From Henricia sp. BOLD:AAB3569 (lineage: Eukaryota > Echinodermata > Asteroidea > Spinulosida > Echinasteridae): a DNA stretch of 64,000 nucleotides. The notes under the pieces were generated by a model. The model was given only the letters and a program-made list of their open reading frames with translations, did not search any database and was not told where the DNA came from. This document shows, piece after piece, positions 1 to 64,000 of this stretch (the first letter of the stretch is position 1; the number at the start of each line of letters is the position of its first letter). The stretch spans positions 186,001 through 250,000 of the forward strand of contig JBBELK010000492.1 of NCBI GenBank assembly GCA_037783545.1, in the 5' to 3' direction. Made by a program: the position numbers and the translations under genes.

Positions 1-85
1 TTTTGGTTGAGCGTCACCTTCTTTTCGGCACCCTCTGCGCGGAATTATCCGAATTAGCCGAACATTTAGTCCGCACTTTCGAACA
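1..85 (+). other. Partial spacer S3 of the preceding unit
   Basis: The window opens inside S3, at the position equivalent to base 594 of unit 1, and runs to the first GCC gene. The TCC gene before it is outside the window. No gene is seen in it. Confidence 0.95.
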
Positions 86-92
86 GCACCGG

Positions 93-104
93 TGGTTCAG
101 TGGT
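93..104 (+). promoter_or_regulatory. Internal Pol III A box (GCC gene of unit 1)
   Basis: TGGTTCAGTGGT covers the D arm and matches the eukaryotic A-box pattern TRGYNNARNNGG. It binds TFIIIC together with the B box. The same 12 bases occur at the same offset in the CCC gene (267-278) and TCC gene (469-480), and in nearly all other copies. Exceptions lie at D-arm variants in units 27, 34, 49, 65, 68, 70, 73, 74 and 90. Confidence 0.85.
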
Positions 105-134
105 AGAATTCTCGCCTGCCACGCGGGAGGCCCG

Positions 135-145
135 GGTTCGATTCC
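135..145 (+). promoter_or_regulatory. Internal Pol III B box (GCC gene of unit 1)
   Basis: GGTTCGATTCC spans the T stem-loop and fits the B-box consensus GGTTCRANYCC. In the CCC (309-319) and TCC (511-521) genes the purine is A: GGTTCAATTCC. Sixteen TCC genes and one GCC gene (12742) carry GGTACRATTCC instead, losing the invariant T55. Confidence 0.88.
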
Positions 146-156
146 CGGCCGGTGCA

Positions 157-259
157 GATTGTTATAGATTCATTGTTTGACAGTTTTCTTGCAGGAGTAG
201 TTTTACTTCAAGTGGGAATATGCCCGCAACCAAAATCTCACTTCCAGCTTTTCTCGGGT
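157..259 (+). other. Spacer S1 (GCC to CCC), representative copy
   Basis: 103 nt. It holds the T4 terminator of the GCC gene and the 5' flank of the CCC gene. Its last ~40 nt align with the last ~40 nt of S2 (both have a CAACC-CAAAAT block, then a pyrimidine-rich stretch ending just before GCATTGG). Its first half matches neither S2 nor S3. No ORF or other RNA gene is evident. Confidence 0.9.
184..187 (+). terminator. Pol III T4 terminator after tRNA-Gly(GCC)
   Basis: First run of four T after the GCC gene, giving a 27-nt 3' trailer before the run. Minimal length for a vertebrate Pol III stop. It is kept in essentially every copy of S1. Confidence 0.75.
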
Positions 260-330
260 GCATTGGTGGTTCAGTGGTAGAATTCTCGCCTCCCACGCGG
301 GAGACCCGGGTTCAATTCCCGGCCAATGCA
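260..330 (+). tRNA. tRNA-Gly(CCC)
   Basis: Unit 1; reference copy. Decodes GGG. Acceptor GCATTGG pairs with CCAATGC. The anticodon loop CTCCCAC holds anticodon CCC at 292-294, the variable loop is AGAC and the T loop TTCAATT. It differs from the GCC gene only at 4, 5, 34, 46, 57, 68 and 69. It matches from memory the common vertebrate tRNA-Gly(CCC). Confidence 0.98.
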
Positions 331-461
331 AACTGACTGGTTTCCGTACTTTGCTGGACTCCAAAATACGTTTTATAGAAATGGCTGTCTTTTGGTTGAG
401 CGTCACCTTCAATGTTTCCATTCACCTGCAACCCAAAATTCCCTCCGCTATTTCTCCAGTT
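331..461 (+). other. Spacer S2 (CCC to TCC), representative copy
   Basis: 131 nt. Its first ~80 nt align with the first ~80 nt of S3, best at 375-410 against 579-614 (36 bp, one mismatch). Its last ~40 nt align with the end of S1. S2 therefore looks like a join of a CCC-type 3' flank and a CCC-type 5' flank, as expected if the CCC and TCC genes are tandem duplicates. Confidence 0.88.
371..374 (+). terminator. Pol III T4 terminator after tRNA-Gly(CCC)
   Basis: First T4 after the CCC gene, with a 40-nt trailer. Unit 13 has T5 here (the +1 base). A second T4 follows at 390-393; in units 67 and 72 that one is T6 (40806-40811 in unit 67). Confidence 0.7.
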
Positions 462-532
462 GCATTGGTGGTTCAGTGGTAGAATTCTCGCCTTCCAAGC
501 GGGAGACCCGGGTTCAATTCCCGGCTAATGCA
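462..532 (+). tRNA. tRNA-Gly(TCC)
   Basis: Unit 1; reference copy. Decodes GGA (and GGG by wobble). Loop CTTCCAA holds anticodon TCC at 494-496. It differs from the CCC gene at only three positions: C34T, C38A and C67T, the last making a G6-U67 wobble in the acceptor. This is a CCC-type body, unlike the vertebrate tRNA-Gly(TCC) I remember, which has a different D arm and anticodon stem. Confidence 0.96.
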
Positions 533-678
533 AAATAGCGGGTTCCCTGTACTTTTCCAGACTAGAAAGAAACGTTTCATAGAAATGGCCGTCTTTTGGT
601 TGAGCGTCACCTTCTTTTCGGCACCCTCTGCGCGGAATTATCCGAATTAGCCGAACATTTAGTCCGCACTTTCGAACA
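533..678 (+). other. Spacer S3 (TCC to next GCC), representative copy
   Basis: 146 nt. The first half is homologous to S2. The second half (about 615-678), the 5' flank of the GCC gene, is unique to S3. Nothing else is recognised in it. Confidence 0.9.
553..556 (+). terminator. Pol III T4 terminator after tRNA-Gly(TCC)
   Basis: First T4 after the TCC gene, with a 20-nt trailer, the shortest of the three. In unit 12 a C-to-T change makes it T5. Confidence 0.72.
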
Positions 679-749
679 GCACCGGTGGTTCAGTGGTAGA
701 ATTCTCGCCTGCCACGCGGGAGGCCCGGGTTCGATTCCCGGCCGGTGCA
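679..749 (+). tRNA. tRNA-Gly(GCC)
   Basis: Unit 2, consensus. Confidence 0.97.
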
Positions 750-852
750 GATTGTTATAGATTCATTGTTTGACAGTTTTCTTGCAGGAGTAGTTTTACT
801 TCAAGTGGGAATATGCCCGCAACCAAAATCTCACTTCCAGCTTTTCTCGGGT

Positions 853-923
853 GCATTGGTGGTTCAGTGGTAGAATTCTCGCCTCCCACGCGGGAGACCC
901 GGGTTCAATTCCCGGCCAATGCA
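853..923 (+). tRNA. tRNA-Gly(CCC)
   Basis: Unit 2, consensus. Confidence 0.97.
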
Positions 924-1054
924 AACTGACTGGTTTCCGTACTTTGCTGGACTCCAAAATACGTTTTATAGAAATGGCTGTCTTTTGGTTGAGCGTCACC
1001 TTCAATGTTTCCATTCACCTGCAACCCAAAATTCCCTCCGCTATTTCTCCAGTT

Positions 1055-1125
1055 GCATTGGTGGTTCAGTGGTAGAATTCTCGCCTTCCAAGCGGGAGAC
1101 CCGGGTTCAATTCCCGGCTAATGCA
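1055..1125 (+). tRNA. tRNA-Gly(TCC)
   Basis: Unit 2, consensus. Confidence 0.96.
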
Positions 1126-1271
1126 AAATAGCGGGTTCCCTGTACTTTTCCAGACTAGAAAGAAACGTTTCATAGAAATGGCCGTCTTTTGGTTGAGCGT
1201 CACCTTCTTTTCGGCACCCTCTGCGCGGAATTATCCGAATTAGCCGAACATTTAGTCCGCACTTTCGAACA

Positions 1272-1342
1272 GCACCGGTGGTTCAGTGGTAGAATTCTCG
1301 CCTGCCACGCGGGAGGCCCGGGTTCGATTCCCGGCCGGTGCA
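1272..1342 (+). tRNA. tRNA-Gly(GCC)
   Basis: Unit 3, consensus. Confidence 0.97.
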
Positions 1343-1445
1343 GATTGTTATAGATTCATTGTTTGACAGTTTTCTTGCAGGAGTAGTTTTACTTCAAGTG
1401 GGAATATGCCCGCAACCAAAATCTCACTTCCAGCTTTTCTCGGGT

Positions 1446-1516
1446 GCATTGGTGGTTCAGTGGTAGAATTCTCGCCTCCCACGCGGGAGACCCGGGTTCA
1501 ATTCCCGGCCAATGCA
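1446..1516 (+). tRNA. tRNA-Gly(CCC)
   Basis: Unit 3, consensus. Confidence 0.97.
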
Positions 1517-1647
1517 AACTGACTGGTTTCCGTACTTTGCTGGACTCCAAAATACGTTTTATAGAAATGGCTGTCTTTTGGTTGAGCGTCACCTTCAATG
1601 TTTCCATTCACCTGCAACCCAAAATTCCCTCCGCTATTTCTCCAGTT

Positions 1648-1718
1648 GCATTGGTGGTTCAGTGGTAGAATTCTCGCCTTCCAAGCGGGAGACCCGGGTT
1701 CAATTCCCGGCTAATGCA
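1648..1718 (+). tRNA. tRNA-Gly(TCC)
   Basis: Unit 3, consensus. Confidence 0.96.
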
Positions 1719-1864
1719 AAATAGCGGGTTCCCTGTACTTTTCCAGACTAGAAAGAAACGTTTCATAGAAATGGCCGTCTTTTGGTTGAGCGTCACCTTC
1801 TTTTCGGCACCCTCTGCGCGGAATTATCCGAATTAGCCGAACATTTAGTCCGCACTTTCGAACA

Positions 1865-1935
1865 GCACCGGTGGTTCAGTGGTAGAATTCTCGCCTGCCA
1901 CGCGGGAGGCCCGGGTTCGATTCCCGGCCGGTGCA
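1865..1935 (+). tRNA. tRNA-Gly(GCC)
   Basis: Unit 4, consensus. Confidence 0.97.
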
Positions 1936-2038
1936 GATTGTTATAGATTCATTGTTTGACAGTTTTCTTGCAGGAGTAGTTTTACTTCAAGTGGGAATAT
2001 GCCCGCAACCAAAATCTCACTTCCAGCTTTTCTCGGGT

Positions 2039-2109
2039 GCATTGGTGGTTCAGTGGTAGAATTCTCGCCTCCCACGCGGGAGACCCGGGTTCAATTCCCG
2101 GCCAATGCA
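2039..2109 (+). tRNA. tRNA-Gly(CCC)
   Basis: Unit 4, consensus. Confidence 0.97.
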
Positions 2110-2240
2110 AACTGACTGGTTTCCGTACTTTGCTGGACTCCAAAATACGTTTTATAGAAATGGCTGTCTTTTGGTTGAGCGTCACCTTCAATGTTTCCAT
2201 TCACCTGCAACCCAAAATTCCCTCCGCTATTTCTCCAGTT

Positions 2241-2311
2241 GCATTGGTGGTTCAGTGGTAGAATTCTCGCCTTCCAAGCGGGAGACCCGGGTTCAATTCC
2301 CGGCTAATGCA
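2241..2311 (+). tRNA. tRNA-Gly(TCC)
   Basis: Unit 4, consensus. Confidence 0.96.
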
Positions 2312-2457
2312 AAATAGCGGGTTCCCTGTACTTTTCCAGACTAGAAAGAAACGTTTCATAGAAATGGCCGTCTTTTGGTTGAGCGTCACCTTCTTTTCGG
2401 CACCCTCTGCGCGGAATTATCCGAATTAGCCGAACATTTAGTCCGCACTTTCGAACA

Positions 2458-2528
2458 GCACCGGTGGTTCAGTGGTAGAATTCTCGCCTGCCACGCGGGA
2501 GGCCCGGGTTCGATTCCCGGCCGGTGCA
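2458..2528 (+). tRNA. tRNA-Gly(GCC)
   Basis: Unit 5, consensus. Confidence 0.97.
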
Positions 2529-2631
2529 GATTGTTATAGATTCATTGTTTGACAGTTTTCTTGCAGGAGTAGTTTTACTTCAAGTGGGAATATGCCCGCA
2601 ACCAAAATCTCACTTCCAGCTTTTCTCGGGT

Positions 2632-2702
2632 GCATTGGTGGTTCAGTGGTAGAATTCTCGCCTCCCACGCGGGAGACCCGGGTTCAATTCCCGGCCAATG
2701 CA
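2632..2702 (+). tRNA. tRNA-Gly(CCC)
   Basis: Unit 5, consensus. Confidence 0.97.
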
Positions 2703-2833
2703 AACTGACTGGTTTCCGTACTTTGCTGGACTCCAAAATACGTTTTATAGAAATGGCTGTCTTTTGGTTGAGCGTCACCTTCAATGTTTCCATTCACCTG
2801 CAACCCAAAATTCCCTCCGCTATTTCTCCAGTT

Positions 2834-2904
2834 GCATTGGTGGTTCAGTGGTAGAATTATCGCCTTCCAAGCGGGAGACCCGGGTTCAATTCCCGGCTAA
2901 TGCA
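2834..2904 (+). tRNA. tRNA-Gly(TCC), C27A
   Basis: Unit 5. C27A replaces the first anticodon-stem pair C27-G43 with A-G. Shared with unit 9, four units away. Confidence 0.88.
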
Positions 2905-3050
2905 AAATAGCGGGTTCCCTGTACTTTTCCAGACTAGAAAGAAACGTTTCATAGAAATGGCCGTCTTTTGGTTGAGCGTCACCTTCTTTTCGGCACCCTC
3001 TGCGCGGAATTATCCGAATTAGCCGAACATTTAGTCCGCACTTTCGAACA

Positions 3051-3121
3051 GCACCGGTGGTTCAGTGGTAGAATTCTCGCCTGCCACGCGGGAGGCCCGG
3101 GTTCGATTCCCGGCCGGTGCA
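3051..3121 (+). tRNA. tRNA-Gly(GCC)
   Basis: Unit 6, consensus. Confidence 0.97.
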
Positions 3122-3224
3122 GATTGTTATAGATTCATTGTTTGACAGTTTTCTTGCAGGAGTAGTTTTACTTCAAGTGGGAATATGCCCGCAACCAAAA
3201 TCTCACTTCCAGCTTTTCTCGGGT

Positions 3225-3295
3225 GCATTGGTGGTTCAGTGGTAGAATTCTCGCCTCCCACGCGGGAGACCCGGGTTCAATTCCCGGCCAATGCA
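3225..3295 (+). tRNA. tRNA-Gly(CCC)
   Basis: Unit 6, consensus. Confidence 0.97.
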
Positions 3296-3426
3296 AACTG
3301 ACTGGTTTCCGTACTTTGCTGGACTCCAAAATACGTTTTATAGAAATGGCTGTCTTTTGGTTGAGCGTCACCTTCAATGTTTCCATTCACCTGCAACCCA
3401 AAATTCCCTCCGCTATTTCTCCAGTT

Positions 3427-3497
3427 GCATTGGTGGTTCAGTGGTAGAATTCTCGCCTTCCAAGCGGGAGACCCGGGTTCAATTCCCGGCTAATGCA
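3427..3497 (+). tRNA. tRNA-Gly(TCC)
   Basis: Unit 6, consensus. Confidence 0.96.
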
Positions 3498-3643
3498 AAA
3501 TAGCGGGTTCCCTGTACTTTTCCAGACTAGAAAGAAACGTTTCATAGAAATGGCCGTCTTTTGGTTGAGCGTCACCTTCTTTTCGGCACCCTCTGCGCGG
3601 AATTATCCGAATTAGCCGAACATTTAGTCCGCACTTTCGAACA

Positions 3644-3714
3644 GCACCGGTGGTTCAGTGGTAGAATTCTCGCCTGCCACGCGGGAGGCCCGGGTTCGAT
3701 TCCCGGCCGGTGCA
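3644..3714 (+). tRNA. tRNA-Gly(GCC)
   Basis: Unit 7, consensus. Confidence 0.97.
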
Positions 3715-3817
3715 GATTGTTATAGATTCATTGTTTGACAGTTTTCTTGCAGGAGTAGTTTTACTTCAAGTGGGAATATGCCCGCAACCAAAATCTCACT
3801 TCCAGCTTTTCTCGGGT

Positions 3818-3888
3818 GCATTGGTGGTTCAGTGGTAGAATTCTCGCCTCCCACGCGGGAGACCCGGGTTCAATTCCCGGCCAATGCA
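3818..3888 (+). tRNA. tRNA-Gly(CCC)
   Basis: Unit 7, consensus. Confidence 0.97.
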
Positions 3889-4019
3889 AACTGACTGGTT
3901 TCCGTACTTTGCTGGACTCCAAAATACGTTTTATAGAAATGGCTGTCTTTTGGTTGAGCGTCACCTTCAATGTTTCCATTCACCTGCAACCCAAAATTCC
4001 CTCCGCTATTTCTCCAGTT

Positions 4020-4090
4020 GCATTGGTGGTTCAGTGGTAGAATTCTCGCCTTCCAAGCGGGAGACCCGGGTTCAATTCCCGGCTAATGCA
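4020..4090 (+). tRNA. tRNA-Gly(TCC)
   Basis: Unit 7, consensus. Confidence 0.96.
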
Positions 4091-4236
4091 AAATAGCGGG
4101 TTCCCTGTACTTTTCCAGACTAGAAAGAAACGTTTCATAGAAATGGCCGTCTTTTGGTTGAGCGTCACCTTCTTTTCGGCACCCTCTGCGCGGAATTATC
4201 CGAATTAGCCGAACATTTAGTCCGCACTTTCGAACA

Positions 4237-4307
4237 GCACCGGTGGTTCAGTGGTAGAATTCTCGCCTGCCACGCGGGAGGCCCGGGTTCGATTCCCGGC
4301 CGGTGCA
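4237..4307 (+). tRNA. tRNA-Gly(GCC)
   Basis: Unit 8, consensus. Confidence 0.97.
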
Positions 4308-4410
4308 GATTGTTATAGATTCATTGTTTGACAGTTTTCTTGCAGGAGTAGTTTTACTTCAAGTGGGAATATGCCCGCAACCAAAATCTCACTTCCAGCT
4401 TTTCTCGGGT

Positions 4411-4481
4411 GCATTGGTGGTTCAGTGGTAGAATTCTCGCCTCCCACGCGGGAGACCCGGGTTCAATTCCCGGCCAATGCA
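4411..4481 (+). tRNA. tRNA-Gly(CCC)
   Basis: Unit 8, consensus. Confidence 0.97.
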
Positions 4482-4612
4482 AACTGACTGGTTTCCGTAC
4501 TTTGCTGGACTCCAAAATACGTTTTATAGAAATGGCTGTCTTTTGGTTGAGCGTCACCTTCAATGTTTCCATTCACCTGCAACCCAAAATTCCCTCCGCT
4601 ATTTCTCCAGTT

Positions 4613-4683
4613 GCATTGGTGGTTCAGTGGTAGAATTCTCGCCTTCCAAGCGGGAGACCCGGGTTCAATTCCCGGCTAATGCA
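4613..4683 (+). tRNA. tRNA-Gly(TCC)
   Basis: Unit 8, consensus. Confidence 0.96.
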
Positions 4684-4829
4684 AAATAGCGGGTTCCCTG
4701 TACTTTTCCAGACTAGAAAGAAACGTTTCATAGAAATGGCCGTCTTTTGGTTGAGCGTCACCTTCTTTTCGGCACCCTCTGCGCGGAATTATCCGAATTA
4801 GCCGAACATTTAGTCCGCACTTTCGAACA

Positions 4830-4900
4830 GCACCGGTGGTTCAGTGGTAGAATTCTCGCCTGCCACGCGGGAGGCCCGGGTTCGATTCCCGGCCGGTGCA
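4830..4900 (+). tRNA. tRNA-Gly(GCC)
   Basis: Unit 9, consensus. Confidence 0.97.
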
Positions 4901-5003
4901 GATTGTTATAGATTCATTGTTTGACAGTTTTCTTGCAGGAGTAGTTTTACTTCAAGTGGGAATATGCCCGCAACCAAAATCTCACTTCCAGCTTTTCTCG
5001 GGT

Positions 5004-5074
5004 GCATTGGTGGTTCAGTGGTAGAATTCTCGCCTCCCACGCGGGAGACCCGGGTTCAATTCCCGGCCAATGCA
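5004..5074 (+). tRNA. tRNA-Gly(CCC)
   Basis: Unit 9, consensus. Confidence 0.97.
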
Positions 5075-5205
5075 AACTGACTGGTTTCCGTACTTTGCTG
5101 GACTCCAAAATACGTTTTATAGAAATGGCTGTCTTTTGGTTGAGCGTCACCTTCAATGTTTCCATTCACCTGCAACCCAAAATTCCCTCCGCTATTTCTC
5201 CAGTT

Positions 5206-5276
5206 GCATTGGTGGTTCAGTGGTAGAATTATCGCCTTCCAAGCGGGAGACCCGGGTTCAATTCCCGGCTAATGCA
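5206..5276 (+). tRNA. tRNA-Gly(TCC), C27A
   Basis: Unit 9. Same C27A as unit 5. Confidence 0.88.
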
Positions 5277-5422
5277 AAATAGCGGGTTCCCTGTACTTTT
5301 CCAGACTAGAAAGAAACGTTTCATAGAAATGGCCGTCTTTTGGTTGAGCGTCACCTTCTTTTCGGCACCCTCTGCGCGGAATTATCCGAATTAGCCGAAC
5401 ATTTAGTCCGCACTTTCGAACA

Positions 5423-5493
5423 GCACCGGTGGTTCAGTGGTAGAATTCTCGCCTGCCACGCGGGAGGCCCGGGTTCGATTCCCGGCCGGTGCA
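5423..5493 (+). tRNA. tRNA-Gly(GCC)
   Basis: Unit 10, consensus. Confidence 0.97.
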
Positions 5494-5596
5494 GATTGTT
5501 ATAGATTCATTGTTTGACAGTTTTCTTGCAGGAGTAGTTTTACTTCAAGTGGGAATATGCCCGCAACCAAAATCTCACTTCCAGCTTTTCTCGGGT

Positions 5597-5667
5597 GCAT
5601 TGGTGGTTCAGTGGTAGAATTCTCGCCTCCCACGCGGGAGACCCGGGTTCAATTCCCGGCCAATGCA
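5597..5667 (+). tRNA. tRNA-Gly(CCC)
   Basis: Unit 10, consensus. Confidence 0.97.
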
Positions 5668-5798
5668 AACTGACTGGTTTCCGTACTTTGCTGGACTCCA
5701 AAATACGTTTTATAGAAATGGCTGTCTTTTGGTTGAGCGTCACCTTCAATGTTTCCATTCACCTGCAACCCAAAATTCCCTCCGCTATTTCTCCAGTT

Positions 5799-5869
5799 GC
5801 ATTGGTGGTTCAGTGGTAGAATTCTCGCCTTCCAAGCGGGAGACCCGGGTTCAATTCCCGGCTAATGCA
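5799..5869 (+). tRNA. tRNA-Gly(TCC)
   Basis: Unit 10, consensus. Confidence 0.96.
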
Positions 5870-6015
5870 AAATAGCGGGTTCCCTGTACTTTTCCAGACT
5901 AGAAAGAAACGTTTCATAGAAATGGCCGTCTTTTGGTTGAGCGTCACCTTCTTTTCGGCACCCTCTGCGCGGAATTATCCGAATTAGCCGAACATTTAGT
6001 CCGCACTTTCGAACA

Positions 6016-6086
6016 GCACCGGTGGTTCAGTGGTAGAATTCTCGCCTGCCACGCGGGAGGCCCGGGTTCGATTCCCGGCCGGTGCA
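6016..6086 (+). tRNA. tRNA-Gly(GCC)
   Basis: Unit 11, consensus. Confidence 0.97.
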
Positions 6087-6189
6087 GATTGTTATAGATT
6101 CATTGTTTGACAGTTTTCTTGCAGGAGTAGTTTTACTTCAAGTGGGAATATGCCCGCAACCAAAATCTCACTTCCAGCTTTTCTCGGGT

Positions 6190-6260
6190 GCATTGGTGGT
6201 TCAGTGGTAGAATTCTCGCCTCCCACGCGGGAGACCCGGGTTCAATTCCCGGCCAATGCA
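6190..6260 (+). tRNA. tRNA-Gly(CCC)
   Basis: Unit 11, consensus. Confidence 0.97.
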
Positions 6261-6391
6261 AACTGACTGGTTTCCGTACTTTGCTGGACTCCAAAATACG
6301 TTTTATAGAAATGGCTGTCTTTTGGTTGAGCGTCACCTTCAATGTTTCCATTCACCTGCAACCCAAAATTCCCTCCGCTATTTCTCCAGTT

Positions 6392-6462
6392 GCATTGGTG
6401 GTTCAGTGGTAGAATTCTCGCCTTCCAAGCGGGAGACCCGGGTTCAATTCCCGGCTAATGCA
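6392..6462 (+). tRNA. tRNA-Gly(TCC)
   Basis: Unit 11, consensus. Confidence 0.96.
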
Positions 6463-6608
6463 AAATAGCGGGTTCCCTGTACTTTTCCAGACTAGAAAGA
6501 AACGTTTCATAGAAATGGCCGTCTTTTGGTTGAGCGTCACCTTCTTTTCGGCACCCTCTGCGCGGAATTATCCGAATTAGCCGAACATTTAGTCCGCACT
6601 TTCGAACA

Positions 6609-6679
6609 GCACCGGTGGTTCAGTGGTAGAATTCTCGCCTGCCACGCGGGAGGCCCGGGTTCGATTCCCGGCCGGTGCA
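6609..6679 (+). tRNA. tRNA-Gly(GCC)
   Basis: Unit 12, consensus. Confidence 0.97.
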
Positions 6680-6782
6680 GATTGTTATAGATTCATTGTT
6701 TGACAGTTTTCTTGCAGGAGTAGTTTTACTTCAAGTGGGAATATGCCCGCAACCAAAATCTCACTTCCAGCTTTTCTCGGGT

Positions 6783-6853
6783 GCATTGGTGGTTCAGTGG
6801 TAGAATTCTCGCCTCCCACGCGGGAGACCCGGGTTCAATTCCCGGCCAATGCA
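6783..6853 (+). tRNA. tRNA-Gly(CCC)
   Basis: Unit 12, consensus. Confidence 0.97.
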
Positions 6854-6984
6854 AACTGACTGGTTTCCGTACTTTGCTGGACTCCAAAATACGTTTTATA
6901 GAAATGGCTGTCTTTTGGTTGAGCGTCACCTTCAATGTTTCCATTCACCTGCAACCCAAAATTCCCTCCGCTATTTCTCCAGTT

Positions 6985-7055
6985 GCATTGGTGGTTCAGT
7001 GGTAGAATTCTCGCCTTCCAAGCGGGAGACCCGGGTTCAATTCCCGGCTAATGCA
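6985..7055 (+). tRNA. tRNA-Gly(TCC)
   Basis: Unit 12, consensus body; its terminator is T5 instead of T4. Confidence 0.96.
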
Positions 7056-7201
7056 AAATAGCGGGTTCCCTGTACTTTTTCAGACTAGAAAGAAACGTTT
7101 CATAGAAATGGCCGTCTTTTGGTTGAGCGTCACCTTCTTTTCGGCACCCTCTGCGCGGAATTATCCGAATTAGCCGAACATTTAGTCCGCACTTTCGAAC
7201 A

Positions 7202-7272
7202 GCACCGGTGGTTCAGTGGTAGAATTCTCGCCTGCCACGCGGGAGGCCCGGGTTCGATTCCCGGCCGGTGCA
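7202..7272 (+). tRNA. tRNA-Gly(GCC)
   Basis: Unit 13, consensus. Confidence 0.97.
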
Positions 7273-7375
7273 GATTGTTATAGATTCATTGTTTGACAGT
7301 TTTCTTGCAGGAGTAGTTTTACTTCAAGTGGGAATATGCCCGCAACCAAAATCTCACTTCCAGCTTTTCTCGGGT

Positions 7376-7446
7376 GCATTGGTGGTTCAGTGGTAGAATT
7401 CTCGCCTCCCACGCGGGAGACCCGGGTTCAATTCCCGGCCAATGCA
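7376..7446 (+). tRNA. tRNA-Gly(CCC)
   Basis: Unit 13, consensus body; one extra T makes its terminator T5. Confidence 0.97.
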
Positions 7447-7578
7447 AACTGACTGGTTTCCGTACTTTGCTGGACTCCAAAATACGTTTTTATAGAAATG
7501 GCTGTCTTTTGGTTGAGCGTCACCTTCAATGTTTCCATTCACCTGCAACCCAAAATTCCCTCCGCTATTTCTCCAGTT

Positions 7579-7649
7579 GCATTGGTGGTTCAGTGGTAGA
7601 ATTCTCGCCTTCCAAGCGGGAGACCCGGGTTCAATTCCCGGCTAATGCA
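7579..7649 (+). tRNA. tRNA-Gly(TCC)
   Basis: Unit 13, consensus; spacing from CCC is 203. Confidence 0.96.
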
Positions 7650-7795
7650 AAATAGCGGGTTCCCTGTACTTTTCCAGACTAGAAAGAAACGTTTCATAGA
7701 AATGGCCGTCTTTTGGTTGAGCGTCACCTTCTTTTCGGCACCCTCTGCGCGGAATTATCCGAATTAGCCGAACATTTAGTCCGCACTTTCGAACA

Positions 7796-7866
7796 GCACC
7801 GGTGGTTCAGTGGTAGAATTCTCGCCTGCCACGCGGGAGGCCCGGGTTCGATTCCCGGCCGGTGCA
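7796..7866 (+). tRNA. tRNA-Gly(GCC)
   Basis: Unit 14, consensus. Confidence 0.97.
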
Positions 7867-7969
7867 GATTGTTATAGATTCATTGTTTGACAGTTTTCTT
7901 GCAGGAGTAGTTTTACTTCAAGTGGGAATATGCCCGCAACCAAAATCTCACTTCCAGCTTTTCTCGGGT

Positions 7970-8040
7970 GCATTGGTGGTTCAGTGGTAGAATTCTCGCC
8001 TCCCACGCGGGAGACCCGGGTTCAATTCCCGGCCAATGCA
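7970..8040 (+). tRNA. tRNA-Gly(CCC)
   Basis: Unit 14, consensus. Confidence 0.97.
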
Positions 8041-8171
8041 AACTGACTGGTTTCCGTACTTTGCTGGACTCCAAAATACGTTTTATAGAAATGGCTGTCT
8101 TTTGGTTGAGCGTCACCTTCAATGTTTCCATTCACCTGCAACCCAAAATTCCCTCCGCTATTTCTCCAGTT

Positions 8172-8242
8172 GCATTGGTGGTTCAGTGGTAGAATTCTCG
8201 CCTTCCAAGCGGGAGACCCGGGTTCAATTCCCGGCTAATGCA
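8172..8242 (+). tRNA. tRNA-Gly(TCC)
   Basis: Unit 14, consensus. Confidence 0.96.
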
Positions 8243-8388
8243 AAATAGCGGGTTCCCTGTACTTTTCCAGACTAGAAAGAAACGTTTCATAGAAATGGCC
8301 GTCTTTTGGTTGAGCGTCACCTTCTTTTCGGCACCCTCTGCGCGGAATTATCCGAATTAGCCGAACATTTAGTCCGCACTTTCGAACA

Positions 8389-8459
8389 GCACCGGTGGTT
8401 CAGTGGTAGAATTCTCGCCTGCCACGCGGGAGGCCCGGGTTCGATTCCCGGCCGGTGCA
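8389..8459 (+). tRNA. tRNA-Gly(GCC)
   Basis: Unit 15, consensus. Confidence 0.97.
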
Positions 8460-8562
8460 GATTGTTATAGATTCATTGTTTGACAGTTTTCTTGCAGGAG
8501 TAGTTTTACTTCAAGTGGGAATATGCCCGCAACCAAAATCTCACTTCCAGCTTTTCTCGGGT

Positions 8563-8633
8563 GCATTGGTGGTTCAGTGGTAGAATTCTCGCCTCCCACG
8601 CGGGAGACCCGGGTTCAATTCCCGGCCAATGCA
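8563..8633 (+). tRNA. tRNA-Gly(CCC)
   Basis: Unit 15, consensus. Confidence 0.97.
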
Positions 8634-8764
8634 AACTGACTGGTTTCCGTACTTTGCTGGACTCCAAAATACGTTTTATAGAAATGGCTGTCTTTTGGTT
8701 GAGCGTCACCTTCAATGTTTCCATTCACCTGCAACCCAAAATTCCCTCCGCTATTTCTCCAGTT

Positions 8765-8835
8765 GCATTGGTGGTTCAGTGGTAGAATTCTCGCCTTCCA
8801 AGCGGGAGACCCGGGTTCAATTCCCGGCTAATGCA
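8765..8835 (+). tRNA. tRNA-Gly(TCC)
   Basis: Unit 15, consensus. Confidence 0.96.
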
Positions 8836-8981
8836 AAATAGCGGGTTCCCTGTACTTTTCCAGACTAGAAAGAAACGTTTCATAGAAATGGCCGTCTTTT
8901 GGTTGAGCGTCACCTTCTTTTCGGCACCCTCTGCGCGGAATTATCCGAATTAGCCGAACATTTAGTCCGCACTTTCGAACA

Positions 8982-9052
8982 GCACCGGTGGTTCAGTGGT
9001 AGAATTCTCGCCTGCCACGCGGGAGGCCCGGGTTCGATTCCCGGCCGGTGCA
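8982..9052 (+). tRNA. tRNA-Gly(GCC)
   Basis: Unit 16, consensus. Confidence 0.97.
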
Positions 9053-9155
9053 GATTGTTATAGATTCATTGTTTGACAGTTTTCTTGCAGGAGTAGTTTT
9101 ACTTCAAGTGGGAATATGCCCGCAACCAAAATCTCACTTCCAGCTTTTCTCGGGT

Positions 9156-9226
9156 GCATTGGTGGTTCAGTGGTAGAATTCTCGCCTCCCACGCGGGAGA
9201 CCCGGGTTCAATTCCCGGCCAATGCA
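9156..9226 (+). tRNA. tRNA-Gly(CCC)
   Basis: Unit 16, consensus. Confidence 0.97.
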
Positions 9227-9357
9227 AACTGACTGGTTTCCGTACTTTGCTGGACTCCAAAATACGTTTTATAGAAATGGCTGTCTTTTGGTTGAGCGTC
9301 ACCTTCAATGTTTCCATTCACCTGCAACCCAAAATTCCCTCCGCTATTTCTCCAGTT

Positions 9358-9428
9358 GCATTGGTGGTTCAGTGGTAGAATTCTCGCCTTCCAAGCGGGA
9401 GACCCGGGTTCAATTCCCGGCTAATGCA
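9358..9428 (+). tRNA. tRNA-Gly(TCC)
   Basis: Unit 16, consensus. Confidence 0.96.
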
Positions 9429-9574
9429 AAATAGCGGGTTCCCTGTACTTTTCCAGACTAGAAAGAAACGTTTCATAGAAATGGCCGTCTTTTGGTTGAG
9501 CGTCACCTTCTTTTCGGCACCCTCTGCGCGGAATTATCCGAATTAGCCGAACATTTAGTCCGCACTTTCGAACA

Positions 9575-9645
9575 GCACCGGTGGTTCAGTGGTAGAATTC
9601 TCGCCTGCCACGCGGGAGGCCCGGGTTCGATTCCCGGCCGGTGCA
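9575..9645 (+). tRNA. tRNA-Gly(GCC)
   Basis: Unit 17, consensus. Confidence 0.97.
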
Positions 9646-9748
9646 GATTGTTATAGATTCATTGTTTGACAGTTTTCTTGCAGGAGTAGTTTTACTTCAA
9701 GTGGGAATATGCCCGCAACCAAAATCTCACTTCCAGCTTTTCTCGGGT

Positions 9749-9819
9749 GCATTGGTGGTTCAGTGGTAGAATTCTCGCCTCCCACGCGGGAGACCCGGGT
9801 TCAATTCCCGGCCAATGCA
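9749..9819 (+). tRNA. tRNA-Gly(CCC)
   Basis: Unit 17, consensus. Confidence 0.97.
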
Positions 9820-9950
9820 AACTGACTGGTTTCCGTACTTTGCTGGACTCCAAAATACGTTTTATAGAAATGGCTGTCTTTTGGTTGAGCGTCACCTTCA
9901 ATGTTTCCATTCACCTGCAACCCAAAATTCCCTCCGCTATTTCTCCAGTT

Positions 9951-10021
9951 GCATTGGTGGTTCAGTGGTAGAATTCTCGCCTTCCAAGCGGGAGACCCGG
10001 GTTCAATTCCCGGCTAATGCA
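9951..10021 (+). tRNA. tRNA-Gly(TCC)
   Basis: Unit 17, consensus. Confidence 0.96.
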
Positions 10022-10167
10022 AAATAGCGGGTTCCCTGTACTTTTCCAGACTAGAAAGAAACGTTTCATAGAAATGGCCGTCTTTTGGTTGAGCGTCACC
10101 TTCTTTTCGGCACCCTCTGCGCGGAATTATCCGAATTAGCCGAACATTTAGTCCGCACTTTCGAACA

Positions 10168-10238
10168 GCACCGGTGGTTCAGTGGTAGAATTCTCGCCTG
10201 CCACGCGGGAGGCCCGGGTTCGATTCCCGGCCGGTGCA
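10168..10238 (+). tRNA. tRNA-Gly(GCC)
   Basis: Unit 18, consensus. Confidence 0.97.
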
Positions 10239-10341
10239 GATTGTTATAGATTCATTGTTTGACAGTTTTCTTGCAGGAGTAGTTTTACTTCAAGTGGGAA
10301 TATGCCCGCAACCAAAATCTCACTTCCAGCTTTTCTCGGGT

Positions 10342-10412
10342 GCATTGGTGGTTCAGTGGTAGAATTCTCGCCTCCCACGCGGGAGACCCGGGTTCAATTC
10401 CCGGCCAATGCA
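10342..10412 (+). tRNA. tRNA-Gly(CCC)
   Basis: Unit 18, consensus. Confidence 0.97.
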
Positions 10413-10543
10413 AACTGACTGGTTTCCGTACTTTGCTGGACTCCAAAATACGTTTTATACAAATGGCTGTCTTTTGGTTGAGCGTCACCTTCAATGTTTC
10501 CATTCACCTGCAACCCAAAATTCCCTCCGCTATTTCTCCAGTT

Positions 10544-10614
10544 GCATTGGTGGTTCAGTGGTAGAATTCTCGCTTTCCAAGCGGGAGACCCGGGTTCAAT
10601 TCCCGGCTAATGCA
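10544..10614 (+). tRNA. tRNA-Gly(TCC), C32T
   Basis: Unit 18. C32T in the anticodon loop (TTTCCAA); stems intact. Also in unit 50. Confidence 0.92.
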
Positions 10615-10760
10615 AAATAGCGGGTTCCCTGTACTTTTCCAGACTAGAAAGAAACGTTTCATAGAAATGGCCGTCTTTTGGTTGAGCGTCACCTTCTTTT
10701 CGGCACCCTCTGCGCGGAATTATCCGAATTAGCCGAACATTTAGTCCGCACTTTCGAACA

Positions 10761-10831
10761 GCACCGGTGGTTCAGTGGTAGAATTCTCGCCTGCCACGCG
10801 GGAGGCCCGGGTTCGATTCCCGGCCGGTGCA
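10761..10831 (+). tRNA. tRNA-Gly(GCC)
   Basis: Unit 19, consensus. Confidence 0.97.
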
Positions 10832-10934
10832 GATTGTTATAGATTCATTGTTTGACAGTTTTCTTGCAGGAGTAGTTTTACTTCAAGTGGGAATATGCCC
10901 GCAACCAAAATCTCACTTCCAGCTTTTCTCGGGT

Positions 10935-11005
10935 GCATTGGTGGTTCAGTGGTAGAATTCTCGCCTCCCACGCGGGAGACCCGGGTTCAATTCCCGGCCA
11001 ATGCA
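10935..11005 (+). tRNA. tRNA-Gly(CCC)
   Basis: Unit 19, consensus. Confidence 0.97.
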
Positions 11006-11136
11006 AACTGACTGGTTTCCGTACTTTGCTGGACTCCAAAATACGTTTTATAGAAATGGCTGTCTTTTGGTTGAGCGTCACCTTCAATGTTTCCATTCAC
11101 CTGCAACCCAAAATTCCCTCCGCTATTTCTCCAGTT

Positions 11137-11207
11137 GCATTGGTGGTTCAGTGGTAGAATTCTCGCCTTCCAAGCGGGAGACCCGGGTTCAATTCCCGGC
11201 TAATGCA
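11137..11207 (+). tRNA. tRNA-Gly(TCC)
   Basis: Unit 19, consensus. Confidence 0.96.
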
Positions 11208-11353
11208 AAATAGCGGGTTCCCTGTACTTTTCCAGACTAGAAAGAAACGTTTCATAGAAATGGCCGTCTTTTGGTTGAGCGTCACCTTCTTTTCGGCACC
11301 CTCTGCGCGGAATTATCCGAATTAGCCGAACATTTAGTCCGCACTTTCGAACA

Positions 11354-11424
11354 GCACCGGTGGTTCAGTGGTAGAATTCTCGCCTGCCACGCGGGAGGCC
11401 CGGGTTCGATTCCCGGCCGGTGCA
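11354..11424 (+). tRNA. tRNA-Gly(GCC)
   Basis: Unit 20, consensus. Confidence 0.97.
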
Positions 11425-11527
11425 GATTGTTATAGATTCATTGTTTGACAGTTTTCTTGCAGGAGTAGTTTTACTTCAAGTGGGAATATGCCCGCAACCA
11501 AAATCTCACTTCCAGCTTTTCTCGGGT

Positions 11528-11598
11528 GCATTGGTGGTTCAGTGGTAGAATTCTCGCCTCCCACGCGGGAGACCCGGGTTCAATTCCCGGCCAATGCA
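11528..11598 (+). tRNA. tRNA-Gly(CCC)
   Basis: Unit 20, consensus. Confidence 0.97.
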
Positions 11599-11729
11599 AA
11601 CTGACTGGTTTCCGTACTTTGCTGGACTCCAAAATACGTTTTATAGAAATGGCTGTCTTTTGGTTGAGCGTCACCTTCAATGTTTCCATTCACCTGCAAC
11701 CCAAAATTCCCTCCGCTATTTCTCCAGTT

Positions 11730-11800
11730 GCATTGGTGGTTCAGTGGTAGAATTCTCGCCTTCCAAGAGGGAGACCCGGGTTCAATTCCCGGCTAATGCA
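11730..11800 (+). tRNA. tRNA-Gly(TCC), C40A
   Basis: Unit 20. C40A breaks the G30-C40 anticodon-stem pair. Confidence 0.85.
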
Positions 11801-11946
11801 AAATAGCGGGTTCCCTGTACTTTTCCAGACTAGAAAGAAACGTTTCATAGAAATGGCCGTCTTTTGGTTGAGCGTCACCTTCTTTTCGGCACCCTCTGCG
11901 CGGAATTATCCGAATTAGCCGAACATTTAGTCCGCACTTTCGAACA

Positions 11947-12017
11947 GCACCGGTGGTTCAGTGGTAGAATTCTCGCCTGCCACGCGGGAGGCCCGGGTTC
12001 GATTCCCGGCCGGTGCA
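11947..12017 (+). tRNA. tRNA-Gly(GCC)
   Basis: Unit 21, consensus. Confidence 0.97.
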
Positions 12018-12120
12018 GATTGTTATAGATTAATTGTTTGACAGTTTTCTTGCAGGAGTAGTTTTACTTCAAGTGGGAATATGCCCGCAACCAAAATCTC
12101 ACTTCTAGCTTTTCTCGGGT

Positions 12121-12191
12121 GCATTGGTGGTTCAGTGGTAGAATTCTCGCCTCCCACGCGGGAGACCCGGGTTCAATTCCCGGCCAATGCA
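12121..12191 (+). tRNA. tRNA-Gly(CCC)
   Basis: Unit 21, consensus. Confidence 0.97.
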
Positions 12192-12322
12192 AACTGACTG
12201 GTTTCCGTACTTTGCTGGACTCCAAAATACGTTTTATAGAAATGGCTGTCTTTTGGTTGAGCGTCACCTTCAATGTTTCCATTCACCTGCAACCCAAAAT
12301 TCCCTCCGCTATTTCTCCAGTT

Positions 12323-12393
12323 GCATTGGTGGTTCAGTGGTAGAATTCTCGCCTTCCAAGCGGGAGACCCGGGTTCAATTCCCGGCCAATGCA
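12323..12393 (+). tRNA. Chimeric tRNA-Gly(TCC) with CCC-type 3' end
   Basis: Unit 21, extra gene. The 5' half and anticodon loop CTTCCAA are TCC-type; the 3' acceptor strand CCAATGC and the following spacer are CCC-type. The junction lies between positions 38 and 67, where the two genes are identical. The chimera gains a G6-C67 pair in place of the usual G-U wobble, so it should fold at least as well as the standard TCC gene. Confidence 0.95.
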
Positions 12394-12524
12394 AACTGAC
12401 TGGTTTCCGTACTTTGCTGGACTCCAAAATACGTTTTATAGAAATGGCTGTCTTTTGGTTGAGCGTCACCTTCAATGTTTCCATTCACCTGCAACCCAAA
12501 ATTCCCTCCGCTATTTCTCCAGTT
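12323..12524 (+). repeat. 202-bp tandem duplication (extra TCC gene + S2), unit 21
   Basis: Exactly one CCC-to-TCC spacing has been added: a chimeric TCC gene (12323-12393) followed by a complete extra S2 (12394-12524), then the normal TCC gene at 12525. This is the product expected from unequal crossing-over between a TCC gene and a CCC gene. Confidence 0.95.
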
Positions 12525-12595
12525 GCATTGGTGGTTCAGTGGTAGAATTCTCGCCTTCCAAGCGGGAGACCCGGGTTCAATTCCCGGCTAATGCA
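12525..12595 (+). tRNA. tRNA-Gly(TCC)
   Basis: Unit 21, consensus; fourth gene of this unit. Confidence 0.96.
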
Positions 12596-12741
12596 AAATA
12601 GCGGGTTCCCTGTACTTTTCCAGACTAGAAAGAAACGTTTCATAGAAATGGCCGTCTTTTGGTTGAGCGTCACCTTCTTTTCGGCACCCTCTGCGCGGAA
12701 TTATCCGAATTAGCCGAACATTTAGTCCGCACTTTCGAACA

Positions 12742-12812
12742 GCACCGGTGGTTCAGTGGTAGAATTCTCGCCTGCCACGCGGGAGGCCCGGGTACGATTC
12801 CCGGCCGGTGCA
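12742..12812 (+). tRNA. tRNA-Gly(GCC), T55A
   Basis: Unit 22. T55A (T loop TACGATT) removes the pseudouridine site that pairs with G18 and breaks the B box. The only GCC gene with this change. Confidence 0.82.
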
Positions 12813-12915
12813 GATTGTTATAGATTCATTGTTTGACAGTTTTCTTGCAGGAGTAGTTTTACTTCAAGTGGGAATATGCCCGCAACCAAAATCTCACTTC
12901 CAGCTTTTCTCGGGT

Positions 12916-12986
12916 GCATTGGTGGTTCAGTGGTAGAATTCTCGCCTCCCACGCGGGAGACCCGGGTTCAATTCCCGGCCAATGCA
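12916..12986 (+). tRNA. tRNA-Gly(CCC)
   Basis: Unit 22, consensus. Confidence 0.97.
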
Positions 12987-13117
12987 AACTGACTGGTTTC
13001 CGTACTTTGCTGGACTCCAAAATACGTTTTATAGAAATGGCTGTCTTTTGGTTGAGCGTCACCTTCAATGTTTCCATTCACCTGCAACCCAAAATTCCCT
13101 CCGCTATTTCTCCAGTT

Positions 13118-13188
13118 GCATTGGTGGTTCAGTGGTAGAATTCTCGCCTTCCAAGCGGGAGACCCGGGTTCAATTCCCGGCTAATGCA
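13118..13188 (+). tRNA. tRNA-Gly(TCC)
   Basis: Unit 22, consensus. Confidence 0.96.
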
Positions 13189-13334
13189 AAATAGCGGGTT
13201 CCCTGTACTTTTCCAGACTAGAAAGAAACGTTTCATAGAAATGGCCGTCTTTTGGTTGAGCGTCACCTTCTTTTCGGCACCCTCTGCGCGGAATTATCCG
13301 AATTAGCCGAACATTTAGTCCGCACTTTCGAACA

Positions 13335-13405
13335 GCACCGGTGGTTCAGTGGTAGAATTCTCGCCTGCCACGCGGGAGGCCCGGGTTCGATTCCCGGCCG
13401 GTGCA
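13335..13405 (+). tRNA. tRNA-Gly(GCC)
   Basis: Unit 23, consensus. Confidence 0.97.
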
Positions 13406-13508
13406 GATTGTTATAGATTCATTGTTTGACAGTTTTCTTGCAGGAGTAGTTTTACTTCAAGTGGGAATATGCCCGCAACCAAAATCTCACTTCCAGCTTT
13501 TCTCGGGT

Positions 13509-13579
13509 GCATTGGTGGTTCAGTGGTAGAATTCTCGCCTCCCACGCGGGAGACCCGGGTTCAATTCCCGGCCAATGCA
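13509..13579 (+). tRNA. tRNA-Gly(CCC)
   Basis: Unit 23, consensus. Confidence 0.97.
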
Positions 13580-13710
13580 AACTGACTGGTTTCCGTACTT
13601 TGCTGGACTCCAAAATACGTTTTATAGAAATGGCTGTCTTTTGGTTGAGCGTCACCTTCAATGTTTCCATTCACCTGCAACCCAAAATTCCCTCCGCTAT
13701 TTCTCCAGTT

Positions 13711-13781
13711 GCATTGGTGGTTCAGTGGTAGAATTCTCGCCTTCCAAGCGGGAGACCCGGGTTCAATTCCCGGCTAATGCA
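13711..13781 (+). tRNA. tRNA-Gly(TCC)
   Basis: Unit 23, consensus. Confidence 0.96.
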
Positions 13782-13927
13782 AAATAGCGGGTTCCCTGTG
13801 CTTTTCCAGACTAGAAAGAAACGTTTCATAGAAATGGCCGTCTTTTGGTTGAGCGTCACCTTCTTTTCGGCACCCTCTGCGCGGAATTATCCGAATTAGC
13901 CGAACATTTAGTCCGCACTTTCGAACA

Positions 13928-13998
13928 GCACCGGTGGTTCAGTGGTAGAATTCTCGCCTGCCACGCGGGAGGCACGGGTTCGATTCCCGGCCGGTGCA
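13928..13998 (+). tRNA. tRNA-Gly(GCC), C49A
   Basis: Unit 24. C49A replaces the outer T-stem pair C49-G65 with A-G. First of 11 copies of this allele. Confidence 0.9.
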
Positions 13999-14101
13999 GA
14001 TTGTTATAGATTCATTGTTTGACAGTTTTCTTGCAGGAGTAGTTTTACTTCAAGTGGGAATATGCCCGCAACCAAAATCTCACTTCCAGCTTTTCTCGGG
14101 T

Positions 14102-14172
14102 GCATTGGTGGTTCAGTGGTAGAATTCTCGCCTCCCACGCGGGAGACCCGGGTTCAATTCCCGGCCAATGCA
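14102..14172 (+). tRNA. tRNA-Gly(CCC)
   Basis: Unit 24, consensus. Confidence 0.97.
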
Positions 14173-14303
14173 AACTGACTGGTTTCCGTACTTTGCTGGA
14201 CTCCAAAATACGTTTTATAGAAATGGCTGTCTTTTGGTTGAGCGTCACCTTCAATGTTTCCATTCACCTGCAACCCAAAATTCCCTCCGCTATTTCTCCA
14301 GTT

Positions 14304-14374
14304 GCATTGGTGGTTCAGTGGTAGAATTCTCGCCTTCCAAGCGGGAGACCCGGGTTCAATTCCCGGCTAATGCA
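14304..14374 (+). tRNA. tRNA-Gly(TCC)
   Basis: Unit 24, consensus. Confidence 0.96.
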
Positions 14375-14520
14375 AAATAGCGGGTTCCCTGTACTTTTCC
14401 AGACTAGAAAGAAACGTTTCATAGAAATGGCCGTCTTTTGGTTGAGCGTCACCTTCTTTTCGGCACCCTCTGCGCGGAATTATCCGAATTAGCCGAACAT
14501 TTAGTCCGCACTTTCGAACA

Positions 14521-14591
14521 GCACCGGTGGTTCAGTGGTAGAATTCTCGCCTGCCACGCGGGAGGCCCGGGTTCGATTCCCGGCCGGTGCA
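14521..14591 (+). tRNA. tRNA-Gly(GCC)
   Basis: Unit 25, consensus. Confidence 0.97.
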
Positions 14592-14694
14592 GATTGTTAT
14601 AGATTCATTGTTTGACAGTTTTCTTGCAGGAGTAGTTTTACTTCAAGTGGGAATATGCCCGCAACCAAAATCTCACTTCCAGCTTTTCTCGGGT

Positions 14695-14765
14695 GCATTG
14701 GTGGTTCAGTGGTAGAATTCTCGCCTCCCACGCGGGAGACCCGGGTTCAATTCCCGGCCAATGCA
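14695..14765 (+). tRNA. tRNA-Gly(CCC)
   Basis: Unit 25, consensus. Confidence 0.97.
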
Positions 14766-14896
14766 AACTGACTGGTTTCCTTACTTTGCTGGACTCCAAA
14801 ATACGTTTTATAGAAATGGCTGTCTTTTGGTTGAGCGTCACCTTCAATGTTTCCATTCACCTGCAACCCAAAATTCCCTCCGCTATTTCTCCAGTT

Positions 14897-14967
14897 GCAT
14901 TGGTGGTTCAGTGGTAGAATTCTCGCCTTCCAAGCGGGAGACCCGGGTTCAATTCCCGGCTAATGCA
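14897..14967 (+). tRNA. tRNA-Gly(TCC)
   Basis: Unit 25, consensus. Confidence 0.96.
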
Positions 14968-15113
14968 AAATAGCGGGTTCCCTGTACTTTTCCAGACTAG
15001 AAAGAAACGTTTCATAGAAATGGCCGTCTTTTGGTTGAGCGTCACCTTCTTTTCGGCACCCTCTGCGCGGAATTATCCGAATTAGCCGAACATTTAGTCC
15101 GCACTTTCGAACA

Positions 15114-15184
15114 GCACCGGTGGTTCAGTGGTAGAATTCTCGCCTGCCACGCGGGAGGCACGGGTTCGATTCCCGGCCGGTGCA
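15114..15184 (+). tRNA. tRNA-Gly(GCC), C49A
   Basis: Unit 26. C49A. Confidence 0.9.
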
Positions 15185-15287
15185 GATTGTTATAGATTCA
15201 TTGTTTGACAGTTTTCTTGCAGGAGTAGTTTTACTTCAAGTGGGAATATGCCCGCAACCAAAATCTCACTTCCAGCTTTTCTCGGGT

Positions 15288-15358
15288 GCATTGGTGGTTC
15301 AGTGGTAGAATTCTCGCCTCCTACGCGGGAGACCCGGGTTCAATTCCCGGCCAATGCA
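15288..15358 (+). tRNA. tRNA-Gly body with anticodon CCT (C36T)
   Basis: Unit 26, CCC position. The anticodon loop reads CTCCTAC, so bases 15320-15322 give anticodon CCT, complementary to the arginine codon AGG. Everything else is the consensus tRNA-Gly(CCC). If transcribed and charged with glycine it would misread AGG. Glycyl-tRNA synthetases are known to rely on C35 and C36, so charging is probably weak. An automatic caller could label this tRNA-Arg(CCT); the body shows it is a mutated glycine gene. Confidence 0.9.
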
Positions 15359-15489
15359 AACTGACTGGTTTCCGTACTTTGCTGGACTCCAAAATACGTT
15401 TTATAGAAATGGCTGTCTTTTGGTTGAGCGTCACCTTCAATGTTTCCATTCACCTGCAACCCAAAATTCCCTCCGCTATTTCTCCAGTT

Positions 15490-15560
15490 GCATTGGTGGT
15501 TCAGTGGTAGAATTCTCGCCTTCCAAGCGGGAGACCCGGGTTCAATTCCCGGCTAATGCA
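15490..15560 (+). tRNA. tRNA-Gly(TCC)
   Basis: Unit 26, consensus. Confidence 0.96.
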
Positions 15561-15706
15561 AAATAGCGGGTTCCCTGTACTTTTCCAGACTAGAAAGAAA
15601 CGTTTCATAGAAATGGCCGTCTTTTGGTTGAGCGTCACCTTCTTTTCGGCACCCTCTGCGCGGAATTATCCGAATTAGCTGAACATTTAGTCCGCACTTT
15701 CGAACA

Positions 15707-15777
15707 GCACCGGTGGTTCAGTGGTAGAATTCTCGCCTGCCACGCGGGAGGCCCGGGTTCGATTCCCGGCCGGTGCA
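15707..15777 (+). tRNA. tRNA-Gly(GCC)
   Basis: Unit 27, consensus. Confidence 0.97.
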
Positions 15778-15880
15778 GATTGTTATAGATTCATTGTTTG
15801 ACAGTTTTCTTGCAGGAGTAGTTTTACTTCAAGTGGGAATATGCCCGCAACCAAAATCTCACTTCCAGCTTTGCTCGGGT

Positions 15881-15951
15881 GCATTGGTGGTTCAGTGGTA
15901 GAATTCTCGCCTCCCACGCGGGAGACCCGGGTTCAATTCCCGGCCAATGCA
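15881..15951 (+). tRNA. tRNA-Gly(CCC)
   Basis: Unit 27, consensus. Confidence 0.97.
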
Positions 15952-16082
15952 AACTGACTGGTTTCCGTACTTTGCTGGACTCCAAAATACGTTTTATAGA
16001 AATGGCTGTCTTTTGGTTGAGCGTCACCTTCAATGTTTCCATTCACCTGCAACCCAAAATTCCCTCCGCTATTTCTCCAGTT

Positions 16083-16153
16083 GCATTGGTGGTGCAGTGG
16101 TAGAATTCTCGCCTTCCAAGCGGGAGACCCGGGTTCAATTCCCGGCTAATGCA
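16083..16153 (+). tRNA. tRNA-Gly(TCC), T12G
   Basis: Unit 27. T12G breaks the D-stem pair T12-A23 and alters the A box. Confidence 0.85.
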
Positions 16154-16299
16154 AAATAGCGGGTTCCCTGTACTTTTCCAGACTAGAAAGAAACGTTTCA
16201 TAGAAATGGCCGTCTTTTGGTTGAGCGTCACCTTCTTTTCGGCACCCTCTGCGCGGAATTATCCGAATTAGCCGAACATTTAGTCCGCACTTTCGAACA

Positions 16300-16370
16300 G
16301 CACCGGTGGTTCAGTGGTAGAATTCTCGCCTGCCACGCGGGAGGCACGGGTTCGATTCCCGGCCGGTGCA
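16300..16370 (+). tRNA. tRNA-Gly(GCC), C49A
   Basis: Unit 28. C49A. Confidence 0.9.
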
Positions 16371-16473
16371 GATTGTTATAGATTCATTGTTTGACAGTTT
16401 TCTTGCAGGAGTAGTTTTACTTCAAGTGGGAATATGCCCGCAACCAAAATCTCACTTCCAGCTTTTCTCGGGT

Positions 16474-16544
16474 GCATTGGTGGTTCAGTGGTAGAATTCT
16501 CGCCTCCCACGCGGGAGACCCGGGTTCAATTCCCGGCCAATGCA
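16474..16544 (+). tRNA. tRNA-Gly(CCC)
   Basis: Unit 28, consensus. Confidence 0.97.
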
Positions 16545-16675
16545 AACTGACTGGTTTCGGTACTTTGCTGGACTCCAAAATACGTTTTATAGAAATGGCT
16601 GTCTTTTGGTTGAGCGTCACCTTCAATGTTTCCATTCACCTGCAACCCAAAATTCCCTCCGCTATTTCTCCAGTT

Positions 16676-16746
16676 GCATTGGTGGTTCAGTGGTAGAATT
16701 CTCGCCTTCCAAGCGGGAGACCCGGGTTCAATTCCCGGCTAATGCA
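16676..16746 (+). tRNA. tRNA-Gly(TCC)
   Basis: Unit 28, consensus. Confidence 0.96.
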
Positions 16747-16892
16747 AAATGGCGGGTTCCCTGTACTTTTCCAGACTAGAAAGAAACGTTTCATAGAAAT
16801 GGCCGTCTTTTGGTTGAGCGTCACCTTCTTTTCGGCACCCTCTGCGCGGAATTATCCGAATTAGCCGAACATTTAGTCCGCACTTTCGAACA

Positions 16893-16963
16893 GCACCGGT
16901 GGTTCAGTGGTAGAATTCTCGCCTGCCACGCGGGAGGCCCGGGTTCGATTCCCGGCCGGTGCA
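16893..16963 (+). tRNA. tRNA-Gly(GCC)
   Basis: Unit 29, consensus. Confidence 0.97.
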
Positions 16964-17066
16964 GATTGTTATAGATTCATTGTTTGACAGTTTTCTTGCA
17001 GGAGTAGTTTTACTTCAAGTGGGAATATGCCCGCAACCAAAATCTCACTTCCAGCTTTTCTCGGGT

Positions 17067-17137
17067 GCATTGGTGGTTCAGTGGTAGAATTCTCGCCTCC
17101 CACGCGGGAGACCCGGGTTCAATTCCCGGCCAATGCA
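17067..17137 (+). tRNA. tRNA-Gly(CCC)
   Basis: Unit 29, consensus. Confidence 0.97.
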
Positions 17138-17268
17138 AACTGACTGGTTTCCGTACTTTGCTGGACTCCAAAATACGTTTTATAGAAATGGCTGTCTTTT
17201 GGTTGAGCGTCACCTTCAATGTTTCCATTCACCTGCAACCCAAAATTCCCTCCGCTATTTCTCCAGTT

Positions 17269-17339
17269 GCATTGGTGGTTCAGTGGTAGAATTCTCGCCT
17301 TCCAAGCGGGAGACCCGGGTTCAATTCCCGGCTAATGCA
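17269..17339 (+). tRNA. tRNA-Gly(TCC)
   Basis: Unit 29, consensus. Confidence 0.96.
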
Positions 17340-17485
17340 AAATGGCGGGTTCTCTGTACTTTTCCAGACTAGAAAGAAACGTTTCATAGAAATGGCCGTC
17401 TTTTGGTTGAGCGTCACCTTCTTTTCGGCACCCTCTGCGCGGAATTATCCGAATTAGCCGAACATTTAGTCCGCACTTTCGAACA

Positions 17486-17556
17486 GCACCGGTGGTTCAG
17501 TGGTAGAATTCTCGCCTGCCACGCGGGAGGCCCGGGTTCGATTCCCGGCCGGTGCA
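17486..17556 (+). tRNA. tRNA-Gly(GCC)
   Basis: Unit 30, consensus. Confidence 0.97.
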
Positions 17557-17659
17557 GATTGTTATAGATTCATTGTTTGACAGTTTTCTTGCAGGAGTAG
17601 TTTTACTTCAAGTGGGAATATGCCCGCAACCAAAATCTCACTTCCAGCTTTTCTCGGGT

Positions 17660-17730
17660 GCATTGGTGGTTCAGTGGTAGAATTCTCGCCTCCCACGCGG
17701 GAGACCCGGGTTCAATTCCCGGCCAATGCA
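17660..17730 (+). tRNA. tRNA-Gly(CCC)
   Basis: Unit 30, consensus. Confidence 0.97.
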
Positions 17731-17861
17731 AACTGACTGGTTTCCGTACTTTGCTGGACTCCAAAATACGTTTTATAGAAATGGCTGTCTTTTGGTTGAG
17801 CGTCACCTTCAATGTTTCCATTCACCTGCAACCCAAAATTCCCTCCGCTATTTCTCCAGTT

Positions 17862-17932
17862 GCATTGGTGGTTCAGTGGTAGAATTCTCGCCTTCCAAGC
17901 GGGAGACCCGGGTTCAATTCCCGGCTAATGCA
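17862..17932 (+). tRNA. tRNA-Gly(TCC)
   Basis: Unit 30, consensus. Confidence 0.96.
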
Positions 17933-18078
17933 AAATAGCGGGTTCCCTGTACTTTTCCAGACTAGAAAGAAACGTTTCATAGAAATGGCCGTCTTTTGGT
18001 TGAGCGTCACCTTCTTTTCGGCACCCTCTGCGCGGAATTATCCGAATTAGCCGAACATTTAGTCCGCACTTTCGAACA

Positions 18079-18149
18079 GCACCGGTGGTTCAGTGGTAGA
18101 ATTCTCGCCTGCCACGCGGGAGGCACGGGTTCGATTCCCGGCCGGTGCA
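18079..18149 (+). tRNA. tRNA-Gly(GCC), C49A
   Basis: Unit 31. C49A. Confidence 0.9.
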
Positions 18150-18252
18150 GATTGTTATAGATTCATTGTTTTACAGTTTTCTTGCAGGAGTAGTTTTACT
18201 TCAAGTGGGAATATGCCCGCAACCAAAATCTCACTTCCAGCTTTTCTCGGGT

Positions 18253-18323
18253 GCATTGGTGGTTCAGTGGTAGAATTCTCGCCTCCCACGCGGGAGACCC
18301 GGGTTCAATTCCCGGCCAATGCA
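18253..18323 (+). tRNA. tRNA-Gly(CCC)
   Basis: Unit 31, consensus. Confidence 0.97.
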
Positions 18324-18454
18324 AACTGACTGGTTTCCGTACTTTGCTGGACTCCAAAATACGTTTTATAGAAATGGCTGTCTTTTGGTTGATCGTCACC
18401 TTCAATGTTTCCATTCACCTGCAACCCAAAATTCCCTCCGCTATTTCTCCAGTT

Positions 18455-18525
18455 GCATTGGTGGTTCAGTGGTGGAATTCTCGCCTTCCAAGCGGGAGAC
18501 CCGGGTTCAATTCCCGGCTAATGCA
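18455..18525 (+). tRNA. tRNA-Gly(TCC), A21G
   Basis: Unit 31. A21G alters the conserved A21 that contacts T8. Confidence 0.87.
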
Positions 18526-18671
18526 AAATAGCGGGTTCCCTGTACTTTTCCAGACTAGAAAGAAACGTTTCATAGAAATGGCCGTCTTTTGGTTGAGCGT
18601 CACCTTCTTTTCGGCACCCTCTGCGCGGAATTATCCGAATTAGCCGAACATTTAGTCCGCACTTTCGAACA

Positions 18672-18742
18672 GCACCGGTGGTTCAGTGGTAGAATTCTCG
18701 CCTGCCACGCGGGAGGCCCGGGTTCGATTCCCGGCCTGTGCA
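18672..18742 (+). tRNA. tRNA-Gly(GCC), G68T
   Basis: Unit 32. G68T breaks the acceptor pair C5-G68. Confidence 0.86.
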
Positions 18743-18845
18743 GATTGTTATAGATTCATTGTTTGACAGTTTTCTTGCAGGAGTAGTTTTACTTCAAGTG
18801 AGACTATGCCCGCAACCAAAATCTCACTTCCAGCTTTTCTCGGGT

Positions 18846-18916
18846 GCATTGGTGGTTCAGTGGTAGAATTCTCGCCTCCCACGCGGGAGACCCGGGTTCA
18901 ATTCCCGGCCAATGCA
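18846..18916 (+). tRNA. tRNA-Gly(CCC)
   Basis: Unit 32, consensus. Confidence 0.97.
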
Positions 18917-19047
18917 AACTGACTGGTTTCCGTACTTTGCTGGACTCCAAAATACGTTTTATAGAAATGGCTGTCTTTTGGTTGAGCGTCACCTTCAATG
19001 TTTTCATTCACCTGTAACCCAAAATTCCCTCCGCTATTTCTCCAGTT

Positions 19048-19118
19048 GCATTGGTGGTTCAGTGGTAGAATTCTCGCCTTCCAAGCGGGAGACCCGGGTT
19101 CAATTCCCGGCTAATGCA
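19048..19118 (+). tRNA. tRNA-Gly(TCC)
   Basis: Unit 32, consensus. Confidence 0.96.
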
Positions 19119-19264
19119 AAATAGCGGGTTCCCTGTACTTTTCCAGACTAGAAAGAAACGTTTCATAGAAATGGCCGTCTTTTGGTTGAGCGTCACCTTC
19201 TTTTCGGCACCCTCTGCGCGGAATTATCCGAATTAGCCGAACATTTAGTCCGCACTTTCGAACA

Positions 19265-19335
19265 GCACCGGTGGTTCAGTGGTAGAATTCTCGCCTGCCA
19301 CGCGGGAGGCCCGGGTTCGATTCCCGGCCGGTGCA
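19265..19335 (+). tRNA. tRNA-Gly(GCC)
   Basis: Unit 33, consensus. Confidence 0.97.
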
Positions 19336-19438
19336 GATTGTTATAGATTCATTGTTTGACAGTTTTCTTGCAGGAGTAGTTTTACTTCAAGTGGGAATAT
19401 GCCCGCAACCAAAATCTCACTTCCAGCTTTTCTCGGGT

Positions 19439-19509
19439 GCATTGGTGGTTCAGTGGTAGAATTCTCGCCTCCCACGCGGGAGACCCGGGTTCAATTCCCG
19501 GCCAATGCA
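19439..19509 (+). tRNA. tRNA-Gly(CCC)
   Basis: Unit 33, consensus. Confidence 0.97.
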
Positions 19510-19640
19510 AACTGACTGGTTTCCGTACTTTGCTGGACTCCAAAATACGTTTTATAGAAATGGCTGTCTTTTGGTTGAGCGTCACCTTCAATGTTTCCAT
19601 TCACCTGCAACCCAAAATTCCCTCCGCTATTTCTCCAGTT

Positions 19641-19711
19641 GCATTGGTGGTTCAGTGGTAGAATTCTCGCCTTCCAAGCGGGAGACCCGGGTTCAATTCC
19701 CGGCTAATGCA
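19641..19711 (+). tRNA. tRNA-Gly(TCC)
   Basis: Unit 33, consensus. Confidence 0.96.
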
Positions 19712-19857
19712 AAATAGCGGGTTCCCTGTACTTTTCCAGACTAGAAAGAAACGTTTCATAGAAATGGCCGTCTTTTGGTTGAGCGTCACCTTCTTTTCGG
19801 CACCCTCTGCGCGGAATTATCCGAATTAGCCGAACATTTAGTCCGCACTTTCGAACA

Positions 19858-19928
19858 GCACCGGTGGTTCAGTGGTAGAATTCTCGCCTGCCACGCGGGA
19901 GGCACGGGTTCGATTCCCGGCCGGTGCA
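19858..19928 (+). tRNA. tRNA-Gly(GCC), C49A
   Basis: Unit 34. C49A. The S1 after it has a unique 6-bp insertion (GGCCTA). Confidence 0.9.
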
Positions 19929-20037
19929 GATTGTTAGGCCTATAGATTCATTGTTTGACAGTTTTCTTGCAGGAGTAGTTTTACTTCAAGTGGGAATATG
20001 CCCGCAACCAAAATCTCACATCCAGCTTTTCTCGGGT

Positions 20038-20108
20038 GCATTGGTGGTTCAGTGGTACAATTCTCGCCTGCCACGCGGGAGGCACGGGTTCGATTCCCGG
20101 CCGGTGCA
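20038..20108 (+). tRNA. Chimeric tRNA-Gly(GCC), CCC-type 5' end; C49A, G22C
   Basis: Unit 34, extra gene. It has the 5' flank and acceptor strand GCATTGG of a CCC gene, but anticodon GCC, variable loop AGGC, T loop TTCGATT and 3' strand CCGGTGC of a GCC gene. The acceptor still pairs through two wobbles (T4-G69, T5-G68). G22C adds a C13-C22 mismatch in the D stem. Confidence 0.9.
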
Positions 20109-20211
20109 GATTGTTATAGATTCATTGTTTGACAGTTTTCTTGCAGGAGTAGTTTTACTTCAAGTGGGAATATGCCCGCAACCAAAATCTCACTTCCAGC
20201 TTTTCTCGGGT

Positions 20212-20282
20212 GCATTGGTGGTTCAGTGGTAGAATTCTCGCCTGCCACGCGGGAGGCACGGGTTCGATTCCCGGCCGGTGCA
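20212..20282 (+). tRNA. Chimeric tRNA-Gly(GCC), CCC-type 5' end; C49A
   Basis: Unit 34, second chimera; as the gene at 20038 but without G22C. Confidence 0.92.
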
Positions 20283-20385
20283 GATTGTTATAGATTCATT
20301 GTTTGACAGTTTTCTTGCAGGAGTAGTTTTACTTCAAGTGGGAATATGCCCGCAACCAAAATCTCACTTCCAGCTTTTCTCGGGT

Positions 20386-20456
20386 GCATTGGTGGTTCAG
20401 TGGTAGAATTCTCGCCTGCCACGCGGGAGGCACGGGTTCGATTCCCGGCCGGTGCA
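20386..20456 (+). tRNA. Chimeric tRNA-Gly(GCC), CCC-type 5' end; C49A
   Basis: Unit 34, third chimera; same sequence as the gene at 20212. Confidence 0.92.
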
Positions 20457-20559
20457 GATTGTTATAGATTCATTGTTTGACAGTTTTCTTGCAGGAGTAG
20501 TTTTACTTCAAGTGGGAATATGCCCGCAACCAAAATCTCACTTCCAGCTTTGCTCGGGT

Positions 20560-20630
20560 GCATTGGTGGTTCAGTGGTAGAATTCTCGCCTCCCACGCGG
20601 GAGACCCGGGTTCAATTCCCGGCCAATGCA
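20560..20630 (+). tRNA. tRNA-Gly(CCC)
   Basis: Unit 34, consensus. Confidence 0.97.
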
Positions 20631-20761
20631 AACTGACTGGTTTCCGTACTTTGCTGGACTCCAAAATACGTTTTATAGAAATGGCTGTCTTTTGGTTGAG
20701 CGTCACCTTCAATGTTTCCATTCACCTGCAACCCAAAATTCCCTCCGCTATTTCTCCAGTT

Positions 20762-20832
20762 GCATTGGTGGTTAAGTGGTAGAATTCTCGCCTTCCAAGC
20801 GGGAGACCCGGGTTCAATTCCCGGCTAATGCA
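20762..20832 (+). tRNA. tRNA-Gly(TCC), C13A
   Basis: Unit 34. C13A breaks the D-stem pair C13-G22. Confidence 0.86.
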
Positions 20833-20978
20833 AAATAGCGGGTTCCCTGTACTTTTCCAGACTAGAAAGAAACGTTTCATAGAAATGGCCGTCTTTTGGT
20901 TGAGCGTCACCTTCTTTTCGGCACCCTCTGCGCGGAATTATCCGAATTAGCCGAACATTTAGTCCGCACTTTCGAACA

Positions 20979-21049
20979 GCACCGGTGGTTCAGTGGTAGA
21001 ATTCTCGCCTGCCACGCGGGAGGCACGGGTTCGATTCCCGGCCGGTGCA
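20979..21049 (+). tRNA. tRNA-Gly(GCC), C49A
   Basis: Unit 35. C49A. Confidence 0.9.
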
Positions 21050-21152
21050 GATTGTTATAGATTCATTGTTTGACAGTTTTCTTGCAGGAGTAGTTTTACT
21101 TCAAGTGGGAATATGCCCGCAACCAAAATCTCACTTCCAGCTTTTCTCGGGT

Positions 21153-21223
21153 GCATTGGTGGTTCAGTGGTAGAATTCTCGCCTCCCACGCGGGAGACCC
21201 GGGTTCAATTCCCGGCCAATGCA
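21153..21223 (+). tRNA. tRNA-Gly(CCC)
   Basis: Unit 35, consensus. Confidence 0.97.
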
Positions 21224-21354
21224 AACTGACTGGTTTCCGTACTTTGCTGGACTCCAAAATACGTTTTATAGAAATGGCTGTCTTTTGGTTGAGCGTCACC
21301 TTCAATGTTTCCATTCACCTGCAACCCAAAATTCCCTCCGCTATTTCTCCAGTT

Positions 21355-21425
21355 GCATTGGTGGTTCAGTGGTAGAATTCTCGCCTTCCAAGCGGGAGAC
21401 CCGGGTTCAATTCCCGGCTAATGCA
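21355..21425 (+). tRNA. tRNA-Gly(TCC)
   Basis: Unit 35, consensus. Confidence 0.96.
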
Positions 21426-21571
21426 AAATAGCGGGTTCCCTGTACTTTTCCAGACTAGAAAGAAACGTTTCATAGAAATGGCCGTCTTTTGGTTGAGCGT
21501 CACCTTCTTTTCGGCACCCTCTGCGCGGAATTATCCGAATTAGCCGAACATTTAGTCCGCACTTTCGAACA

Positions 21572-21642
21572 GCACCGGTGGTTCAGTGGTAGAATTCTCG
21601 CCTGCCACGCGGGAGGCCCGGGTTCGATTCCCGGCCGGTGCA
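21572..21642 (+). tRNA. tRNA-Gly(GCC)
   Basis: Unit 36, consensus. Confidence 0.97.
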
Positions 21643-21745
21643 GATTGTTATAGATTCATTGTTCGACAGTTTTCTTGCAGGAGTAGTTTTACTTCAAGTG
21701 GGAATATGCCCGCAACCAAAATCTCACTTCCAGCTTTTCTCGGGT

Positions 21746-21816
21746 GCATTGGTGGTTCAGTGGTAGAATTCTCGCCTGCCACGCGGGAGGCACGGGTTCG
21801 ATTCCCGGCCGGTGCA
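21746..21816 (+). tRNA. Chimeric tRNA-Gly(GCC), CCC-type 5' end; C49A
   Basis: Unit 36, extra gene made by a single 174-bp duplication. Same sequence type as the gene at 20212. Confidence 0.92.
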
Positions 21817-21919
21817 GATTGTTATAGATTCATTGTTTGACAGTTTTCTTGCAGGAGTAGTTTTACTTCAAGTGGGAATATGCCCGCAACCAAAATCTCA
21901 CTTCCAGCTTTTCTCGGGT

Positions 21920-21990
21920 GCATTGGTGGTTCAGTGGTAGAATTCTCGCCTCCCACGCGGGAGACCCGGGTTCAATTCCCGGCCAATGCA
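21920..21990 (+). tRNA. tRNA-Gly(CCC)
   Basis: Unit 36, consensus. Confidence 0.97.
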
Positions 21991-22121
21991 AACTGACTGG
22001 TTTCCGTACTTTGCTGGACTCCAAAATACGTTTTATAGAAATGGCTGTCTTTTGGTTGAGCGTCACCTTCAATGTTTCCATTCACCTGCAACCCAAAATT
22101 CCCTCCGCTATTTCTCCAGTT

Positions 22122-22192
22122 GCATTGGTGGTTCAGTGGTAGAATTCTCGCCTTCCAAGCGGGAGACCCGGGTTCAATTCCCGGCTAATGCA
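22122..22192 (+). tRNA. tRNA-Gly(TCC)
   Basis: Unit 36, consensus. Confidence 0.96.
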
Positions 22193-22338
22193 AAATAGCG
22201 GGTTCCCTGTACTTTTCCAGACTAGAAAGAAACGTTTCATAGAAATGGCCGTCTTTTGGTTGAGCGTCACCTTCTTTTCGGCACCCTCTGCGCGGAATTA
22301 TCCGAATTAGCCGAACATTTAGTCCGCACTTTCGAACA

Positions 22339-22409
22339 GCACCGGTGGTTCAGTGGTAGAATTCTCGCCTGCCACGCGGGAGGCCCGGGTTCGATTCCCG
22401 GCCGGTGCA
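22339..22409 (+). tRNA. tRNA-Gly(GCC)
   Basis: Unit 37, consensus. Confidence 0.97.
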
Positions 22410-22512
22410 GATTGTTATAGATTCATTGTTTGACAGTTTTCTTGCAGGAGTAGTTTTACTTCAAGTGGGAATATGCCCGCAACCAAAATCTCACTTCCAG
22501 CTTTTCTCGGGT

Positions 22513-22583
22513 GCATTGGTGGTTCAGTGGTAGAATTCTTGCCTCCCACGCGGGAGACCCGGGTTCAATTCCCGGCCAATGCA
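22513..22583 (+). tRNA. tRNA-Gly(CCC), C29T
   Basis: Unit 37. C29T gives a T-G wobble in the anticodon stem. Shared with unit 44. Confidence 0.93.
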
Positions 22584-22714
22584 AACTGACTGGTTTCCGT
22601 ACTTTGCTGGACTCCAAAATACGTTTTATAGAAATGGCTGTCTTTTGGTTGAGCGTCACCTTCAATGTTTCCATTCACCTGCAACCCAAAATTCCCTCCG
22701 CTATTTCTCCAGTT

Positions 22715-22785
22715 GCATTGGTGGTTCAGTGGTAGAATTCTCGCCTTCCAAGCGGGAGACCCGGGTTCAATTCCCGGCTAATGCA
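22715..22785 (+). tRNA. tRNA-Gly(TCC)
   Basis: Unit 37, consensus. Confidence 0.96.
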
Positions 22786-22931
22786 AAATAGCGGGTTCCC
22801 TGTACTTTTCCAGACTAGAAAGAAACGTTTCATAGAAATGGCCGTCTTTTGGTTGAGCGTCACCTTCTTTTCGGCACCCTCTGCGCGGAATTATCCGAAT
22901 TAGCTGAACATTTAGTCCGCACTTTCGAACA

Positions 22932-23002
22932 GCACCGGTGGTTCAGTGGTAGAATTCTCGCCTGCCACGCGGGAGGCCCGGGTTCGATTCCCGGCCGGTG
23001 CA
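22932..23002 (+). tRNA. tRNA-Gly(GCC)
   Basis: Unit 38, consensus. Confidence 0.97.
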
Positions 23003-23105
23003 GATTGTTATAGATTCATTGTTTGACAGTTTTCTTGCAGGAGTAGTTTTACTTCAAGTGGGAATATGCCCGCAACCAAAATCTCACTTCCAGCTTTTCT
23101 CGGGT

Positions 23106-23176
23106 GCATTGGTGGTTCAGTGGTAGAATTCTCGCCTCCCACGTGGGAGACCCGGGTTCAATTCCCGGCCAATGCA
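23106..23176 (+). tRNA. tRNA-Gly(CCC), C40T
   Basis: Unit 38. C40T gives a G-T wobble in the anticodon stem. Confidence 0.93.
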
Positions 23177-23307
23177 AACTGACTGGTTTCCGTACTTTGC
23201 TGGACTCCAAAATACGTTTTATAGAAATGGCTGTCTTTTGGTTGAGCGTCACCTTCAATGTTTCCATTCACCTGCAACCCAAAATTCCCTCCGCTATTTC
23301 TCCAGTT

Positions 23308-23378
23308 GCATTGGTGGTTCAGTGGTAGAATTCTCGCCTTCCAAGCGGGAGACCCGGGTACAATTCCCGGCTAATGCA
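23308..23378 (+). tRNA. tRNA-Gly(TCC), T55A
   Basis: Unit 38. First of 16 TCC genes with T55A (T loop TACAATT). The change removes the position that becomes pseudouridine 55 and pairs with G18, and spoils the B box. Confidence 0.85.
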
Positions 23379-23524
23379 AAATAGCGGGTTCCCTGTACTT
23401 TTCCAGACTAGAAAGAAACGTTTCATAGAAATGGCCGTCTTTTGGTTGAGCGTCACCTTCTTTTCGGCACCCTCTGCGCGGAATTATCCGAATTAGCCGA
23501 ACATTTAGTCCGCACTTTCGAACA

Positions 23525-23595
23525 GCACCAGTGGTTCAGTGGTAGAATTCTCGCCTGCCACGCGGGAGGCCCGGGTTCGATTCCCGGCCGGTGCA
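23525..23595 (+). tRNA. tRNA-Gly(GCC), G6A
   Basis: Unit 39. First of six GCC genes with G6A, which breaks the acceptor pair G6-C67. Confidence 0.87.
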
Positions 23596-23698
23596 GATTG
23601 TTATAGATTCATTGTTTGACAGTTTTCTTGCAGGAGTAGTTTTACTTCAAGTGGGAATATGCCCGCAACCAAAATCTCACTTCCAGCTTTTCTCGGGT

Positions 23699-23769
23699 GC
23701 ATTGGTGGTTCAGTGGTAGAATTCTCGCCTCCCACGCGGGAGACCCGGGTTCAATTCCCGGCCAATGCA
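23699..23769 (+). tRNA. tRNA-Gly(CCC)
   Basis: Unit 39, consensus. Confidence 0.97.
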
Positions 23770-23900
23770 AACTGACTGGTTTCCGTACTTTGCTGGACTC
23801 CAAAATACGTTTTATAGAAATGGCTGTCTTTTGGTTGAGCGTCACCTTCAATGTTTCCATTCACCTGCAACCCAAAATTCCCTCCGCTATTTCTCCAGTT

Positions 23901-23971
23901 GCATTGGTGGTTCAGTGGTAGAATTCTCGCCTTCCAAGCGGGAGACCCGGGTTCAATTCCCGGCTAATGCA
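23901..23971 (+). tRNA. tRNA-Gly(TCC)
   Basis: Unit 39, consensus. Confidence 0.96.
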
Positions 23972-24117
23972 AAATAGCGGGTTCCCTGTACTTTTCCAGA
24001 CTAGAAAGAAACGTTTCATAGAAATGGCCGTCTTTTGGTTGAGCGTCACCTTCTTTTCGGCACCCTCTGCGCGGAATTATCCGAATTAGCCGAACATTTA
24101 GTCCGCACTTTCGAACA

Positions 24118-24188
24118 GCACCGGTGGTTCAGTGGTAGAATTCTCGCCTGCCACGCGGGAGGCCCGGGTTCGATTCCCGGCCGGTGCA
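24118..24188 (+). tRNA. tRNA-Gly(GCC)
   Basis: Unit 40, consensus. Confidence 0.97.
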
Positions 24189-24291
24189 GATTGTTATAGA
24201 TTCATTGTTTGACAGTTTTCTTGCAGGAGTAGTTTTACTTCAAGTGGGAATATGCCCGCAACCAAAATCTCACTTCCAGCTTTTCTCGGGT

Positions 24292-24362
24292 GCATTGGTG
24301 GTTCAGTGGTAGAATTCTCGCCTCCCACGCGGGAGACCCGGGTTCAATTCCCGGCCAATGCA
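24292..24362 (+). tRNA. tRNA-Gly(CCC)
   Basis: Unit 40, consensus. Confidence 0.97.
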
Positions 24363-24493
24363 AACTGACTGGTTTCCGTACTTTGCTGGACTCCAAAATA
24401 CGTTTTATAGAAATGGCTGTCTTTTGGTTGAGCGTCACCTTCAATGTTTCCATTCACCTGCAACCCAAAATTCCCTCCGCTATTTCTCCAGTT

Positions 24494-24564
24494 GCATTGG
24501 TGGTTCAGTGGTAGAATTCTCGCCTTCCAAGCGGGAGACCCGGGTTCAATTCCCGGCTAATGCA
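24494..24564 (+). tRNA. tRNA-Gly(TCC)
   Basis: Unit 40, consensus. Confidence 0.96.
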
Positions 24565-24710
24565 AAATAGCGGGTTCCCTGTACTTTTCCAGACTAGAAA
24601 GAAACGTTTCATAGAAATGGCCGTCTTTTGGTTGAGCGTCACCTTCTTTTCGGCACCCTCTGCGCGGAATTATCCGAATTAGCCGAACATTTAGTCCGCA
24701 CTTTCGAACA

Positions 24711-24781
24711 GCACCGGTGGTTCAGTGGTAGAATTCTCGCCTGCCACGCGGGAGGCCCGGGTTCGATTCCCGGCCGGTGCA
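24711..24781 (+). tRNA. tRNA-Gly(GCC)
   Basis: Unit 41, consensus. Confidence 0.97.
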
Positions 24782-24884
24782 GATTGTTATAGATTCATTG
24801 TTTGACAGTTTTCTTGCAGGAGTAGTTTTACTTCAAGTGGGAATATGCCCGCAACCAAAATCTCACTTCCAGCTTTTCTCGGGT

Positions 24885-24955
24885 GCATTGGTGGTTCAGT
24901 GGTAGAATTCTCGCCTCCCACGCGGGAGACCCGGGTTCAATTCCCGGCCAATGCA
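24885..24955 (+). tRNA. tRNA-Gly(CCC)
   Basis: Unit 41, consensus. Confidence 0.97.
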
Positions 24956-25086
24956 AACTGACTGGTTTCCGTACTTTGCTGGACTCCAAAATACGTTTTA
25001 TAGAAATGGCTGTCTTTTGGTTGAGCGTCACCTTCAATGTTTCCATTCACCTGCAACCCAAAATTCCCTCCGCTATTTCTCCAGTT

Positions 25087-25157
25087 GCATTGGTGGTTCA
25101 GTGGTAGAATTCTCGCCTTCCAAGCGGGAGACCCGGGTACAATTCCCGGCTAATGCA
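25087..25157 (+). tRNA. tRNA-Gly(TCC), T55A
   Basis: Unit 41. T55A; the S3 after it lacks one base. Confidence 0.85.
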
Positions 25158-25302
25158 AAATAGCGGGTTCCCTGTACTTTTCCAGACTAGAAAGAAAGTT
25201 TCATAGAAATGGCCGTCTTTTGGTTGAGCGTCACCTTCTTTTCGGCACCCTCTGCGCGGAATTATCCGAATTAGCCGAACATTTAGTCCGCACTTTCGAA
25301 CA

Positions 25303-25373
25303 GCACCAGTGGTTCAGTGGTAGAATTCTCGCCTGCCACGCGGGAGGCCCGGGTTCGATTCCCGGCCGGTGCA
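25303..25373 (+). tRNA. tRNA-Gly(GCC), G6A
   Basis: Unit 42. G6A. Confidence 0.87.
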
Positions 25374-25476
25374 GATTGTTATAGATTCATTGTTTGACAG
25401 TTTTCTTGCAGGAGTAGTTTTACTTCAAGTGGGAATATGCCCGCAACCAAAATCTCACTTCCAGCTTTTCTCGGGT

Positions 25477-25547
25477 GCATTGGTGGTTCAGTGGTAGAAT
25501 TCTCGCCTCCCACGCGGGAGACCCGGGTTCAATTCCCGGCCAATGCA
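25477..25547 (+). tRNA. tRNA-Gly(CCC)
   Basis: Unit 42, consensus. Confidence 0.97.
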
Positions 25548-25678
25548 AACTGACTGGTTTCCGTACTTTGCTGGACTCCAAAATACGTTTTATAGAAATG
25601 GCTGTCTTTTGGTTGAGCGTCACCTTCATTGTTTCCATTCACCTGCAACCCAAAATTCCCTCCGCTATTTCTCCAGTT

Positions 25679-25749
25679 GCATTGGTGGTTCAGTGGTAGA
25701 ATTCTCGCCTTCCAAGCGGGAGACCCGGGTTCAATTCCCGGCTAATGCA
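25679..25749 (+). tRNA. tRNA-Gly(TCC)
   Basis: Unit 42, consensus. Confidence 0.96.
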
Positions 25750-25895
25750 AAATAGCGGGTTCCCTGTACTTTTCCAGACTAGAAAGAAACGTTTCATAGA
25801 AATGGCCGTCTTTTGGTTGAGCGTCACCTTCTTTTCGGCACCCTCTGCGCGGAATTATCCGAATTAGCCGAACATTTAGTCCGCACTTTCGAACA

Positions 25896-25966
25896 GCACC
25901 GGTGGTTCAGTGGTAGAATTCTCGCCTGCCACGCGGGAGGCCCGGGTTCGATTCCCGGCCGGTGCA
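25896..25966 (+). tRNA. tRNA-Gly(GCC)
   Basis: Unit 43, consensus. Confidence 0.97.
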
Positions 25967-26069
25967 GATTGTTATAGATTCATTGTTTGACAGTTTTCTT
26001 GCAGGAGTAGTTTTACTTCAAGTGGGAATATGCCCGCAACCAAAATCTCACTTCCAGCTTTTCTCGGGT

Positions 26070-26140
26070 GCATTGGTGGTTCAGTGGTAGAATTCTCGCC
26101 TGCCACGCGGGAGGCACGGGTTCGATTCCCGGCCGGTGCA
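26070..26140 (+). tRNA. Chimeric tRNA-Gly(GCC), CCC-type 5' end; C49A
   Basis: Unit 43, extra gene from a 174-bp duplication. It keeps C49A although the nearest GCC genes do not have it. Confidence 0.92.
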
Positions 26141-26243
26141 GATTGTTATAGATTCATTGTTTGACAGTTTTCTTGCAGGAGTAGTTTTACTTCAAGTGGG
26201 AATATGCCCGCAACCAAAATCTCACTTCCAGCTTTTCTCGGGT

Positions 26244-26314
26244 GCATTGGTGGTTCAGTGGTAGAATTCTCGCCTCCCACGCGGGAGACCCGGGTTCAAT
26301 TCCCGGCCAATGCA
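26244..26314 (+). tRNA. tRNA-Gly(CCC)
   Basis: Unit 43, consensus. Confidence 0.97.
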
Positions 26315-26445
26315 AACTGACTGGTTTCCGTACTTTGCTGGACTCCAAAATACGTTTTATAGAAATGGCTGTCTTTTGGTTGAGCGTCACCTTCAATGTT
26401 TCCATTCACCTGCAACCCAAAATTCCCTCCGCTATTTCTCCAGTT

Positions 26446-26516
26446 GCATTGGTGGTTCAGTGGTAGAATTCTCGCCTTCCAAGCGGGAGACCCGGGTTCA
26501 ATTCCCGGCTAATGCA
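26446..26516 (+). tRNA. tRNA-Gly(TCC)
   Basis: Unit 43, consensus. Confidence 0.96.
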
Positions 26517-26662
26517 AAATAGCGGGTTCCCTGTACTTTTCCAGACTAGAAAGAAACGTTTCATAGAAATGGCCGTCTTTTGGTTGAGCGTCACCTTCTT
26601 TTCGGCACCCTCTGCGCGGAATTATCCGAATTAGCCGAACATTTAGTCCGCACTTTCGAACA

Positions 26663-26733
26663 GCACCGGTGGTTCAGTGGTAGAATTCTCGCCTGCCACG
26701 CGGGAGGCCCGGGTTCGATTCCCGGCCGGTGCA
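26663..26733 (+). tRNA. tRNA-Gly(GCC)
   Basis: Unit 44, consensus. Confidence 0.97.
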
Positions 26734-26836
26734 GATTGTTATAGATTCATTGTTTGACAGTTTTCTTGCAGGAGTAGTTTTACTTCAAGTGGGAATATGC
26801 CCGCAACCAAAATCTCACTTCCAGCTTTTCTCGGGT

Positions 26837-26907
26837 GCATTGGTGGTTCAGTGGTAGAATTCTTGCCTCCCACGCGGGAGACCCGGGTTCAATTCCCGGC
26901 CAATGCA
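26837..26907 (+). tRNA. tRNA-Gly(CCC), C29T
   Basis: Unit 44. C29T, as in unit 37. Confidence 0.93.
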
Positions 26908-27038
26908 AACTGACTGGTTTCCGTACTTTGCTGGACTCCAAAATACGTTTTATAGAAATGGCTGTCTTTTGGTTGAGCGTCACCTTCAATGTTTCCATTC
27001 ACCTGCAACCCAAAATTCCCTCCGCTATTTCTCCAGTT

Positions 27039-27109
27039 GCATTGGTGGTTCAGTGGTAGAATTCTCGCCTTCCAAGCGGGAGACCCGGGTTCAATTCCCG
27101 GCTAATGCA
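27039..27109 (+). tRNA. tRNA-Gly(TCC)
   Basis: Unit 44, consensus. Confidence 0.96.
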
Positions 27110-27255
27110 AAATAGCGGGTTCCCTGTACTTTTCCAGACTAGAAAGAAACGTTTCATAGAAATGGCCGTCTTTTGGTTGAGCGTCACCTTCTTTTCGGCA
27201 CCCTCTGCGCGGAATTATCCGAATTAGCCGAACATTTAGTCCGCACTTTCGAACA

Positions 27256-27326
27256 GCACCGGTGGTTCAGTGGTAGAATTCTCGCCTGCCACGCAGGAGG
27301 CCCGGGTTCGATTCCCGGCCGGTGCA
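27256..27326 (+). tRNA. tRNA-Gly(GCC), G41A
   Basis: Unit 45. G41A breaks the anticodon-stem pair C29-G41. Confidence 0.86.
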
Positions 27327-27429
27327 GATTGTTATAGATTCATTGTTTGACAGTTTTCTTGCAGGAGTAGTTTTACTTCAAGTGGGAATATGCCCGCAAC
27401 CAAAATCTCACTTCCAGCTTTTCTCGGGT

Positions 27430-27500
27430 GCATTGGTGGTTCAGTGGTAGAATTCTCGCCTCCCACGCGGGAGACCCGGGTTCAATTCCCGGCCAATGCA
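27430..27500 (+). tRNA. tRNA-Gly(CCC)
   Basis: Unit 45, consensus. Confidence 0.97.
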
Positions 27501-27631
27501 AACTGACTGGTTTCCGTACTTTGCTGGACTCCAAAATACGTTTTATAGAAATGGCTGTCTTTTGGTTGAGCGTCACCTTCAATGTTTCCATTCACCTGCA
27601 ACCCAAAATTCCCTCCGCTATTTCTCCAGTT

Positions 27632-27702
27632 GCATTGGTGGTTCAGTGGTAGAATTCTCGCCTTCCAAGCGGGAGACCCGGGTACAATTCCCGGCTAATG
27701 CA
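27632..27702 (+). tRNA. tRNA-Gly(TCC), T55A
   Basis: Unit 45. T55A. Confidence 0.85.
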
Positions 27703-27848
27703 AAATAGCGGGTTCCCTGTACTTTTCCAGACTAGAAAGAAACGTTTCATAGAAATGGCCGTCTTTTGGTTGAGCGTCACCTTCTTTTCGGCACCCTCTG
27801 CGCGGAATTATCCGAATTAGCCGAACATTTAGTCCGCACTTTCGAACA

Positions 27849-27919
27849 GCACCAGTGGTTCAGTGGTAGAATTCTCGCCTGCCACGCGGGAGGCCCGGGT
27901 TCGATTCCCGGCCGGTGCA
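27849..27919 (+). tRNA. tRNA-Gly(GCC), G6A
   Basis: Unit 46. G6A. Confidence 0.87.
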
Positions 27920-28022
27920 GATTGTTATAGATTCATTGTTTGACAGTTTTCTTGCAGGAGTAGTTTTACTTCAAGTGGGAATATGCCCGCAACCAAAATC
28001 TCACTTCCAGCTTTTCTCGGGT

Positions 28023-28093
28023 GCATTGGTGGTTCAGTGGTAGAATTCTCGCCTCCCACGCGGGAGACCCGGGTTCAATTCCCGGCCAATGCA
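28023..28093 (+). tRNA. tRNA-Gly(CCC)
   Basis: Unit 46, consensus. Confidence 0.97.
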
Positions 28094-28224
28094 AACTGAC
28101 TGGTTTCCGTACTTTGCTGGACTCCAAAATACGTTTTATAGAAATGGCTGTCTTTTGGTTGAGCGTCACCTTCAATGTTTCCATTCACCTGCAACCCAAA
28201 ATTCCCTCCGCTATTTCTCCAGTT

Positions 28225-28295
28225 GCATTGGTGGTTCAGTGGTAGAATTCTCGCCTTCCAAGCGGGAGACCCGGGTTCAATTCCCGGCTAATGCA
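28225..28295 (+). tRNA. tRNA-Gly(TCC)
   Basis: Unit 46, consensus. Confidence 0.96.
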
Positions 28296-28441
28296 AAATA
28301 GCGGGTTCCCTGTACTTTTCCAGACTAGAAAGAAACGTTTCATAGAAATGGCCGTCTTTTGGTTGAGCGTCACCTTCTTTTCGGCACCCTCTGCGCGGAA
28401 TTATCCGAATTAGCCGAACATTTAGTCCGCACTTTCGAACA

Positions 28442-28512
28442 GCACCGGTGGTTCAGTGGTAGAATTCTCGCCTGCCACGCGGGAGGCCCGGGTTCGATTC
28501 CCGGCCGGTGCA
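28442..28512 (+). tRNA. tRNA-Gly(GCC)
   Basis: Unit 47, consensus. Confidence 0.97.
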
Positions 28513-28615
28513 GATTGTTATAGATTCATTGTTTGACAGTTTTCTTGCAGGAGTAGTTTTACTTCAAGTGGGAATATGCCCGCAACCAAAATCTCACTTC
28601 CAGCTTTTCTCGGGT

Positions 28616-28686
28616 GCATTGGTGGTTCAGTGGTAGAATTCTCGCCTCCCACGCGGGAGACCCGGGTTCAATTCCCGGCCAATGCA
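28616..28686 (+). tRNA. tRNA-Gly(CCC)
   Basis: Unit 47, consensus. Confidence 0.97.
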
Positions 28687-28817
28687 AACTGACTGGTTTC
28701 CGTACTTTGCTGGACTCCAAAATACGTTTTATAGAAATGGCTGTCTTTTGGTTGAGCGTCACCTTCAATGTTTCCATTCACCTGCAACCCAAAATTCCCT
28801 CCGCTATTTCTCCAGTT

Positions 28818-28888
28818 GCATTGGTGGTTCAGTGGTAGAATTCTCGCCTTCCAAGCGGGAGACCCGGGTTCAATTCCCGGCTAATGCA
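28818..28888 (+). tRNA. tRNA-Gly(TCC)
   Basis: Unit 47, consensus. Confidence 0.96.
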
Positions 28889-29034
28889 AAATAGCGGGTT
28901 CCCTGTACTTTTCCAGACTAGAAAGAAACGTTTCATAGAAATGGCCGTCTTTTGGTTGAGCGTCACCTTCTTTTCGGCACCCTCTGCGCGGAATTATCCG
29001 AATTAGCCGAACATTTAGTCCGCACTTTCGAACA

Positions 29035-29105
29035 GCACCGGTGGTTCAGTGGTAGAATTCTCGCCTGCCACGCGGGAGGCCCGGGTTCGATTCCCGGCCG
29101 GTGCA
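29035..29105 (+). tRNA. tRNA-Gly(GCC)
   Basis: Unit 48, consensus. Confidence 0.97.
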
Positions 29106-29208
29106 GATTGTTATAGATTCATTGTTTGACAGTTTTCTTGCAGGAGTAGTTTTACTTCAAGTGGGAATATGCCCGCAACCAAAATCTCACTTCCAGCTTT
29201 TCTCGGGT

Positions 29209-29279
29209 GCATTGGTGGTTCAGTGGTAGAATTCTCGCCTCCCACGCGGGAGACCCGGGTTCAATTCCCGGCCAATGCA
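29209..29279 (+). tRNA. tRNA-Gly(CCC)
   Basis: Unit 48, consensus. Confidence 0.97.
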
Positions 29280-29410
29280 AACTGACTGGTTTCCGTACTT
29301 TGCTGGACTCCAAAATACGTTTTATAGAAATGGCTGTCTTTTGGTTGAGCGTCACCTTCAATGTTTCCATTCACCTGCAACCCAAAATTCCCTCCGCTAT
29401 TTCTCCAGTT

Positions 29411-29481
29411 GCATTGGTGGTTCAGTGGTAGAATTCTCGCCTTCCAAGCGGGAGACCCGGGTACAATTCCCGGCTAATGCA
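29411..29481 (+). tRNA. tRNA-Gly(TCC), T55A
   Basis: Unit 48. T55A. Confidence 0.85.
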
Positions 29482-29627
29482 AAATAGCGGGTTCCCTGTA
29501 CTTTTCCAGACTAGAAAGAAACGTTTCATAGAAATGGCCGTCTTTTGGTTGAGCGTCACCTTCTTTTCGGCACCCTCTGCGCGGAATTATCCGAATTAGC
29601 CGAACATTTAGTCCGCACTTTCGAACA

Positions 29628-29698
29628 GCACCAGTGGTTCAGTGGTAGAATTCTCGCCTGCCACGCGGGAGGCCCGGGTTCGATTCCCGGCCGGTGCA
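29628..29698 (+). tRNA. tRNA-Gly(GCC), G6A
   Basis: Unit 49. G6A. Confidence 0.87.
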
Positions 29699-29801
29699 GA
29701 TTGTTATAGATTCATTGTTTGACAGTTTTCTTGCAGGAGTAGTTTTACTTCAAGTGGGAATATGCCCGCAACCAAAATCTCACTTCCAGCTTTTCTCGGG
29801 T

Positions 29802-29872
29802 GCATTGGTGGTTCAGTGGTAGAATTCTCGCCTCCCACGCGGGAGACCCGGGTTCAATTCCCGGCCAATGCA
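29802..29872 (+). tRNA. tRNA-Gly(CCC)
   Basis: Unit 49, consensus. Confidence 0.97.
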
Positions 29873-30003
29873 AACTGACTGGTTTCCGTACTTTGCTGGA
29901 CTCCAAAATACGTTTTATAGAAATGGCTGTCTTTTGGTTGAGCGTCACCTTCAATGTTTCCATTCACCTGCAACCCAAAATTCCCTCCGCTATTTCTCCA
30001 GTT

Positions 30004-30074
30004 GCATTGGTGGATCAGTGGTAGAATTCTCGCCTTCCAAGCGGGAGACCCGGGTTCAATTCCCGGCTAATGCA
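30004..30074 (+). tRNA. tRNA-Gly(TCC), T11A
   Basis: Unit 49. T11A breaks the D-stem pair T11-A24 and alters the A box. Same change in units 65, 70 and 74, each with the same G-to-C change in the next S3. Confidence 0.85.
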
Positions 30075-30220
30075 AAATAGCGGGTTCCCTGTACTTTTCC
30101 AGACTAGAAAGAAACGTTTCATAGAAATGGCCGTCTTTTGGTTGAGCGTCACCTTCTTTTCGGCACCCTCTGCCCGGAATTATCCGAATTAGTCGAACAT
30201 TTAGTCCGCACTTTCGAACA

Positions 30221-30291
30221 GCACCGGTGGTTCAGTGGTAGAATTCTCGCCTGCCACGCGGGAGGCCCGGGTTCGATTCCCGGCCGGTGCA
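30221..30291 (+). tRNA. tRNA-Gly(GCC)
   Basis: Unit 50, consensus. Confidence 0.97.
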
Positions 30292-30394
30292 GATTGTTAT
30301 AGATTCATTGTTTGACAGTTTTCTTGCAGGAGTAGTTTTACTTCAAGTGGGAATATGCCCGCAACCAAAATCTCACTTCCAGCTTTTCTCGGGT

Positions 30395-30465
30395 GCATTG
30401 GTGGTTCAGTGGTAGAATTCTCGCCTCCCACGCGGGAGACCCGGGTTCAATTCCCGGCCAATGCA
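30395..30465 (+). tRNA. tRNA-Gly(CCC)
   Basis: Unit 50, consensus. Confidence 0.97.
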
Positions 30466-30596
30466 AACTGACTGGTTTCCGTACTTTGCTGGACTCCAAA
30501 ATACGTTTTATAGAAATGGCTGTCTTTTGGTTGAGCGTCACCTTCAATGTTTCCATTCACCTGCAACCCAAAATTCCCTCCGCTATTTCTCCAGTT

Positions 30597-30667
30597 GCAT
30601 TGGTGGTTCAGTGGTAGAATTCTCGCTTTCCAAGCGGGAGACCCGGGTTCAATTCCCGGCTAATGCA
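30597..30667 (+). tRNA. tRNA-Gly(TCC), C32T
   Basis: Unit 50. C32T, as in unit 18. Confidence 0.92.
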
Positions 30668-30813
30668 AAATAGCGGGTTCCCTGTACTTTTCCAGACTAG
30701 AAAGAAACGTTTCATAGAAATGGCCGTCTTTTGGTTGAGCGTCACCTTCTTTTCGGCACCCTCTGCGCGGAATTATCCGAATTAGCCGAACATTTAGTCC
30801 GCACTTTCGAACA

Positions 30814-30884
30814 GCACCGGTGGTTCAGTGGTAGAATTCTCGCCTGCCACGCGGGAGGCCCGGGTTCGATTCCCGGCCGGTGCA
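30814..30884 (+). tRNA. tRNA-Gly(GCC)
   Basis: Unit 51, consensus. Confidence 0.97.
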
Positions 30885-30987
30885 GATTGTTATAGATTCA
30901 TTGTTTGACAGTTTTCTTGCAGGAGTAGTTTTACTTCAAGTGGGAATATGCCCGCAACCAAAATCTCACTTCCAGCTTTTCTCGGGT

Positions 30988-31058
30988 GCATTGGTGGTTC
31001 AGTGGTAGAATTCTCGACTCCCACGCGGGAGACCCGGGTTCAATTCCCGGCCAATGCA
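30988..31058 (+). tRNA. tRNA-Gly(CCC), C31A
   Basis: Unit 51. C31A breaks the stem pair next to the anticodon loop (C31-G39). Confidence 0.85.
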
Positions 31059-31189
31059 AACTGACTGGTTTCCGTACTTTGCTGGACTCCAAAATACGTT
31101 TTATAGAAATGGCTGTCTTTTGGTTGAGCGTCACCTTCAATGTTTCCATTCACCTGCAACCCAAAATTCCCTCCGCTATTTCTCCAGTT

Positions 31190-31260
31190 GCATTGGTGGT
31201 TCAGTGGTAGAATTCTCGCCTTCCAAGCGGGAGACCCGGGTACAATTCCCGGCTAATGCA
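31190..31260 (+). tRNA. tRNA-Gly(TCC), T55A
   Basis: Unit 51. T55A. Confidence 0.85.
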
Positions 31261-31406
31261 AAATAGCGGGTTCCCTGTACTTTTCCAGACTAGAAAGAAA
31301 CGTTTCATAGAAATGGCCGTCTTTTGGTTGAGCGTCACCTTCTTTTCGGCACCCTCTGCGCGGAATTATCCGAATTAGCCGAACATTTAGTCCGCACTTT
31401 CGAACA

Positions 31407-31477
31407 GCACCAGTGGTTCAGTGGTAGAATTCTCGCCTGCCACGCGGGAGGCCCGGGTTCGATTCCCGGCCGGTGCA
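31407..31477 (+). tRNA. tRNA-Gly(GCC), G6A
   Basis: Unit 52. G6A. Confidence 0.87.
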
Positions 31478-31580
31478 GATTGTTATAGATTCATTGTTTG
31501 ACAGTTTTCTTGCAGGAGTAGTTTTACTTCAAGTGGGAATATGCCCGCAACCAAAATCTCACTTCCAGCTTTTCTCGGGT

Positions 31581-31651
31581 GCATTGGTGGTTCAGTGGTA
31601 GAATTCTCGCCTCCCACGCGGGAGACCCGGGTTCAATTCCCGGCCAATGCA
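31581..31651 (+). tRNA. tRNA-Gly(CCC)
   Basis: Unit 52, consensus. Confidence 0.97.
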
Positions 31652-31782
31652 AACTGACTGGTTTCCGTACTTTGCTGGACTCCAAAATACGTTTTATAGA
31701 AATGGCTGTCTTTTGGTTGAGCGTCACCTTCAATGTTTCCATTCACCTGCAACCCAAAATTCCCTCCGCTATTTCTCCAGTT

Positions 31783-31853
31783 GCATTGGTGGTTCAGTGG
31801 TAGAATTCTCGCCTTCCAAGCGGGAGACCCGGGTTCAATTCCCGGCTAATGCA
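31783..31853 (+). tRNA. tRNA-Gly(TCC)
   Basis: Unit 52, consensus. Confidence 0.96.
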
Positions 31854-31999
31854 AAATAGCGGGTTCCCTGTACTTTTCCAGACTAGAAAGAAACGTTTCA
31901 TAGAAATGGCCGTCTTTTGGTTGAGCGTCACCTTCTTTTCGGCACCCTCTGCGCGGAATTATCCGAATTAGCCGAACATTTAGTCCGCACTTTCGAACA

Positions 32000-32070
32000 G
32001 CACCGGTGGTTCAGTGGTAGAATTCTCGCCTGCCACGCGGGAGGCCCGGGTTCGATTCCCGGCCGGTGCA
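32000..32070 (+). tRNA. tRNA-Gly(GCC)
   Basis: Unit 53, consensus. Confidence 0.97.
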
Positions 32071-32173
32071 GATTGTTATAGATTCATTGTTTGACAGTTT
32101 TCTTGCAGGAGTAGTTTTACTTCAAGTGGGAATATGCCCGCAACCAAAATCTCACTTCCAGCTTTTCTCGGGT

Positions 32174-32244
32174 GCATTGGTGGTTCAGTGGTAGAATTCT
32201 CGCCTCCCACGCGGGAGACCCGGGTTCAATTCCCGGCCAATGCA
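32174..32244 (+). tRNA. tRNA-Gly(CCC)
   Basis: Unit 53, consensus. Confidence 0.97.
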
Positions 32245-32375
32245 AACTGACTGGTTTCCGTACTTTGCTGGACTCCAAAATACGTTTTATAGAAATGGCT
32301 GTCTTTTGGTTGAGCGTCACCTTCAATGTTTCCATTCACCTGCAACCCAAAATTCCCTCCGCTATTTCTCCAGTT

Positions 32376-32446
32376 GCATTGGTGGTTCAGTGGTAGAATT
32401 CTCGCCTTCCAAGCGGGAGACCCGGGTTCAATTCCCGGCTAATGCA
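32376..32446 (+). tRNA. tRNA-Gly(TCC)
   Basis: Unit 53, consensus. Confidence 0.96.
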
Positions 32447-32592
32447 AAATAGCGGGTTCCCTGTACTTTTCCAGACTAGAAAGAAACGTTTCATAGAAAT
32501 GGCCGTCTTTTGGTTGAGCGTCACCTTCTTTTCGGCACCCTCTGCGCGGAATTATCCGAATTAGCCGAACATTTAGTCCGCACTTTCGAACA

Positions 32593-32663
32593 GCACCGGT
32601 GGTTCAGTGGTAGAATTCTCGCCTGCCACGCGGGAGGCCCGGGTTCGATTCCCGGCCGGTGCA
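32593..32663 (+). tRNA. tRNA-Gly(GCC)
   Basis: Unit 54, consensus. Confidence 0.97.
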
Positions 32664-32766
32664 GATTGTTATAGATTCATTGTTTGACAGTTTTCTTGCA
32701 GGAGTAGTTTTACTTCAAGTGGGAATATGCCCGCAACCAAAATCTCACTTCCAGCTTTTCTCGGGT

Positions 32767-32837
32767 GCATTGGTGGTTCAGTGGTAGAATTCTCGCCTCC
32801 CACGCGGGAGACCCGGGTTCAATTCCCGGCCAATGCA
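32767..32837 (+). tRNA. tRNA-Gly(CCC)
   Basis: Unit 54, consensus. Confidence 0.97.
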
Positions 32838-32968
32838 AACTGACTGGTTTCCGTACTTTGCTGGACTCCAAAATACGTTTTATAGAAATGGCTGTCTTTT
32901 GGTTGAGCGTCACCTTCAATGTTTCCATTCACCTGCAACCCAAAATTCCCTCCGCTATTTCTCCAGTT

Positions 32969-33039
32969 GCATTGGTGGTTCAGTGGTAGAATTCTCGCCT
33001 TCCAAGCGGGAGACCCGGGTTCAATTCCCGGCTAATGCA
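32969..33039 (+). tRNA. tRNA-Gly(TCC)
   Basis: Unit 54, consensus. Confidence 0.96.
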
Positions 33040-33185
33040 AAATAGCGGGTTCCCTGTACTTTTCCAGACTAGAAAGAAACGTTTCATAGAAATGGCCGTC
33101 TTTTGGTTGAGCGTCACCTTCTTTTCGGCACCCTCTGCGCGGAATTATCCGAATTAGCCGAACATTTAGTCCGCACTTTCGAACA

Positions 33186-33256
33186 GCACCGGTGGTTCAG
33201 TGGTAGAATTCTCGCCTGCCACGCGGGAGGCCCGGGTTCGATTCCCGGCCGGTGCA
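33186..33256 (+). tRNA. tRNA-Gly(GCC)
   Basis: Unit 55, consensus. Confidence 0.97.
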
Positions 33257-33359
33257 GATTGTTATAGATTCATTGTTTGACAGTTTTCTTGCAGGAGTAG
33301 TTTTACTTCAAGTGGGAATATGCCCGCAACCAAAATCTCACTTCCAGCTTTTCTCGGGT

Positions 33360-33430
33360 GCATTGGTTGTTCAGTGGTAGAATTCTCGCCTCCCACGCGG
33401 GAGACCCGGGTTCAATTCCCGGCCAGTGCA
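33360..33430 (+). tRNA. tRNA-Gly(CCC), G9T and A69G
   Basis: Unit 55. G9T lies between acceptor and D stems; A69G gives a T4-G69 wobble. Unit 62 shares G9T but not A69G. Confidence 0.88.
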
Positions 33431-33561
33431 AACTGACTGGTTTCCGTACTTTGCTGGACTCCAAAATACGTTTTATAGAAATGGCTGTCTTTTGGTTGAG
33501 CGTCACCTTCAATGTTTCCATTCACCTGCAACCCAAAATTTCCTCCGCTATTTCTCCAGTT

Positions 33562-33632
33562 GCATTGGTGGTTCAGTGGTAGAATTCTCGCCTTCCAAGC
33601 GGGAGACCCGGGTTCAATTCCCGGCTAATGCA
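33562..33632 (+). tRNA. tRNA-Gly(TCC)
   Basis: Unit 55, consensus. Confidence 0.96.
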
Positions 33633-33778
33633 AAATAGCGGGTTCCCTGTACTTTTCCAGACTAGAAAGAAACGTTTCATAGAAATGGCCGTCTTTTGGT
33701 TGAGCGTCACCTTCTTTTCGGCACCCTCTGCGCGGAATTATCCGAATTAGCCGAACATTTAGTCCGCACTTTCGAACA

Positions 33779-33849
33779 GCACCGGTGGTTCAGTGGTAGA
33801 ATTCTCGCCTGCCACGCGGGAGGCCCGGGTTCGATTCCCGGCCGGTGCA
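33779..33849 (+). tRNA. tRNA-Gly(GCC)
   Basis: Unit 56, consensus. Confidence 0.97.
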
Positions 33850-33952
33850 GATTGTTATAGATTCATTGTTTGACAGTTTTCTTGCAGGAGTAGTTTTACT
33901 TCAAGTGGGAATATGCCCGCAACCAAAATCTCACTTCCAGCTTTTCTCGGGT

Positions 33953-34023
33953 GCATTGGTGGTTCAGTGGTAGAATTCTCGCCTCCCACGCGGGAGACCC
34001 GGGTTCAATTCCCGGCCAATGCA
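33953..34023 (+). tRNA. tRNA-Gly(CCC)
   Basis: Unit 56, consensus. Confidence 0.97.
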
Positions 34024-34154
34024 AACTGACTGGTTTCCGTACTTTGCTGGACTCCAAAATACGTTTTATAGAAATGGCTGTCTTTTGGTTGAGCGTCACC
34101 TTCAATGTTTCCATTCACCTGCAACCCAAAATTCCCTCCGCTATTTCTCCAGTT

Positions 34155-34225
34155 GCATTGGTGGTTCAGTGGTAGAATTCTCGCCTTCCAAGCGGGAGAC
34201 CCGGGTACAATTCCCGGCTAATGCA
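34155..34225 (+). tRNA. tRNA-Gly(TCC), T55A
   Basis: Unit 56. T55A. Confidence 0.85.
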
Positions 34226-34371
34226 AAATAGCGGGTTCCCTGTACTTTTCCAGACTAGAAAGAAACGTTTCATAGAAATGGCCGTCTTTTGGTTGAGCGT
34301 CACCTTCTTTTCGGCACCCTCTGCGCGGAATTATCCGAATTAGCCGAACATTTAGTCCGCACTTTCGAACA

Positions 34372-34442
34372 GCACCGGTGGTTCAGTGGTAGAATTCTCG
34401 CCTGCCACGCGGGAGGCCCGGGTTCGATTCCCGGCCGGTGCA
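34372..34442 (+). tRNA. tRNA-Gly(GCC)
   Basis: Unit 57, consensus. Confidence 0.97.
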
Positions 34443-34545
34443 GATTGTTATAGATTCATTGTTTGACAGTTTTCTTGCAGGAGTAGTTTTACTTCAAGTG
34501 GGAATATGCTCGCAACCAAAATCTCACTTCCAGCTTTTCTCGGGT

Positions 34546-34616
34546 GCATTGGTGGTTCAGTGGTAGAATTCTCGCCTCCCACGCGGGAGACCCGGGTTCA
34601 ATTCCCGGCCAATGCA
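34546..34616 (+). tRNA. tRNA-Gly(CCC)
   Basis: Unit 57, consensus. Confidence 0.97.
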
Positions 34617-34747
34617 AACTGACTGGTTTCCGTACTTTGCTGGACTCCAAAATACGTTTTATAGAAATGGCTGTCTTTTGGTTGAGCGTCACCTTCAATG
34701 TTTCCATTCACCTGCAACCCAAAATTCCCTCCGCTATTTCTCCAGTT

Positions 34748-34818
34748 GCATTGGTGGTTCAGTGGTAGAATTCTCGCCTTCCAAGCGGGAGACCCGGGTA
34801 CAATTCCCGGCCAATGCA
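34748..34818 (+). tRNA. Chimeric tRNA-Gly(TCC) with CCC-type 3' end, T55A
   Basis: Unit 57, extra gene. Built like the chimera at 12323 but with T55A, so the junction to CCC sequence lies after position 55. Confidence 0.88.
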
Positions 34819-34949
34819 AACTGACTGGTTTCCGTACTTTGCTGGACTCCAAAATACGTTTTATAGAAATGGCTGTCTTTTGGTTGAGCGTCACCTTCAA
34901 TGTTTCCATTCACCTGCAACCCAAAATTCCCTCCGCTATTTCTCCAGTT
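34748..34949 (+). repeat. 202-bp tandem duplication (extra TCC gene + S2), unit 57
   Basis: Same architecture as 12323-12524, but both TCC genes carry T55A. Confidence 0.95.
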
Positions 34950-35020
34950 GCATTGGTGGTTCAGTGGTAGAATTCTCGCCTTCCAAGCGGGAGACCCGGG
35001 TACAATTCCCGGCTAATGCA
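34950..35020 (+). tRNA. tRNA-Gly(TCC), T55A
   Basis: Unit 57. T55A; fourth gene of this unit. Confidence 0.85.
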
Positions 35021-35166
35021 AAATAGCGGGTTCCCTGTACTTTTCCAGACTAGAAAGAAACGTTTCATAGAAATGGCCGTCTTTTGGTTGAGCGTCACCT
35101 TCTTTTCGGCACCCTCTGCGCGGAATTATCCGAATTAGCCGAACATTTAGTCCGCACTTTCGAACA

Positions 35167-35237
35167 GCACCGGTGGTTCAGTGGTAGAATTCTCGCCTGC
35201 CACGCGGGAGGCCCGGGTTCGATTCCCGGCCGGTGCA
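35167..35237 (+). tRNA. tRNA-Gly(GCC)
   Basis: Unit 58, consensus. Confidence 0.97.
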
Positions 35238-35340
35238 GATTGTTATAGATTCATTGTTTGACAGTTTTCTTGCAGGAGTAGTTTTACTTCAAGTGGGAAT
35301 ATGCCCGCAACCAAAATCTCACTTCCAGCTTTTCTCGGGT

Positions 35341-35411
35341 GCATTGGTGGTTCAGTGGTAGAATTCTCGCCTCCCACGCGGGAGACCCGGGTTCAATTCC
35401 CGGCCAATGCA
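35341..35411 (+). tRNA. tRNA-Gly(CCC)
   Basis: Unit 58, consensus. Confidence 0.97.
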
Positions 35412-35542
35412 AACTGACTGGTTTCCGTACTTTGCTGGACTCCAAAATACGTTTTATAGAAATGGCTGTCTTTTGGTTGAGCGTCACCTTCAATGTTTCC
35501 ATTCACCTGCAACCCAAAATTCCCTCCGCTATTTCTCCAGTT

Positions 35543-35613
35543 GCATTGGTGGTTCAGTGGTAGAATTCTCGCCTTCCAAGCGGGAGACCCGGGTTCAATT
35601 CCCGGCTAATGCA
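35543..35613 (+). tRNA. tRNA-Gly(TCC)
   Basis: Unit 58, consensus. Confidence 0.96.
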
Positions 35614-35759
35614 AAATAGCGGGTTCCCTGTACTTTTCCAGACTAGAAAGAAACGTTTCATAGAAATGGCCGTCTTTTGGTTGAGCGTCACCTTCTTTTC
35701 GGCACCCTCTGCGCGGAATTATCCGAATTAGCCGAACATTTAGTCCGCACTTTCGAACA

Positions 35760-35830
35760 GCACCGGTGGTTCAGTGGTAGAATTCTCGCCTGCCACGCGG
35801 GAGGCCCGGGTTCGATTCCCGGCCGGTGCA
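35760..35830 (+). tRNA. tRNA-Gly(GCC)
   Basis: Unit 59, consensus. Confidence 0.97.
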
Positions 35831-35933
35831 GATTGTTATAGATTCATTGTTTGACAGTTTTCTTGCAGGAGTAGTTTTACTTCAAGTGGGAATATGCCCG
35901 CAACCAAAATCTCACTTCCAGCTTTTCTCGGGT

Positions 35934-36004
35934 GCATTGGTGGTTCAGTGGTAGAATTCTCGCCTCCCACGCGGGAGACCCGGGTTCAATTCCCGGCCAA
36001 TGCA
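35934..36004 (+). tRNA. tRNA-Gly(CCC)
   Basis: Unit 59, consensus. Confidence 0.97.
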
Positions 36005-36135
36005 AACTGACTGGTTTCCGTACTTTGCTGGACTCCAAAATACGTTTTATAGAAATGGCTGTCTTTTGGTTGAGCGTCACCTTCAATGTTTCCATTCACC
36101 TGCAACCCAAAATTCCCTCCGCTATTTCTCCAGTT

Positions 36136-36206
36136 GCATTGGTGGTTCAGTGGTAGAATTCTCGCCTTCCAAGCGGGAGACCCGGGTTCAATTCCCGGCT
36201 AATGCA
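36136..36206 (+). tRNA. tRNA-Gly(TCC)
   Basis: Unit 59, consensus. Confidence 0.96.
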
Positions 36207-36352
36207 AAATAGCGGGTTCCCTGTACTTTTCCAGACTAGAAAGAAACGTTTCATAGAAATGGCCGTCTTTTGGTTGAGCGTCACCTTCTTTTCGGCACCC
36301 TCTGCGCGGAATTATCCGAATTAGCCGAACATTTAGTCCGCACTTTCGAACA

Positions 36353-36423
36353 GCACCGGTGGTTCAGTGGTAGAATTCTCGCCTGCCACGCGGGAGGCCC
36401 GGGTTCGATTCCCGGCCGGTGCA
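36353..36423 (+). tRNA. tRNA-Gly(GCC)
   Basis: Unit 60, consensus. Confidence 0.97.
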
Positions 36424-36526
36424 GATTGTTATAGATTCATTGTTTGACAGTTTTCTTGCAGGAGTAGTTTTACTTCAAGTGGGAATATGCCCGCAACCAA
36501 AATATCACTTCCAGCTTTTCTCGGGT

Positions 36527-36597
36527 GCATTGGTGGTTCAGTGGTAGAATTCTCGCCTCCCACGCGGGAGACCCGGGTTCAATTCCCGGCCAATGCA
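36527..36597 (+). tRNA. tRNA-Gly(CCC)
   Basis: Unit 60, consensus; its S1 has a C-to-A change shared with units 63, 67 and 72. Confidence 0.97.
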
Positions 36598-36728
36598 AAC
36601 TGACTGGTTTCCGTACTTTGCTGGACTCCAAAATACGTTTTATAGAAATGGCTGTCTTTTGGTTGAGCGTCACCTTCAATGTTTCCATTCACCTGCAACC
36701 CAAAATTCCCTCCGCTATTTCTCCAGTT

Positions 36729-36799
36729 GCATTGGTGGTTCAGTGGTAGAATTCTCGCCTTCCAAGCGGGAGACCCGGGTTCAATTCCCGGCTAATGCA
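36729..36799 (+). tRNA. tRNA-Gly(TCC)
   Basis: Unit 60, consensus. Confidence 0.96.
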
Positions 36800-36945
36800 A
36801 AATAGCGGGTTCCCTGTACTTTTCCAGACTAGAAAGAAACGTTTCATAGAAATGGCCGTCTTTTGGTTGAGCGTCACCTTCTTTTCGGCACCCTCTGCGC
36901 GGAATTATCCGAATTAGCCGAACATTTAGTCCGCACTTTCGAACA

Positions 36946-37016
36946 GCACCGGTGGTTCAGTGGTAGAATTCTCGCCTGCCACGCGGGAGGCCCGGGTTCG
37001 ATTCCCGGCCGGTGCA
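36946..37016 (+). tRNA. tRNA-Gly(GCC)
   Basis: Unit 61, consensus. Confidence 0.97.
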
Positions 37017-37119
37017 GATTGTTATAGATTCATTGTTTGACAGTTTTCTTGCAGGAGTAGTTTTACTTCAAGTGGGAATATGCCCGCAACCAAAATCTCA
37101 CTTCCAGCTTTTCTCGGGT

Positions 37120-37190
37120 GCATTGGTGGTTCAGTGGTAGAATTCTCGCCTCCCACGCGGGAGACCCGGGTTCAATTCCCGGCCAATGCA
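37120..37190 (+). tRNA. tRNA-Gly(CCC)
   Basis: Unit 61, consensus. Confidence 0.97.
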
Positions 37191-37321
37191 AACTGACTGG
37201 TTTCCGTACTTTGCTGGACTCCAAAATACGTTTTATAGAAATGGCTGTCTTTTGGTTGAGCGTCACCTTCAATGTTTCCATTCACCTGCAACCCAAAATT
37301 CCCTCCGCTATTTCTCCAGTT

Positions 37322-37392
37322 GCATTGGTGGTTCAGTGGTAGAATTCTCGCCTTCCAAGCGGGAGACCCGGGTTCAATTCCCGGCTAATGCA
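37322..37392 (+). tRNA. tRNA-Gly(TCC)
   Basis: Unit 61, consensus. Confidence 0.96.
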
Positions 37393-37538
37393 AAATAGCG
37401 GGTTCCCTGTACTTTTCCAGACTAGAAAGAAACGTTTCATAGAAATGGCCGTCTTTTGGTTGAGCGTCACCTTCTTTTCGGCACCCTCTGCGCGGAATTA
37501 TCCGAATTAGCCGAACATTTAGTCCGCACTTTCGAACA

Positions 37539-37609
37539 GCACCGGTGGTTCAGTGGTAGAATTCTCGCCTGCCACGCGGGAGGCCCGGGTTCGATTCCCG
37601 GCCGGTGCA
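37539..37609 (+). tRNA. tRNA-Gly(GCC)
   Basis: Unit 62, consensus. Confidence 0.97.
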
Positions 37610-37712
37610 GATTGTTATAGATTCATTGTTTGACAGTTTTCTTGCAGGAGTAGTTTTACTTCAAGTGGGAATATGCCCGCAACCAAAATCTCACTTCCAG
37701 CTTTTCTCGGGT

Positions 37713-37783
37713 GCATTGGTTGTTCAGTGGTAGAATTCTCGCCTCCCACGCGGGAGACCCGGGTTCAATTCCCGGCCAATGCA
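37713..37783 (+). tRNA. tRNA-Gly(CCC), G9T
   Basis: Unit 62. G9T, as in unit 55; both units also share a C-to-T change in S2. Confidence 0.9.
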
Positions 37784-37914
37784 AACTGACTGGTTTCCGT
37801 ACTTTGCTGGACTCCAAAATACGTTTTATAGAAATGGCTGTCTTTTGGTTGAGCGTCACCTTCAATGTTTCCATTCACCTGCAACCCAAAATTTCCTCCG
37901 CTATTTCTCCAGTT

Positions 37915-37985
37915 GCATTGGTGGTTCAGTGGTAGAATTCTCGCCTTCCAAGCGGGAGACCCGGGTTCAATTCCCGGCTAATGCA
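37915..37985 (+). tRNA. tRNA-Gly(TCC)
   Basis: Unit 62, consensus. Confidence 0.96.
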
Positions 37986-38131
37986 AAATAGCGGGTTCCC
38001 TGTACTTTTCCAGACTAGAAAGAAACGTTTCATAGAAATGGCCGTCTTTTGGTTGAGCGTCACCTTCTTTTCGGCACCCTCTGCGCGGAATTATCCGAAT
38101 TAGCCGAACATTTAGTCCGCACTTTCGAACA

Positions 38132-38202
38132 GCACCGGTGGTTCAGTGGTAGAATTCTCGCCTGCCACGCGGGAGGCCCGGGTTCGATTCCCGGCCGGTG
38201 CA
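38132..38202 (+). tRNA. tRNA-Gly(GCC)
   Basis: Unit 63, consensus. Confidence 0.97.
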
Positions 38203-38305
38203 GATTGTTATAGATTCATTGTTTGACAGTTTTCTTGCAGGAGTAGTTTTACTTCAAGTGGGAATATGCCCGCAACCAAAATATCACTTCCAGCTTTTCT
38301 CGGGT

Positions 38306-38376
38306 GCATTGGTGGTTCAGTGGTAGAATTCTCGCCTCCCACGCGGGAGACCCGGGTTCAATTCCCGGCCAATGCA
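38306..38376 (+). tRNA. tRNA-Gly(CCC)
   Basis: Unit 63, consensus. Confidence 0.97.
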
Positions 38377-38507
38377 AACTGACTGGTTTCCGTACTTTGC
38401 TGGACTCCAAAATACGTTTTATAGAAATGGCTGTCTTTTGGTTGAGCGTCACCTTCAATGTTTCCATTCACCTGCAACCCAAAATTCCCTCCGCTATTTC
38501 TCCAGTT

Positions 38508-38578
38508 GCATTGGTGGTTCAGTGGTAGAATTCTCGCCTTCCAAGCGGGAGACCCGGGTACAATTCCCGGCTAATGCA
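38508..38578 (+). tRNA. tRNA-Gly(TCC), T55A
   Basis: Unit 63. T55A. Confidence 0.85.
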
Positions 38579-38724
38579 AAATAGCGGGTTCCCTGTACTT
38601 TTCCAGACTAGAAAGAAACGTTTCATAGAAATGGCCGTCTTTTGGTTGAGCGTCACCTTCTTTTCGGCACCCTCTGCGCGGAATTATCCGAATTAGCCGA
38701 ACATTTAGTCCGCACTTTCGAACA

Positions 38725-38795
38725 GCACCGGTGGTTCAGTGGTAGAATTCTCGCCTGCCACGCGGGAGGCCCGGGTTCGATTCCCGGCCGGTGCA
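38725..38795 (+). tRNA. tRNA-Gly(GCC)
   Basis: Unit 64, consensus. Confidence 0.97.
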
Positions 38796-38898
38796 GATTG
38801 TTATAGATTCATTGTTTGACAGTTTTCTTGCAGGAGTAGTTTTACTTCAAGTGGGAATATGCCCGCAACCAAAATCTCACTTCCAGCTTTTCTCGGGT

Positions 38899-38969
38899 GC
38901 ATTGGTGGTTCAGTGGTAGAATTCTCGCCTCCCACGCGGGAGACCCGGGTTCAATTCCCGGCCAATGCA
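38899..38969 (+). tRNA. tRNA-Gly(CCC)
   Basis: Unit 64, consensus. Confidence 0.97.
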
Positions 38970-39100
38970 AACTGACTGGTTTCCGTACTTTGCTGGACTC
39001 CAAAATACGTTTTATAGAAATGGCTGTCTTTTGGTTGAGCGTCACCTTCAATGTTTCCATTCACCTGCAACCCAAAATTCCCTCCGCTATTTCTCCAGTT

Positions 39101-39171
39101 GCATTGGTGGTTCAGTGGTAGAATTCTCGCCTTCCAAGCGGGAGACCCGGGTACAATTCCCGGCTAATGCA
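39101..39171 (+). tRNA. tRNA-Gly(TCC), T55A
   Basis: Unit 64. T55A. Confidence 0.85.
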
Positions 39172-39317
39172 AAATAGCGGGTTCCCTGTACTTTTCCAGA
39201 CTAGAAAGAAACGTTTCATAGAAATGGCCGTCTTTTGGTTGAGCGTCACCTTCTTTTCGGCACCCTCTGCGCGGAATTATCCGAATTAGCCGAACATTTA
39301 GTCCGCACTTTCGAACA

Positions 39318-39388
39318 GCACCGGTGGTTCAGTGGTAGAATTCTCGCCTGCCACGCGGGAGGCCCGGGTTCGATTCCCGGCCGGTGCA
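39318..39388 (+). tRNA. tRNA-Gly(GCC)
   Basis: Unit 65, consensus. Confidence 0.97.
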
Positions 39389-39491
39389 GATTGTTATAGA
39401 TTCATTGTTTGACAGTTTTCTTGCAGGAGTAGTTTTACTTCAAGTGGGAATATGCCCGCAACCAAAATCTCACTTCCAGCTTTTCTCGGGT

Positions 39492-39562
39492 GCATTGGTG
39501 GTTCAGTGGTAGAATTCTCGCCTCCCACGCGGGAGACCCGGGTTCAATTCCCGGCCAATGCA
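39492..39562 (+). tRNA. tRNA-Gly(CCC)
   Basis: Unit 65, consensus. Confidence 0.97.
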
Positions 39563-39693
39563 AACTGACTGGTTTCCGTACTTTGCTGGACTCCAAAATA
39601 CGTTTTATAGAAATGGCTGTCTTTTGGTTGAGCGTCACCTTCAATGTTTCCATTCACCTGCAACCCAAAATTCCCTCCGCTATTTCTCCAGTT

Positions 39694-39764
39694 GCATTGG
39701 TGGATCAGTGGTAGAATTCTCGCCTTCCAAGCGGGAGACCCGGGTTCAATTCCCGGCTAATGCA
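39694..39764 (+). tRNA. tRNA-Gly(TCC), T11A
   Basis: Unit 65. T11A. Confidence 0.85.
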
Positions 39765-39910
39765 AAATAGCGGGTTCCCTGTACTTTTCCAGACTAGAAA
39801 GAAACGTTTCATAGAAATGGCCGTCTTTTGGTTGAGCGTCACCTTCTTTTCGGCACCCTCTGCCCGGAATTATCCGAATAAGCCGAACATTTAGTCCGCA
39901 CTTTCGAACA

Positions 39911-39981
39911 GCACCGGTGGTTCAGTGGTAGAATTCTCGCCTGCCACGCGGGAGGCCCGGGTTCGATTCCCGGCCGGTGCA
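39911..39981 (+). tRNA. tRNA-Gly(GCC)
   Basis: Unit 66, consensus. Confidence 0.97.
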
Positions 39982-40084
39982 GATTGTTATAGATTCATTG
40001 TTTGACAGTTTTCTTGCAGGAGTAGTTTTACTTCAAGTGGGAATATGCCCGCAACCAAAATCTCACTTCCAGCTTTTCTCGGGT

Positions 40085-40155
40085 GCATTGGTGGTTCAGT
40101 GGTAGAATTCTCGCCTCCCACGCGGGAGACCCGGGTTCAATTCCCGGCCAATGCA
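40085..40155 (+). tRNA. tRNA-Gly(CCC)
   Basis: Unit 66, consensus. Confidence 0.97.
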
Positions 40156-40286
40156 AACTGACTGGTTTCCGTACTTTGCTGGACTCCAAAATACGTTTTA
40201 TAGAAATGGCTGTCTTTTGGTTGAGCGTCACCTTCAATGTTTCCATTCACCTGCAACCCAAAATTCCCTCCGCTATTTCTCCAGTT

Positions 40287-40357
40287 GCATTGGTGGTTCA
40301 GTGGTAGAATTCTCGCCTTCCAAGCGGGAGACCCGGGTTCAATTCCCGGCTAATGCA
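40287..40357 (+). tRNA. tRNA-Gly(TCC)
   Basis: Unit 66, consensus. Confidence 0.96.
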
Positions 40358-40503
40358 AAATAGCGGGTTCCCTGTACTTTTCCAGACTAGAAAGAAACTT
40401 TTCATAGAAATGGCCGTCTTTTGGTTGAGCGTCACCTTCTTTTCGGCACCCTCTGCGCGGAATTATCCGAATTAGCCGAACATTTAGTCCGCACTTTCGA
40501 ACA

Positions 40504-40574
40504 GCACCGGTGGTTCAGTGGTAGAATTCTCGCCTGCCACGCGGGAGGCCCGGGTTCGATTCCCGGCCGGTGCA
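40504..40574 (+). tRNA. tRNA-Gly(GCC)
   Basis: Unit 67, consensus. Confidence 0.97.
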
Positions 40575-40677
40575 GATTGTTATAGATTCATTGTTTGACA
40601 GTTTTCTTGCAGGAGTAGTTTTACTTCAAGTGGGAATATGCCCGCAACCAAAATATCACTTCCAGCTTTTCTCGGGT

Positions 40678-40748
40678 GCATTGGTGGTTCAGTGGTAGAA
40701 TTCTCGCCTCCCACGCGGGAGACCCGGGTTCAATTCCCGGCCAATGCA
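40678..40748 (+). tRNA. tRNA-Gly(CCC)
   Basis: Unit 67, consensus; its second downstream T run is T6 (40806-40811). Confidence 0.97.
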
Positions 40749-40879
40749 AACTGACTGGTTTCCGTACTTTGCTGGACTCCAAAATACGTTTTATAGAAAT
40801 GGCTGTTTTTTGGTTGAGCGTCACCTTCAATGTTTCCATTCACCTGCAACCCAAAATTCCCTCCGCTATTTCTCCAGTT

Positions 40880-40950
40880 GCATTGGTGGTTCAGTGGTAG
40901 AATTCTCGCCTTCCAAGCGGGAGACCCGGGTACAATTCCCGGCTAATGCA
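40880..40950 (+). tRNA. tRNA-Gly(TCC), T55A
   Basis: Unit 67. T55A. Confidence 0.85.
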
Positions 40951-41096
40951 AAATAGCGGGTTCCCTGTACTTTTCCAGACTAGAAAGAAACGTTTCATAG
41001 AAATGGCCGTCTTTTGGTTGAGCGTCACCTTCTTTTCGGCACCCTCTGCGCGGAATTATCCGAATTAGCCGAACATTTAGTCCGCACTTTCGAACA

Positions 41097-41167
41097 GCAC
41101 CGGTGGTTCAGTGGTAGAATTCTCGCCTGCCACGCGGGAGGCCCGGGTTCGATTCCCGGCCGGTGCA
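41097..41167 (+). tRNA. tRNA-Gly(GCC)
   Basis: Unit 68, consensus. Confidence 0.97.
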
Positions 41168-41270
41168 GATTGTTATAGATTCATTGTTTGACAGTTTTCT
41201 TGCAGGAGTAGTTTTACTTCAAGTGGGAATATGCCCGCAACCAAAATCTCACTTCCAGCTTTTCTCGGGT

Positions 41271-41341
41271 GCATTGGTGGTTCAGTGGTAGAATTCTCGC
41301 CTCCCACGCGGGAGACCCGGGTTCAATTCCCGGCCAATGCA
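41271..41341 (+). tRNA. tRNA-Gly(CCC)
   Basis: Unit 68, consensus. Confidence 0.97.
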
Positions 41342-41472
41342 AACTGACTGGTTTCCGTACTTTGCTGGACTCCAAAATACGTTTTATAGAAATGGCTGTC
41401 TTTTGGTTGAGCGTCACCTTCAATGTTTCCATTCACCTGCAACCCAAAATTCCCTCCGCTATTTCTCCAGTT

Positions 41473-41543
41473 GCATTGGTGGTTCAGTGGTACAATTCTC
41501 GCCTTCCAAGCGGGAGACCCGGGTACAATTCCCGGCTAATGCA
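41473..41543 (+). tRNA. tRNA-Gly(TCC), G22C and T55A
   Basis: Unit 68. G22C breaks the D stem (C13-C22) and T55A the T loop. Both D-T loop contact regions are damaged, so probably weak or inactive. Confidence 0.75.
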
Positions 41544-41689
41544 AAATAGCGGGTTCCCTGTACTTTTCCAGACTAGAAAGAAACGTTTCATAGAAATGGC
41601 CGTCTTTTGGTTGAGCGTCACCTTCTTTTCGGCACCCTCTGCGCGGAATTATCCGAATTAGCCGAACATTTAGTCCGCACTTTCGAACA

Positions 41690-41760
41690 GCACCGGTGGT
41701 TCAGTGGTAGAATTCTCGCCTGCCACGCGGGAGGCCCGGGTTCGATTCCCGGCCGGTGCA
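41690..41760 (+). tRNA. tRNA-Gly(GCC)
   Basis: Unit 69, consensus. Confidence 0.97.
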
Positions 41761-41863
41761 GATTGTTATAGATTCATTGTTTGACAGTTTTCTTGCAGGA
41801 GTAGTTTTACTTCAAGTGGGAATATGCCCGCAACCAAAATCTCACTTCCAGCTTTTCTCGGGT

Positions 41864-41934
41864 GCATTGGTGGTTCAGTGGTAGAATTCTCGCCTCCCAC
41901 GCGGGAGACCCGGGTTCAATTCCCGGCCAATGCA
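41864..41934 (+). tRNA. tRNA-Gly(CCC)
   Basis: Unit 69, consensus. Confidence 0.97.
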
Positions 41935-42065
41935 AACTGACTGGTTTCCGTACTTTGCTGGACTCCAAAATACGTTTTATAGAAATGGCTGTCTTTTGGT
42001 TGAGCGTCACCTTCAATGTTTCCATTCACCTGCAACCCAAAATTCCCTCCGCTATTTCTCCAGTT

Positions 42066-42136
42066 GCATTGGTGGTTCAGTGGTAGAATTCTCGCCTTCC
42101 AAGCGGGAGACCCGGGTACAATTCCCGGCTAATGCA
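42066..42136 (+). tRNA. tRNA-Gly(TCC), T55A
   Basis: Unit 69. T55A. Confidence 0.85.
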
Positions 42137-42282
42137 AAATAGCGGGTTCCCTGTACTTTTCCAGACTAGAAAGAAACGTTTCATAGAAATGGCCGTCTTT
42201 TGGTTGAGCGTCACCTTCTTTTCGGCACCCTCTGCGCGGAATTATCCGAATTAGCCGAACATTTAGTCCGCACTTTCGAACA

Positions 42283-42353
42283 GCACCGGTGGTTCAGTGG
42301 TAGAATTCTCGCCTGCCACGCGGGAGGCCCGGGTTCGATTCCCGGCCGGTGCA
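42283..42353 (+). tRNA. tRNA-Gly(GCC)
   Basis: Unit 70, consensus. Confidence 0.97.
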
Positions 42354-42456
42354 GATTGTTATAGATTCATTGTTTGACAGTTTTCTTGCAGGAGTAGTTT
42401 TACTTCAAGTGGGAATATGCCCGCAACCAAAATCTCACTTCCAGCTTTTCTCGGGT

Positions 42457-42527
42457 GCATTGGTGGTTCAGTGGTAGAATTCTCGCCTCCCACGCGGGAG
42501 ACCCGGGTTCAATTCCCGGCCAATGCA
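42457..42527 (+). tRNA. tRNA-Gly(CCC)
   Basis: Unit 70, consensus. Confidence 0.97.
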
Positions 42528-42658
42528 AACTGACTGGTTTCCGTACTTTGCTGGACTCCAAAATACGTTTTATAGAAATGGCTGTCTTTTGGTTGAGCGT
42601 CACCTTCAATGTTTCCATTCACCTGCAACCCAAAATTCCCTCCGCTATTTCTCCAGTT

Positions 42659-42729
42659 GCATTGGTGGATCAGTGGTAGAATTCTCGCCTTCCAAGCGGG
42701 AGACCCGGGTTCAATTCCCGGCTAATGCA
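42659..42729 (+). tRNA. tRNA-Gly(TCC), T11A
   Basis: Unit 70. T11A. Confidence 0.85.
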
Positions 42730-42875
42730 AAATAGCGGGTTCCCTGTACTTTTCCAGACTAGAAAGAAACGTTTCATAGAAATGGCCGTCTTTTGGTTGA
42801 GCGTCACCTTCTTTTCGGCACCCTCTGCCCGGAATTATCCGAATTAGCCGAACATTTAGTCCGCACTTTCGAACA

Positions 42876-42946
42876 GCACCGGTGGTTCAGTGGTAGAATT
42901 CTCGCCTGCCACGCGGGAGGCCCGGGTTCGATTCCCGGCCGGTGCA
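42876..42946 (+). tRNA. tRNA-Gly(GCC)
   Basis: Unit 71, consensus. Confidence 0.97.
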
Positions 42947-43049
42947 GATTGTTATAGATTCATTGTTTGACAGTTTTCTTGCAGGAGTAGTTTTACTTCA
43001 AGTGGGAATATGCCCGCAACCAAAATCTCACTTCCAGCTTTTCTCGGGT

Positions 43050-43120
43050 GCATTGGTGGTTCAGTGGTAGAATTCTCGCCTCCCACGCGGGAGACCCGGG
43101 TTCAATTCCCGGCCAATGCA
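43050..43120 (+). tRNA. tRNA-Gly(CCC)
   Basis: Unit 71, consensus. Confidence 0.97.
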
Positions 43121-43251
43121 AACTGACTGGTTTCCGTACTTTGCTGGACTCCAAAATACGTTTTATAGAAATGGCTGTCTTTTGGTTGAGCGTCACCTTC
43201 AATGTTTCCATTCACCTGCAACCCAAAATTCCCTCCGCTATTTCTCCAGTT

Positions 43252-43322
43252 GCATTGGTGGTTCAGTGGTAGAATTCTCGCCTTCCAAGCGGGAGACCCG
43301 GGTTCAATTCCCGGCTAATGCA
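43252..43322 (+). tRNA. tRNA-Gly(TCC)
   Basis: Unit 71, consensus. Confidence 0.96.
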
Positions 43323-43468
43323 AAATAGCGGGTTCCCTGTACTTTTCCAGACTAGAAAGAAACTTTTCATAGAAATGGCCGTCTTTTGGTTGAGCGTCAC
43401 CTTCTTTTCGGCACCCTCTGCGCGGAATTATCCGAATTAGCCGAACATTTAGTCCGCACTTTCGAACA

Positions 43469-43539
43469 GCACCGGTGGTTCAGTGGTAGAATTCTCGCCT
43501 GCCACGCGGGAGGCCCGGGTTCGATTCCCGGCCGGTGCA
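43469..43539 (+). tRNA. tRNA-Gly(GCC)
   Basis: Unit 72, consensus. Confidence 0.97.
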
Positions 43540-43642
43540 GATTGTTATAGATTCATTGTTTGACAGTTTTCTTGCAGGAGTAGTTTTACTTCAAGTGGGA
43601 ATATGCCCGCAACCAAAATATCACTTCCAGCTTTTCTCGGGT

Positions 43643-43713
43643 GCATTGGTGGTTCAGTGGTAGAATTCTCGCCTCCCACGCGGGAGACCCGGGTTCAATT
43701 CCCGGCCAATGCA
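43643..43713 (+). tRNA. tRNA-Gly(CCC)
   Basis: Unit 72, consensus; T6 run downstream as in unit 67. Confidence 0.97.
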
Positions 43714-43844
43714 AACTGACTGGTTTCCGTACTTTGCTGGACTCCAAAATACGTTTTATAGAAATGGCTGTTTTTTGGTTGAGCGTCACCTTCAATGTTT
43801 CCATTCACCTGCAACCCAAAATTCCCTCCGCTATTTCTCCAGTT

Positions 43845-43915
43845 GCATTGGTGGTTCAGTGGTAGAATTCTCGCCTTCCAAGCGGGAGACCCGGGTACAA
43901 TTCCCGGCTAATGCA
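43845..43915 (+). tRNA. tRNA-Gly(TCC), T55A
   Basis: Unit 72. T55A. Confidence 0.85.
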
Positions 43916-44061
43916 AAATAGCGGGTTCCCTGTACTTTTCCAGACTAGAAAGAAACGTTTCATAGAAATGGCCGTCTTTTGGTTGAGCGTCACCTTCTTT
44001 TCGGCACCCTCTGCGCGGAATTATCCGAATTAGCCGAACATTTAGTCCGCACTTTCGAACA

Positions 44062-44132
44062 GCACCGGTGGTTCAGTGGTAGAATTCTCGCCTGCCACGC
44101 GGGAGGCCCGGGTTCGATTCCCGGCCGGTGCA
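44062..44132 (+). tRNA. tRNA-Gly(GCC)
   Basis: Unit 73, consensus. Confidence 0.97.
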
Positions 44133-44235
44133 GATTGTTATAGATTCATTGTTTGACAGTTTTCTTGCAGGAGTAGTTTTACTTCAAGTGGGAATATGCC
44201 CGCAACCAAAATCTCACTTCCAGCTTTTCTCGGGT

Positions 44236-44306
44236 GCATTGGTGGTTCAGTGGTAGAATTCTCGCCTCCCACGCGGGAGACCCGGGTTCAATTCCCGGCC
44301 AATGCA
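44236..44306 (+). tRNA. tRNA-Gly(CCC)
   Basis: Unit 73, consensus. Confidence 0.97.
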
Positions 44307-44437
44307 AACTGACTGGTTTCCGTACTTTGCTGGACTCCAAAATACGTTTTATAGAAATGGCTGTCTTTTGGTTGAGCGTCACCTTCAATGTTTCCATTCA
44401 CCTGCAACCCAAAATTCCCTCCGCTATTTCTCCAGTT

Positions 44438-44508
44438 GCATTGGTGGTTCAGTGGTACAATTCTCGCCTTCCAAGCGGGAGACCCGGGTACAATTCCCGG
44501 CTAATGCA
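44438..44508 (+). tRNA. tRNA-Gly(TCC), G22C and T55A
   Basis: Unit 73. Same double variant as unit 68. Confidence 0.75.
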
Positions 44509-44654
44509 AAATAGCGGGTTCCCTGTACTTTTCCAGACTAGAAAGAAACGTTTCATAGAAATGGCCGTCTTTTGGTTGAGCGTCACCTTCTTTTCGGCAC
44601 CCTCTGCGCGGAATTATCCGAATTAGCCGAACATTTAGTCCGCACTTTCGAACA

Positions 44655-44725
44655 GCACCGGTGGTTCAGTGGTAGAATTCTCGCCTGCCACGCGGGAGGC
44701 CCGGGTTCGATTCCCGGCCGGTGCA
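44655..44725 (+). tRNA. tRNA-Gly(GCC)
   Basis: Unit 74, consensus. Confidence 0.97.
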
Positions 44726-44828
44726 GATTGTTATAGATTCATTGTTTGACAGTTTTCTTGCAGGAGTAGTTTTACTTCAAGTGGGAATATGCCCGCAACC
44801 AAAATCTCACTTCCAGCTTTTCTCGGGT

Positions 44829-44899
44829 GCATTGGTGGTTCAGTGGTAGAATTCTCGCCTCCCACGCGGGAGACCCGGGTTCAATTCCCGGCCAATGCA
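44829..44899 (+). tRNA. tRNA-Gly(CCC)
   Basis: Unit 74, consensus. Confidence 0.97.
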
Positions 44900-45030
44900 A
44901 ACTGACTGGTTTCCGTACTTTGCTGGACTCCAAAATACGTTTTATAGAAATGGCTGTCTTTTGGTTGAGCGTCACCTTCAATGTTTCCATTCACCTGCAA
45001 CCCAAAATTCCCTCCGCTATTTCTCCAGTT

Positions 45031-45101
45031 GCATTGGTGGATCAGTGGTAGAATTCTCGCCTTCCAAGCGGGAGACCCGGGTTCAATTCCCGGCTAATGC
45101 A
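45031..45101 (+). tRNA. tRNA-Gly(TCC), T11A
   Basis: Unit 74. T11A. Confidence 0.85.
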
Positions 45102-45247
45102 AAATAGCGGGTTCCCTGTACTTTTCCAGACTAGAAAGAAACGTTTCATAGAAATGGCCGTCTTTTGGTTGAGCGTCACCTTCTTTTCGGCACCCTCTGC
45201 CCGGAATTATCCGAATTAGCCGAACATTTAGTCCGCACTTTCGAATA

Positions 45248-45318
45248 GCACCGGTGGTTCAGTGGTAGAATTCTCGCCTGCCACGCGGGAGGCCCGGGTT
45301 CGATTCCCGGCCGGTGCA
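45248..45318 (+). tRNA. tRNA-Gly(GCC)
   Basis: Unit 75, consensus. Confidence 0.97.
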
Positions 45319-45421
45319 GATTGTTATAGATTCATTGTTTGACAGTTTTCTTGCAGGAGTAGTTTTACTTCAAGTGGGAATATGCCCGCAACCAAAATCT
45401 CACTTCCAGCTTTTCTCGGGT

Positions 45422-45492
45422 GCATTGGTGGTTCAGTGGTAGAATTCTCGCCTCCCACGCGGGAGACCCGGGTTCAATTCCCGGCCAATGCA
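45422..45492 (+). tRNA. tRNA-Gly(CCC)
   Basis: Unit 75, consensus. Confidence 0.97.
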
Positions 45493-45623
45493 AACTGACT
45501 GGTTTCCGTACTTTGCTGGACTCCAAAATACGTTTTATAGAAATGGCTGTCTTTTGGTTGAGCGTCACCTTCAATGTTTCCATTCACCTGCAACCCAAAA
45601 TTCCCTCCGCTATTTCTCCAGTT

Positions 45624-45694
45624 GCATTGGTGGTTCAGTGGTAGAATTCTCGCCTTCCAAGCGGGAGACCCGGGTTCAATTCCCGGCTAATGCA
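45624..45694 (+). tRNA. tRNA-Gly(TCC)
   Basis: Unit 75, consensus. Confidence 0.96.
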
Positions 45695-45840
45695 AAATAG
45701 CGGGTTCCCTGTACTTTTCCAGACTAGAAAGAAACGTTTCATAGAAATGGCCGTCTTTTGGTTGAGCGTCACCTTCTTTTCGGCACCCTCTGCGCGGAAT
45801 TATCCGAATTAGCCGAACATTTAGTCCGCACTTTCGAACA

Positions 45841-45911
45841 GCACCGGTGGTTCAGTGGTAGAATTCTCGCCTGCCACGCGGGAGGCCCGGGTTCGATTCC
45901 CGGCCGGTGCA
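45841..45911 (+). tRNA. tRNA-Gly(GCC)
   Basis: Unit 76, consensus. Confidence 0.97.
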
Positions 45912-46014
45912 GATTGTTATAGATTCATTGTTTGACAGTTTTCTTGCAGGAGTAGTTTTACTTCAAGTGGGAATATGCCCGCAACCAAAATCTCACTTCC
46001 AGCTTTTCTCGGGT

Positions 46015-46085
46015 GCATTGGTGGTTCAGTGGTAGAATTCTCGCCTCCCACGCGGGAGACCCGGGTTCAATTCCCGGCCAATGCA
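46015..46085 (+). tRNA. tRNA-Gly(CCC)
   Basis: Unit 76, consensus. Confidence 0.97.
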
Positions 46086-46216
46086 AACTGACTGGTTTCC
46101 GTACTTTGCTGGACTCCAAAATACGTTTTATAGAAATGGCTGTCTTTTGGTTGAGCGTCACCTTCAATGTTTCCATTCACCTGCAACCCAAAATTCCCTC
46201 CGCTATTTCTCCAGTT

Positions 46217-46287
46217 GCATTGGTGGTTCAGTGGTAGAATTCTCGCCTTCCAAGCGGGAGACCCGGGTACAATTCCCGGCTAATGCA
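46217..46287 (+). tRNA. tRNA-Gly(TCC), T55A
   Basis: Unit 76. T55A; last copy of this allele in the window. Confidence 0.85.
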
Positions 46288-46433
46288 AAATAGCGGGTTC
46301 CCTGTACTTTTCCAGACTAGAAAGAAACGTTTCATAGAAATGGCCGTCTTTTGGTTGAGCGTCACCTTCTTTTCGGCACCCTCTGCGCGGAATTATCCGA
46401 ATTAGCCGAACATTTAGTCCGCACTTTCGAACA

Positions 46434-46504
46434 GCACCAGTGGTTCAGTGGTAGAATTCTCGCCTGCCACGCGGGAGGCCCGGCTTCGATTCCCGGCCGG
46501 TGCA
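46434..46504 (+). tRNA. tRNA-Gly(GCC), G6A and G53C
   Basis: Unit 77. G6A in the acceptor plus G53C, which breaks the T-stem pair G53-C61 and the B box. Possibly inactive. Confidence 0.72.
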
Positions 46505-46607
46505 GATTGTTATAGATTCATTGTTTGACAGTTTTCTTGCAGGAGTAGTTTTACTTCAAGTGGGAATATGCCCGCAACCAAAATCTCACTTCCAGCTTTT
46601 CTCGGGT

Positions 46608-46678
46608 GCATTGGTGGTTCAGTGGTAGAATTCTCGCCTCCCACGCGGGAGACCCGGGTTCAATTCCCGGCCAATGCA
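46608..46678 (+). tRNA. tRNA-Gly(CCC)
   Basis: Unit 77, consensus. Confidence 0.97.
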
Positions 46679-46809
46679 AACTGACTGGTTTCCGTACTTT
46701 GCTGGACTCCAAAATACGTTTTATAGAAATGGCTGTCTTTTGGTTGAGCGTCACCTTCAATGTTTCCATTCACCTGCAACCCAAAATTCCCTCCGCTATT
46801 TCTCCAGTT

Positions 46810-46880
46810 GCATTGGTGGTTCAGTGGTAGAATTCTCGCCTTCCAAGCGGGAGACCCGGGTTCAATTCCCGGCTAATGCA
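46810..46880 (+). tRNA. tRNA-Gly(TCC)
   Basis: Unit 77, consensus. Confidence 0.96.
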
Positions 46881-47026
46881 AAATAGCGGGTTCCCTGTAC
46901 TTTTCCAGACTAGAAAGAAACGTTTCATAGAAATGGCCGTCTTTTGGTTGAGCGTCACCTTCTTTTCGGCACCCTCTGCGCGGAATTATCCGAATTAGCC
47001 GAACATTTAGTCCGCACTTTCGAACA

Positions 47027-47097
47027 GCACCGGTGGTTCAGTGGTAGAATTCTCGCCTGCCACGCGGGAGGCCCGGGTTCGATTCCCGGCCGGTGCA
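47027..47097 (+). tRNA. tRNA-Gly(GCC)
   Basis: Unit 78, consensus. Confidence 0.97.
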
Positions 47098-47200
47098 GAT
47101 TGTTATAGATTCATTGTTTGACAGTTTTCTTGCAGGAGTAGTTTTACTTCAAGTGGGAATATGCCCGCAACCAAAATCTCACTTCCAGCTTTTCTCGGGT

Positions 47201-47271
47201 GCATTGGTGGTTCAGTGGTAGAATTCTCGCCTCCCACGCGGGAGACCCGGGTTCAATTCCCGGCCAATGCA
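47201..47271 (+). tRNA. tRNA-Gly(CCC)
   Basis: Unit 78, consensus. Confidence 0.97.
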
Positions 47272-47402
47272 AACTGACTGGTTTCCGTACTTTGCTGGAC
47301 TCCAAAATACGTTTTATAGAAATGGCTGTCTTTTGGTTGAGCGTCACCTTCAATGTTTCCATTCACCTGCAACCCAAAATTCCCTCCGCTATTTCTCCAG
47401 TT

Positions 47403-47473
47403 GCATTGGTGGTTCAGTGGTAGAATTCTCGCCTTCCAAGCGGGAGACCCGGGTTCAATTCCCGGCTAATGCA
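47403..47473 (+). tRNA. tRNA-Gly(TCC)
   Basis: Unit 78, consensus. Confidence 0.96.
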
Positions 47474-47619
47474 AAATAGCGGGTTCCCTGTACTTTTCCA
47501 GACTAGAAAGAAACGTTTCATAGAAATGGCCGTCTTTTGGTTGAGCGTCACCTTCTTTTCGGCACCCTCTGCGCGGAATTATCCGAATTAGCCGAACATT
47601 TAGTCCGCACTTTCGAACA

Positions 47620-47690
47620 GCACCGGTGGTTCAGTGGTAGAATTCTCGCCTGCCACGCGGGAGGCCCGGGTTCGATTCCCGGCCGGTGCA
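47620..47690 (+). tRNA. tRNA-Gly(GCC)
   Basis: Unit 79, consensus. Confidence 0.97.
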
Positions 47691-47793
47691 GATTGTTATA
47701 GATTCATTGTTTGACAGTTTTCTTGCAGGAGTAGTTTTACTTCAAGTGGGAATATGCCCGCAACCAAAATCTCACTTCCAGCTTTTCTCGGGT

Positions 47794-47864
47794 GCATTGG
47801 TGGTTCAGTGGTAGAATTCTCGCCTCCCACGCGGGAGACCCGGGTTCAATTCCCGGCCAATGCA
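47794..47864 (+). tRNA. tRNA-Gly(CCC)
   Basis: Unit 79, consensus. Confidence 0.97.
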
Positions 47865-47995
47865 AACTGACTGGTTTCCGTACTTTGCTGGACTCCAAAA
47901 TACGTTTTATAGAAATGGCTGTCTTTTGGTTGAGCGTCACCTTCAATGTTTCCATTCACCTGCAACCCAAAATTCCCTCCGCTTTTTCTCCAGTT

Positions 47996-48066
47996 GCATT
48001 GGTGGTTCAGTGGTAGAATTCTCGCCTTCCAAGCGGGAGACCCGGGTTCAATTCCCGGCTAATACA
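47996..48066 (+). tRNA. tRNA-Gly(TCC), G71A
   Basis: Unit 79. G71A breaks acceptor pair C2-G71, a region glycyl-tRNA synthetase reads. Confidence 0.83.
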
Positions 48067-48212
48067 AAATAGCGGGTTCCCTGCACTTTTCCAGACTAGA
48101 AAGAAACGTTTCATAGAAATGGCCGTCTTTTGGTTGAGCGTCACCTTCTTTTCGGCACCCTCTGCGCGGAATTATCCGAATTAGCCGAACATTTAGTCCG
48201 CACTTTCGAACA

Positions 48213-48283
48213 GCACCGGTGGTTCAGTGGTAGAATTCTCGCCTGCCACGCGGGAGGCCCGGGTTCGATTCCCGGCCGGTGCA
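48213..48283 (+). tRNA. tRNA-Gly(GCC)
   Basis: Unit 80, consensus. Confidence 0.97.
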
Positions 48284-48386
48284 GATTGTTATAGATTCAT
48301 TGTTTGACAGTTTTCTTGCAGGAGTAGTTTTACTTCAAGTGGGAATATGCCCGCAACCAAAATCTCACTTCCAGCTTTTCTCGGGT

Positions 48387-48457
48387 GCATTGGTGGTTCA
48401 GTGGTAGAATTCTCGCCTCCCACGCGGGAGACCCGGGTTCAATTCCCGGCCAATGCA
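48387..48457 (+). tRNA. tRNA-Gly(CCC)
   Basis: Unit 80, consensus. Confidence 0.97.
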
Positions 48458-48588
48458 AACTGACTGGTTTCCGTACTTTGCTGGACTCCAAAATACGTTT
48501 TATAGAAATGGCTGTCTTTTGGTTGAGCGTCACCTTCAATGTTTCCATTCACCTGCAACCCAAAATTCCCTCCGCTATTTCTCCAGTT

Positions 48589-48659
48589 GCATTGGTGGTT
48601 CAGTGGTAGAATTCTCGCCTTCCAAGCGGGAGACCCGGGTTCAATTCCCGGCTAATGCA
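48589..48659 (+). tRNA. tRNA-Gly(TCC)
   Basis: Unit 80, consensus. Confidence 0.96.
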
Positions 48660-48805
48660 AAATAGCGGGTTCCCTGTACTTTTCCAGACTAGAAAGAAAC
48701 GTTTCATAGAAATGGCCGTCTTTTGGTTGAGCGTCACCTTCTTTTCGGCACCCTCTGCGCGGAATTATCCGAATTAGCCGAACATTTAGTCCCCACTTTC
48801 GAACA

Positions 48806-48876
48806 GCACCGGTGGTTCAGTGGTAGAATTCTCTCCTGCCACGCGGGAGGCCCGGGTTCGATTCCCGGCCGGTGCA
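48806..48876 (+). tRNA. tRNA-Gly(GCC), G30T
   Basis: Unit 81. G30T breaks the anticodon-stem pair G30-C40. Confidence 0.84.
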
Positions 48877-48979
48877 GATTGTTATAGATTCATTGTTTGA
48901 CAGTTTTCTTGCAGGAGTAGTTTTACTTCAAGTGGGAATATGCCCGCAACCAAAATCTCACTTCCAGCTTTTCTCGGGT

Positions 48980-49050
48980 GCATTGGTGGTTCAGTGGTAG
49001 AATTCTCGCCTCCCACGCGGGAGACCCGGGTTCAATTCCCGGCCAATGCA
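48980..49050 (+). tRNA. tRNA-Gly(CCC)
   Basis: Unit 81, consensus. Confidence 0.97.
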
Positions 49051-49181
49051 AACTGACTGGTTTCCGTACTTTGCTGGACTCCAAAATACGTTTTATAGAA
49101 ATGGCTGTCTTTTGGTTGAGCGTCACCTTCAATGTTTCCATTCACCTGCAACCCAAAATTCCCTCCGCTATTTCTCCAGTT

Positions 49182-49252
49182 GCATTGGTGGTTCAGTGGT
49201 AGAATTCTCGCCTTCCAAGCGGGAGACCCGGGTTCAATTCCCGGCTAATGCA
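49182..49252 (+). tRNA. tRNA-Gly(TCC)
   Basis: Unit 81, consensus. Confidence 0.96.
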
Positions 49253-49398
49253 AAATAGCGGGTTCCCTGTACTTTTCCAGACTAGAAAGAAACGTTTCAT
49301 AGAAATGGCCGTCTTTTGGTTGAGCGTCACCTTCTTTTCGGCACCCTCTGCGCGGAATTATCCGAATTAGCCGAACATTTAGTCCGCACTTTCGAACA

Positions 49399-49469
49399 GC
49401 ACCGGTGGTTCAGTGGTAGAATTCTCGCCTGCCACGCGGGAGGCCCGGGTTCGATTCCCGGCCGGTGCA
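49399..49469 (+). tRNA. tRNA-Gly(GCC)
   Basis: Unit 82, consensus. Confidence 0.97.
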
Positions 49470-49572
49470 GATTGTTATAGATTCATTGTTTGACAGTTTT
49501 CTTGCAGGAGTAGTTTTACTTCAAGTGGGAATATGCCCGCAACCAAAATCCCACTTCCAGCTTTTCTCGGGT

Positions 49573-49643
49573 GCATTGGTGGTTCAGTGGTAGAATTCTC
49601 GCCTCCCACGCGGGAGACCCGGGTTCAATTCCCGGCCAATGCA
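49573..49643 (+). tRNA. tRNA-Gly(CCC)
   Basis: Unit 82, consensus. Confidence 0.97.
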
Positions 49644-49774
49644 AACTGACTGGTTTCCGTACTTTGCTGGACTCCAAAATACGTTTTATAGAAATGGCTG
49701 TCTTTTGGTTGAGCGTCACCTTCAATGTTTCCATTCACCTGCAACCCAAAATTCCCTCCGCTATTTCTCCAGTT

Positions 49775-49845
49775 GCATTGGTGGTTCAGTGGTAGAATTC
49801 TCGCCTTCCAAGCGGGAGACCCGGGTTCAATTCCCGGCTAATGCA
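49775..49845 (+). tRNA. tRNA-Gly(TCC)
   Basis: Unit 82, consensus. Confidence 0.96.
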
Positions 49846-49991
49846 AAATAGCGGGTTCCCTGTACTTTTCCAGACTAGAAAGAAACGTTTCATAGAAATG
49901 GCCGTCTTTTGGTTGAGCGTCACCTTCTTTTCGGCACCCTCTGCGCGGAATTATCCGAATTAGCCGAACATTTAGTCCGCACTTTCGAACA

Positions 49992-50062
49992 GCACCGGTG
50001 GTTCAGTGGTAGAATTCTCGCCTGCCACGCGGGAGGCCCGGGTTCGATTCCCGGCCGGTGCA
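49992..50062 (+). tRNA. tRNA-Gly(GCC)
   Basis: Unit 83, consensus. Confidence 0.97.
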
Positions 50063-50165
50063 GATTGTTATAGATTCATTGTTTGACAGTTTTCTTGCAG
50101 GAGTAGTTTTACTTCAAGTGGGAATCTGCCCGCAACCAAAATCTCACTTCCAGCTTTTCTCGGGT

Positions 50166-50236
50166 GCATTGGTGGTTCAGTGGTAGAATTCTCGCCTCCC
50201 ACGCGGGAGACCCGGGTTCAATTCCCGGCCAATGCA
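50166..50236 (+). tRNA. tRNA-Gly(CCC)
   Basis: Unit 83, consensus; its S1 shares an A-to-C change with unit 85. Confidence 0.97.
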
Positions 50237-50367
50237 AACTGACTGGTTTCCGTACTTTGCTGGACTCCAAAATACGTTTTATAGAAATGGCTGTCTTTTG
50301 GTTGAGCGTCACCTTCAATGTTTCCATTCACCTGCAACCCAAAATTCCCTCCGCTATTTCTCCAGTT

Positions 50368-50438
50368 GCATTGGTGGTTCAGTGGTAGAATTCTCGCCTT
50401 CCAAGCGGGAGACCCGGGTTCAATTCCCGGCTAATGCA
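50368..50438 (+). tRNA. tRNA-Gly(TCC)
   Basis: Unit 83, consensus. Confidence 0.96.
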
Positions 50439-50584
50439 AAATAGCGGGTTCCCTGTACTTTTCCAGACTAGAAAGAAACGTTTCATAGAAATGGCCGTCT
50501 TTTGGTTGAGCGTCACCTTCTTTTCGGCACCCTCTGCGCGGAATTATCCGAATTAGCCGAACATTTAGTCCGCACTTTCGAACA

Positions 50585-50655
50585 GCACCGGTGGTTCAGT
50601 GGTAGAATTCTCGCCTGCCACGCGGGAGGCCCGGGTTCGATTCCCGGCCGGTGCA
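50585..50655 (+). tRNA. tRNA-Gly(GCC)
   Basis: Unit 84, consensus. Confidence 0.97.
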
Positions 50656-50758
50656 GATTGTTATAGATTCATTGTTTGACAGTTTTCTTGCAGGAGTAGT
50701 TTTACTTCAAGTGGGAATATGCCCGCAACCAAAATCTCACTTCCAGCTTTTCTCGGGT

Positions 50759-50829
50759 GCATTGGTGGTTCAGTGGTAGAATTCTCGCCTCCCACGCGGG
50801 AGACCCGGGTTTAATTCCCGGCCAATGCA
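50759..50829 (+). tRNA. tRNA-Gly(CCC), C56T
   Basis: Unit 84. C56T removes the invariant T-loop C56 that pairs with G19 and is the core of the B box. Ten bases of S2 just downstream are deleted. Probably inactive. Confidence 0.72.
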
Positions 50830-50950
50830 AACTGATACTTTGCTGGACTCCAAAATACGTTTTATAGAAATGGCTGTCTTTTGGTTGAGCGTCACCTTCA
50901 ATGTTTCCATTCACCTGCAACCCAAAATTCCCTCCGCTATTTCTCCAGTT

Positions 50951-51021
50951 GCATTGGTGGTTCAGTGGTAGAATTCTCGCCTTCCAAGCGGGAGACCCGG
51001 GTTCAATTCCCGGCTAATGCA
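50951..51021 (+). tRNA. tRNA-Gly(TCC)
   Basis: Unit 84, consensus; 192 bp from the CCC start. Confidence 0.96.
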
Positions 51022-51167
51022 AAATAGCGGGTTCCCTGTACTTTTCCAGACTAGAAAGAAACGTTTCATAGAAATGGCCGTCTTTTGGTTGAGCGTCACC
51101 TTCTTTTCGGCACCCTCTGCGCGGAATTATCCGAATTAGCCGAACATTTAGTCCGCACTTTCGAACA

Positions 51168-51238
51168 GCACCGGTGGTTCAGTGGTAGAATTCTCGCCTG
51201 CCACGCGGGAGGCCCGGGTTCGATTCCCGGCCGGTGCA
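51168..51238 (+). tRNA. tRNA-Gly(GCC)
   Basis: Unit 85, consensus. Confidence 0.97.
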
Positions 51239-51341
51239 GATTGTTATAGATTCATTGTTTGACAGTTTTCTTGCAGGAGTAGTTTTACTTCAAGTGGGAA
51301 TCTGCCCGCAACCAAAATCTCACTTCCAGCTTTTCTCGGGT

Positions 51342-51412
51342 GCATTGGTGGTTCAGTGGTAGAATTCTCGCCTCCCACGCGGGAGACCCGGGTTCAATTC
51401 CCGGCCAATGCA
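51342..51412 (+). tRNA. tRNA-Gly(CCC)
   Basis: Unit 85, consensus. Confidence 0.97.
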
Positions 51413-51543
51413 AACTGACTGGTTTCCGTACTTTGCTGGACTCCAAAATACGTTTTATAGAAATGGCTGTCTTTTGGTTGAGCGTCACCTTCAATGTTTC
51501 CATTCACCTGCAACCCAAAATTCCCTCCGCTATTTCTCCAGTT

Positions 51544-51614
51544 GCATTGGTGGTTCAGTGGTAGAATTCTCGCCTTCCAAGCGGGAGACCCGGGTTCAAT
51601 TCCCGGCTAATGCA
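51544..51614 (+). tRNA. tRNA-Gly(TCC)
   Basis: Unit 85, consensus. Confidence 0.96.
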
Positions 51615-51760
51615 AAATAGCGGGTTCCCTGTACTTTTCCAGACTAGAAAGAAACGTTTCATAGAAATGGCCGTCTTTTGGTTGAGCGTCACCTTCTTTT
51701 CGGCACCCTCTGCGCGGAATTATCCGAATTAGCCGAACATTTAGTCCGCACTTTCGAACA

Positions 51761-51831
51761 GCACCGGTGGTTCAGTGGTAGAATTCTCGCCTGCCACGCG
51801 GGAGGCCCGGGTTCGATTCCCGGCCGGTGCA
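51761..51831 (+). tRNA. tRNA-Gly(GCC)
   Basis: Unit 86, consensus. Confidence 0.97.
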
Positions 51832-51934
51832 GATTGTTATAGATTCATTGTTTGACAGTTTTCTTGCAGGAGTAGTTTTACTTCAAGTGGGAATATGCCC
51901 GCAACCAAAATCTCACTTCCAGCTTTTCTCGGGT

Positions 51935-52005
51935 GCATTGGTGGTTCAGTGGTAGAATTCTCGCCTCCCACGCGGGAGACCCGGGTTCAATTCCCGGCCA
52001 ATGCA
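51935..52005 (+). tRNA. tRNA-Gly(CCC)
   Basis: Unit 86, consensus. Confidence 0.97.
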
Positions 52006-52136
52006 AACTGACTGGTTTCCGTACTTTGCTGGACTCCAAAATACGTTTTATAGAAATGGCTGTCTTTTGGTTGAGCGTCACCTTCAATGTTTCCATTCAC
52101 CTGCAACCCAAAATTCCCTCCGCTATTTCTCCAGTT

Positions 52137-52207
52137 GCATTGGTGGTTCAGTGGTAGAATTCTCGCCTTCCAAGCGGGAGACCCGGGTTCAATTCCCGGC
52201 TAATGCA
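52137..52207 (+). tRNA. tRNA-Gly(TCC)
   Basis: Unit 86, consensus. Confidence 0.96.
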
Positions 52208-52353
52208 AAATAGCGGGTTCCCTGTACTTTTCCAGACTAGAAAGAAACGTTTCATAGAAATGGCCGTCTTTTGGTTGAGCGTCACCTTCTTTTCGGCACC
52301 CTCTGCGCGGAATTATCCGAATTAGCCGAACATTTAGTCCGCACTTTCGAACA

Positions 52354-52424
52354 GCACCGGTGGTTCAGTGGTAGAATTCTCGCCTGCCACGCGGGAGGCC
52401 CGGGTTCGATTCCCGGCCGGTGCA
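52354..52424 (+). tRNA. tRNA-Gly(GCC)
   Basis: Unit 87, consensus. Confidence 0.97.
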
Positions 52425-52527
52425 GATTGTTATAGATTCATTGTTTGACAGTTTTCTTGCAGGAGTAGTTTTACTTCAAGTGGGAATATGCCCGCAACCA
52501 AAATCTCACTTCCAGCTTTTCTCGGGT

Positions 52528-52598
52528 GCATTGGTGGTTCAGTGGTAGAATTCTCGCCTCCCACGCGGGAGACCCGGGTTCAATTCCCGGCCAATGCA
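52528..52598 (+). tRNA. tRNA-Gly(CCC)
   Basis: Unit 87, consensus. Confidence 0.97.
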
Positions 52599-52729
52599 AA
52601 CTGACTGGTTTCCGTACTTTGCTGGACTCCAAAATACGTTTTATAGAAATGGCTGTCTTTTGGTTGAGCGTCACCTTCAATGTTTCCATTCACCTGCAAC
52701 CCAAAATTCCCTCCGCTATTTCTCCAGTT

Positions 52730-52800
52730 GCATTGGTGGTTCAGTGGTAGAATTCTCGCCTTCCAAGCGGGAGACCCGGGTTCAATTCCCGGCCAATGCA
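52730..52800 (+). tRNA. Chimeric tRNA-Gly(TCC) with CCC-type 3' end
   Basis: Unit 87, extra gene; identical in design to the chimera at 12323 (normal T55). Confidence 0.95.
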
Positions 52801-52931
52801 AACTGACTGGTTTCCGTACTTTGCTGGACTCCAAAATACGTTTTATAGAAATGGCTGTCTTTTGGTTGAGCGTCACCTTCAATGTTTCCATTCACCTGCA
52901 ACCCAAAATTCCCTCCGCTATTTCTCCAGTT
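52730..52931 (+). repeat. 202-bp tandem duplication (extra TCC gene + S2), unit 87
   Basis: Third occurrence of the 202-bp insertion, with the same junction region as in unit 21. Confidence 0.95.
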
Positions 52932-53002
52932 GCATTGGTGGTTCAGTGGTAGAATTCTCGCCTTCCAAGCGGGAGACCCGGGTTCAATTCCCGGCTAATG
53001 CA
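52932..53002 (+). tRNA. tRNA-Gly(TCC)
   Basis: Unit 87, consensus; fourth gene of this unit. Confidence 0.96.
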
Positions 53003-53148
53003 AAATAGCGGGTTCCCTGTACTTTTCCAGACTAGAAAGAAACGTTTCATAGAAATGGCCGTCTTTTGGTTGAGCGTCACCTTCTTTTCGGCACCCTCTG
53101 CGCGGAATTATCCGAATTAGCCGAACATTTAGTCCGCACTTTCGAACA

Positions 53149-53219
53149 GCACCGGTGGTTCAGTGGTAGAATTCTCGCCTGCCACGCGGGAGGCCCGGGT
53201 TCGATTCCCGGCCGGTGCA
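53149..53219 (+). tRNA. tRNA-Gly(GCC)
   Basis: Unit 88, consensus. Confidence 0.97.
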
Positions 53220-53322
53220 GATTGTTATAGATTCATCGTTTGACAGTTTTCTTGCAGGAGTAGTTTTACTTCAAGTGGGAATATGCCCGCAACCAAAATC
53301 TCACTTCCAGCTTTTCTCGGGT

Positions 53323-53393
53323 GCATTGGTGGTTCAGTGGTAGAATTCTCGCCTCCCACGCGGGAGACCCGGGTTCAATTCCCGGCCAATGCA
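53323..53393 (+). tRNA. tRNA-Gly(CCC)
   Basis: Unit 88, consensus. Confidence 0.97.
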
Positions 53394-53524
53394 AACTGAC
53401 TGGTTTCCGTACTTTGCTGGACTCCAAAATTCGTTTTATAGAAATGGCTGTCTTTTGGTTGAGCGTCACCTTCAATGTTTCCATTCACCTGCAACCCAAA
53501 ATTCCCTCCGCTATTTCTCCAGTT

Positions 53525-53595
53525 GCATTGGTGGTTCAGTGGTAGAATTCTCGCCTTCCAAGCGGGAGACCCGGGTTCAATTCCAGGCTAATGCA
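53525..53595 (+). tRNA. tRNA-Gly(TCC), C63A
   Basis: Unit 88. C63A breaks the central T-stem pair G51-C63. Confidence 0.83.
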
Positions 53596-53741
53596 AAATA
53601 GCGGGTTCCCTGTACTTTTCCAGACTAGAAAGAAACGTTTCATAGAAATGGCCGTCTTTTGGTTGAGCGTCACCTTCTTTTCGGCACCCTCTGCGCGGAA
53701 TTATCCGAATTAGCCGAACATTTAGTCCGCACTTTCGAACA

Positions 53742-53812
53742 GCACCGGTGGTTCAGTGGTAGAATTCTCGCCTGCCACGCGGGAGGCCCGGGTTCGATTC
53801 CCGGCCGGTGCA
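53742..53812 (+). tRNA. tRNA-Gly(GCC)
   Basis: Unit 89, consensus. Confidence 0.97.
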
Positions 53813-53915
53813 GATTGTTACAGATTCATTGTTTGACAGTTTTCTTGCAGGAGTAGTTTTACTTCAAGTGGGAATATGCCCGCAACCAAAATCTTACTTC
53901 CAGCTTTTCTCGGGT

Positions 53916-53986
53916 GCATTGGTGGTTCAGTGGTAGAATTCTCGCCTCCCACGCGTGAGACCCGGGTTCAATTCCCGGCCAATGCA
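53916..53986 (+). tRNA. tRNA-Gly(CCC), G42T
   Basis: Unit 89. G42T turns the T28-G42 wobble into a T-T mismatch. Confidence 0.86.
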
Positions 53987-54117
53987 AACTGACTGGTTTC
54001 CGTACTTTGCTGGACTCCAAAATACGTTTTATAGAAATGGCTGTCTTTTGGTTGAGCGTCACCTTCAATGTTTCCATTCACCTGCAACCCAAAATTTCCT
54101 CCGCTATTTCTCCAGTT

Positions 54118-54188
54118 GCATTGGTGGTTCAGTGGTAGAATTCTCGCCTTCCAAGCGGGAGACCCGGGTTCAATTCCCGGCTAATTCA
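54118..54188 (+). tRNA. tRNA-Gly(TCC), G71T
   Basis: Unit 89. G71T breaks acceptor pair C2-G71. Confidence 0.83.
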
Positions 54189-54334
54189 AAATAGCGGGTT
54201 CCCTGTACTTTTCCAGACTAGAAAGAAACGTTTCATAGAAATGGCCGTCTTTTGGTTGAGCGTCACCTTCTTTTCGGCACCCTCTGCGCGGAATTATCCG
54301 AATTAGCCGAACATTTAGTCCGCACTTTCGAACA

Positions 54335-54405
54335 GCACCGGTGGTTTAGTGGTATAATTCTCGCCTGCCACGCGGGAGGCCCGGGTTCGATTCCCGGCCC
54401 GTGCA
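54335..54405 (+). tRNA. Degenerate tRNA-Gly(GCC): C13T, G22T, G68C
   Basis: Unit 90. C13T and G22T destroy one D-stem pair, and G68C breaks the acceptor pair C5-G68. Three changes in one copy, against 0 or 1 in most others, suggest a decaying gene. The anticodon GCC and B box are intact. Confidence 0.65.
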
Positions 54406-54508
54406 GATTGTTATAGATTCATTGTTTGACAGTTTTCTTGCAGGAGTAGTTTTACTTCAAGTGGGAATATGCCCGCAACCAAAATCTCACTTCCAGCTTT
54501 TCTCGGGT

Positions 54509-54579
54509 GCATTGGTGGTTCAGTGGTAGAATTCTCGCCTCCCACGCGGGAGACCCGGGTTCAATTCCCGGCCAATGCA
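54509..54579 (+). tRNA. tRNA-Gly(CCC)
   Basis: Unit 90, consensus. Confidence 0.97.
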
Positions 54580-54710
54580 AACTGACTGGTTTCCGTACTT
54601 TGCTGGACTCCAAAATACGTTTTATAGAAATGGCTGTCTTTTGGTTGAGCGTCACCTTCAATGTTTCCATTCACCTGCAACCCAAAATTCCCTCCGCTAT
54701 TTCTCCAGTT

Positions 54711-54781
54711 GCATTGGTGGTTCAGTGGTAGAATTCTCGCCTTCCAAGCGGGAGACCCGGGTTCAATTCCCGGCTAATGCA
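54711..54781 (+). tRNA. tRNA-Gly(TCC)
   Basis: Unit 90, consensus. Confidence 0.96.
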
Positions 54782-54927
54782 AAATAGCGGGTTCCCTGTA
54801 CTTTTCCAGACTAGAAAGAAACGTTTCATAGAAATGGCCGTCTTTTGGTTGAGCGTCACCTTCTTTTCGGCACCATCTGCGCGGAATTATCCGAATTAGC
54901 CGAACATTTAGTCCGCACTTTCGAACA

Positions 54928-54998
54928 GCACCGGTGGTTCAGTGGTAGAATTCTCGCCTGCCACGCGGGAGGCCCGGGTTCGATTCCCGGCCGGTGCA
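54928..54998 (+). tRNA. tRNA-Gly(GCC)
   Basis: Unit 91, consensus. Confidence 0.97.
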
Positions 54999-55101
54999 GA
55001 TTGTTATAGATTCATTGTTTGACAGTTTTCTTGCAGGAGTAGTTTTACTTCAAGTGGGAATATGCCCGCAACCAAAATCTCACTTCTAGCTTTTCTCGGG
55101 T

Positions 55102-55172
55102 GCATTGGTGGTTCAGTGGTAGAATTCTCGCCTCCCACGCGGGAGACCCGGGTTCAATTCCCGGCCAATGCA
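55102..55172 (+). tRNA. tRNA-Gly(CCC)
   Basis: Unit 91, consensus; its S1 has a C-to-T change 18 bp upstream, common from here to the window end. Confidence 0.97.
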
Positions 55173-55303
55173 AACTGACTGGTTTCCGTACTTTGCTGGA
55201 CTCCAAAATACGTTTTATAGAAATGGCTGTCTTTTGGTTGAGCGTCACCTTCAATGTTTCCATTCACCTGCAACCCAAAATTCCCTCCGCTATTTCTCCA
55301 GTT

Positions 55304-55374
55304 GCATTGGTGGTTCAGTGGTAGAATTCTCGCCTTCCAAGCGGGAGACCCGGGTTCAATTCCCGGCTAATGCA
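55304..55374 (+). tRNA. tRNA-Gly(TCC)
   Basis: Unit 91, consensus. Confidence 0.96.
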
Positions 55375-55520
55375 AAATAGCGGGTTCCCTGTACTTTTCC
55401 AGACTAGAAAGAAACGTTTCATAGAAATGGCCGTCTTTTGGTTGAGCGTCACCTTCTTTTCGGCACCCTCTGCGCGGAATTATCCGAATTAGCCGAACAT
55501 TTAGTCCGCACTTTCAAACA

Positions 55521-55591
55521 GCACCGGTGGTTCAGTGGTAGAATTCTCGCCTGCCACGCGGGAGGCCCGGGTTCGATTCCCGGCCGGTGCA
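55521..55591 (+). tRNA. tRNA-Gly(GCC)
   Basis: Unit 92, consensus. Confidence 0.97.
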
Positions 55592-55694
55592 GATTGTTAT
55601 AGATTCATTGTTTGACAGTTTTCTTGCAGGAGTAGTTTTACTTCAAGTGGGAATATGCCCGCAACCAAAATCTCACTTCCAGCTTTTCTCGGGT

Positions 55695-55765
55695 GTATTG
55701 GTGGTTCAGTGGTAGAATTCTCGCCTCCCACGCGGGAGACCCGGGTTCAATTCCCGGCCAATGCA
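55695..55765 (+). tRNA. tRNA-Gly(CCC), C2T
   Basis: Unit 92. C2T gives a T2-G71 wobble in the acceptor. Confidence 0.88.
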
Positions 55766-55896
55766 AACTGACTGGTTTCCGTACTTTGCTGGACTCCAAA
55801 ATACGTTTTATAGAAATGGCTGTCTTTTGGTTGAGCGTCACCTTCAATGTTTCCATTCACCTGCAACCCAAAATTCCCTCCGCTATTTCTCCAGTT

Positions 55897-55967
55897 GCAT
55901 TGGTGGTTCAGTGGTAGAATTCTCGCCTTCCAAGCGGGAGACCCGGGTTCAATTCCCGGCTAATGCA
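55897..55967 (+). tRNA. tRNA-Gly(TCC)
   Basis: Unit 92, consensus. Confidence 0.96.
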
Positions 55968-56113
55968 AAATAGCGGGTTCCCTGTACTTTTCCAGACTAG
56001 AAAGAAACGTTTCATAGAAATGGCCGTCTTTTGGTTGAGCGTCACCTTCTTTTCGGCACCCTCTGCGCGGAATTATCCGAATTAGCCGAACATTTAGTCC
56101 GCACTTTCGAACA

Positions 56114-56184
56114 GCACCGGTGGTTCAGTGGTAGAATTCTCGCCTGCCACGCGGGAGGCCCGGGTTCGATTCCCGGCCGGTGCA
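56114..56184 (+). tRNA. tRNA-Gly(GCC)
   Basis: Unit 93, consensus. Confidence 0.97.
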
Positions 56185-56287
56185 GATTGTTATAGATTCA
56201 TTGTTTGACAGTTTTCTTGCAGGAGTAGTTTTACTTCAAGTGGGAATATGCCTGCAACCAAAATCTCACTTCTAGCTTTTCTCGGGT

Positions 56288-56358
56288 GCATTGGTGGTTC
56301 AGTGGTAGAATTCTCGCCTCCCACGCGGGAGACCCGGGTTCAATTCCCGGCGAATGCA
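56288..56358 (+). tRNA. tRNA-Gly(CCC), C67G
   Basis: Unit 93. C67G breaks acceptor pair G6-C67. Shared with units 99 and 104. Confidence 0.84.
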
Positions 56359-56489
56359 AACTGACTGGTTTCCGTACTTTGCTGGACTCCAAAATACGTT
56401 TTATAGAAATGGCTGTCTTTTGGTTGAGCGTCACCTTCAATGTTTCCATTCACCTGCAACCCAAAATTCCCTCCGCTATTTCTCCAGTT

Positions 56490-56560
56490 GCATTGGTGGT
56501 TCAGTGGTAGAATTCTCGCCTTCCAAGCGGGAGACCCGGGTTCAATTCCCGGCTAATGCA
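56490..56560 (+). tRNA. tRNA-Gly(TCC)
   Basis: Unit 93, consensus. Confidence 0.96.
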
Positions 56561-56706
56561 AAATAGCGGGTTCCCTGTACTTTTCCAGACTAGAAAGAAA
56601 CGTTTCATAGAAATGGCCGTCTTTTGGTTGAGCGTCACCTTCTTTTCGGCACCCTCTGCGCGGAATTATCCGAATTAGCCGAACATTTAGTCAGCACTTT
56701 CGAACA

Positions 56707-56777
56707 GCACCGGTGGTTCAGTGGTAGAATTCTCGCCTGCCACGCGGGAGGCCCGGGTTCGATTCCCGGCCGGTGCA
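56707..56777 (+). tRNA. tRNA-Gly(GCC)
   Basis: Unit 94, consensus. Confidence 0.97.
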
Positions 56778-56880
56778 GATTGTTATAGATTCATTGTTTG
56801 ACAGTTTTCTTGCAGGAGTAGTTTTACTTCAAGTGGGAATATGCCCGCAACCAAAATCTCACTTCTAGCTTTTCTCGGGT

Positions 56881-56951
56881 GCATTGGTGGTTCAGTGGTA
56901 GAATTCTCGCCTTCCACGCGGGAGACCCGGGTTCAATTCCCGGCCAATGCA
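56881..56951 (+). tRNA. tRNA-Gly(TCC) at the CCC position (C34T)
   Basis: Unit 94. The anticodon loop is CTTCCAC: anticodon TCC at 56913-56915, but C38 and the 3' strand CCAATGC remain CCC-type. This is a one-base C34T switch of a CCC gene, not a conversion by the neighbouring TCC gene, which has A38 and T67. This unit has no CCC gene. Confidence 0.93.
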
Positions 56952-57082
56952 AACTGACTGGTTTCCGTACTTTGATGGACTCCAAAATACGTTTTATAGA
57001 AATGGCTGTCTTTTGGTTGAGCGTCACCTTCAATGTTTCCATTCACCTGCAACCCAAAATTCCCTCCGCTATTTCTCCAGTT

Positions 57083-57153
57083 GCATTGGTGGTTCAGTGG
57101 TAGAATTCTGGCCTTCCAAGCGGGAGACCCGGGTTCAATTCCCGGCTAATGCA
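57083..57153 (+). tRNA. tRNA-Gly(TCC), C29G
   Basis: Unit 94. C29G breaks the anticodon-stem pair C29-G41. Shared with units 100 and 105, where it also sits next to the switched middle gene. Confidence 0.84.
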
Positions 57154-57299
57154 AAATAGCGGGTTCCCTGTACTTTTCCAGACTAGAAAGAAACGTTTCA
57201 TAGAAATGGCCGTCTTTTGGTTGAGCGTCACCTTCTTTTCGGCACCCTCTGCGCGGAATTATCCGAATTAGCCGAACATTTAGTCCGCACTTTCGAACA

Positions 57300-57370
57300 G
57301 CACCGGTGGTTCAGTGGTAGAATTCTCGCCTGCCACGCGGGAGGCCCGGGTTCGATTCCCGGCCGGTGCA
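57300..57370 (+). tRNA. tRNA-Gly(GCC)
   Basis: Unit 95, consensus. Confidence 0.97.
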
Positions 57371-57473
57371 GATTGTTATAGATTCATTGTTTGACAGTTT
57401 TCTTGCAGGAGTAGTTTTACTTCAAGTGGGAATATGCCCGCAACCAAAATCTCACTTCTAGCTTTTCTCGGGT

Positions 57474-57544
57474 GCATTGGTGGTTCAGTGGTAGAATTCT
57501 CGCCTCCCACGCGGGAGACCCGGGTTCAATTCCCGGCCAATGCA
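57474..57544 (+). tRNA. tRNA-Gly(CCC)
   Basis: Unit 95, consensus. Confidence 0.97.
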
Positions 57545-57675
57545 AACTGACTGGTTTCCGTACTTTGCTGGACTCCAAAATACGTTTTATAGAAATGGCT
57601 GTCTTTTGGTTGAGCGTCACCTTCAATGTTTCCATTCACCTGCAACCCAAAATTCCCTCCGCTATTTCTCCAGTT

Positions 57676-57746
57676 GCATTGGTGGTTCAGTGGTAGAATT
57701 CTCGCCTTCCAAGCGGGAGACCCGGGTTCAATTCCCGGCTAATGCA
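57676..57746 (+). tRNA. tRNA-Gly(TCC)
   Basis: Unit 95, consensus. Confidence 0.96.
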
Positions 57747-57892
57747 AAATAGCGGGTTCCCTGTACTTTTCCAGACTAGAAAGAAACGTTTCATAGAAAT
57801 GGCCGTCTTTTGGTTGAGCGTCACCTTCTTTTCGGCACCCTCTGCGCGGAATTATCCGAATTAGCCGAACATTTAGTCCGCACTTTCGAACA

Positions 57893-57963
57893 GCACCGGT
57901 GGTTCAGTGGTAGAATTCTCGCCTGCCACGCGGGAGGCCCGGGTTCGATTCCCGGCCGGTGCA
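57893..57963 (+). tRNA. tRNA-Gly(GCC)
   Basis: Unit 96, consensus. Confidence 0.97.
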
Positions 57964-58066
57964 GATTGTTATAGATTCATTCTTTGACAGTTTTCTTGCA
58001 GGAGTAGTTTTACTTCAAGTGGGAATATGCCCGCAACCAAAATCTCACTTCTAGCTTTTCTCGGGT

Positions 58067-58137
58067 GCATTGGTGGTTCAGTGGTAGAATTATCGCCTCC
58101 CACGCGGGAGACCCGGGTTCAATTCCCGGCCAATGCA
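58067..58137 (+). tRNA. tRNA-Gly(CCC), C27A
   Basis: Unit 96. C27A breaks the outer anticodon-stem pair. Shared with unit 102. Confidence 0.88.
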
Positions 58138-58268
58138 AACTGACTCGTTTCCGTACTTTGCTGGACTCCAAAATACGTTTTATAGAAATGGCTGTCTTTT
58201 GGTTTAGCGTCACCTTCAATGTTTCCATTCACCTGCAACCCAAAATTCCCTCCGCTATTTCTCCAGTT

Positions 58269-58339
58269 GCATTGGTGGTTCAGTGGTAGAATTCTCGCCT
58301 TCCAAGCGGGAGACCCGGGTTCAATTCCCGGCTAATGCA
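58269..58339 (+). tRNA. tRNA-Gly(TCC)
   Basis: Unit 96, consensus. Confidence 0.96.
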
Positions 58340-58485
58340 AAATAGCGGGTTCCCTGTACTTTTCCAGACTAGAAAGAAACGTTTCATAGAAATGGCCGTC
58401 TTTTGGTTGAGCGTCACCTTCTTTTCGGCACCCTCTGCGCGGAATTATCCGAATTAGCCGAACATTTAGTCCGCACTTTTGAACA

Positions 58486-58557
58486 GCACCGGTGGTTCAG
58501 TGGTAGAATTCTCGCCTGCCACGCGGGAGGCCAGAGGTTCGATTCCCGGCCGGTGCA
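58486..58557 (+). pseudogene. tRNA-Gly(GCC) pseudogene
   Basis: Unit 97. At the start of the T arm GGCCCGGG is replaced by GGCCAGAGG, adding one base (72 nt). Only the two T-stem pairs next to the loop remain; the other three are lost. Acceptor, D arm and anticodon GCC are unchanged and the B box reads GGTTCGATTCC, so it could still be transcribed, but the product should not fold normally. Confidence 0.8.
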
Positions 58558-58660
58558 GATTGTTATAGATTCATTGTTTGACAGTTTTCTTGCAGGAGTA
58601 GTTTTACTTCAAGTGGGAATATGCCCGCAACCAAAATCTCACTTCTAGCTTTTCTCGGGT

Positions 58661-58731
58661 GCATTGGTGGTTCAGTGGTAGAATTCTCGCCTCCCACGCG
58701 GGAGACCCGGGTTCAATTTCCGGCCAATGCA
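58661..58731 (+). tRNA. tRNA-Gly(CCC), C61T
   Basis: Unit 97. C61T gives a G53-T61 wobble, at a pair that is normally an invariant G-C. Confidence 0.85.
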
Positions 58732-58862
58732 AACTGACTGGTTTCCGTACTTTGCTGGACTCCAAAATACGTTTTATAGAAATGGCTGTCTTTTGGTTGA
58801 GCGTCACCTTCAATGTTTCCATTCACCTGCAACCCAAAATTCCCTCCGCTATTTCTCCAGTT

Positions 58863-58933
58863 GCATTGGTGGTTCAGTGGTAGAATTCTCGCCTTCCAAG
58901 CGGGAGACCCGGGTTCAATTCCCGGCTAATGCA
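58863..58933 (+). tRNA. tRNA-Gly(TCC)
   Basis: Unit 97, consensus. Confidence 0.96.
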
Positions 58934-59079
58934 AAATAGCGGGTTCCCTGTACTTTTCCAGACTAGAAAGAAACGTTTCATAGAAATGGCCGTCTTTTGG
59001 TTGAGCGTCACCTTCTTTTCGGCACCCTCTGCGCGGAATTATCAGAATTAGCCGAACATTTAGTCCGCACTTTCGAACA

Positions 59080-59150
59080 GCACCGGTGGTTCAGTGGTAG
59101 AATTCTCGCCTGCCACGCGGGAGGCCCGGGTTCGATTCCCGGCCGGTGCA
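59080..59150 (+). tRNA. tRNA-Gly(GCC)
   Basis: Unit 98, consensus. Confidence 0.97.
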
Positions 59151-59253
59151 GATTGTTATAGATTCATTGTTTGACAGTTTTCTTGCAGGAGTAGTTTTAC
59201 TTCAAGTGGGAATATGCCCGCAACCAAAATCTCACTTCTTGCTTTTCTCGGGT

Positions 59254-59324
59254 GCATTGGTGGTTCAGTGGTAGAATTCTCGCCTCCCACGCGGGAGACC
59301 CGGGTTCAATTCCCGGCCAATGCA
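59254..59324 (+). tRNA. tRNA-Gly(CCC)
   Basis: Unit 98, consensus. Confidence 0.97.
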
Positions 59325-59455
59325 AACTGACTGGTTTCCGTACTTTGCTGGACTCCAAAATACGTTTTATACAAATGGCTGTCTTTTGGTTGAGCGTCAC
59401 CTTCAATGTTTCCATTCACCTGCAACCCAAAATTCCCTCCGCTATTTCTCCAGTT

Positions 59456-59526
59456 GCATTGGTGGTTCAGTGGTAGAATTCTCGCCTTCCAAGCGGGAGA
59501 CCCGGGTTCAATTCCCGGCTAATGCA
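59456..59526 (+). tRNA. tRNA-Gly(TCC)
   Basis: Unit 98, consensus. Confidence 0.96.
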
Positions 59527-59672
59527 AAATAGCGGGTTCCCTGTACTTTTCCAGACTAGAAAGAAACGTTTCATAGAAATGGCCGTCTTTTGGTTGAGCG
59601 TCACCTTCTTTTCGGCACCCTCTGCGCGGAATTATCCGAATTAGCCGAACATTTAGTCCGCACTTTCGAACA

Positions 59673-59743
59673 GCACCGGTGGTTCAGTGGTAGAATTCTC
59701 GCCTGCCACGCGGGAGGCCCGGGTTCGATTCCCGGCCGGTGCA
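59673..59743 (+). tRNA. tRNA-Gly(GCC)
   Basis: Unit 99, consensus. Confidence 0.97.
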
Positions 59744-59846
59744 GATTGTTATAGATTCATTGTTTGACAGTTTTCTTGCAGGAGTAGTTTTACTTCAAGT
59801 GGGAATATGCCTGCAACCAAAATCTCACTTCTAGCTTTTCTCGGGT

Positions 59847-59917
59847 GCATTGGTGGTTCAGTGGTAGAATTCTCGCCTCCCACGCGGGAGACCCGGGTTC
59901 AATTCCCGGCGAATGCA
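59847..59917 (+). tRNA. tRNA-Gly(CCC), C67G
   Basis: Unit 99. C67G, as in unit 93. Confidence 0.84.
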
Positions 59918-60048
59918 AACTGACTGGTTTCCGTACTTTGCTGGACTCCAAAATACGTTTTATAGAAATGGCTGTCTTTTGGTTGAGCGTCACCTTCAAT
60001 GTTTCCATTCACCTGCAACCCAAAATTCCCTCCGCTATTTCTCCAGTT

Positions 60049-60119
60049 GCATTGGTGGTTCAGTGGTAGAATTCTCGCCTTCCAAGCGGGAGACCCGGGT
60101 TCAATTCCCGGCTAATGCA
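60049..60119 (+). tRNA. tRNA-Gly(TCC)
   Basis: Unit 99, consensus. Confidence 0.96.
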
Positions 60120-60265
60120 AAATAGCGGGTTCCCTGTACTTTTCCAGACTAGAAAGAAACGTTTCATAGAAATGGCCGTCTTTTGGTTGAGCGTCACCTT
60201 CTTTTCGGCACCCTCTGCGCGGAATTATCCGAATTAGCCGAACATTTAGTCAGCACTTTCGAACA

Positions 60266-60336
60266 GCACCGGTGGTTCAGTGGTAGAATTCTCGCCTGCC
60301 ACGCGGGAGGCCCGGGTTCGATTCCCGGCCGGTGCA
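60266..60336 (+). tRNA. tRNA-Gly(GCC)
   Basis: Unit 100, consensus. Confidence 0.97.
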
Positions 60337-60439
60337 GATTGTTATAGATTCATTGTTTGACAGTTTTCTTGCAGGAGTAGTTTTACTTCAAGTGGGAATA
60401 TGCCCGCAACCAAAATCTCACTTCTAGCTTTTCTCGGGT

Positions 60440-60510
60440 GCATTGGTGGTTCAGTGGTAGAATTCTCGCCTTCCACGCGGGAGACCCGGGTTCAATTCCC
60501 GGCCAATGCA
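60440..60510 (+). tRNA. tRNA-Gly(TCC) at the CCC position (C34T)
   Basis: Unit 100. Same switched gene as in unit 94. Confidence 0.93.
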
Positions 60511-60641
60511 AACTGACTGGTTTCCGTACTTTGATGGACTCCAAAATACGTTTTATAGAAATGGCTGTCTTTTGGTTGAGCGTCACCTTCAATGTTTCCA
60601 TTCACCTGCAACCCAAAATTCCCTCCGCTATTTCTCCAGTT

Positions 60642-60712
60642 GCATTGGTGGTTCAGTGGTAGAATTCTGGCCTTCCAAGCGGGAGACCCGGGTTCAATTC
60701 CCGGCTAATGCA
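60642..60712 (+). tRNA. tRNA-Gly(TCC), C29G
   Basis: Unit 100. C29G. Confidence 0.84.
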
Positions 60713-60858
60713 AAATAGCGGGTTCCCTGTACTTTTCCAGACTAGAAAGAAACGTTTCATAGAAATGGCCGTCTTTTGGTTGAGCGTCACCTTCTTTTCG
60801 GCACCCTCTGCGCGGAATTATCCGAATTAGCCGAACATTTAGTCCGCACTTTCGAACA

Positions 60859-60929
60859 GCACCGGTGGTTCAGTGGTAGAATTCTCGCCTGCCACGCGGG
60901 AGGCCCGGGTTCGATTCCCGGCCGGTGCA
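60859..60929 (+). tRNA. tRNA-Gly(GCC)
   Basis: Unit 101, consensus. Confidence 0.97.
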
Positions 60930-61032
60930 GATTGTTATAGATTCATTGTTTGACAGTTTTCTTGCAGGAGTAGTTTTACTTCAAGTGGGAATATGCCCGC
61001 AACCAAAATCTCACTTCTAGCTTTTCTCGGGT

Positions 61033-61103
61033 GCATTGGTGGTTCAGTGGTAGAATTCTCGCCTCCCACGCGGGAGACCCGGGTTCAATTCCCGGCCAAT
61101 GCA
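61033..61103 (+). tRNA. tRNA-Gly(CCC)
   Basis: Unit 101, consensus. Confidence 0.97.
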
Positions 61104-61234
61104 AACTGACTGGTTTCCGTACTTTGCTGGACTCCAAAATACGTTTTATAGAAATGGCTGTCTTTTGGTTGAGCGTCACCTTCAATGTTTCCATTCACCT
61201 GCAACCCAAAATTCCCTCCGCTATTTCTCCAGTT

Positions 61235-61305
61235 GCATTGGTGGTTCAGTGGTAGAATTCTCGCCTTCCAAGCGGGAGACCCGGGTTCAATTCCCGGCTA
61301 ATGCA
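61235..61305 (+). tRNA. tRNA-Gly(TCC)
   Basis: Unit 101, consensus. Confidence 0.96.
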
Positions 61306-61451
61306 AAATAGCGGGTTCCCTGTACTTTTCCAGACTAGAAAGAAACGTTTCATAGAAATGGCCGTCTTTTGGTTGAGCGTCACCTTCTTTTCGGCACCCT
61401 CTGCGCGGAATTATCCGAATTAGCCGAACATTTAGTCCGCACTTTCGAACA

Positions 61452-61522
61452 GCACCGGTGGTTCAGTGGTAGAATTCTCGCCTGCCACGCGGGAGGCCCG
61501 GGTTCGATTCCCGGCCGGTGCA
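61452..61522 (+). tRNA. tRNA-Gly(GCC)
   Basis: Unit 102, consensus. Confidence 0.97.
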
Positions 61523-61625
61523 GATTGTTATAGATTCATTCTTTGACAGTTTTCTTGCAGGAGTAGTTTTACTTCAAGTGGGAATATGCCCGCAACCAAA
61601 ATCTCACTTCTAGCTTTTCTCGGGT

Positions 61626-61696
61626 GCATTGGTGGTTCAGTGGTAGAATTATCGCCTCCCACGCGGGAGACCCGGGTTCAATTCCCGGCCAATGCA
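61626..61696 (+). tRNA. tRNA-Gly(CCC), C27A
   Basis: Unit 102. C27A, as in unit 96. Confidence 0.88.
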
Positions 61697-61827
61697 AACT
61701 CACTCGTTTCCGTACTTTGCTGGACTCCAAAATACGTTTTATAGAAATGGCTGTCTTTTGGTTTAGCGTCACCTTCAATGTTTCCATTCACCTGCAACCC
61801 AAAATTCCCTCCGCTATTTCTCCAGTT

Positions 61828-61898
61828 GCATTGGTGGTTCAGTGGTAGAATTCTCGCCTTCCAAGCGGGAGACCCGGGTTCAATTCCCGGCTAATGCA
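61828..61898 (+). tRNA. tRNA-Gly(TCC)
   Basis: Unit 102, consensus. Confidence 0.96.
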
Positions 61899-62044
61899 AA
61901 ATAGCGGGTTCCCTGTACTTTTCCAGACTAGAAAGAAACGTTTCATAGAAATGGCCGTCTTTTGGTTGAGCGTCACCTTCTTTTCGGCACCCTCTGCGCG
62001 GAATTATCAGAATTAGCCGAACATTTAGTCCGCACTTTCGAACA

Positions 62045-62115
62045 GCACCGGTGGTTCAGTGGTAGAATTCTCGCCTGCCACGCGGGAGGCCCGGGTTCGA
62101 TTCCCGGCCGGTGCA
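62045..62115 (+). tRNA. tRNA-Gly(GCC)
   Basis: Unit 103, consensus. Confidence 0.97.
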
Positions 62116-62218
62116 GATTGTTATAGATTCATTGTTTGACAGTTTTCTTGCAGGAGTAGTTTTACTTCAAGTGGGAATATGCCCGCAACCAAAATCTCAC
62201 TTCTTGCTTTTCTCGGGT

Positions 62219-62289
62219 GCATTGGTGGTTCAGTGGTAGAATTCTCGCCTCCCACGCGGGAGACCCGGGTTCAATTCCCGGCCAATGCA
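62219..62289 (+). tRNA. tRNA-Gly(CCC)
   Basis: Unit 103, consensus. Confidence 0.97.
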
Positions 62290-62420
62290 AACTGACTGGT
62301 TTCCGTACTTTGCTGGACTCCAAAATACGTTTTATACAAATGGCTGTCTTTTGGTTGAGCGTCACCTTCAATGTTTCCATTCACCTGCAACCCAAAATTC
62401 CCTCCGCTATTTCTCCAGTT

Positions 62421-62491
62421 GCATTGGTGGTTCAGTGGTAGAATTCTCGCCTTCCAAGCGGGAGACCCGGGTTCAATTCCCGGCTAATGCA
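62421..62491 (+). tRNA. tRNA-Gly(TCC)
   Basis: Unit 103, consensus. Confidence 0.96.
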
Positions 62492-62637
62492 AAATAGCGG
62501 GTTCCCTGTACTTTTCCAGACTAGAAAGAAACGTTTCATAGAAATGGCCGTCTTTTGGTTGAGCGTCACCTTCTTTTCGGCACCCTCTGCGCGGAATTAT
62601 CCGAATTAGCCGAACATTTAGTCCGCACTTTCGAACA

Positions 62638-62708
62638 GCACCGGTGGTTCAGTGGTAGAATTCTCGCCTGCCACGCGGGAGGCCCGGGTTCGATTCCCGG
62701 CCGGTGCA
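62638..62708 (+). tRNA. tRNA-Gly(GCC)
   Basis: Unit 104, consensus. Confidence 0.97.
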
Positions 62709-62811
62709 GATTGTTATAGATTCATTGTTTGACAGTTTTCTTGCAGGAGTAGTTTTACTTCAAGTGGGAATATGCCTGCAACCAAAATCTCACTTCTAGC
62801 TTTTCTCGGGT

Positions 62812-62882
62812 GCATTGGTGGTTCAGTGGTAGAATTCTCGCCTCCCACGCGGGAGACCCGGGTTCAATTCCCGGCGAATGCA
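62812..62882 (+). tRNA. tRNA-Gly(CCC), C67G
   Basis: Unit 104. C67G. Confidence 0.84.
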
Positions 62883-63013
62883 AACTGACTGGTTTCCGTA
62901 CTTTGCTGGACTCCAAAATACGTTTTATAGAAATGGCTGTCTTTTGGTTGAGCGTCACCTTCAATGTTTCCATTCACCTGCAACCCAAAATTCCCTCCGC
63001 TATTTCTCCAGTT

Positions 63014-63084
63014 GCATTGGTGGTTCAGTGGTAGAATTCTCGCCTTCCAAGCGGGAGACCCGGGTTCAATTCCCGGCTAATGCA
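63014..63084 (+). tRNA. tRNA-Gly(TCC)
   Basis: Unit 104, consensus. Confidence 0.96.
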
Positions 63085-63230
63085 AAATAGCGGGTTCCCT
63101 GTACTTTTCCAGACTAGAAAGAAACGTTTCATAGAAATGGCCGTCTTTTGGTTGAGCGTCACCTTCTTTTCGGCACCCTCTGCGCGGAATTATCCGAATT
63201 AGCCGAACATTTAGTCAGCACTTTCGAACA

Positions 63231-63301
63231 GCACCGGTGGTTCAGTGGTAGAATTCTCGCCTGCCACGCGGGAGGCCCGGGTTCGATTCCCGGCCGGTGC
63301 A
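63231..63301 (+). tRNA. tRNA-Gly(GCC)
   Basis: Unit 105, consensus. Confidence 0.97.
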
Positions 63302-63404
63302 GATTGTTATAGATTCATTGTTTGACAGTTTTCTTGCAGGAGTAGTTTTACTTCAAGTGGGAATATGCCCGCAACCAAAATCTCACTTCTAGCTTTTCTC
63401 GGGT

Positions 63405-63475
63405 GCATTGGTGGTTCAGTGGTAGAATTCTCGCCTTCCACGCGGGAGACCCGGGTTCAATTCCCGGCCAATGCA
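63405..63475 (+). tRNA. tRNA-Gly(TCC) at the CCC position (C34T)
   Basis: Unit 105. Same switched gene as in units 94 and 100. Confidence 0.93.
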
Positions 63476-63606
63476 AACTGACTGGTTTCCGTACTTTGAT
63501 GGACTCCAAAATACGTTTTATAGAAATGGCTGTCTTTTGGTTGAGCGTCACCTTCAATGTTTCCATTCACCTGCAACCCAAAATTCCCTCCGCTATTTCT
63601 CCAGTT

Positions 63607-63677
63607 GCATTGGTGGTTCAGTGGTAGAATTCTGGCCTTCCAAGCGGGAGACCCGGGTTCAATTCCCGGCTAATGCA
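63607..63677 (+). tRNA. tRNA-Gly(TCC), C29G
   Basis: Unit 105. C29G. Confidence 0.84.
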
Positions 63678-63823
63678 AAATAGCGGGTTCCCTGTACTTT
63701 TCCAGACTAGAAAGAAACGTTTCATAGAAATGGCCGTCTTTTGGTTGAGCGTCACCTTCTTTTCGGCACCCTCTGCGCGGAATTATCCGAATTAGCCGAA
63801 CATTTAGTCCGCACTTTCGAACA

Positions 63824-63894
63824 GCACCGGTGGTTCAGTGGTAGAATTCTCGCCTGCCACGCGGGAGGCCCGGGTTCGATTCCCGGCCGGTGCA
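63824..63894 (+). tRNA. tRNA-Gly(GCC)
   Basis: Unit 106, consensus; last complete gene. Confidence 0.97.
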
Positions 63895-63997
63895 GATTGT
63901 TATAGATTCATTGTTTGACAGTTTTCTTGCAGGAGTAGTTTTACTTCAAGTGGGAATATGCCCGCAACCAAAATCTCACTTCTAGCTTTTCTCGGGT

Positions 63998-64000
63998 GCA
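63998..64000 (+). tRNA. tRNA-Gly(CCC), first 3 bases only
   Basis: Unit 106. The window ends after GCA; identity is inferred from the preceding S1 and the array period. Confidence 0.6.

Follow-up and report, generated by a model that had tools for sequence, protein, structure and literature searches.

A tandem array of tRNA-Gly genes with three isoacceptors in a 593 bp unit in a starfish genome

The starfish DNA analyzed here (the window, a single stretch of 64 kb) is filled by closely spaced tRNA genes, which raises the questions of how such an array arose and whether its copies behave as genes or as satellite DNA. ARAGORN predicts 324 tRNA genes in 1–64000, all on the plus strand (as are all features described here), of which 323 are tRNA-Gly and one is tRNA-Arg(CCT). 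A pattern search of the whole window with a 27-base gene core likewise returns 324 matches on the plus strand with up to four substitutions, and none on the minus strand even with up to six. These counts confirm the one-strand array of about 324 genes described in the first-pass annotation, and its statement that no other amino acid is represented holds for all genes but the Arg(CCT) point mutant. An Rfam scan at a loose threshold, covering 1–1900 and thus 9 of the 324 genes, matched all nine to RF00005 at 65.4–66.9 bits (gathering score 29); in this interval only tRNA exceeds its gathering score, and weaker matches to other families overlap tRNA genes. For 324 tRNA genes at regular spacing a chance model is superfluous. 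The window contains about 105 head-to-tail copies of a unit with intact tRNA genes, and is a tandem tRNA gene array; it is open at both window ends and begins and ends within a unit, which makes 64 kb its minimum length.

The 323 gene-to-gene distances are 174 bp (108 instances), 202 bp (106) and 217 bp (104), with five odd values. The usual unit is 593 bp and is composed of three monomers, GCC (174 bp), CCC (202 bp) and TCC (217 bp), so that the cassette of three glycine isoacceptors proposed in the first-pass annotation is right for the usual unit. One example is the consensus unit at 86–678, although only 26 units in the window copy it exactly. The anticodon totals are similar (GCC 111, TCC 111, CCC 101, CCT 1), but the gene order is not invariant as had been claimed: 95 of the 106 segments that start with GCC have the order GCC-CCC-TCC. 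The departures include three segments with GCC-CCC-TCC-TCC, three with GCC-TCC-TCC, two with a doubled and one with a fourfold GCC gene, one in which CCT replaces CCC, and one cut by the window end.

In the example unit the GCC gene lies at 86–156 (71 bases, acceptor stem GCACCGG/CCGGTGC), the CCC gene at 260–330 (71 bases, acceptor stem GCATTGG/CCAATGC) and the TCC gene at 462–532. Three of 71 bases separate the TCC gene from the CCC gene: the first anticodon base, the last base of the anticodon loop and an acceptor base whose change produces a G-U pair. All three are compatible with the cloverleaf, and some CCC genes carry the first of these two loop changes on the path from CCC to TCC but not the second. 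Between the GCC and CCC genes there are 7 differences in 71 bases, four of which make two compensatory acceptor-stem pairs. When the three consensus genes are laid on the cloverleaf every stem pair is standard, and the anticodons GCC, CCC and TCC and A73 are present, as predicted for a tRNA-Gly isoacceptor set. In free folding of single genes the cloverleaf is the best structure for the TCC gene and for one TCC/CCC hybrid of the kind described below; the GCC gene, the CCC gene and a CCC/GCC hybrid each favour another fold. The best reading of the differences among the gene types is that they point to past constraint that would have preserved the cloverleaf.

The first 80 bases of the CCC and TCC spacers are homologous (67 matches, 13 mismatches, 2 gaps) and are less similar than the genes themselves (68/71; Fisher p = 0.018); alignment of the GCC spacer with the CCC or TCC spacer is no better than the best of 200 shuffles. 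In the order of events that we infer, duplication of a tRNA-Gly(CCC) gene together with the spacer behind it would have come first, the anticodon of one CCC copy would have shifted to TCC, and the CCC/TCC pair would then have been linked to a GCC gene, giving a 593 bp cassette able to read all four GGN codons.

Most of the genes have the signals expected of RNA polymerase III transcription. The A-box consensus is present in 318 of 324 genes and the B-box consensus in 304, and in all 324 the first TTTT is 20–41 bases downstream, which is rather far behind the gene for a Pol III terminator. With about four in five genes intact (see below), these boxes and TTTT tracts suggest that in open chromatin the array would be able to provide tRNA-Gly, a capacity judged from consensus motifs. 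Changes on the RNA-like strand are asymmetric: of 28, 23 are C>T and 5 are G>A, where 15.4 C>T would be expected (z = 2.93, in one of six tests). There is no CpG depletion (observed/expected 0.94), and 8 of these 28 changes are in CpG (5/23 C>T and 3/5 G>A), near the background in which 68 of 293 C and G positions are in CpG; both observations give little sign of methylation in the germline, which may simply be absent from the host.

Do the present copies show constraint? Purifying selection on single copies was not detected in a comparison of tRNA bodies and spacers using 88 distinct substitutions, with 38 over 213 tRNA positions and 50 over 380 spacer positions (p = 0.15). These counts take 323 of the 324 monomers, the last being cut at the window end, and bases that mark hybrids were removed from the distinct substitutions and retained in per-monomer counts. 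From the spacer rate 32.5 tRNA variants are expected and 39 are observed (p = 0.15), the 39 including the T53A of the hybrid at 34748, which was perhaps inherited from a TCC gene. By our own predictive rule 31 of the 39 are disruptive, where 62% is expected (p = 0.02, in the direction of more disruption), or 30 of 38 if the hybrid T53A is left out. The number of copies reached does not differ between disruptive and spacer variants (p = 0.90); one disruptive example is T53A, a T-loop and B-box change at what we take to be the base that becomes psi55, which is present in 16 of 108 TCC-type genes. Within the array 29 of 37 non-anticodon changes are predicted to be disruptive, compared with none of the six between gene types (p = 0.0005; the six are a manual count in which a compensatory pair scores once), so that within-array variants appear often to break the cloverleaf, unlike the differences between types. 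Since the tRNA bodies are not poorer in variants, most of their variants are disruptive and T53A is widespread, single copies look redundant, and damaging variants would spread through the same exchange as neutral ones. As to freedom from constraint, as in satellite DNA, the picture is mixed: tRNA bodies have no deficit of variants, yet most copies are intact, with 256 of 323 genes lacking a predicted disruptive change. The surplus of damaging variants could stem from a mutation bias toward tRNA bodies.

Exchange among units is suggested at several scales. Of the 323 aligned monomers 189 are variant-free and 134 have at least one variant, and duplicated blocks are about four to six units long. 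One example is the block at 39694–45031, where the variants of 39694–41473 recur in the same order at 42659–44438, a step of 2965 bp (five units), with the second copy one unit shorter at its end. A second example is at 56114–64000, where the block recurs after 3559 bp (six units) and then after 2965 bp (five units); its copies have shared variants plus private ones (e.g. G76C at 61626 only). For neighbouring copies of a repeated variant, 57 of 98 steps are of 3, 9, 15 or 18 monomers. Exact self-matches were examined at steps close to 13 selected multiples of the unit length, and the longest, near the left end, spans 4220 bp with a step of 2372 bp. The leftmost part (1–12000) is nearly uniform, with 53 of the 61 monomers starting there variant-free, compared with 136 of 262 elsewhere. 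The units show concerted evolution, judged within this single array of one species. Repeated variants could partly be recurrent mutation.

Eight hybrid monomers have diagnostic bases that place the breakpoint within the tRNA body. An extra gene at 12323–12393 has a TCC-type 5′ part and a CCC-type 3′ end and spacer, fitting a crossover within the tRNA body; a similar hybrid is at 52730–52800, and a third, at 34748–34818, also carries T53A and represents either an independent event or a later conversion. Three successive CCC/GCC hybrids (20038–20456) have a GCATT 5′ end, a GCC anticodon and 3′ end, and C47A, and two others (21746–21816 and 26070–26140) also have C47A; G6A is another variant of GCC genes. 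The extra monomers would fit crossovers within tRNA bodies. The Arg(CCT) gene (15288–15358; start 15287 in ARAGORN) is a CCC gene with C35T, in the 71-base count. Unequal exchange of units and of unit blocks is the probable force by which the cassette would have spread head to tail, and the array would still be undergoing homogenization. In satellite higher-order repeats, such as alpha satellite, differing monomers also form a unit that is homogenized as a whole, but in the starfish array every monomer has a gene predicted to work.

Tandem tRNA arrays are already known, and we compare this one with systems as described in the parts of the published accounts cited here. In Entamoeba, short tRNA-gene units are also in tandem and according to the authors are homogenized by concerted evolution; single-amino-acid units include [Gly-GCC] and, except in E. 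invadens, [Gly-TCC] (PMC2652664). These two genes are in separate arrays, whereas the starfish unit joins them, and Gly(CCC), arrayed here, has a table mark (#) that we take to mean not arrayed (PMC2652664). Short tandem repeats separate the Entamoeba genes (PMC2652664) but the only repeats that TRF (minimum score 50) detects in the starfish array are the 174 and 202 bp monomers, with none within the spacers. The human tRNA VNTR at 1q23.3 is also an animal tandem array with tRNA-Gly genes in its unit, but that unit is 7.3 kb with Leu, two Gly, Glu and Asp genes on both strands, and alleles vary from 9 to 43 units (PMC4041453); the starfish unit is 593 bp, glycine only and on one strand, with about 105 copies in the window. 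The Arabidopsis Ser-Tyr-Tyr (SYY) array of 27 methylated units is similar in its three-gene unit and growth by tandem duplication, although it serves two amino acids rather than glycine alone, and its expression and deletion have been studied (PMC12308677, PMC12652284). Nematostella and teleost fishes have tRNA clusters of fifty and more genes, and nearly all tRNA gene pairs in zebrafish and Xenopus are parallel, but in Nematostella, clawed frog and zebrafish the two genes of a pair mostly serve different amino acids; in drosophilids, Tetrahymena and Monosiga they mostly serve the same one, with no unit like the starfish cassette reported in the section concerned (PMC2888827). The glycine-only make-up looks unusual because the Entamoeba, human and Arabidopsis units, as described in these excerpts, mix amino acids or hold one gene. 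The first-pass annotation had described it so, a view that stands for tandem units and is weakened by the same-amino-acid neighbours of drosophilids, Tetrahymena and Monosiga. A glycine-only cassette of three isoacceptors was not found in the open-access literature searched.

Sequence searches returned no relatives: one whole unit has no match among plasmids, a 24-base spacer pattern none among genome contigs, and the 27-base tRNA core none among viral contigs. A 17-base spacer pattern matched 11 viral contigs, but the 20 BLAST alignments to the unit that were listed, from 8 of these 11 loci, are just 12–33 bases long, and we therefore take the matches as chance.

We consider it probable, though well short of certain, that a Pol III gene cassette has grown by unequal exchange into a satellite-like array in which individual copies are redundant. 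Among the explanations listed in the first-pass annotation, satellite-like growth is favoured by the variants, as growth of a functional cassette, although most copies have not decayed; the other three, glycine demand, a source of tRNA fragments and a chromatin boundary, are conceivable. A possible but distinctly less likely explanation is adaptive dosage, with the array expanded and kept for large amounts of glycine-rich protein in some tissue or stage, or for a burst of glycine tRNA in the egg or early embryo, and perhaps silent elsewhere. Coverage of all GGN codons and the many undisrupted genes agree with this, and germline transcription could cause the C>T excess, although replication may also produce strand asymmetry. 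There is a precedent in the SYY array, silent in most tissues and active in root cap cells, where its deletion alters a Ser/Tyr/Pro-rich protein (PMC12308677, in part). However, the copies lack detectable purifying selection, the near-equal anticodon numbers do not look tuned to skewed codon use, and in Ostrea edulis tRNA-Ser genes are very numerous and dispersed, yet the proteome is no richer in serine (PMC9679248, in part). Among the literature matches listed for silk or other glycine-rich demand, the term tRNA-Gly is absent. It is doubtful, but conceivable, that every isoacceptor of one amino acid was gathered into an amplifiable cassette, TCC through an anticodon shift, to form a bank of several hundred genes opened in one tissue or stage of extreme glycine demand and setting the supply of a codon box at one locus.

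That the array is purely silent satellite DNA, with genes carried along and never transcribed, seems improbable. The free spread of damaging variants such as T53A is as expected of it; most genes are intact, although recent amplification would give the same picture, and the CpG pattern gives little support to a methylated silent satellite. A boundary or architectural role, in which closely packed TFIIIC sites would insulate or anchor part of a chromosome, has a precedent in the proposal for human 1q23.3 (PMC4041453, in part) and agrees with the many B-boxes within 64 kb, but is very unlikely, as a B-box change has spread widely among TCC-type genes and the window is array only, without the flanks where a boundary could show. 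Least credible is an assembly artefact with inflated or collapsed copy number: the long exact self-matches and the marker-poor first 12 kb (9 variants in 61 monomers) leave the length of the left part uncertain, but variants mark 134 of 323 monomers and duplicated blocks differ from one another, features that an assembler would not produce.

The locus preserves a natural history of a multigene tRNA family, with an isoacceptor step from CCC to TCC, apparent crossovers in tRNA bodies, and damaging variants that spread when copies are redundant. If the array is expressed, the supply of a whole codon box could change at one locus, and one could test directly there whether tRNA copy number tracks demand.

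The window is filled by a single tandem array that begins and stops within a unit, so its 64 kb represent a minimum length. ARAGORN predicts 324 tRNA genes, all on the + strand, a gene-core pattern search of the window likewise finds 324 on the + strand and 0 on the - strand, and Rfam, scanned over positions 1–1900 only (nine of the 324 genes), matches all nine to RF00005 at 65.4–66.9 bits (gathering score 29). The common 593-bp unit consists of three + strand monomers, each a 71-base tRNA gene with its downstream spacer and named by its anticodon: GCC (174 bp), CCC (202 bp) and TCC (217 bp). The mean monomer length of ~198 bp (593/3) is near a nucleosome repeat length, possibly by coincidence. 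The first-pass annotation took all 324 genes to be tRNA-Gly, always in the same order and strand. The gene number and the single strand hold, but one gene (at 15287) is tRNA-Arg(CCT), leaving 323 for glycine (111 GCC, 111 TCC and 101 CCC), and the order GCC-CCC-TCC is regular in only 95 of 106 segments, defined as stretches starting with GCC. Three of the irregular segments have an extra TCC gene, three have TCC in the CCC place, three have at least one extra GCC gene each (five extra genes altogether), one contains the CCT gene, and one is truncated at the window edge. The consensus is matched exactly by only 26 units. Two spacers have also changed length: the one behind the GCC gene at 19858 has an insertion of 6 bases, and the one behind the CCC gene at 50759 a deletion of 10.

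A duplication with a later anticodon shift is the most likely origin of the CCC and TCC genes, because only 3 of their 71 bases differ and homology extends over the initial 80 bases of their spacers (67 matches, 13 mismatches); such shifts among tRNA genes are described as well known (PMC7884595). Three CCC genes, at 56881, 60440 and 63405, bear just the first of two anticodon-loop changes, a possible first step in a CCC to TCC shift; they have a second variant in common and all lie within a repeated block, and thus represent one event that was copied. The GCC spacer is no more similar to the CCC and TCC spacers than to shuffled sequence, and 7 bases separate the GCC gene from the CCC gene, four of them forming two compensatory acceptor-stem pairs. 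None of the differences between the three gene types breaks the cloverleaf, a sign that the genes were selected for function before they were amplified. The gene bodies look animal-like, and that of CCC appears to match a human tRNA-Gly(CCC) exactly. In animals, tRNA-Gly(TCC) usually has another body, and the TCC gene here would presumably be a new isodecoder.

Recombination between monomers would account for eight extra hybrid genes, all with breakpoints within the tRNA body, as placed by diagnostic bases. In three, the 5′ part is of TCC type and the 3′ end of CCC type; in the other five, a CCC 5′ end is followed by the remainder of a GCC gene. All five of the latter carry C47A (71-base gene numbering) and may trace to a single event; T53A is in one of the three TCC/CCC hybrids and absent from the other two, so either that event occurred more than once or conversion came after. 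Larger blocks have also been copied: where a variant recurs, its neighbouring copies are 3, 9, 15 or 18 monomers (1, 3, 5 or 6 units) apart in 57 of 98 instances, the variants of 39694–41473 reappear in order at 42659–44438 (a step of 2965 bp), and a block starting at 56114 recurs after 3559 bp and then after 2965 bp, its copies having since acquired private variants. The first 12 kb is near-uniform, with 53 of 61 monomers free of variants, compared to 136 of 262 in the remainder. Monomers carry more variants towards the right of the window (Spearman 0.30, p = 3e-8, for copies that are not independent), but the rise is uneven, with one peak near 16–24 kb and another beyond 52 kb. The pattern would be accounted for by unequal exchange together with a recent regrowth of the left part. 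It is also possible that the assembly of the left part is collapsed or inflated; of the exact self-matches at the steps tested, the longest (4220 bp) sits there.

The 213 tRNA positions have 38 distinct substitutions and the 380 spacer positions have 50 (p = 0.15), and the 39 tRNA variants compare with 32.5 expected from base-specific spacer rates (p = 0.15). We scored as disruptive any broken stem pair, changed anticodon or changed near-invariant base, a simple rule of our own; 31 of the 39 are disruptive against a chance expectation of 62% (p = 0.02, in the direction of more disruption), and these reach about as many copies as spacer variants do (p = 0.90). The commonest, T53A, lies in the T loop and B box; 16 of 108 TCC-type genes have it, including one hybrid. 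Altogether 67 of 323 genes have a disruptive change (32 TCC, 23 GCC and 12 CCC) and 256 do not. With the anticodon set aside, the rule scores as disruptive 29 of the 37 changes found within the array and 0 of the 6 that separate the gene types (p = 0.0005). Selection thus seems to have moulded the three gene types, with no action on single copies visible in the comparisons of tRNA with spacer, disruptive share or copy spread. The variants are rich in transversions, transitions being just 37 of 88 distinct substitutions (C>T 23, G>A 5, T>C 5, A>G 4).

Consensus A boxes are present in 318 of 324 genes and B boxes in 304, and all 324 have TTTT 20–41 bases downstream. The CpG observed/expected ratio is 0.94, and changes in CpG (5 of 23 C>T and 3 of 5 G>A, or 8 of 28) are set against a CpG share of C and G of 68/293, so that little decay through germline methylation is evident. 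On the RNA-like strand there are 23 C>T to 5 G>A (15.4 expected, z = 2.93, one of six tests made), an excess that fits transcription-linked deamination but that replication could also produce. G>C outnumbers C>G, 10 to 3. Free folding, to which we give little weight, ranks the cloverleaf first for the TCC gene and for a TCC/CCC hybrid, and not for the GCC gene, the CCC gene or a CCC/GCC hybrid.

The array is real, large and well preserved. Tandem tRNA arrays are known, and this make-up appears to be a new variation on that theme. Nematostella and fishes have clusters of at least 50 tRNA genes, and gene pairs are mostly mixed in Nematostella, clawed frog and zebrafish and mostly not in drosophilids, Tetrahymena and Monosiga (PMC2888827); plant clusters are described with up to 110 genes, and Arabidopsis has 27 Tyr-Tyr-Ser units and 27 Pro genes (PMC12652284). 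Entamoeba has separate arrays for Gly(GCC) and, in most species, Gly(TCC), which are joined here in one cassette (PMC2652664), and the human 1q23.3 unit is 7.3 kb with mixed Leu, two Gly, Glu and Asp genes, whereas this one has three Gly isoacceptors in 593 bp (PMC4041453). A limited literature search found no all-isoacceptor cassette for a single amino acid in ~105 tandem copies. The most likely explanation, judged from sequence, is neutral or near-neutral growth of a cassette of predicted working genes in which single copies are spare; oyster tRNA-Ser illustrates that high tRNA copy number need not track amino-acid content (PMC9679248). It is also possible that the array is used in a glycine-hungry tissue or stage, and an Arabidopsis tandem tRNA array is described as silent in most tissues and active and important in one cell type (PMC12308677). 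Use in such a tissue or stage is the reading most worth testing.
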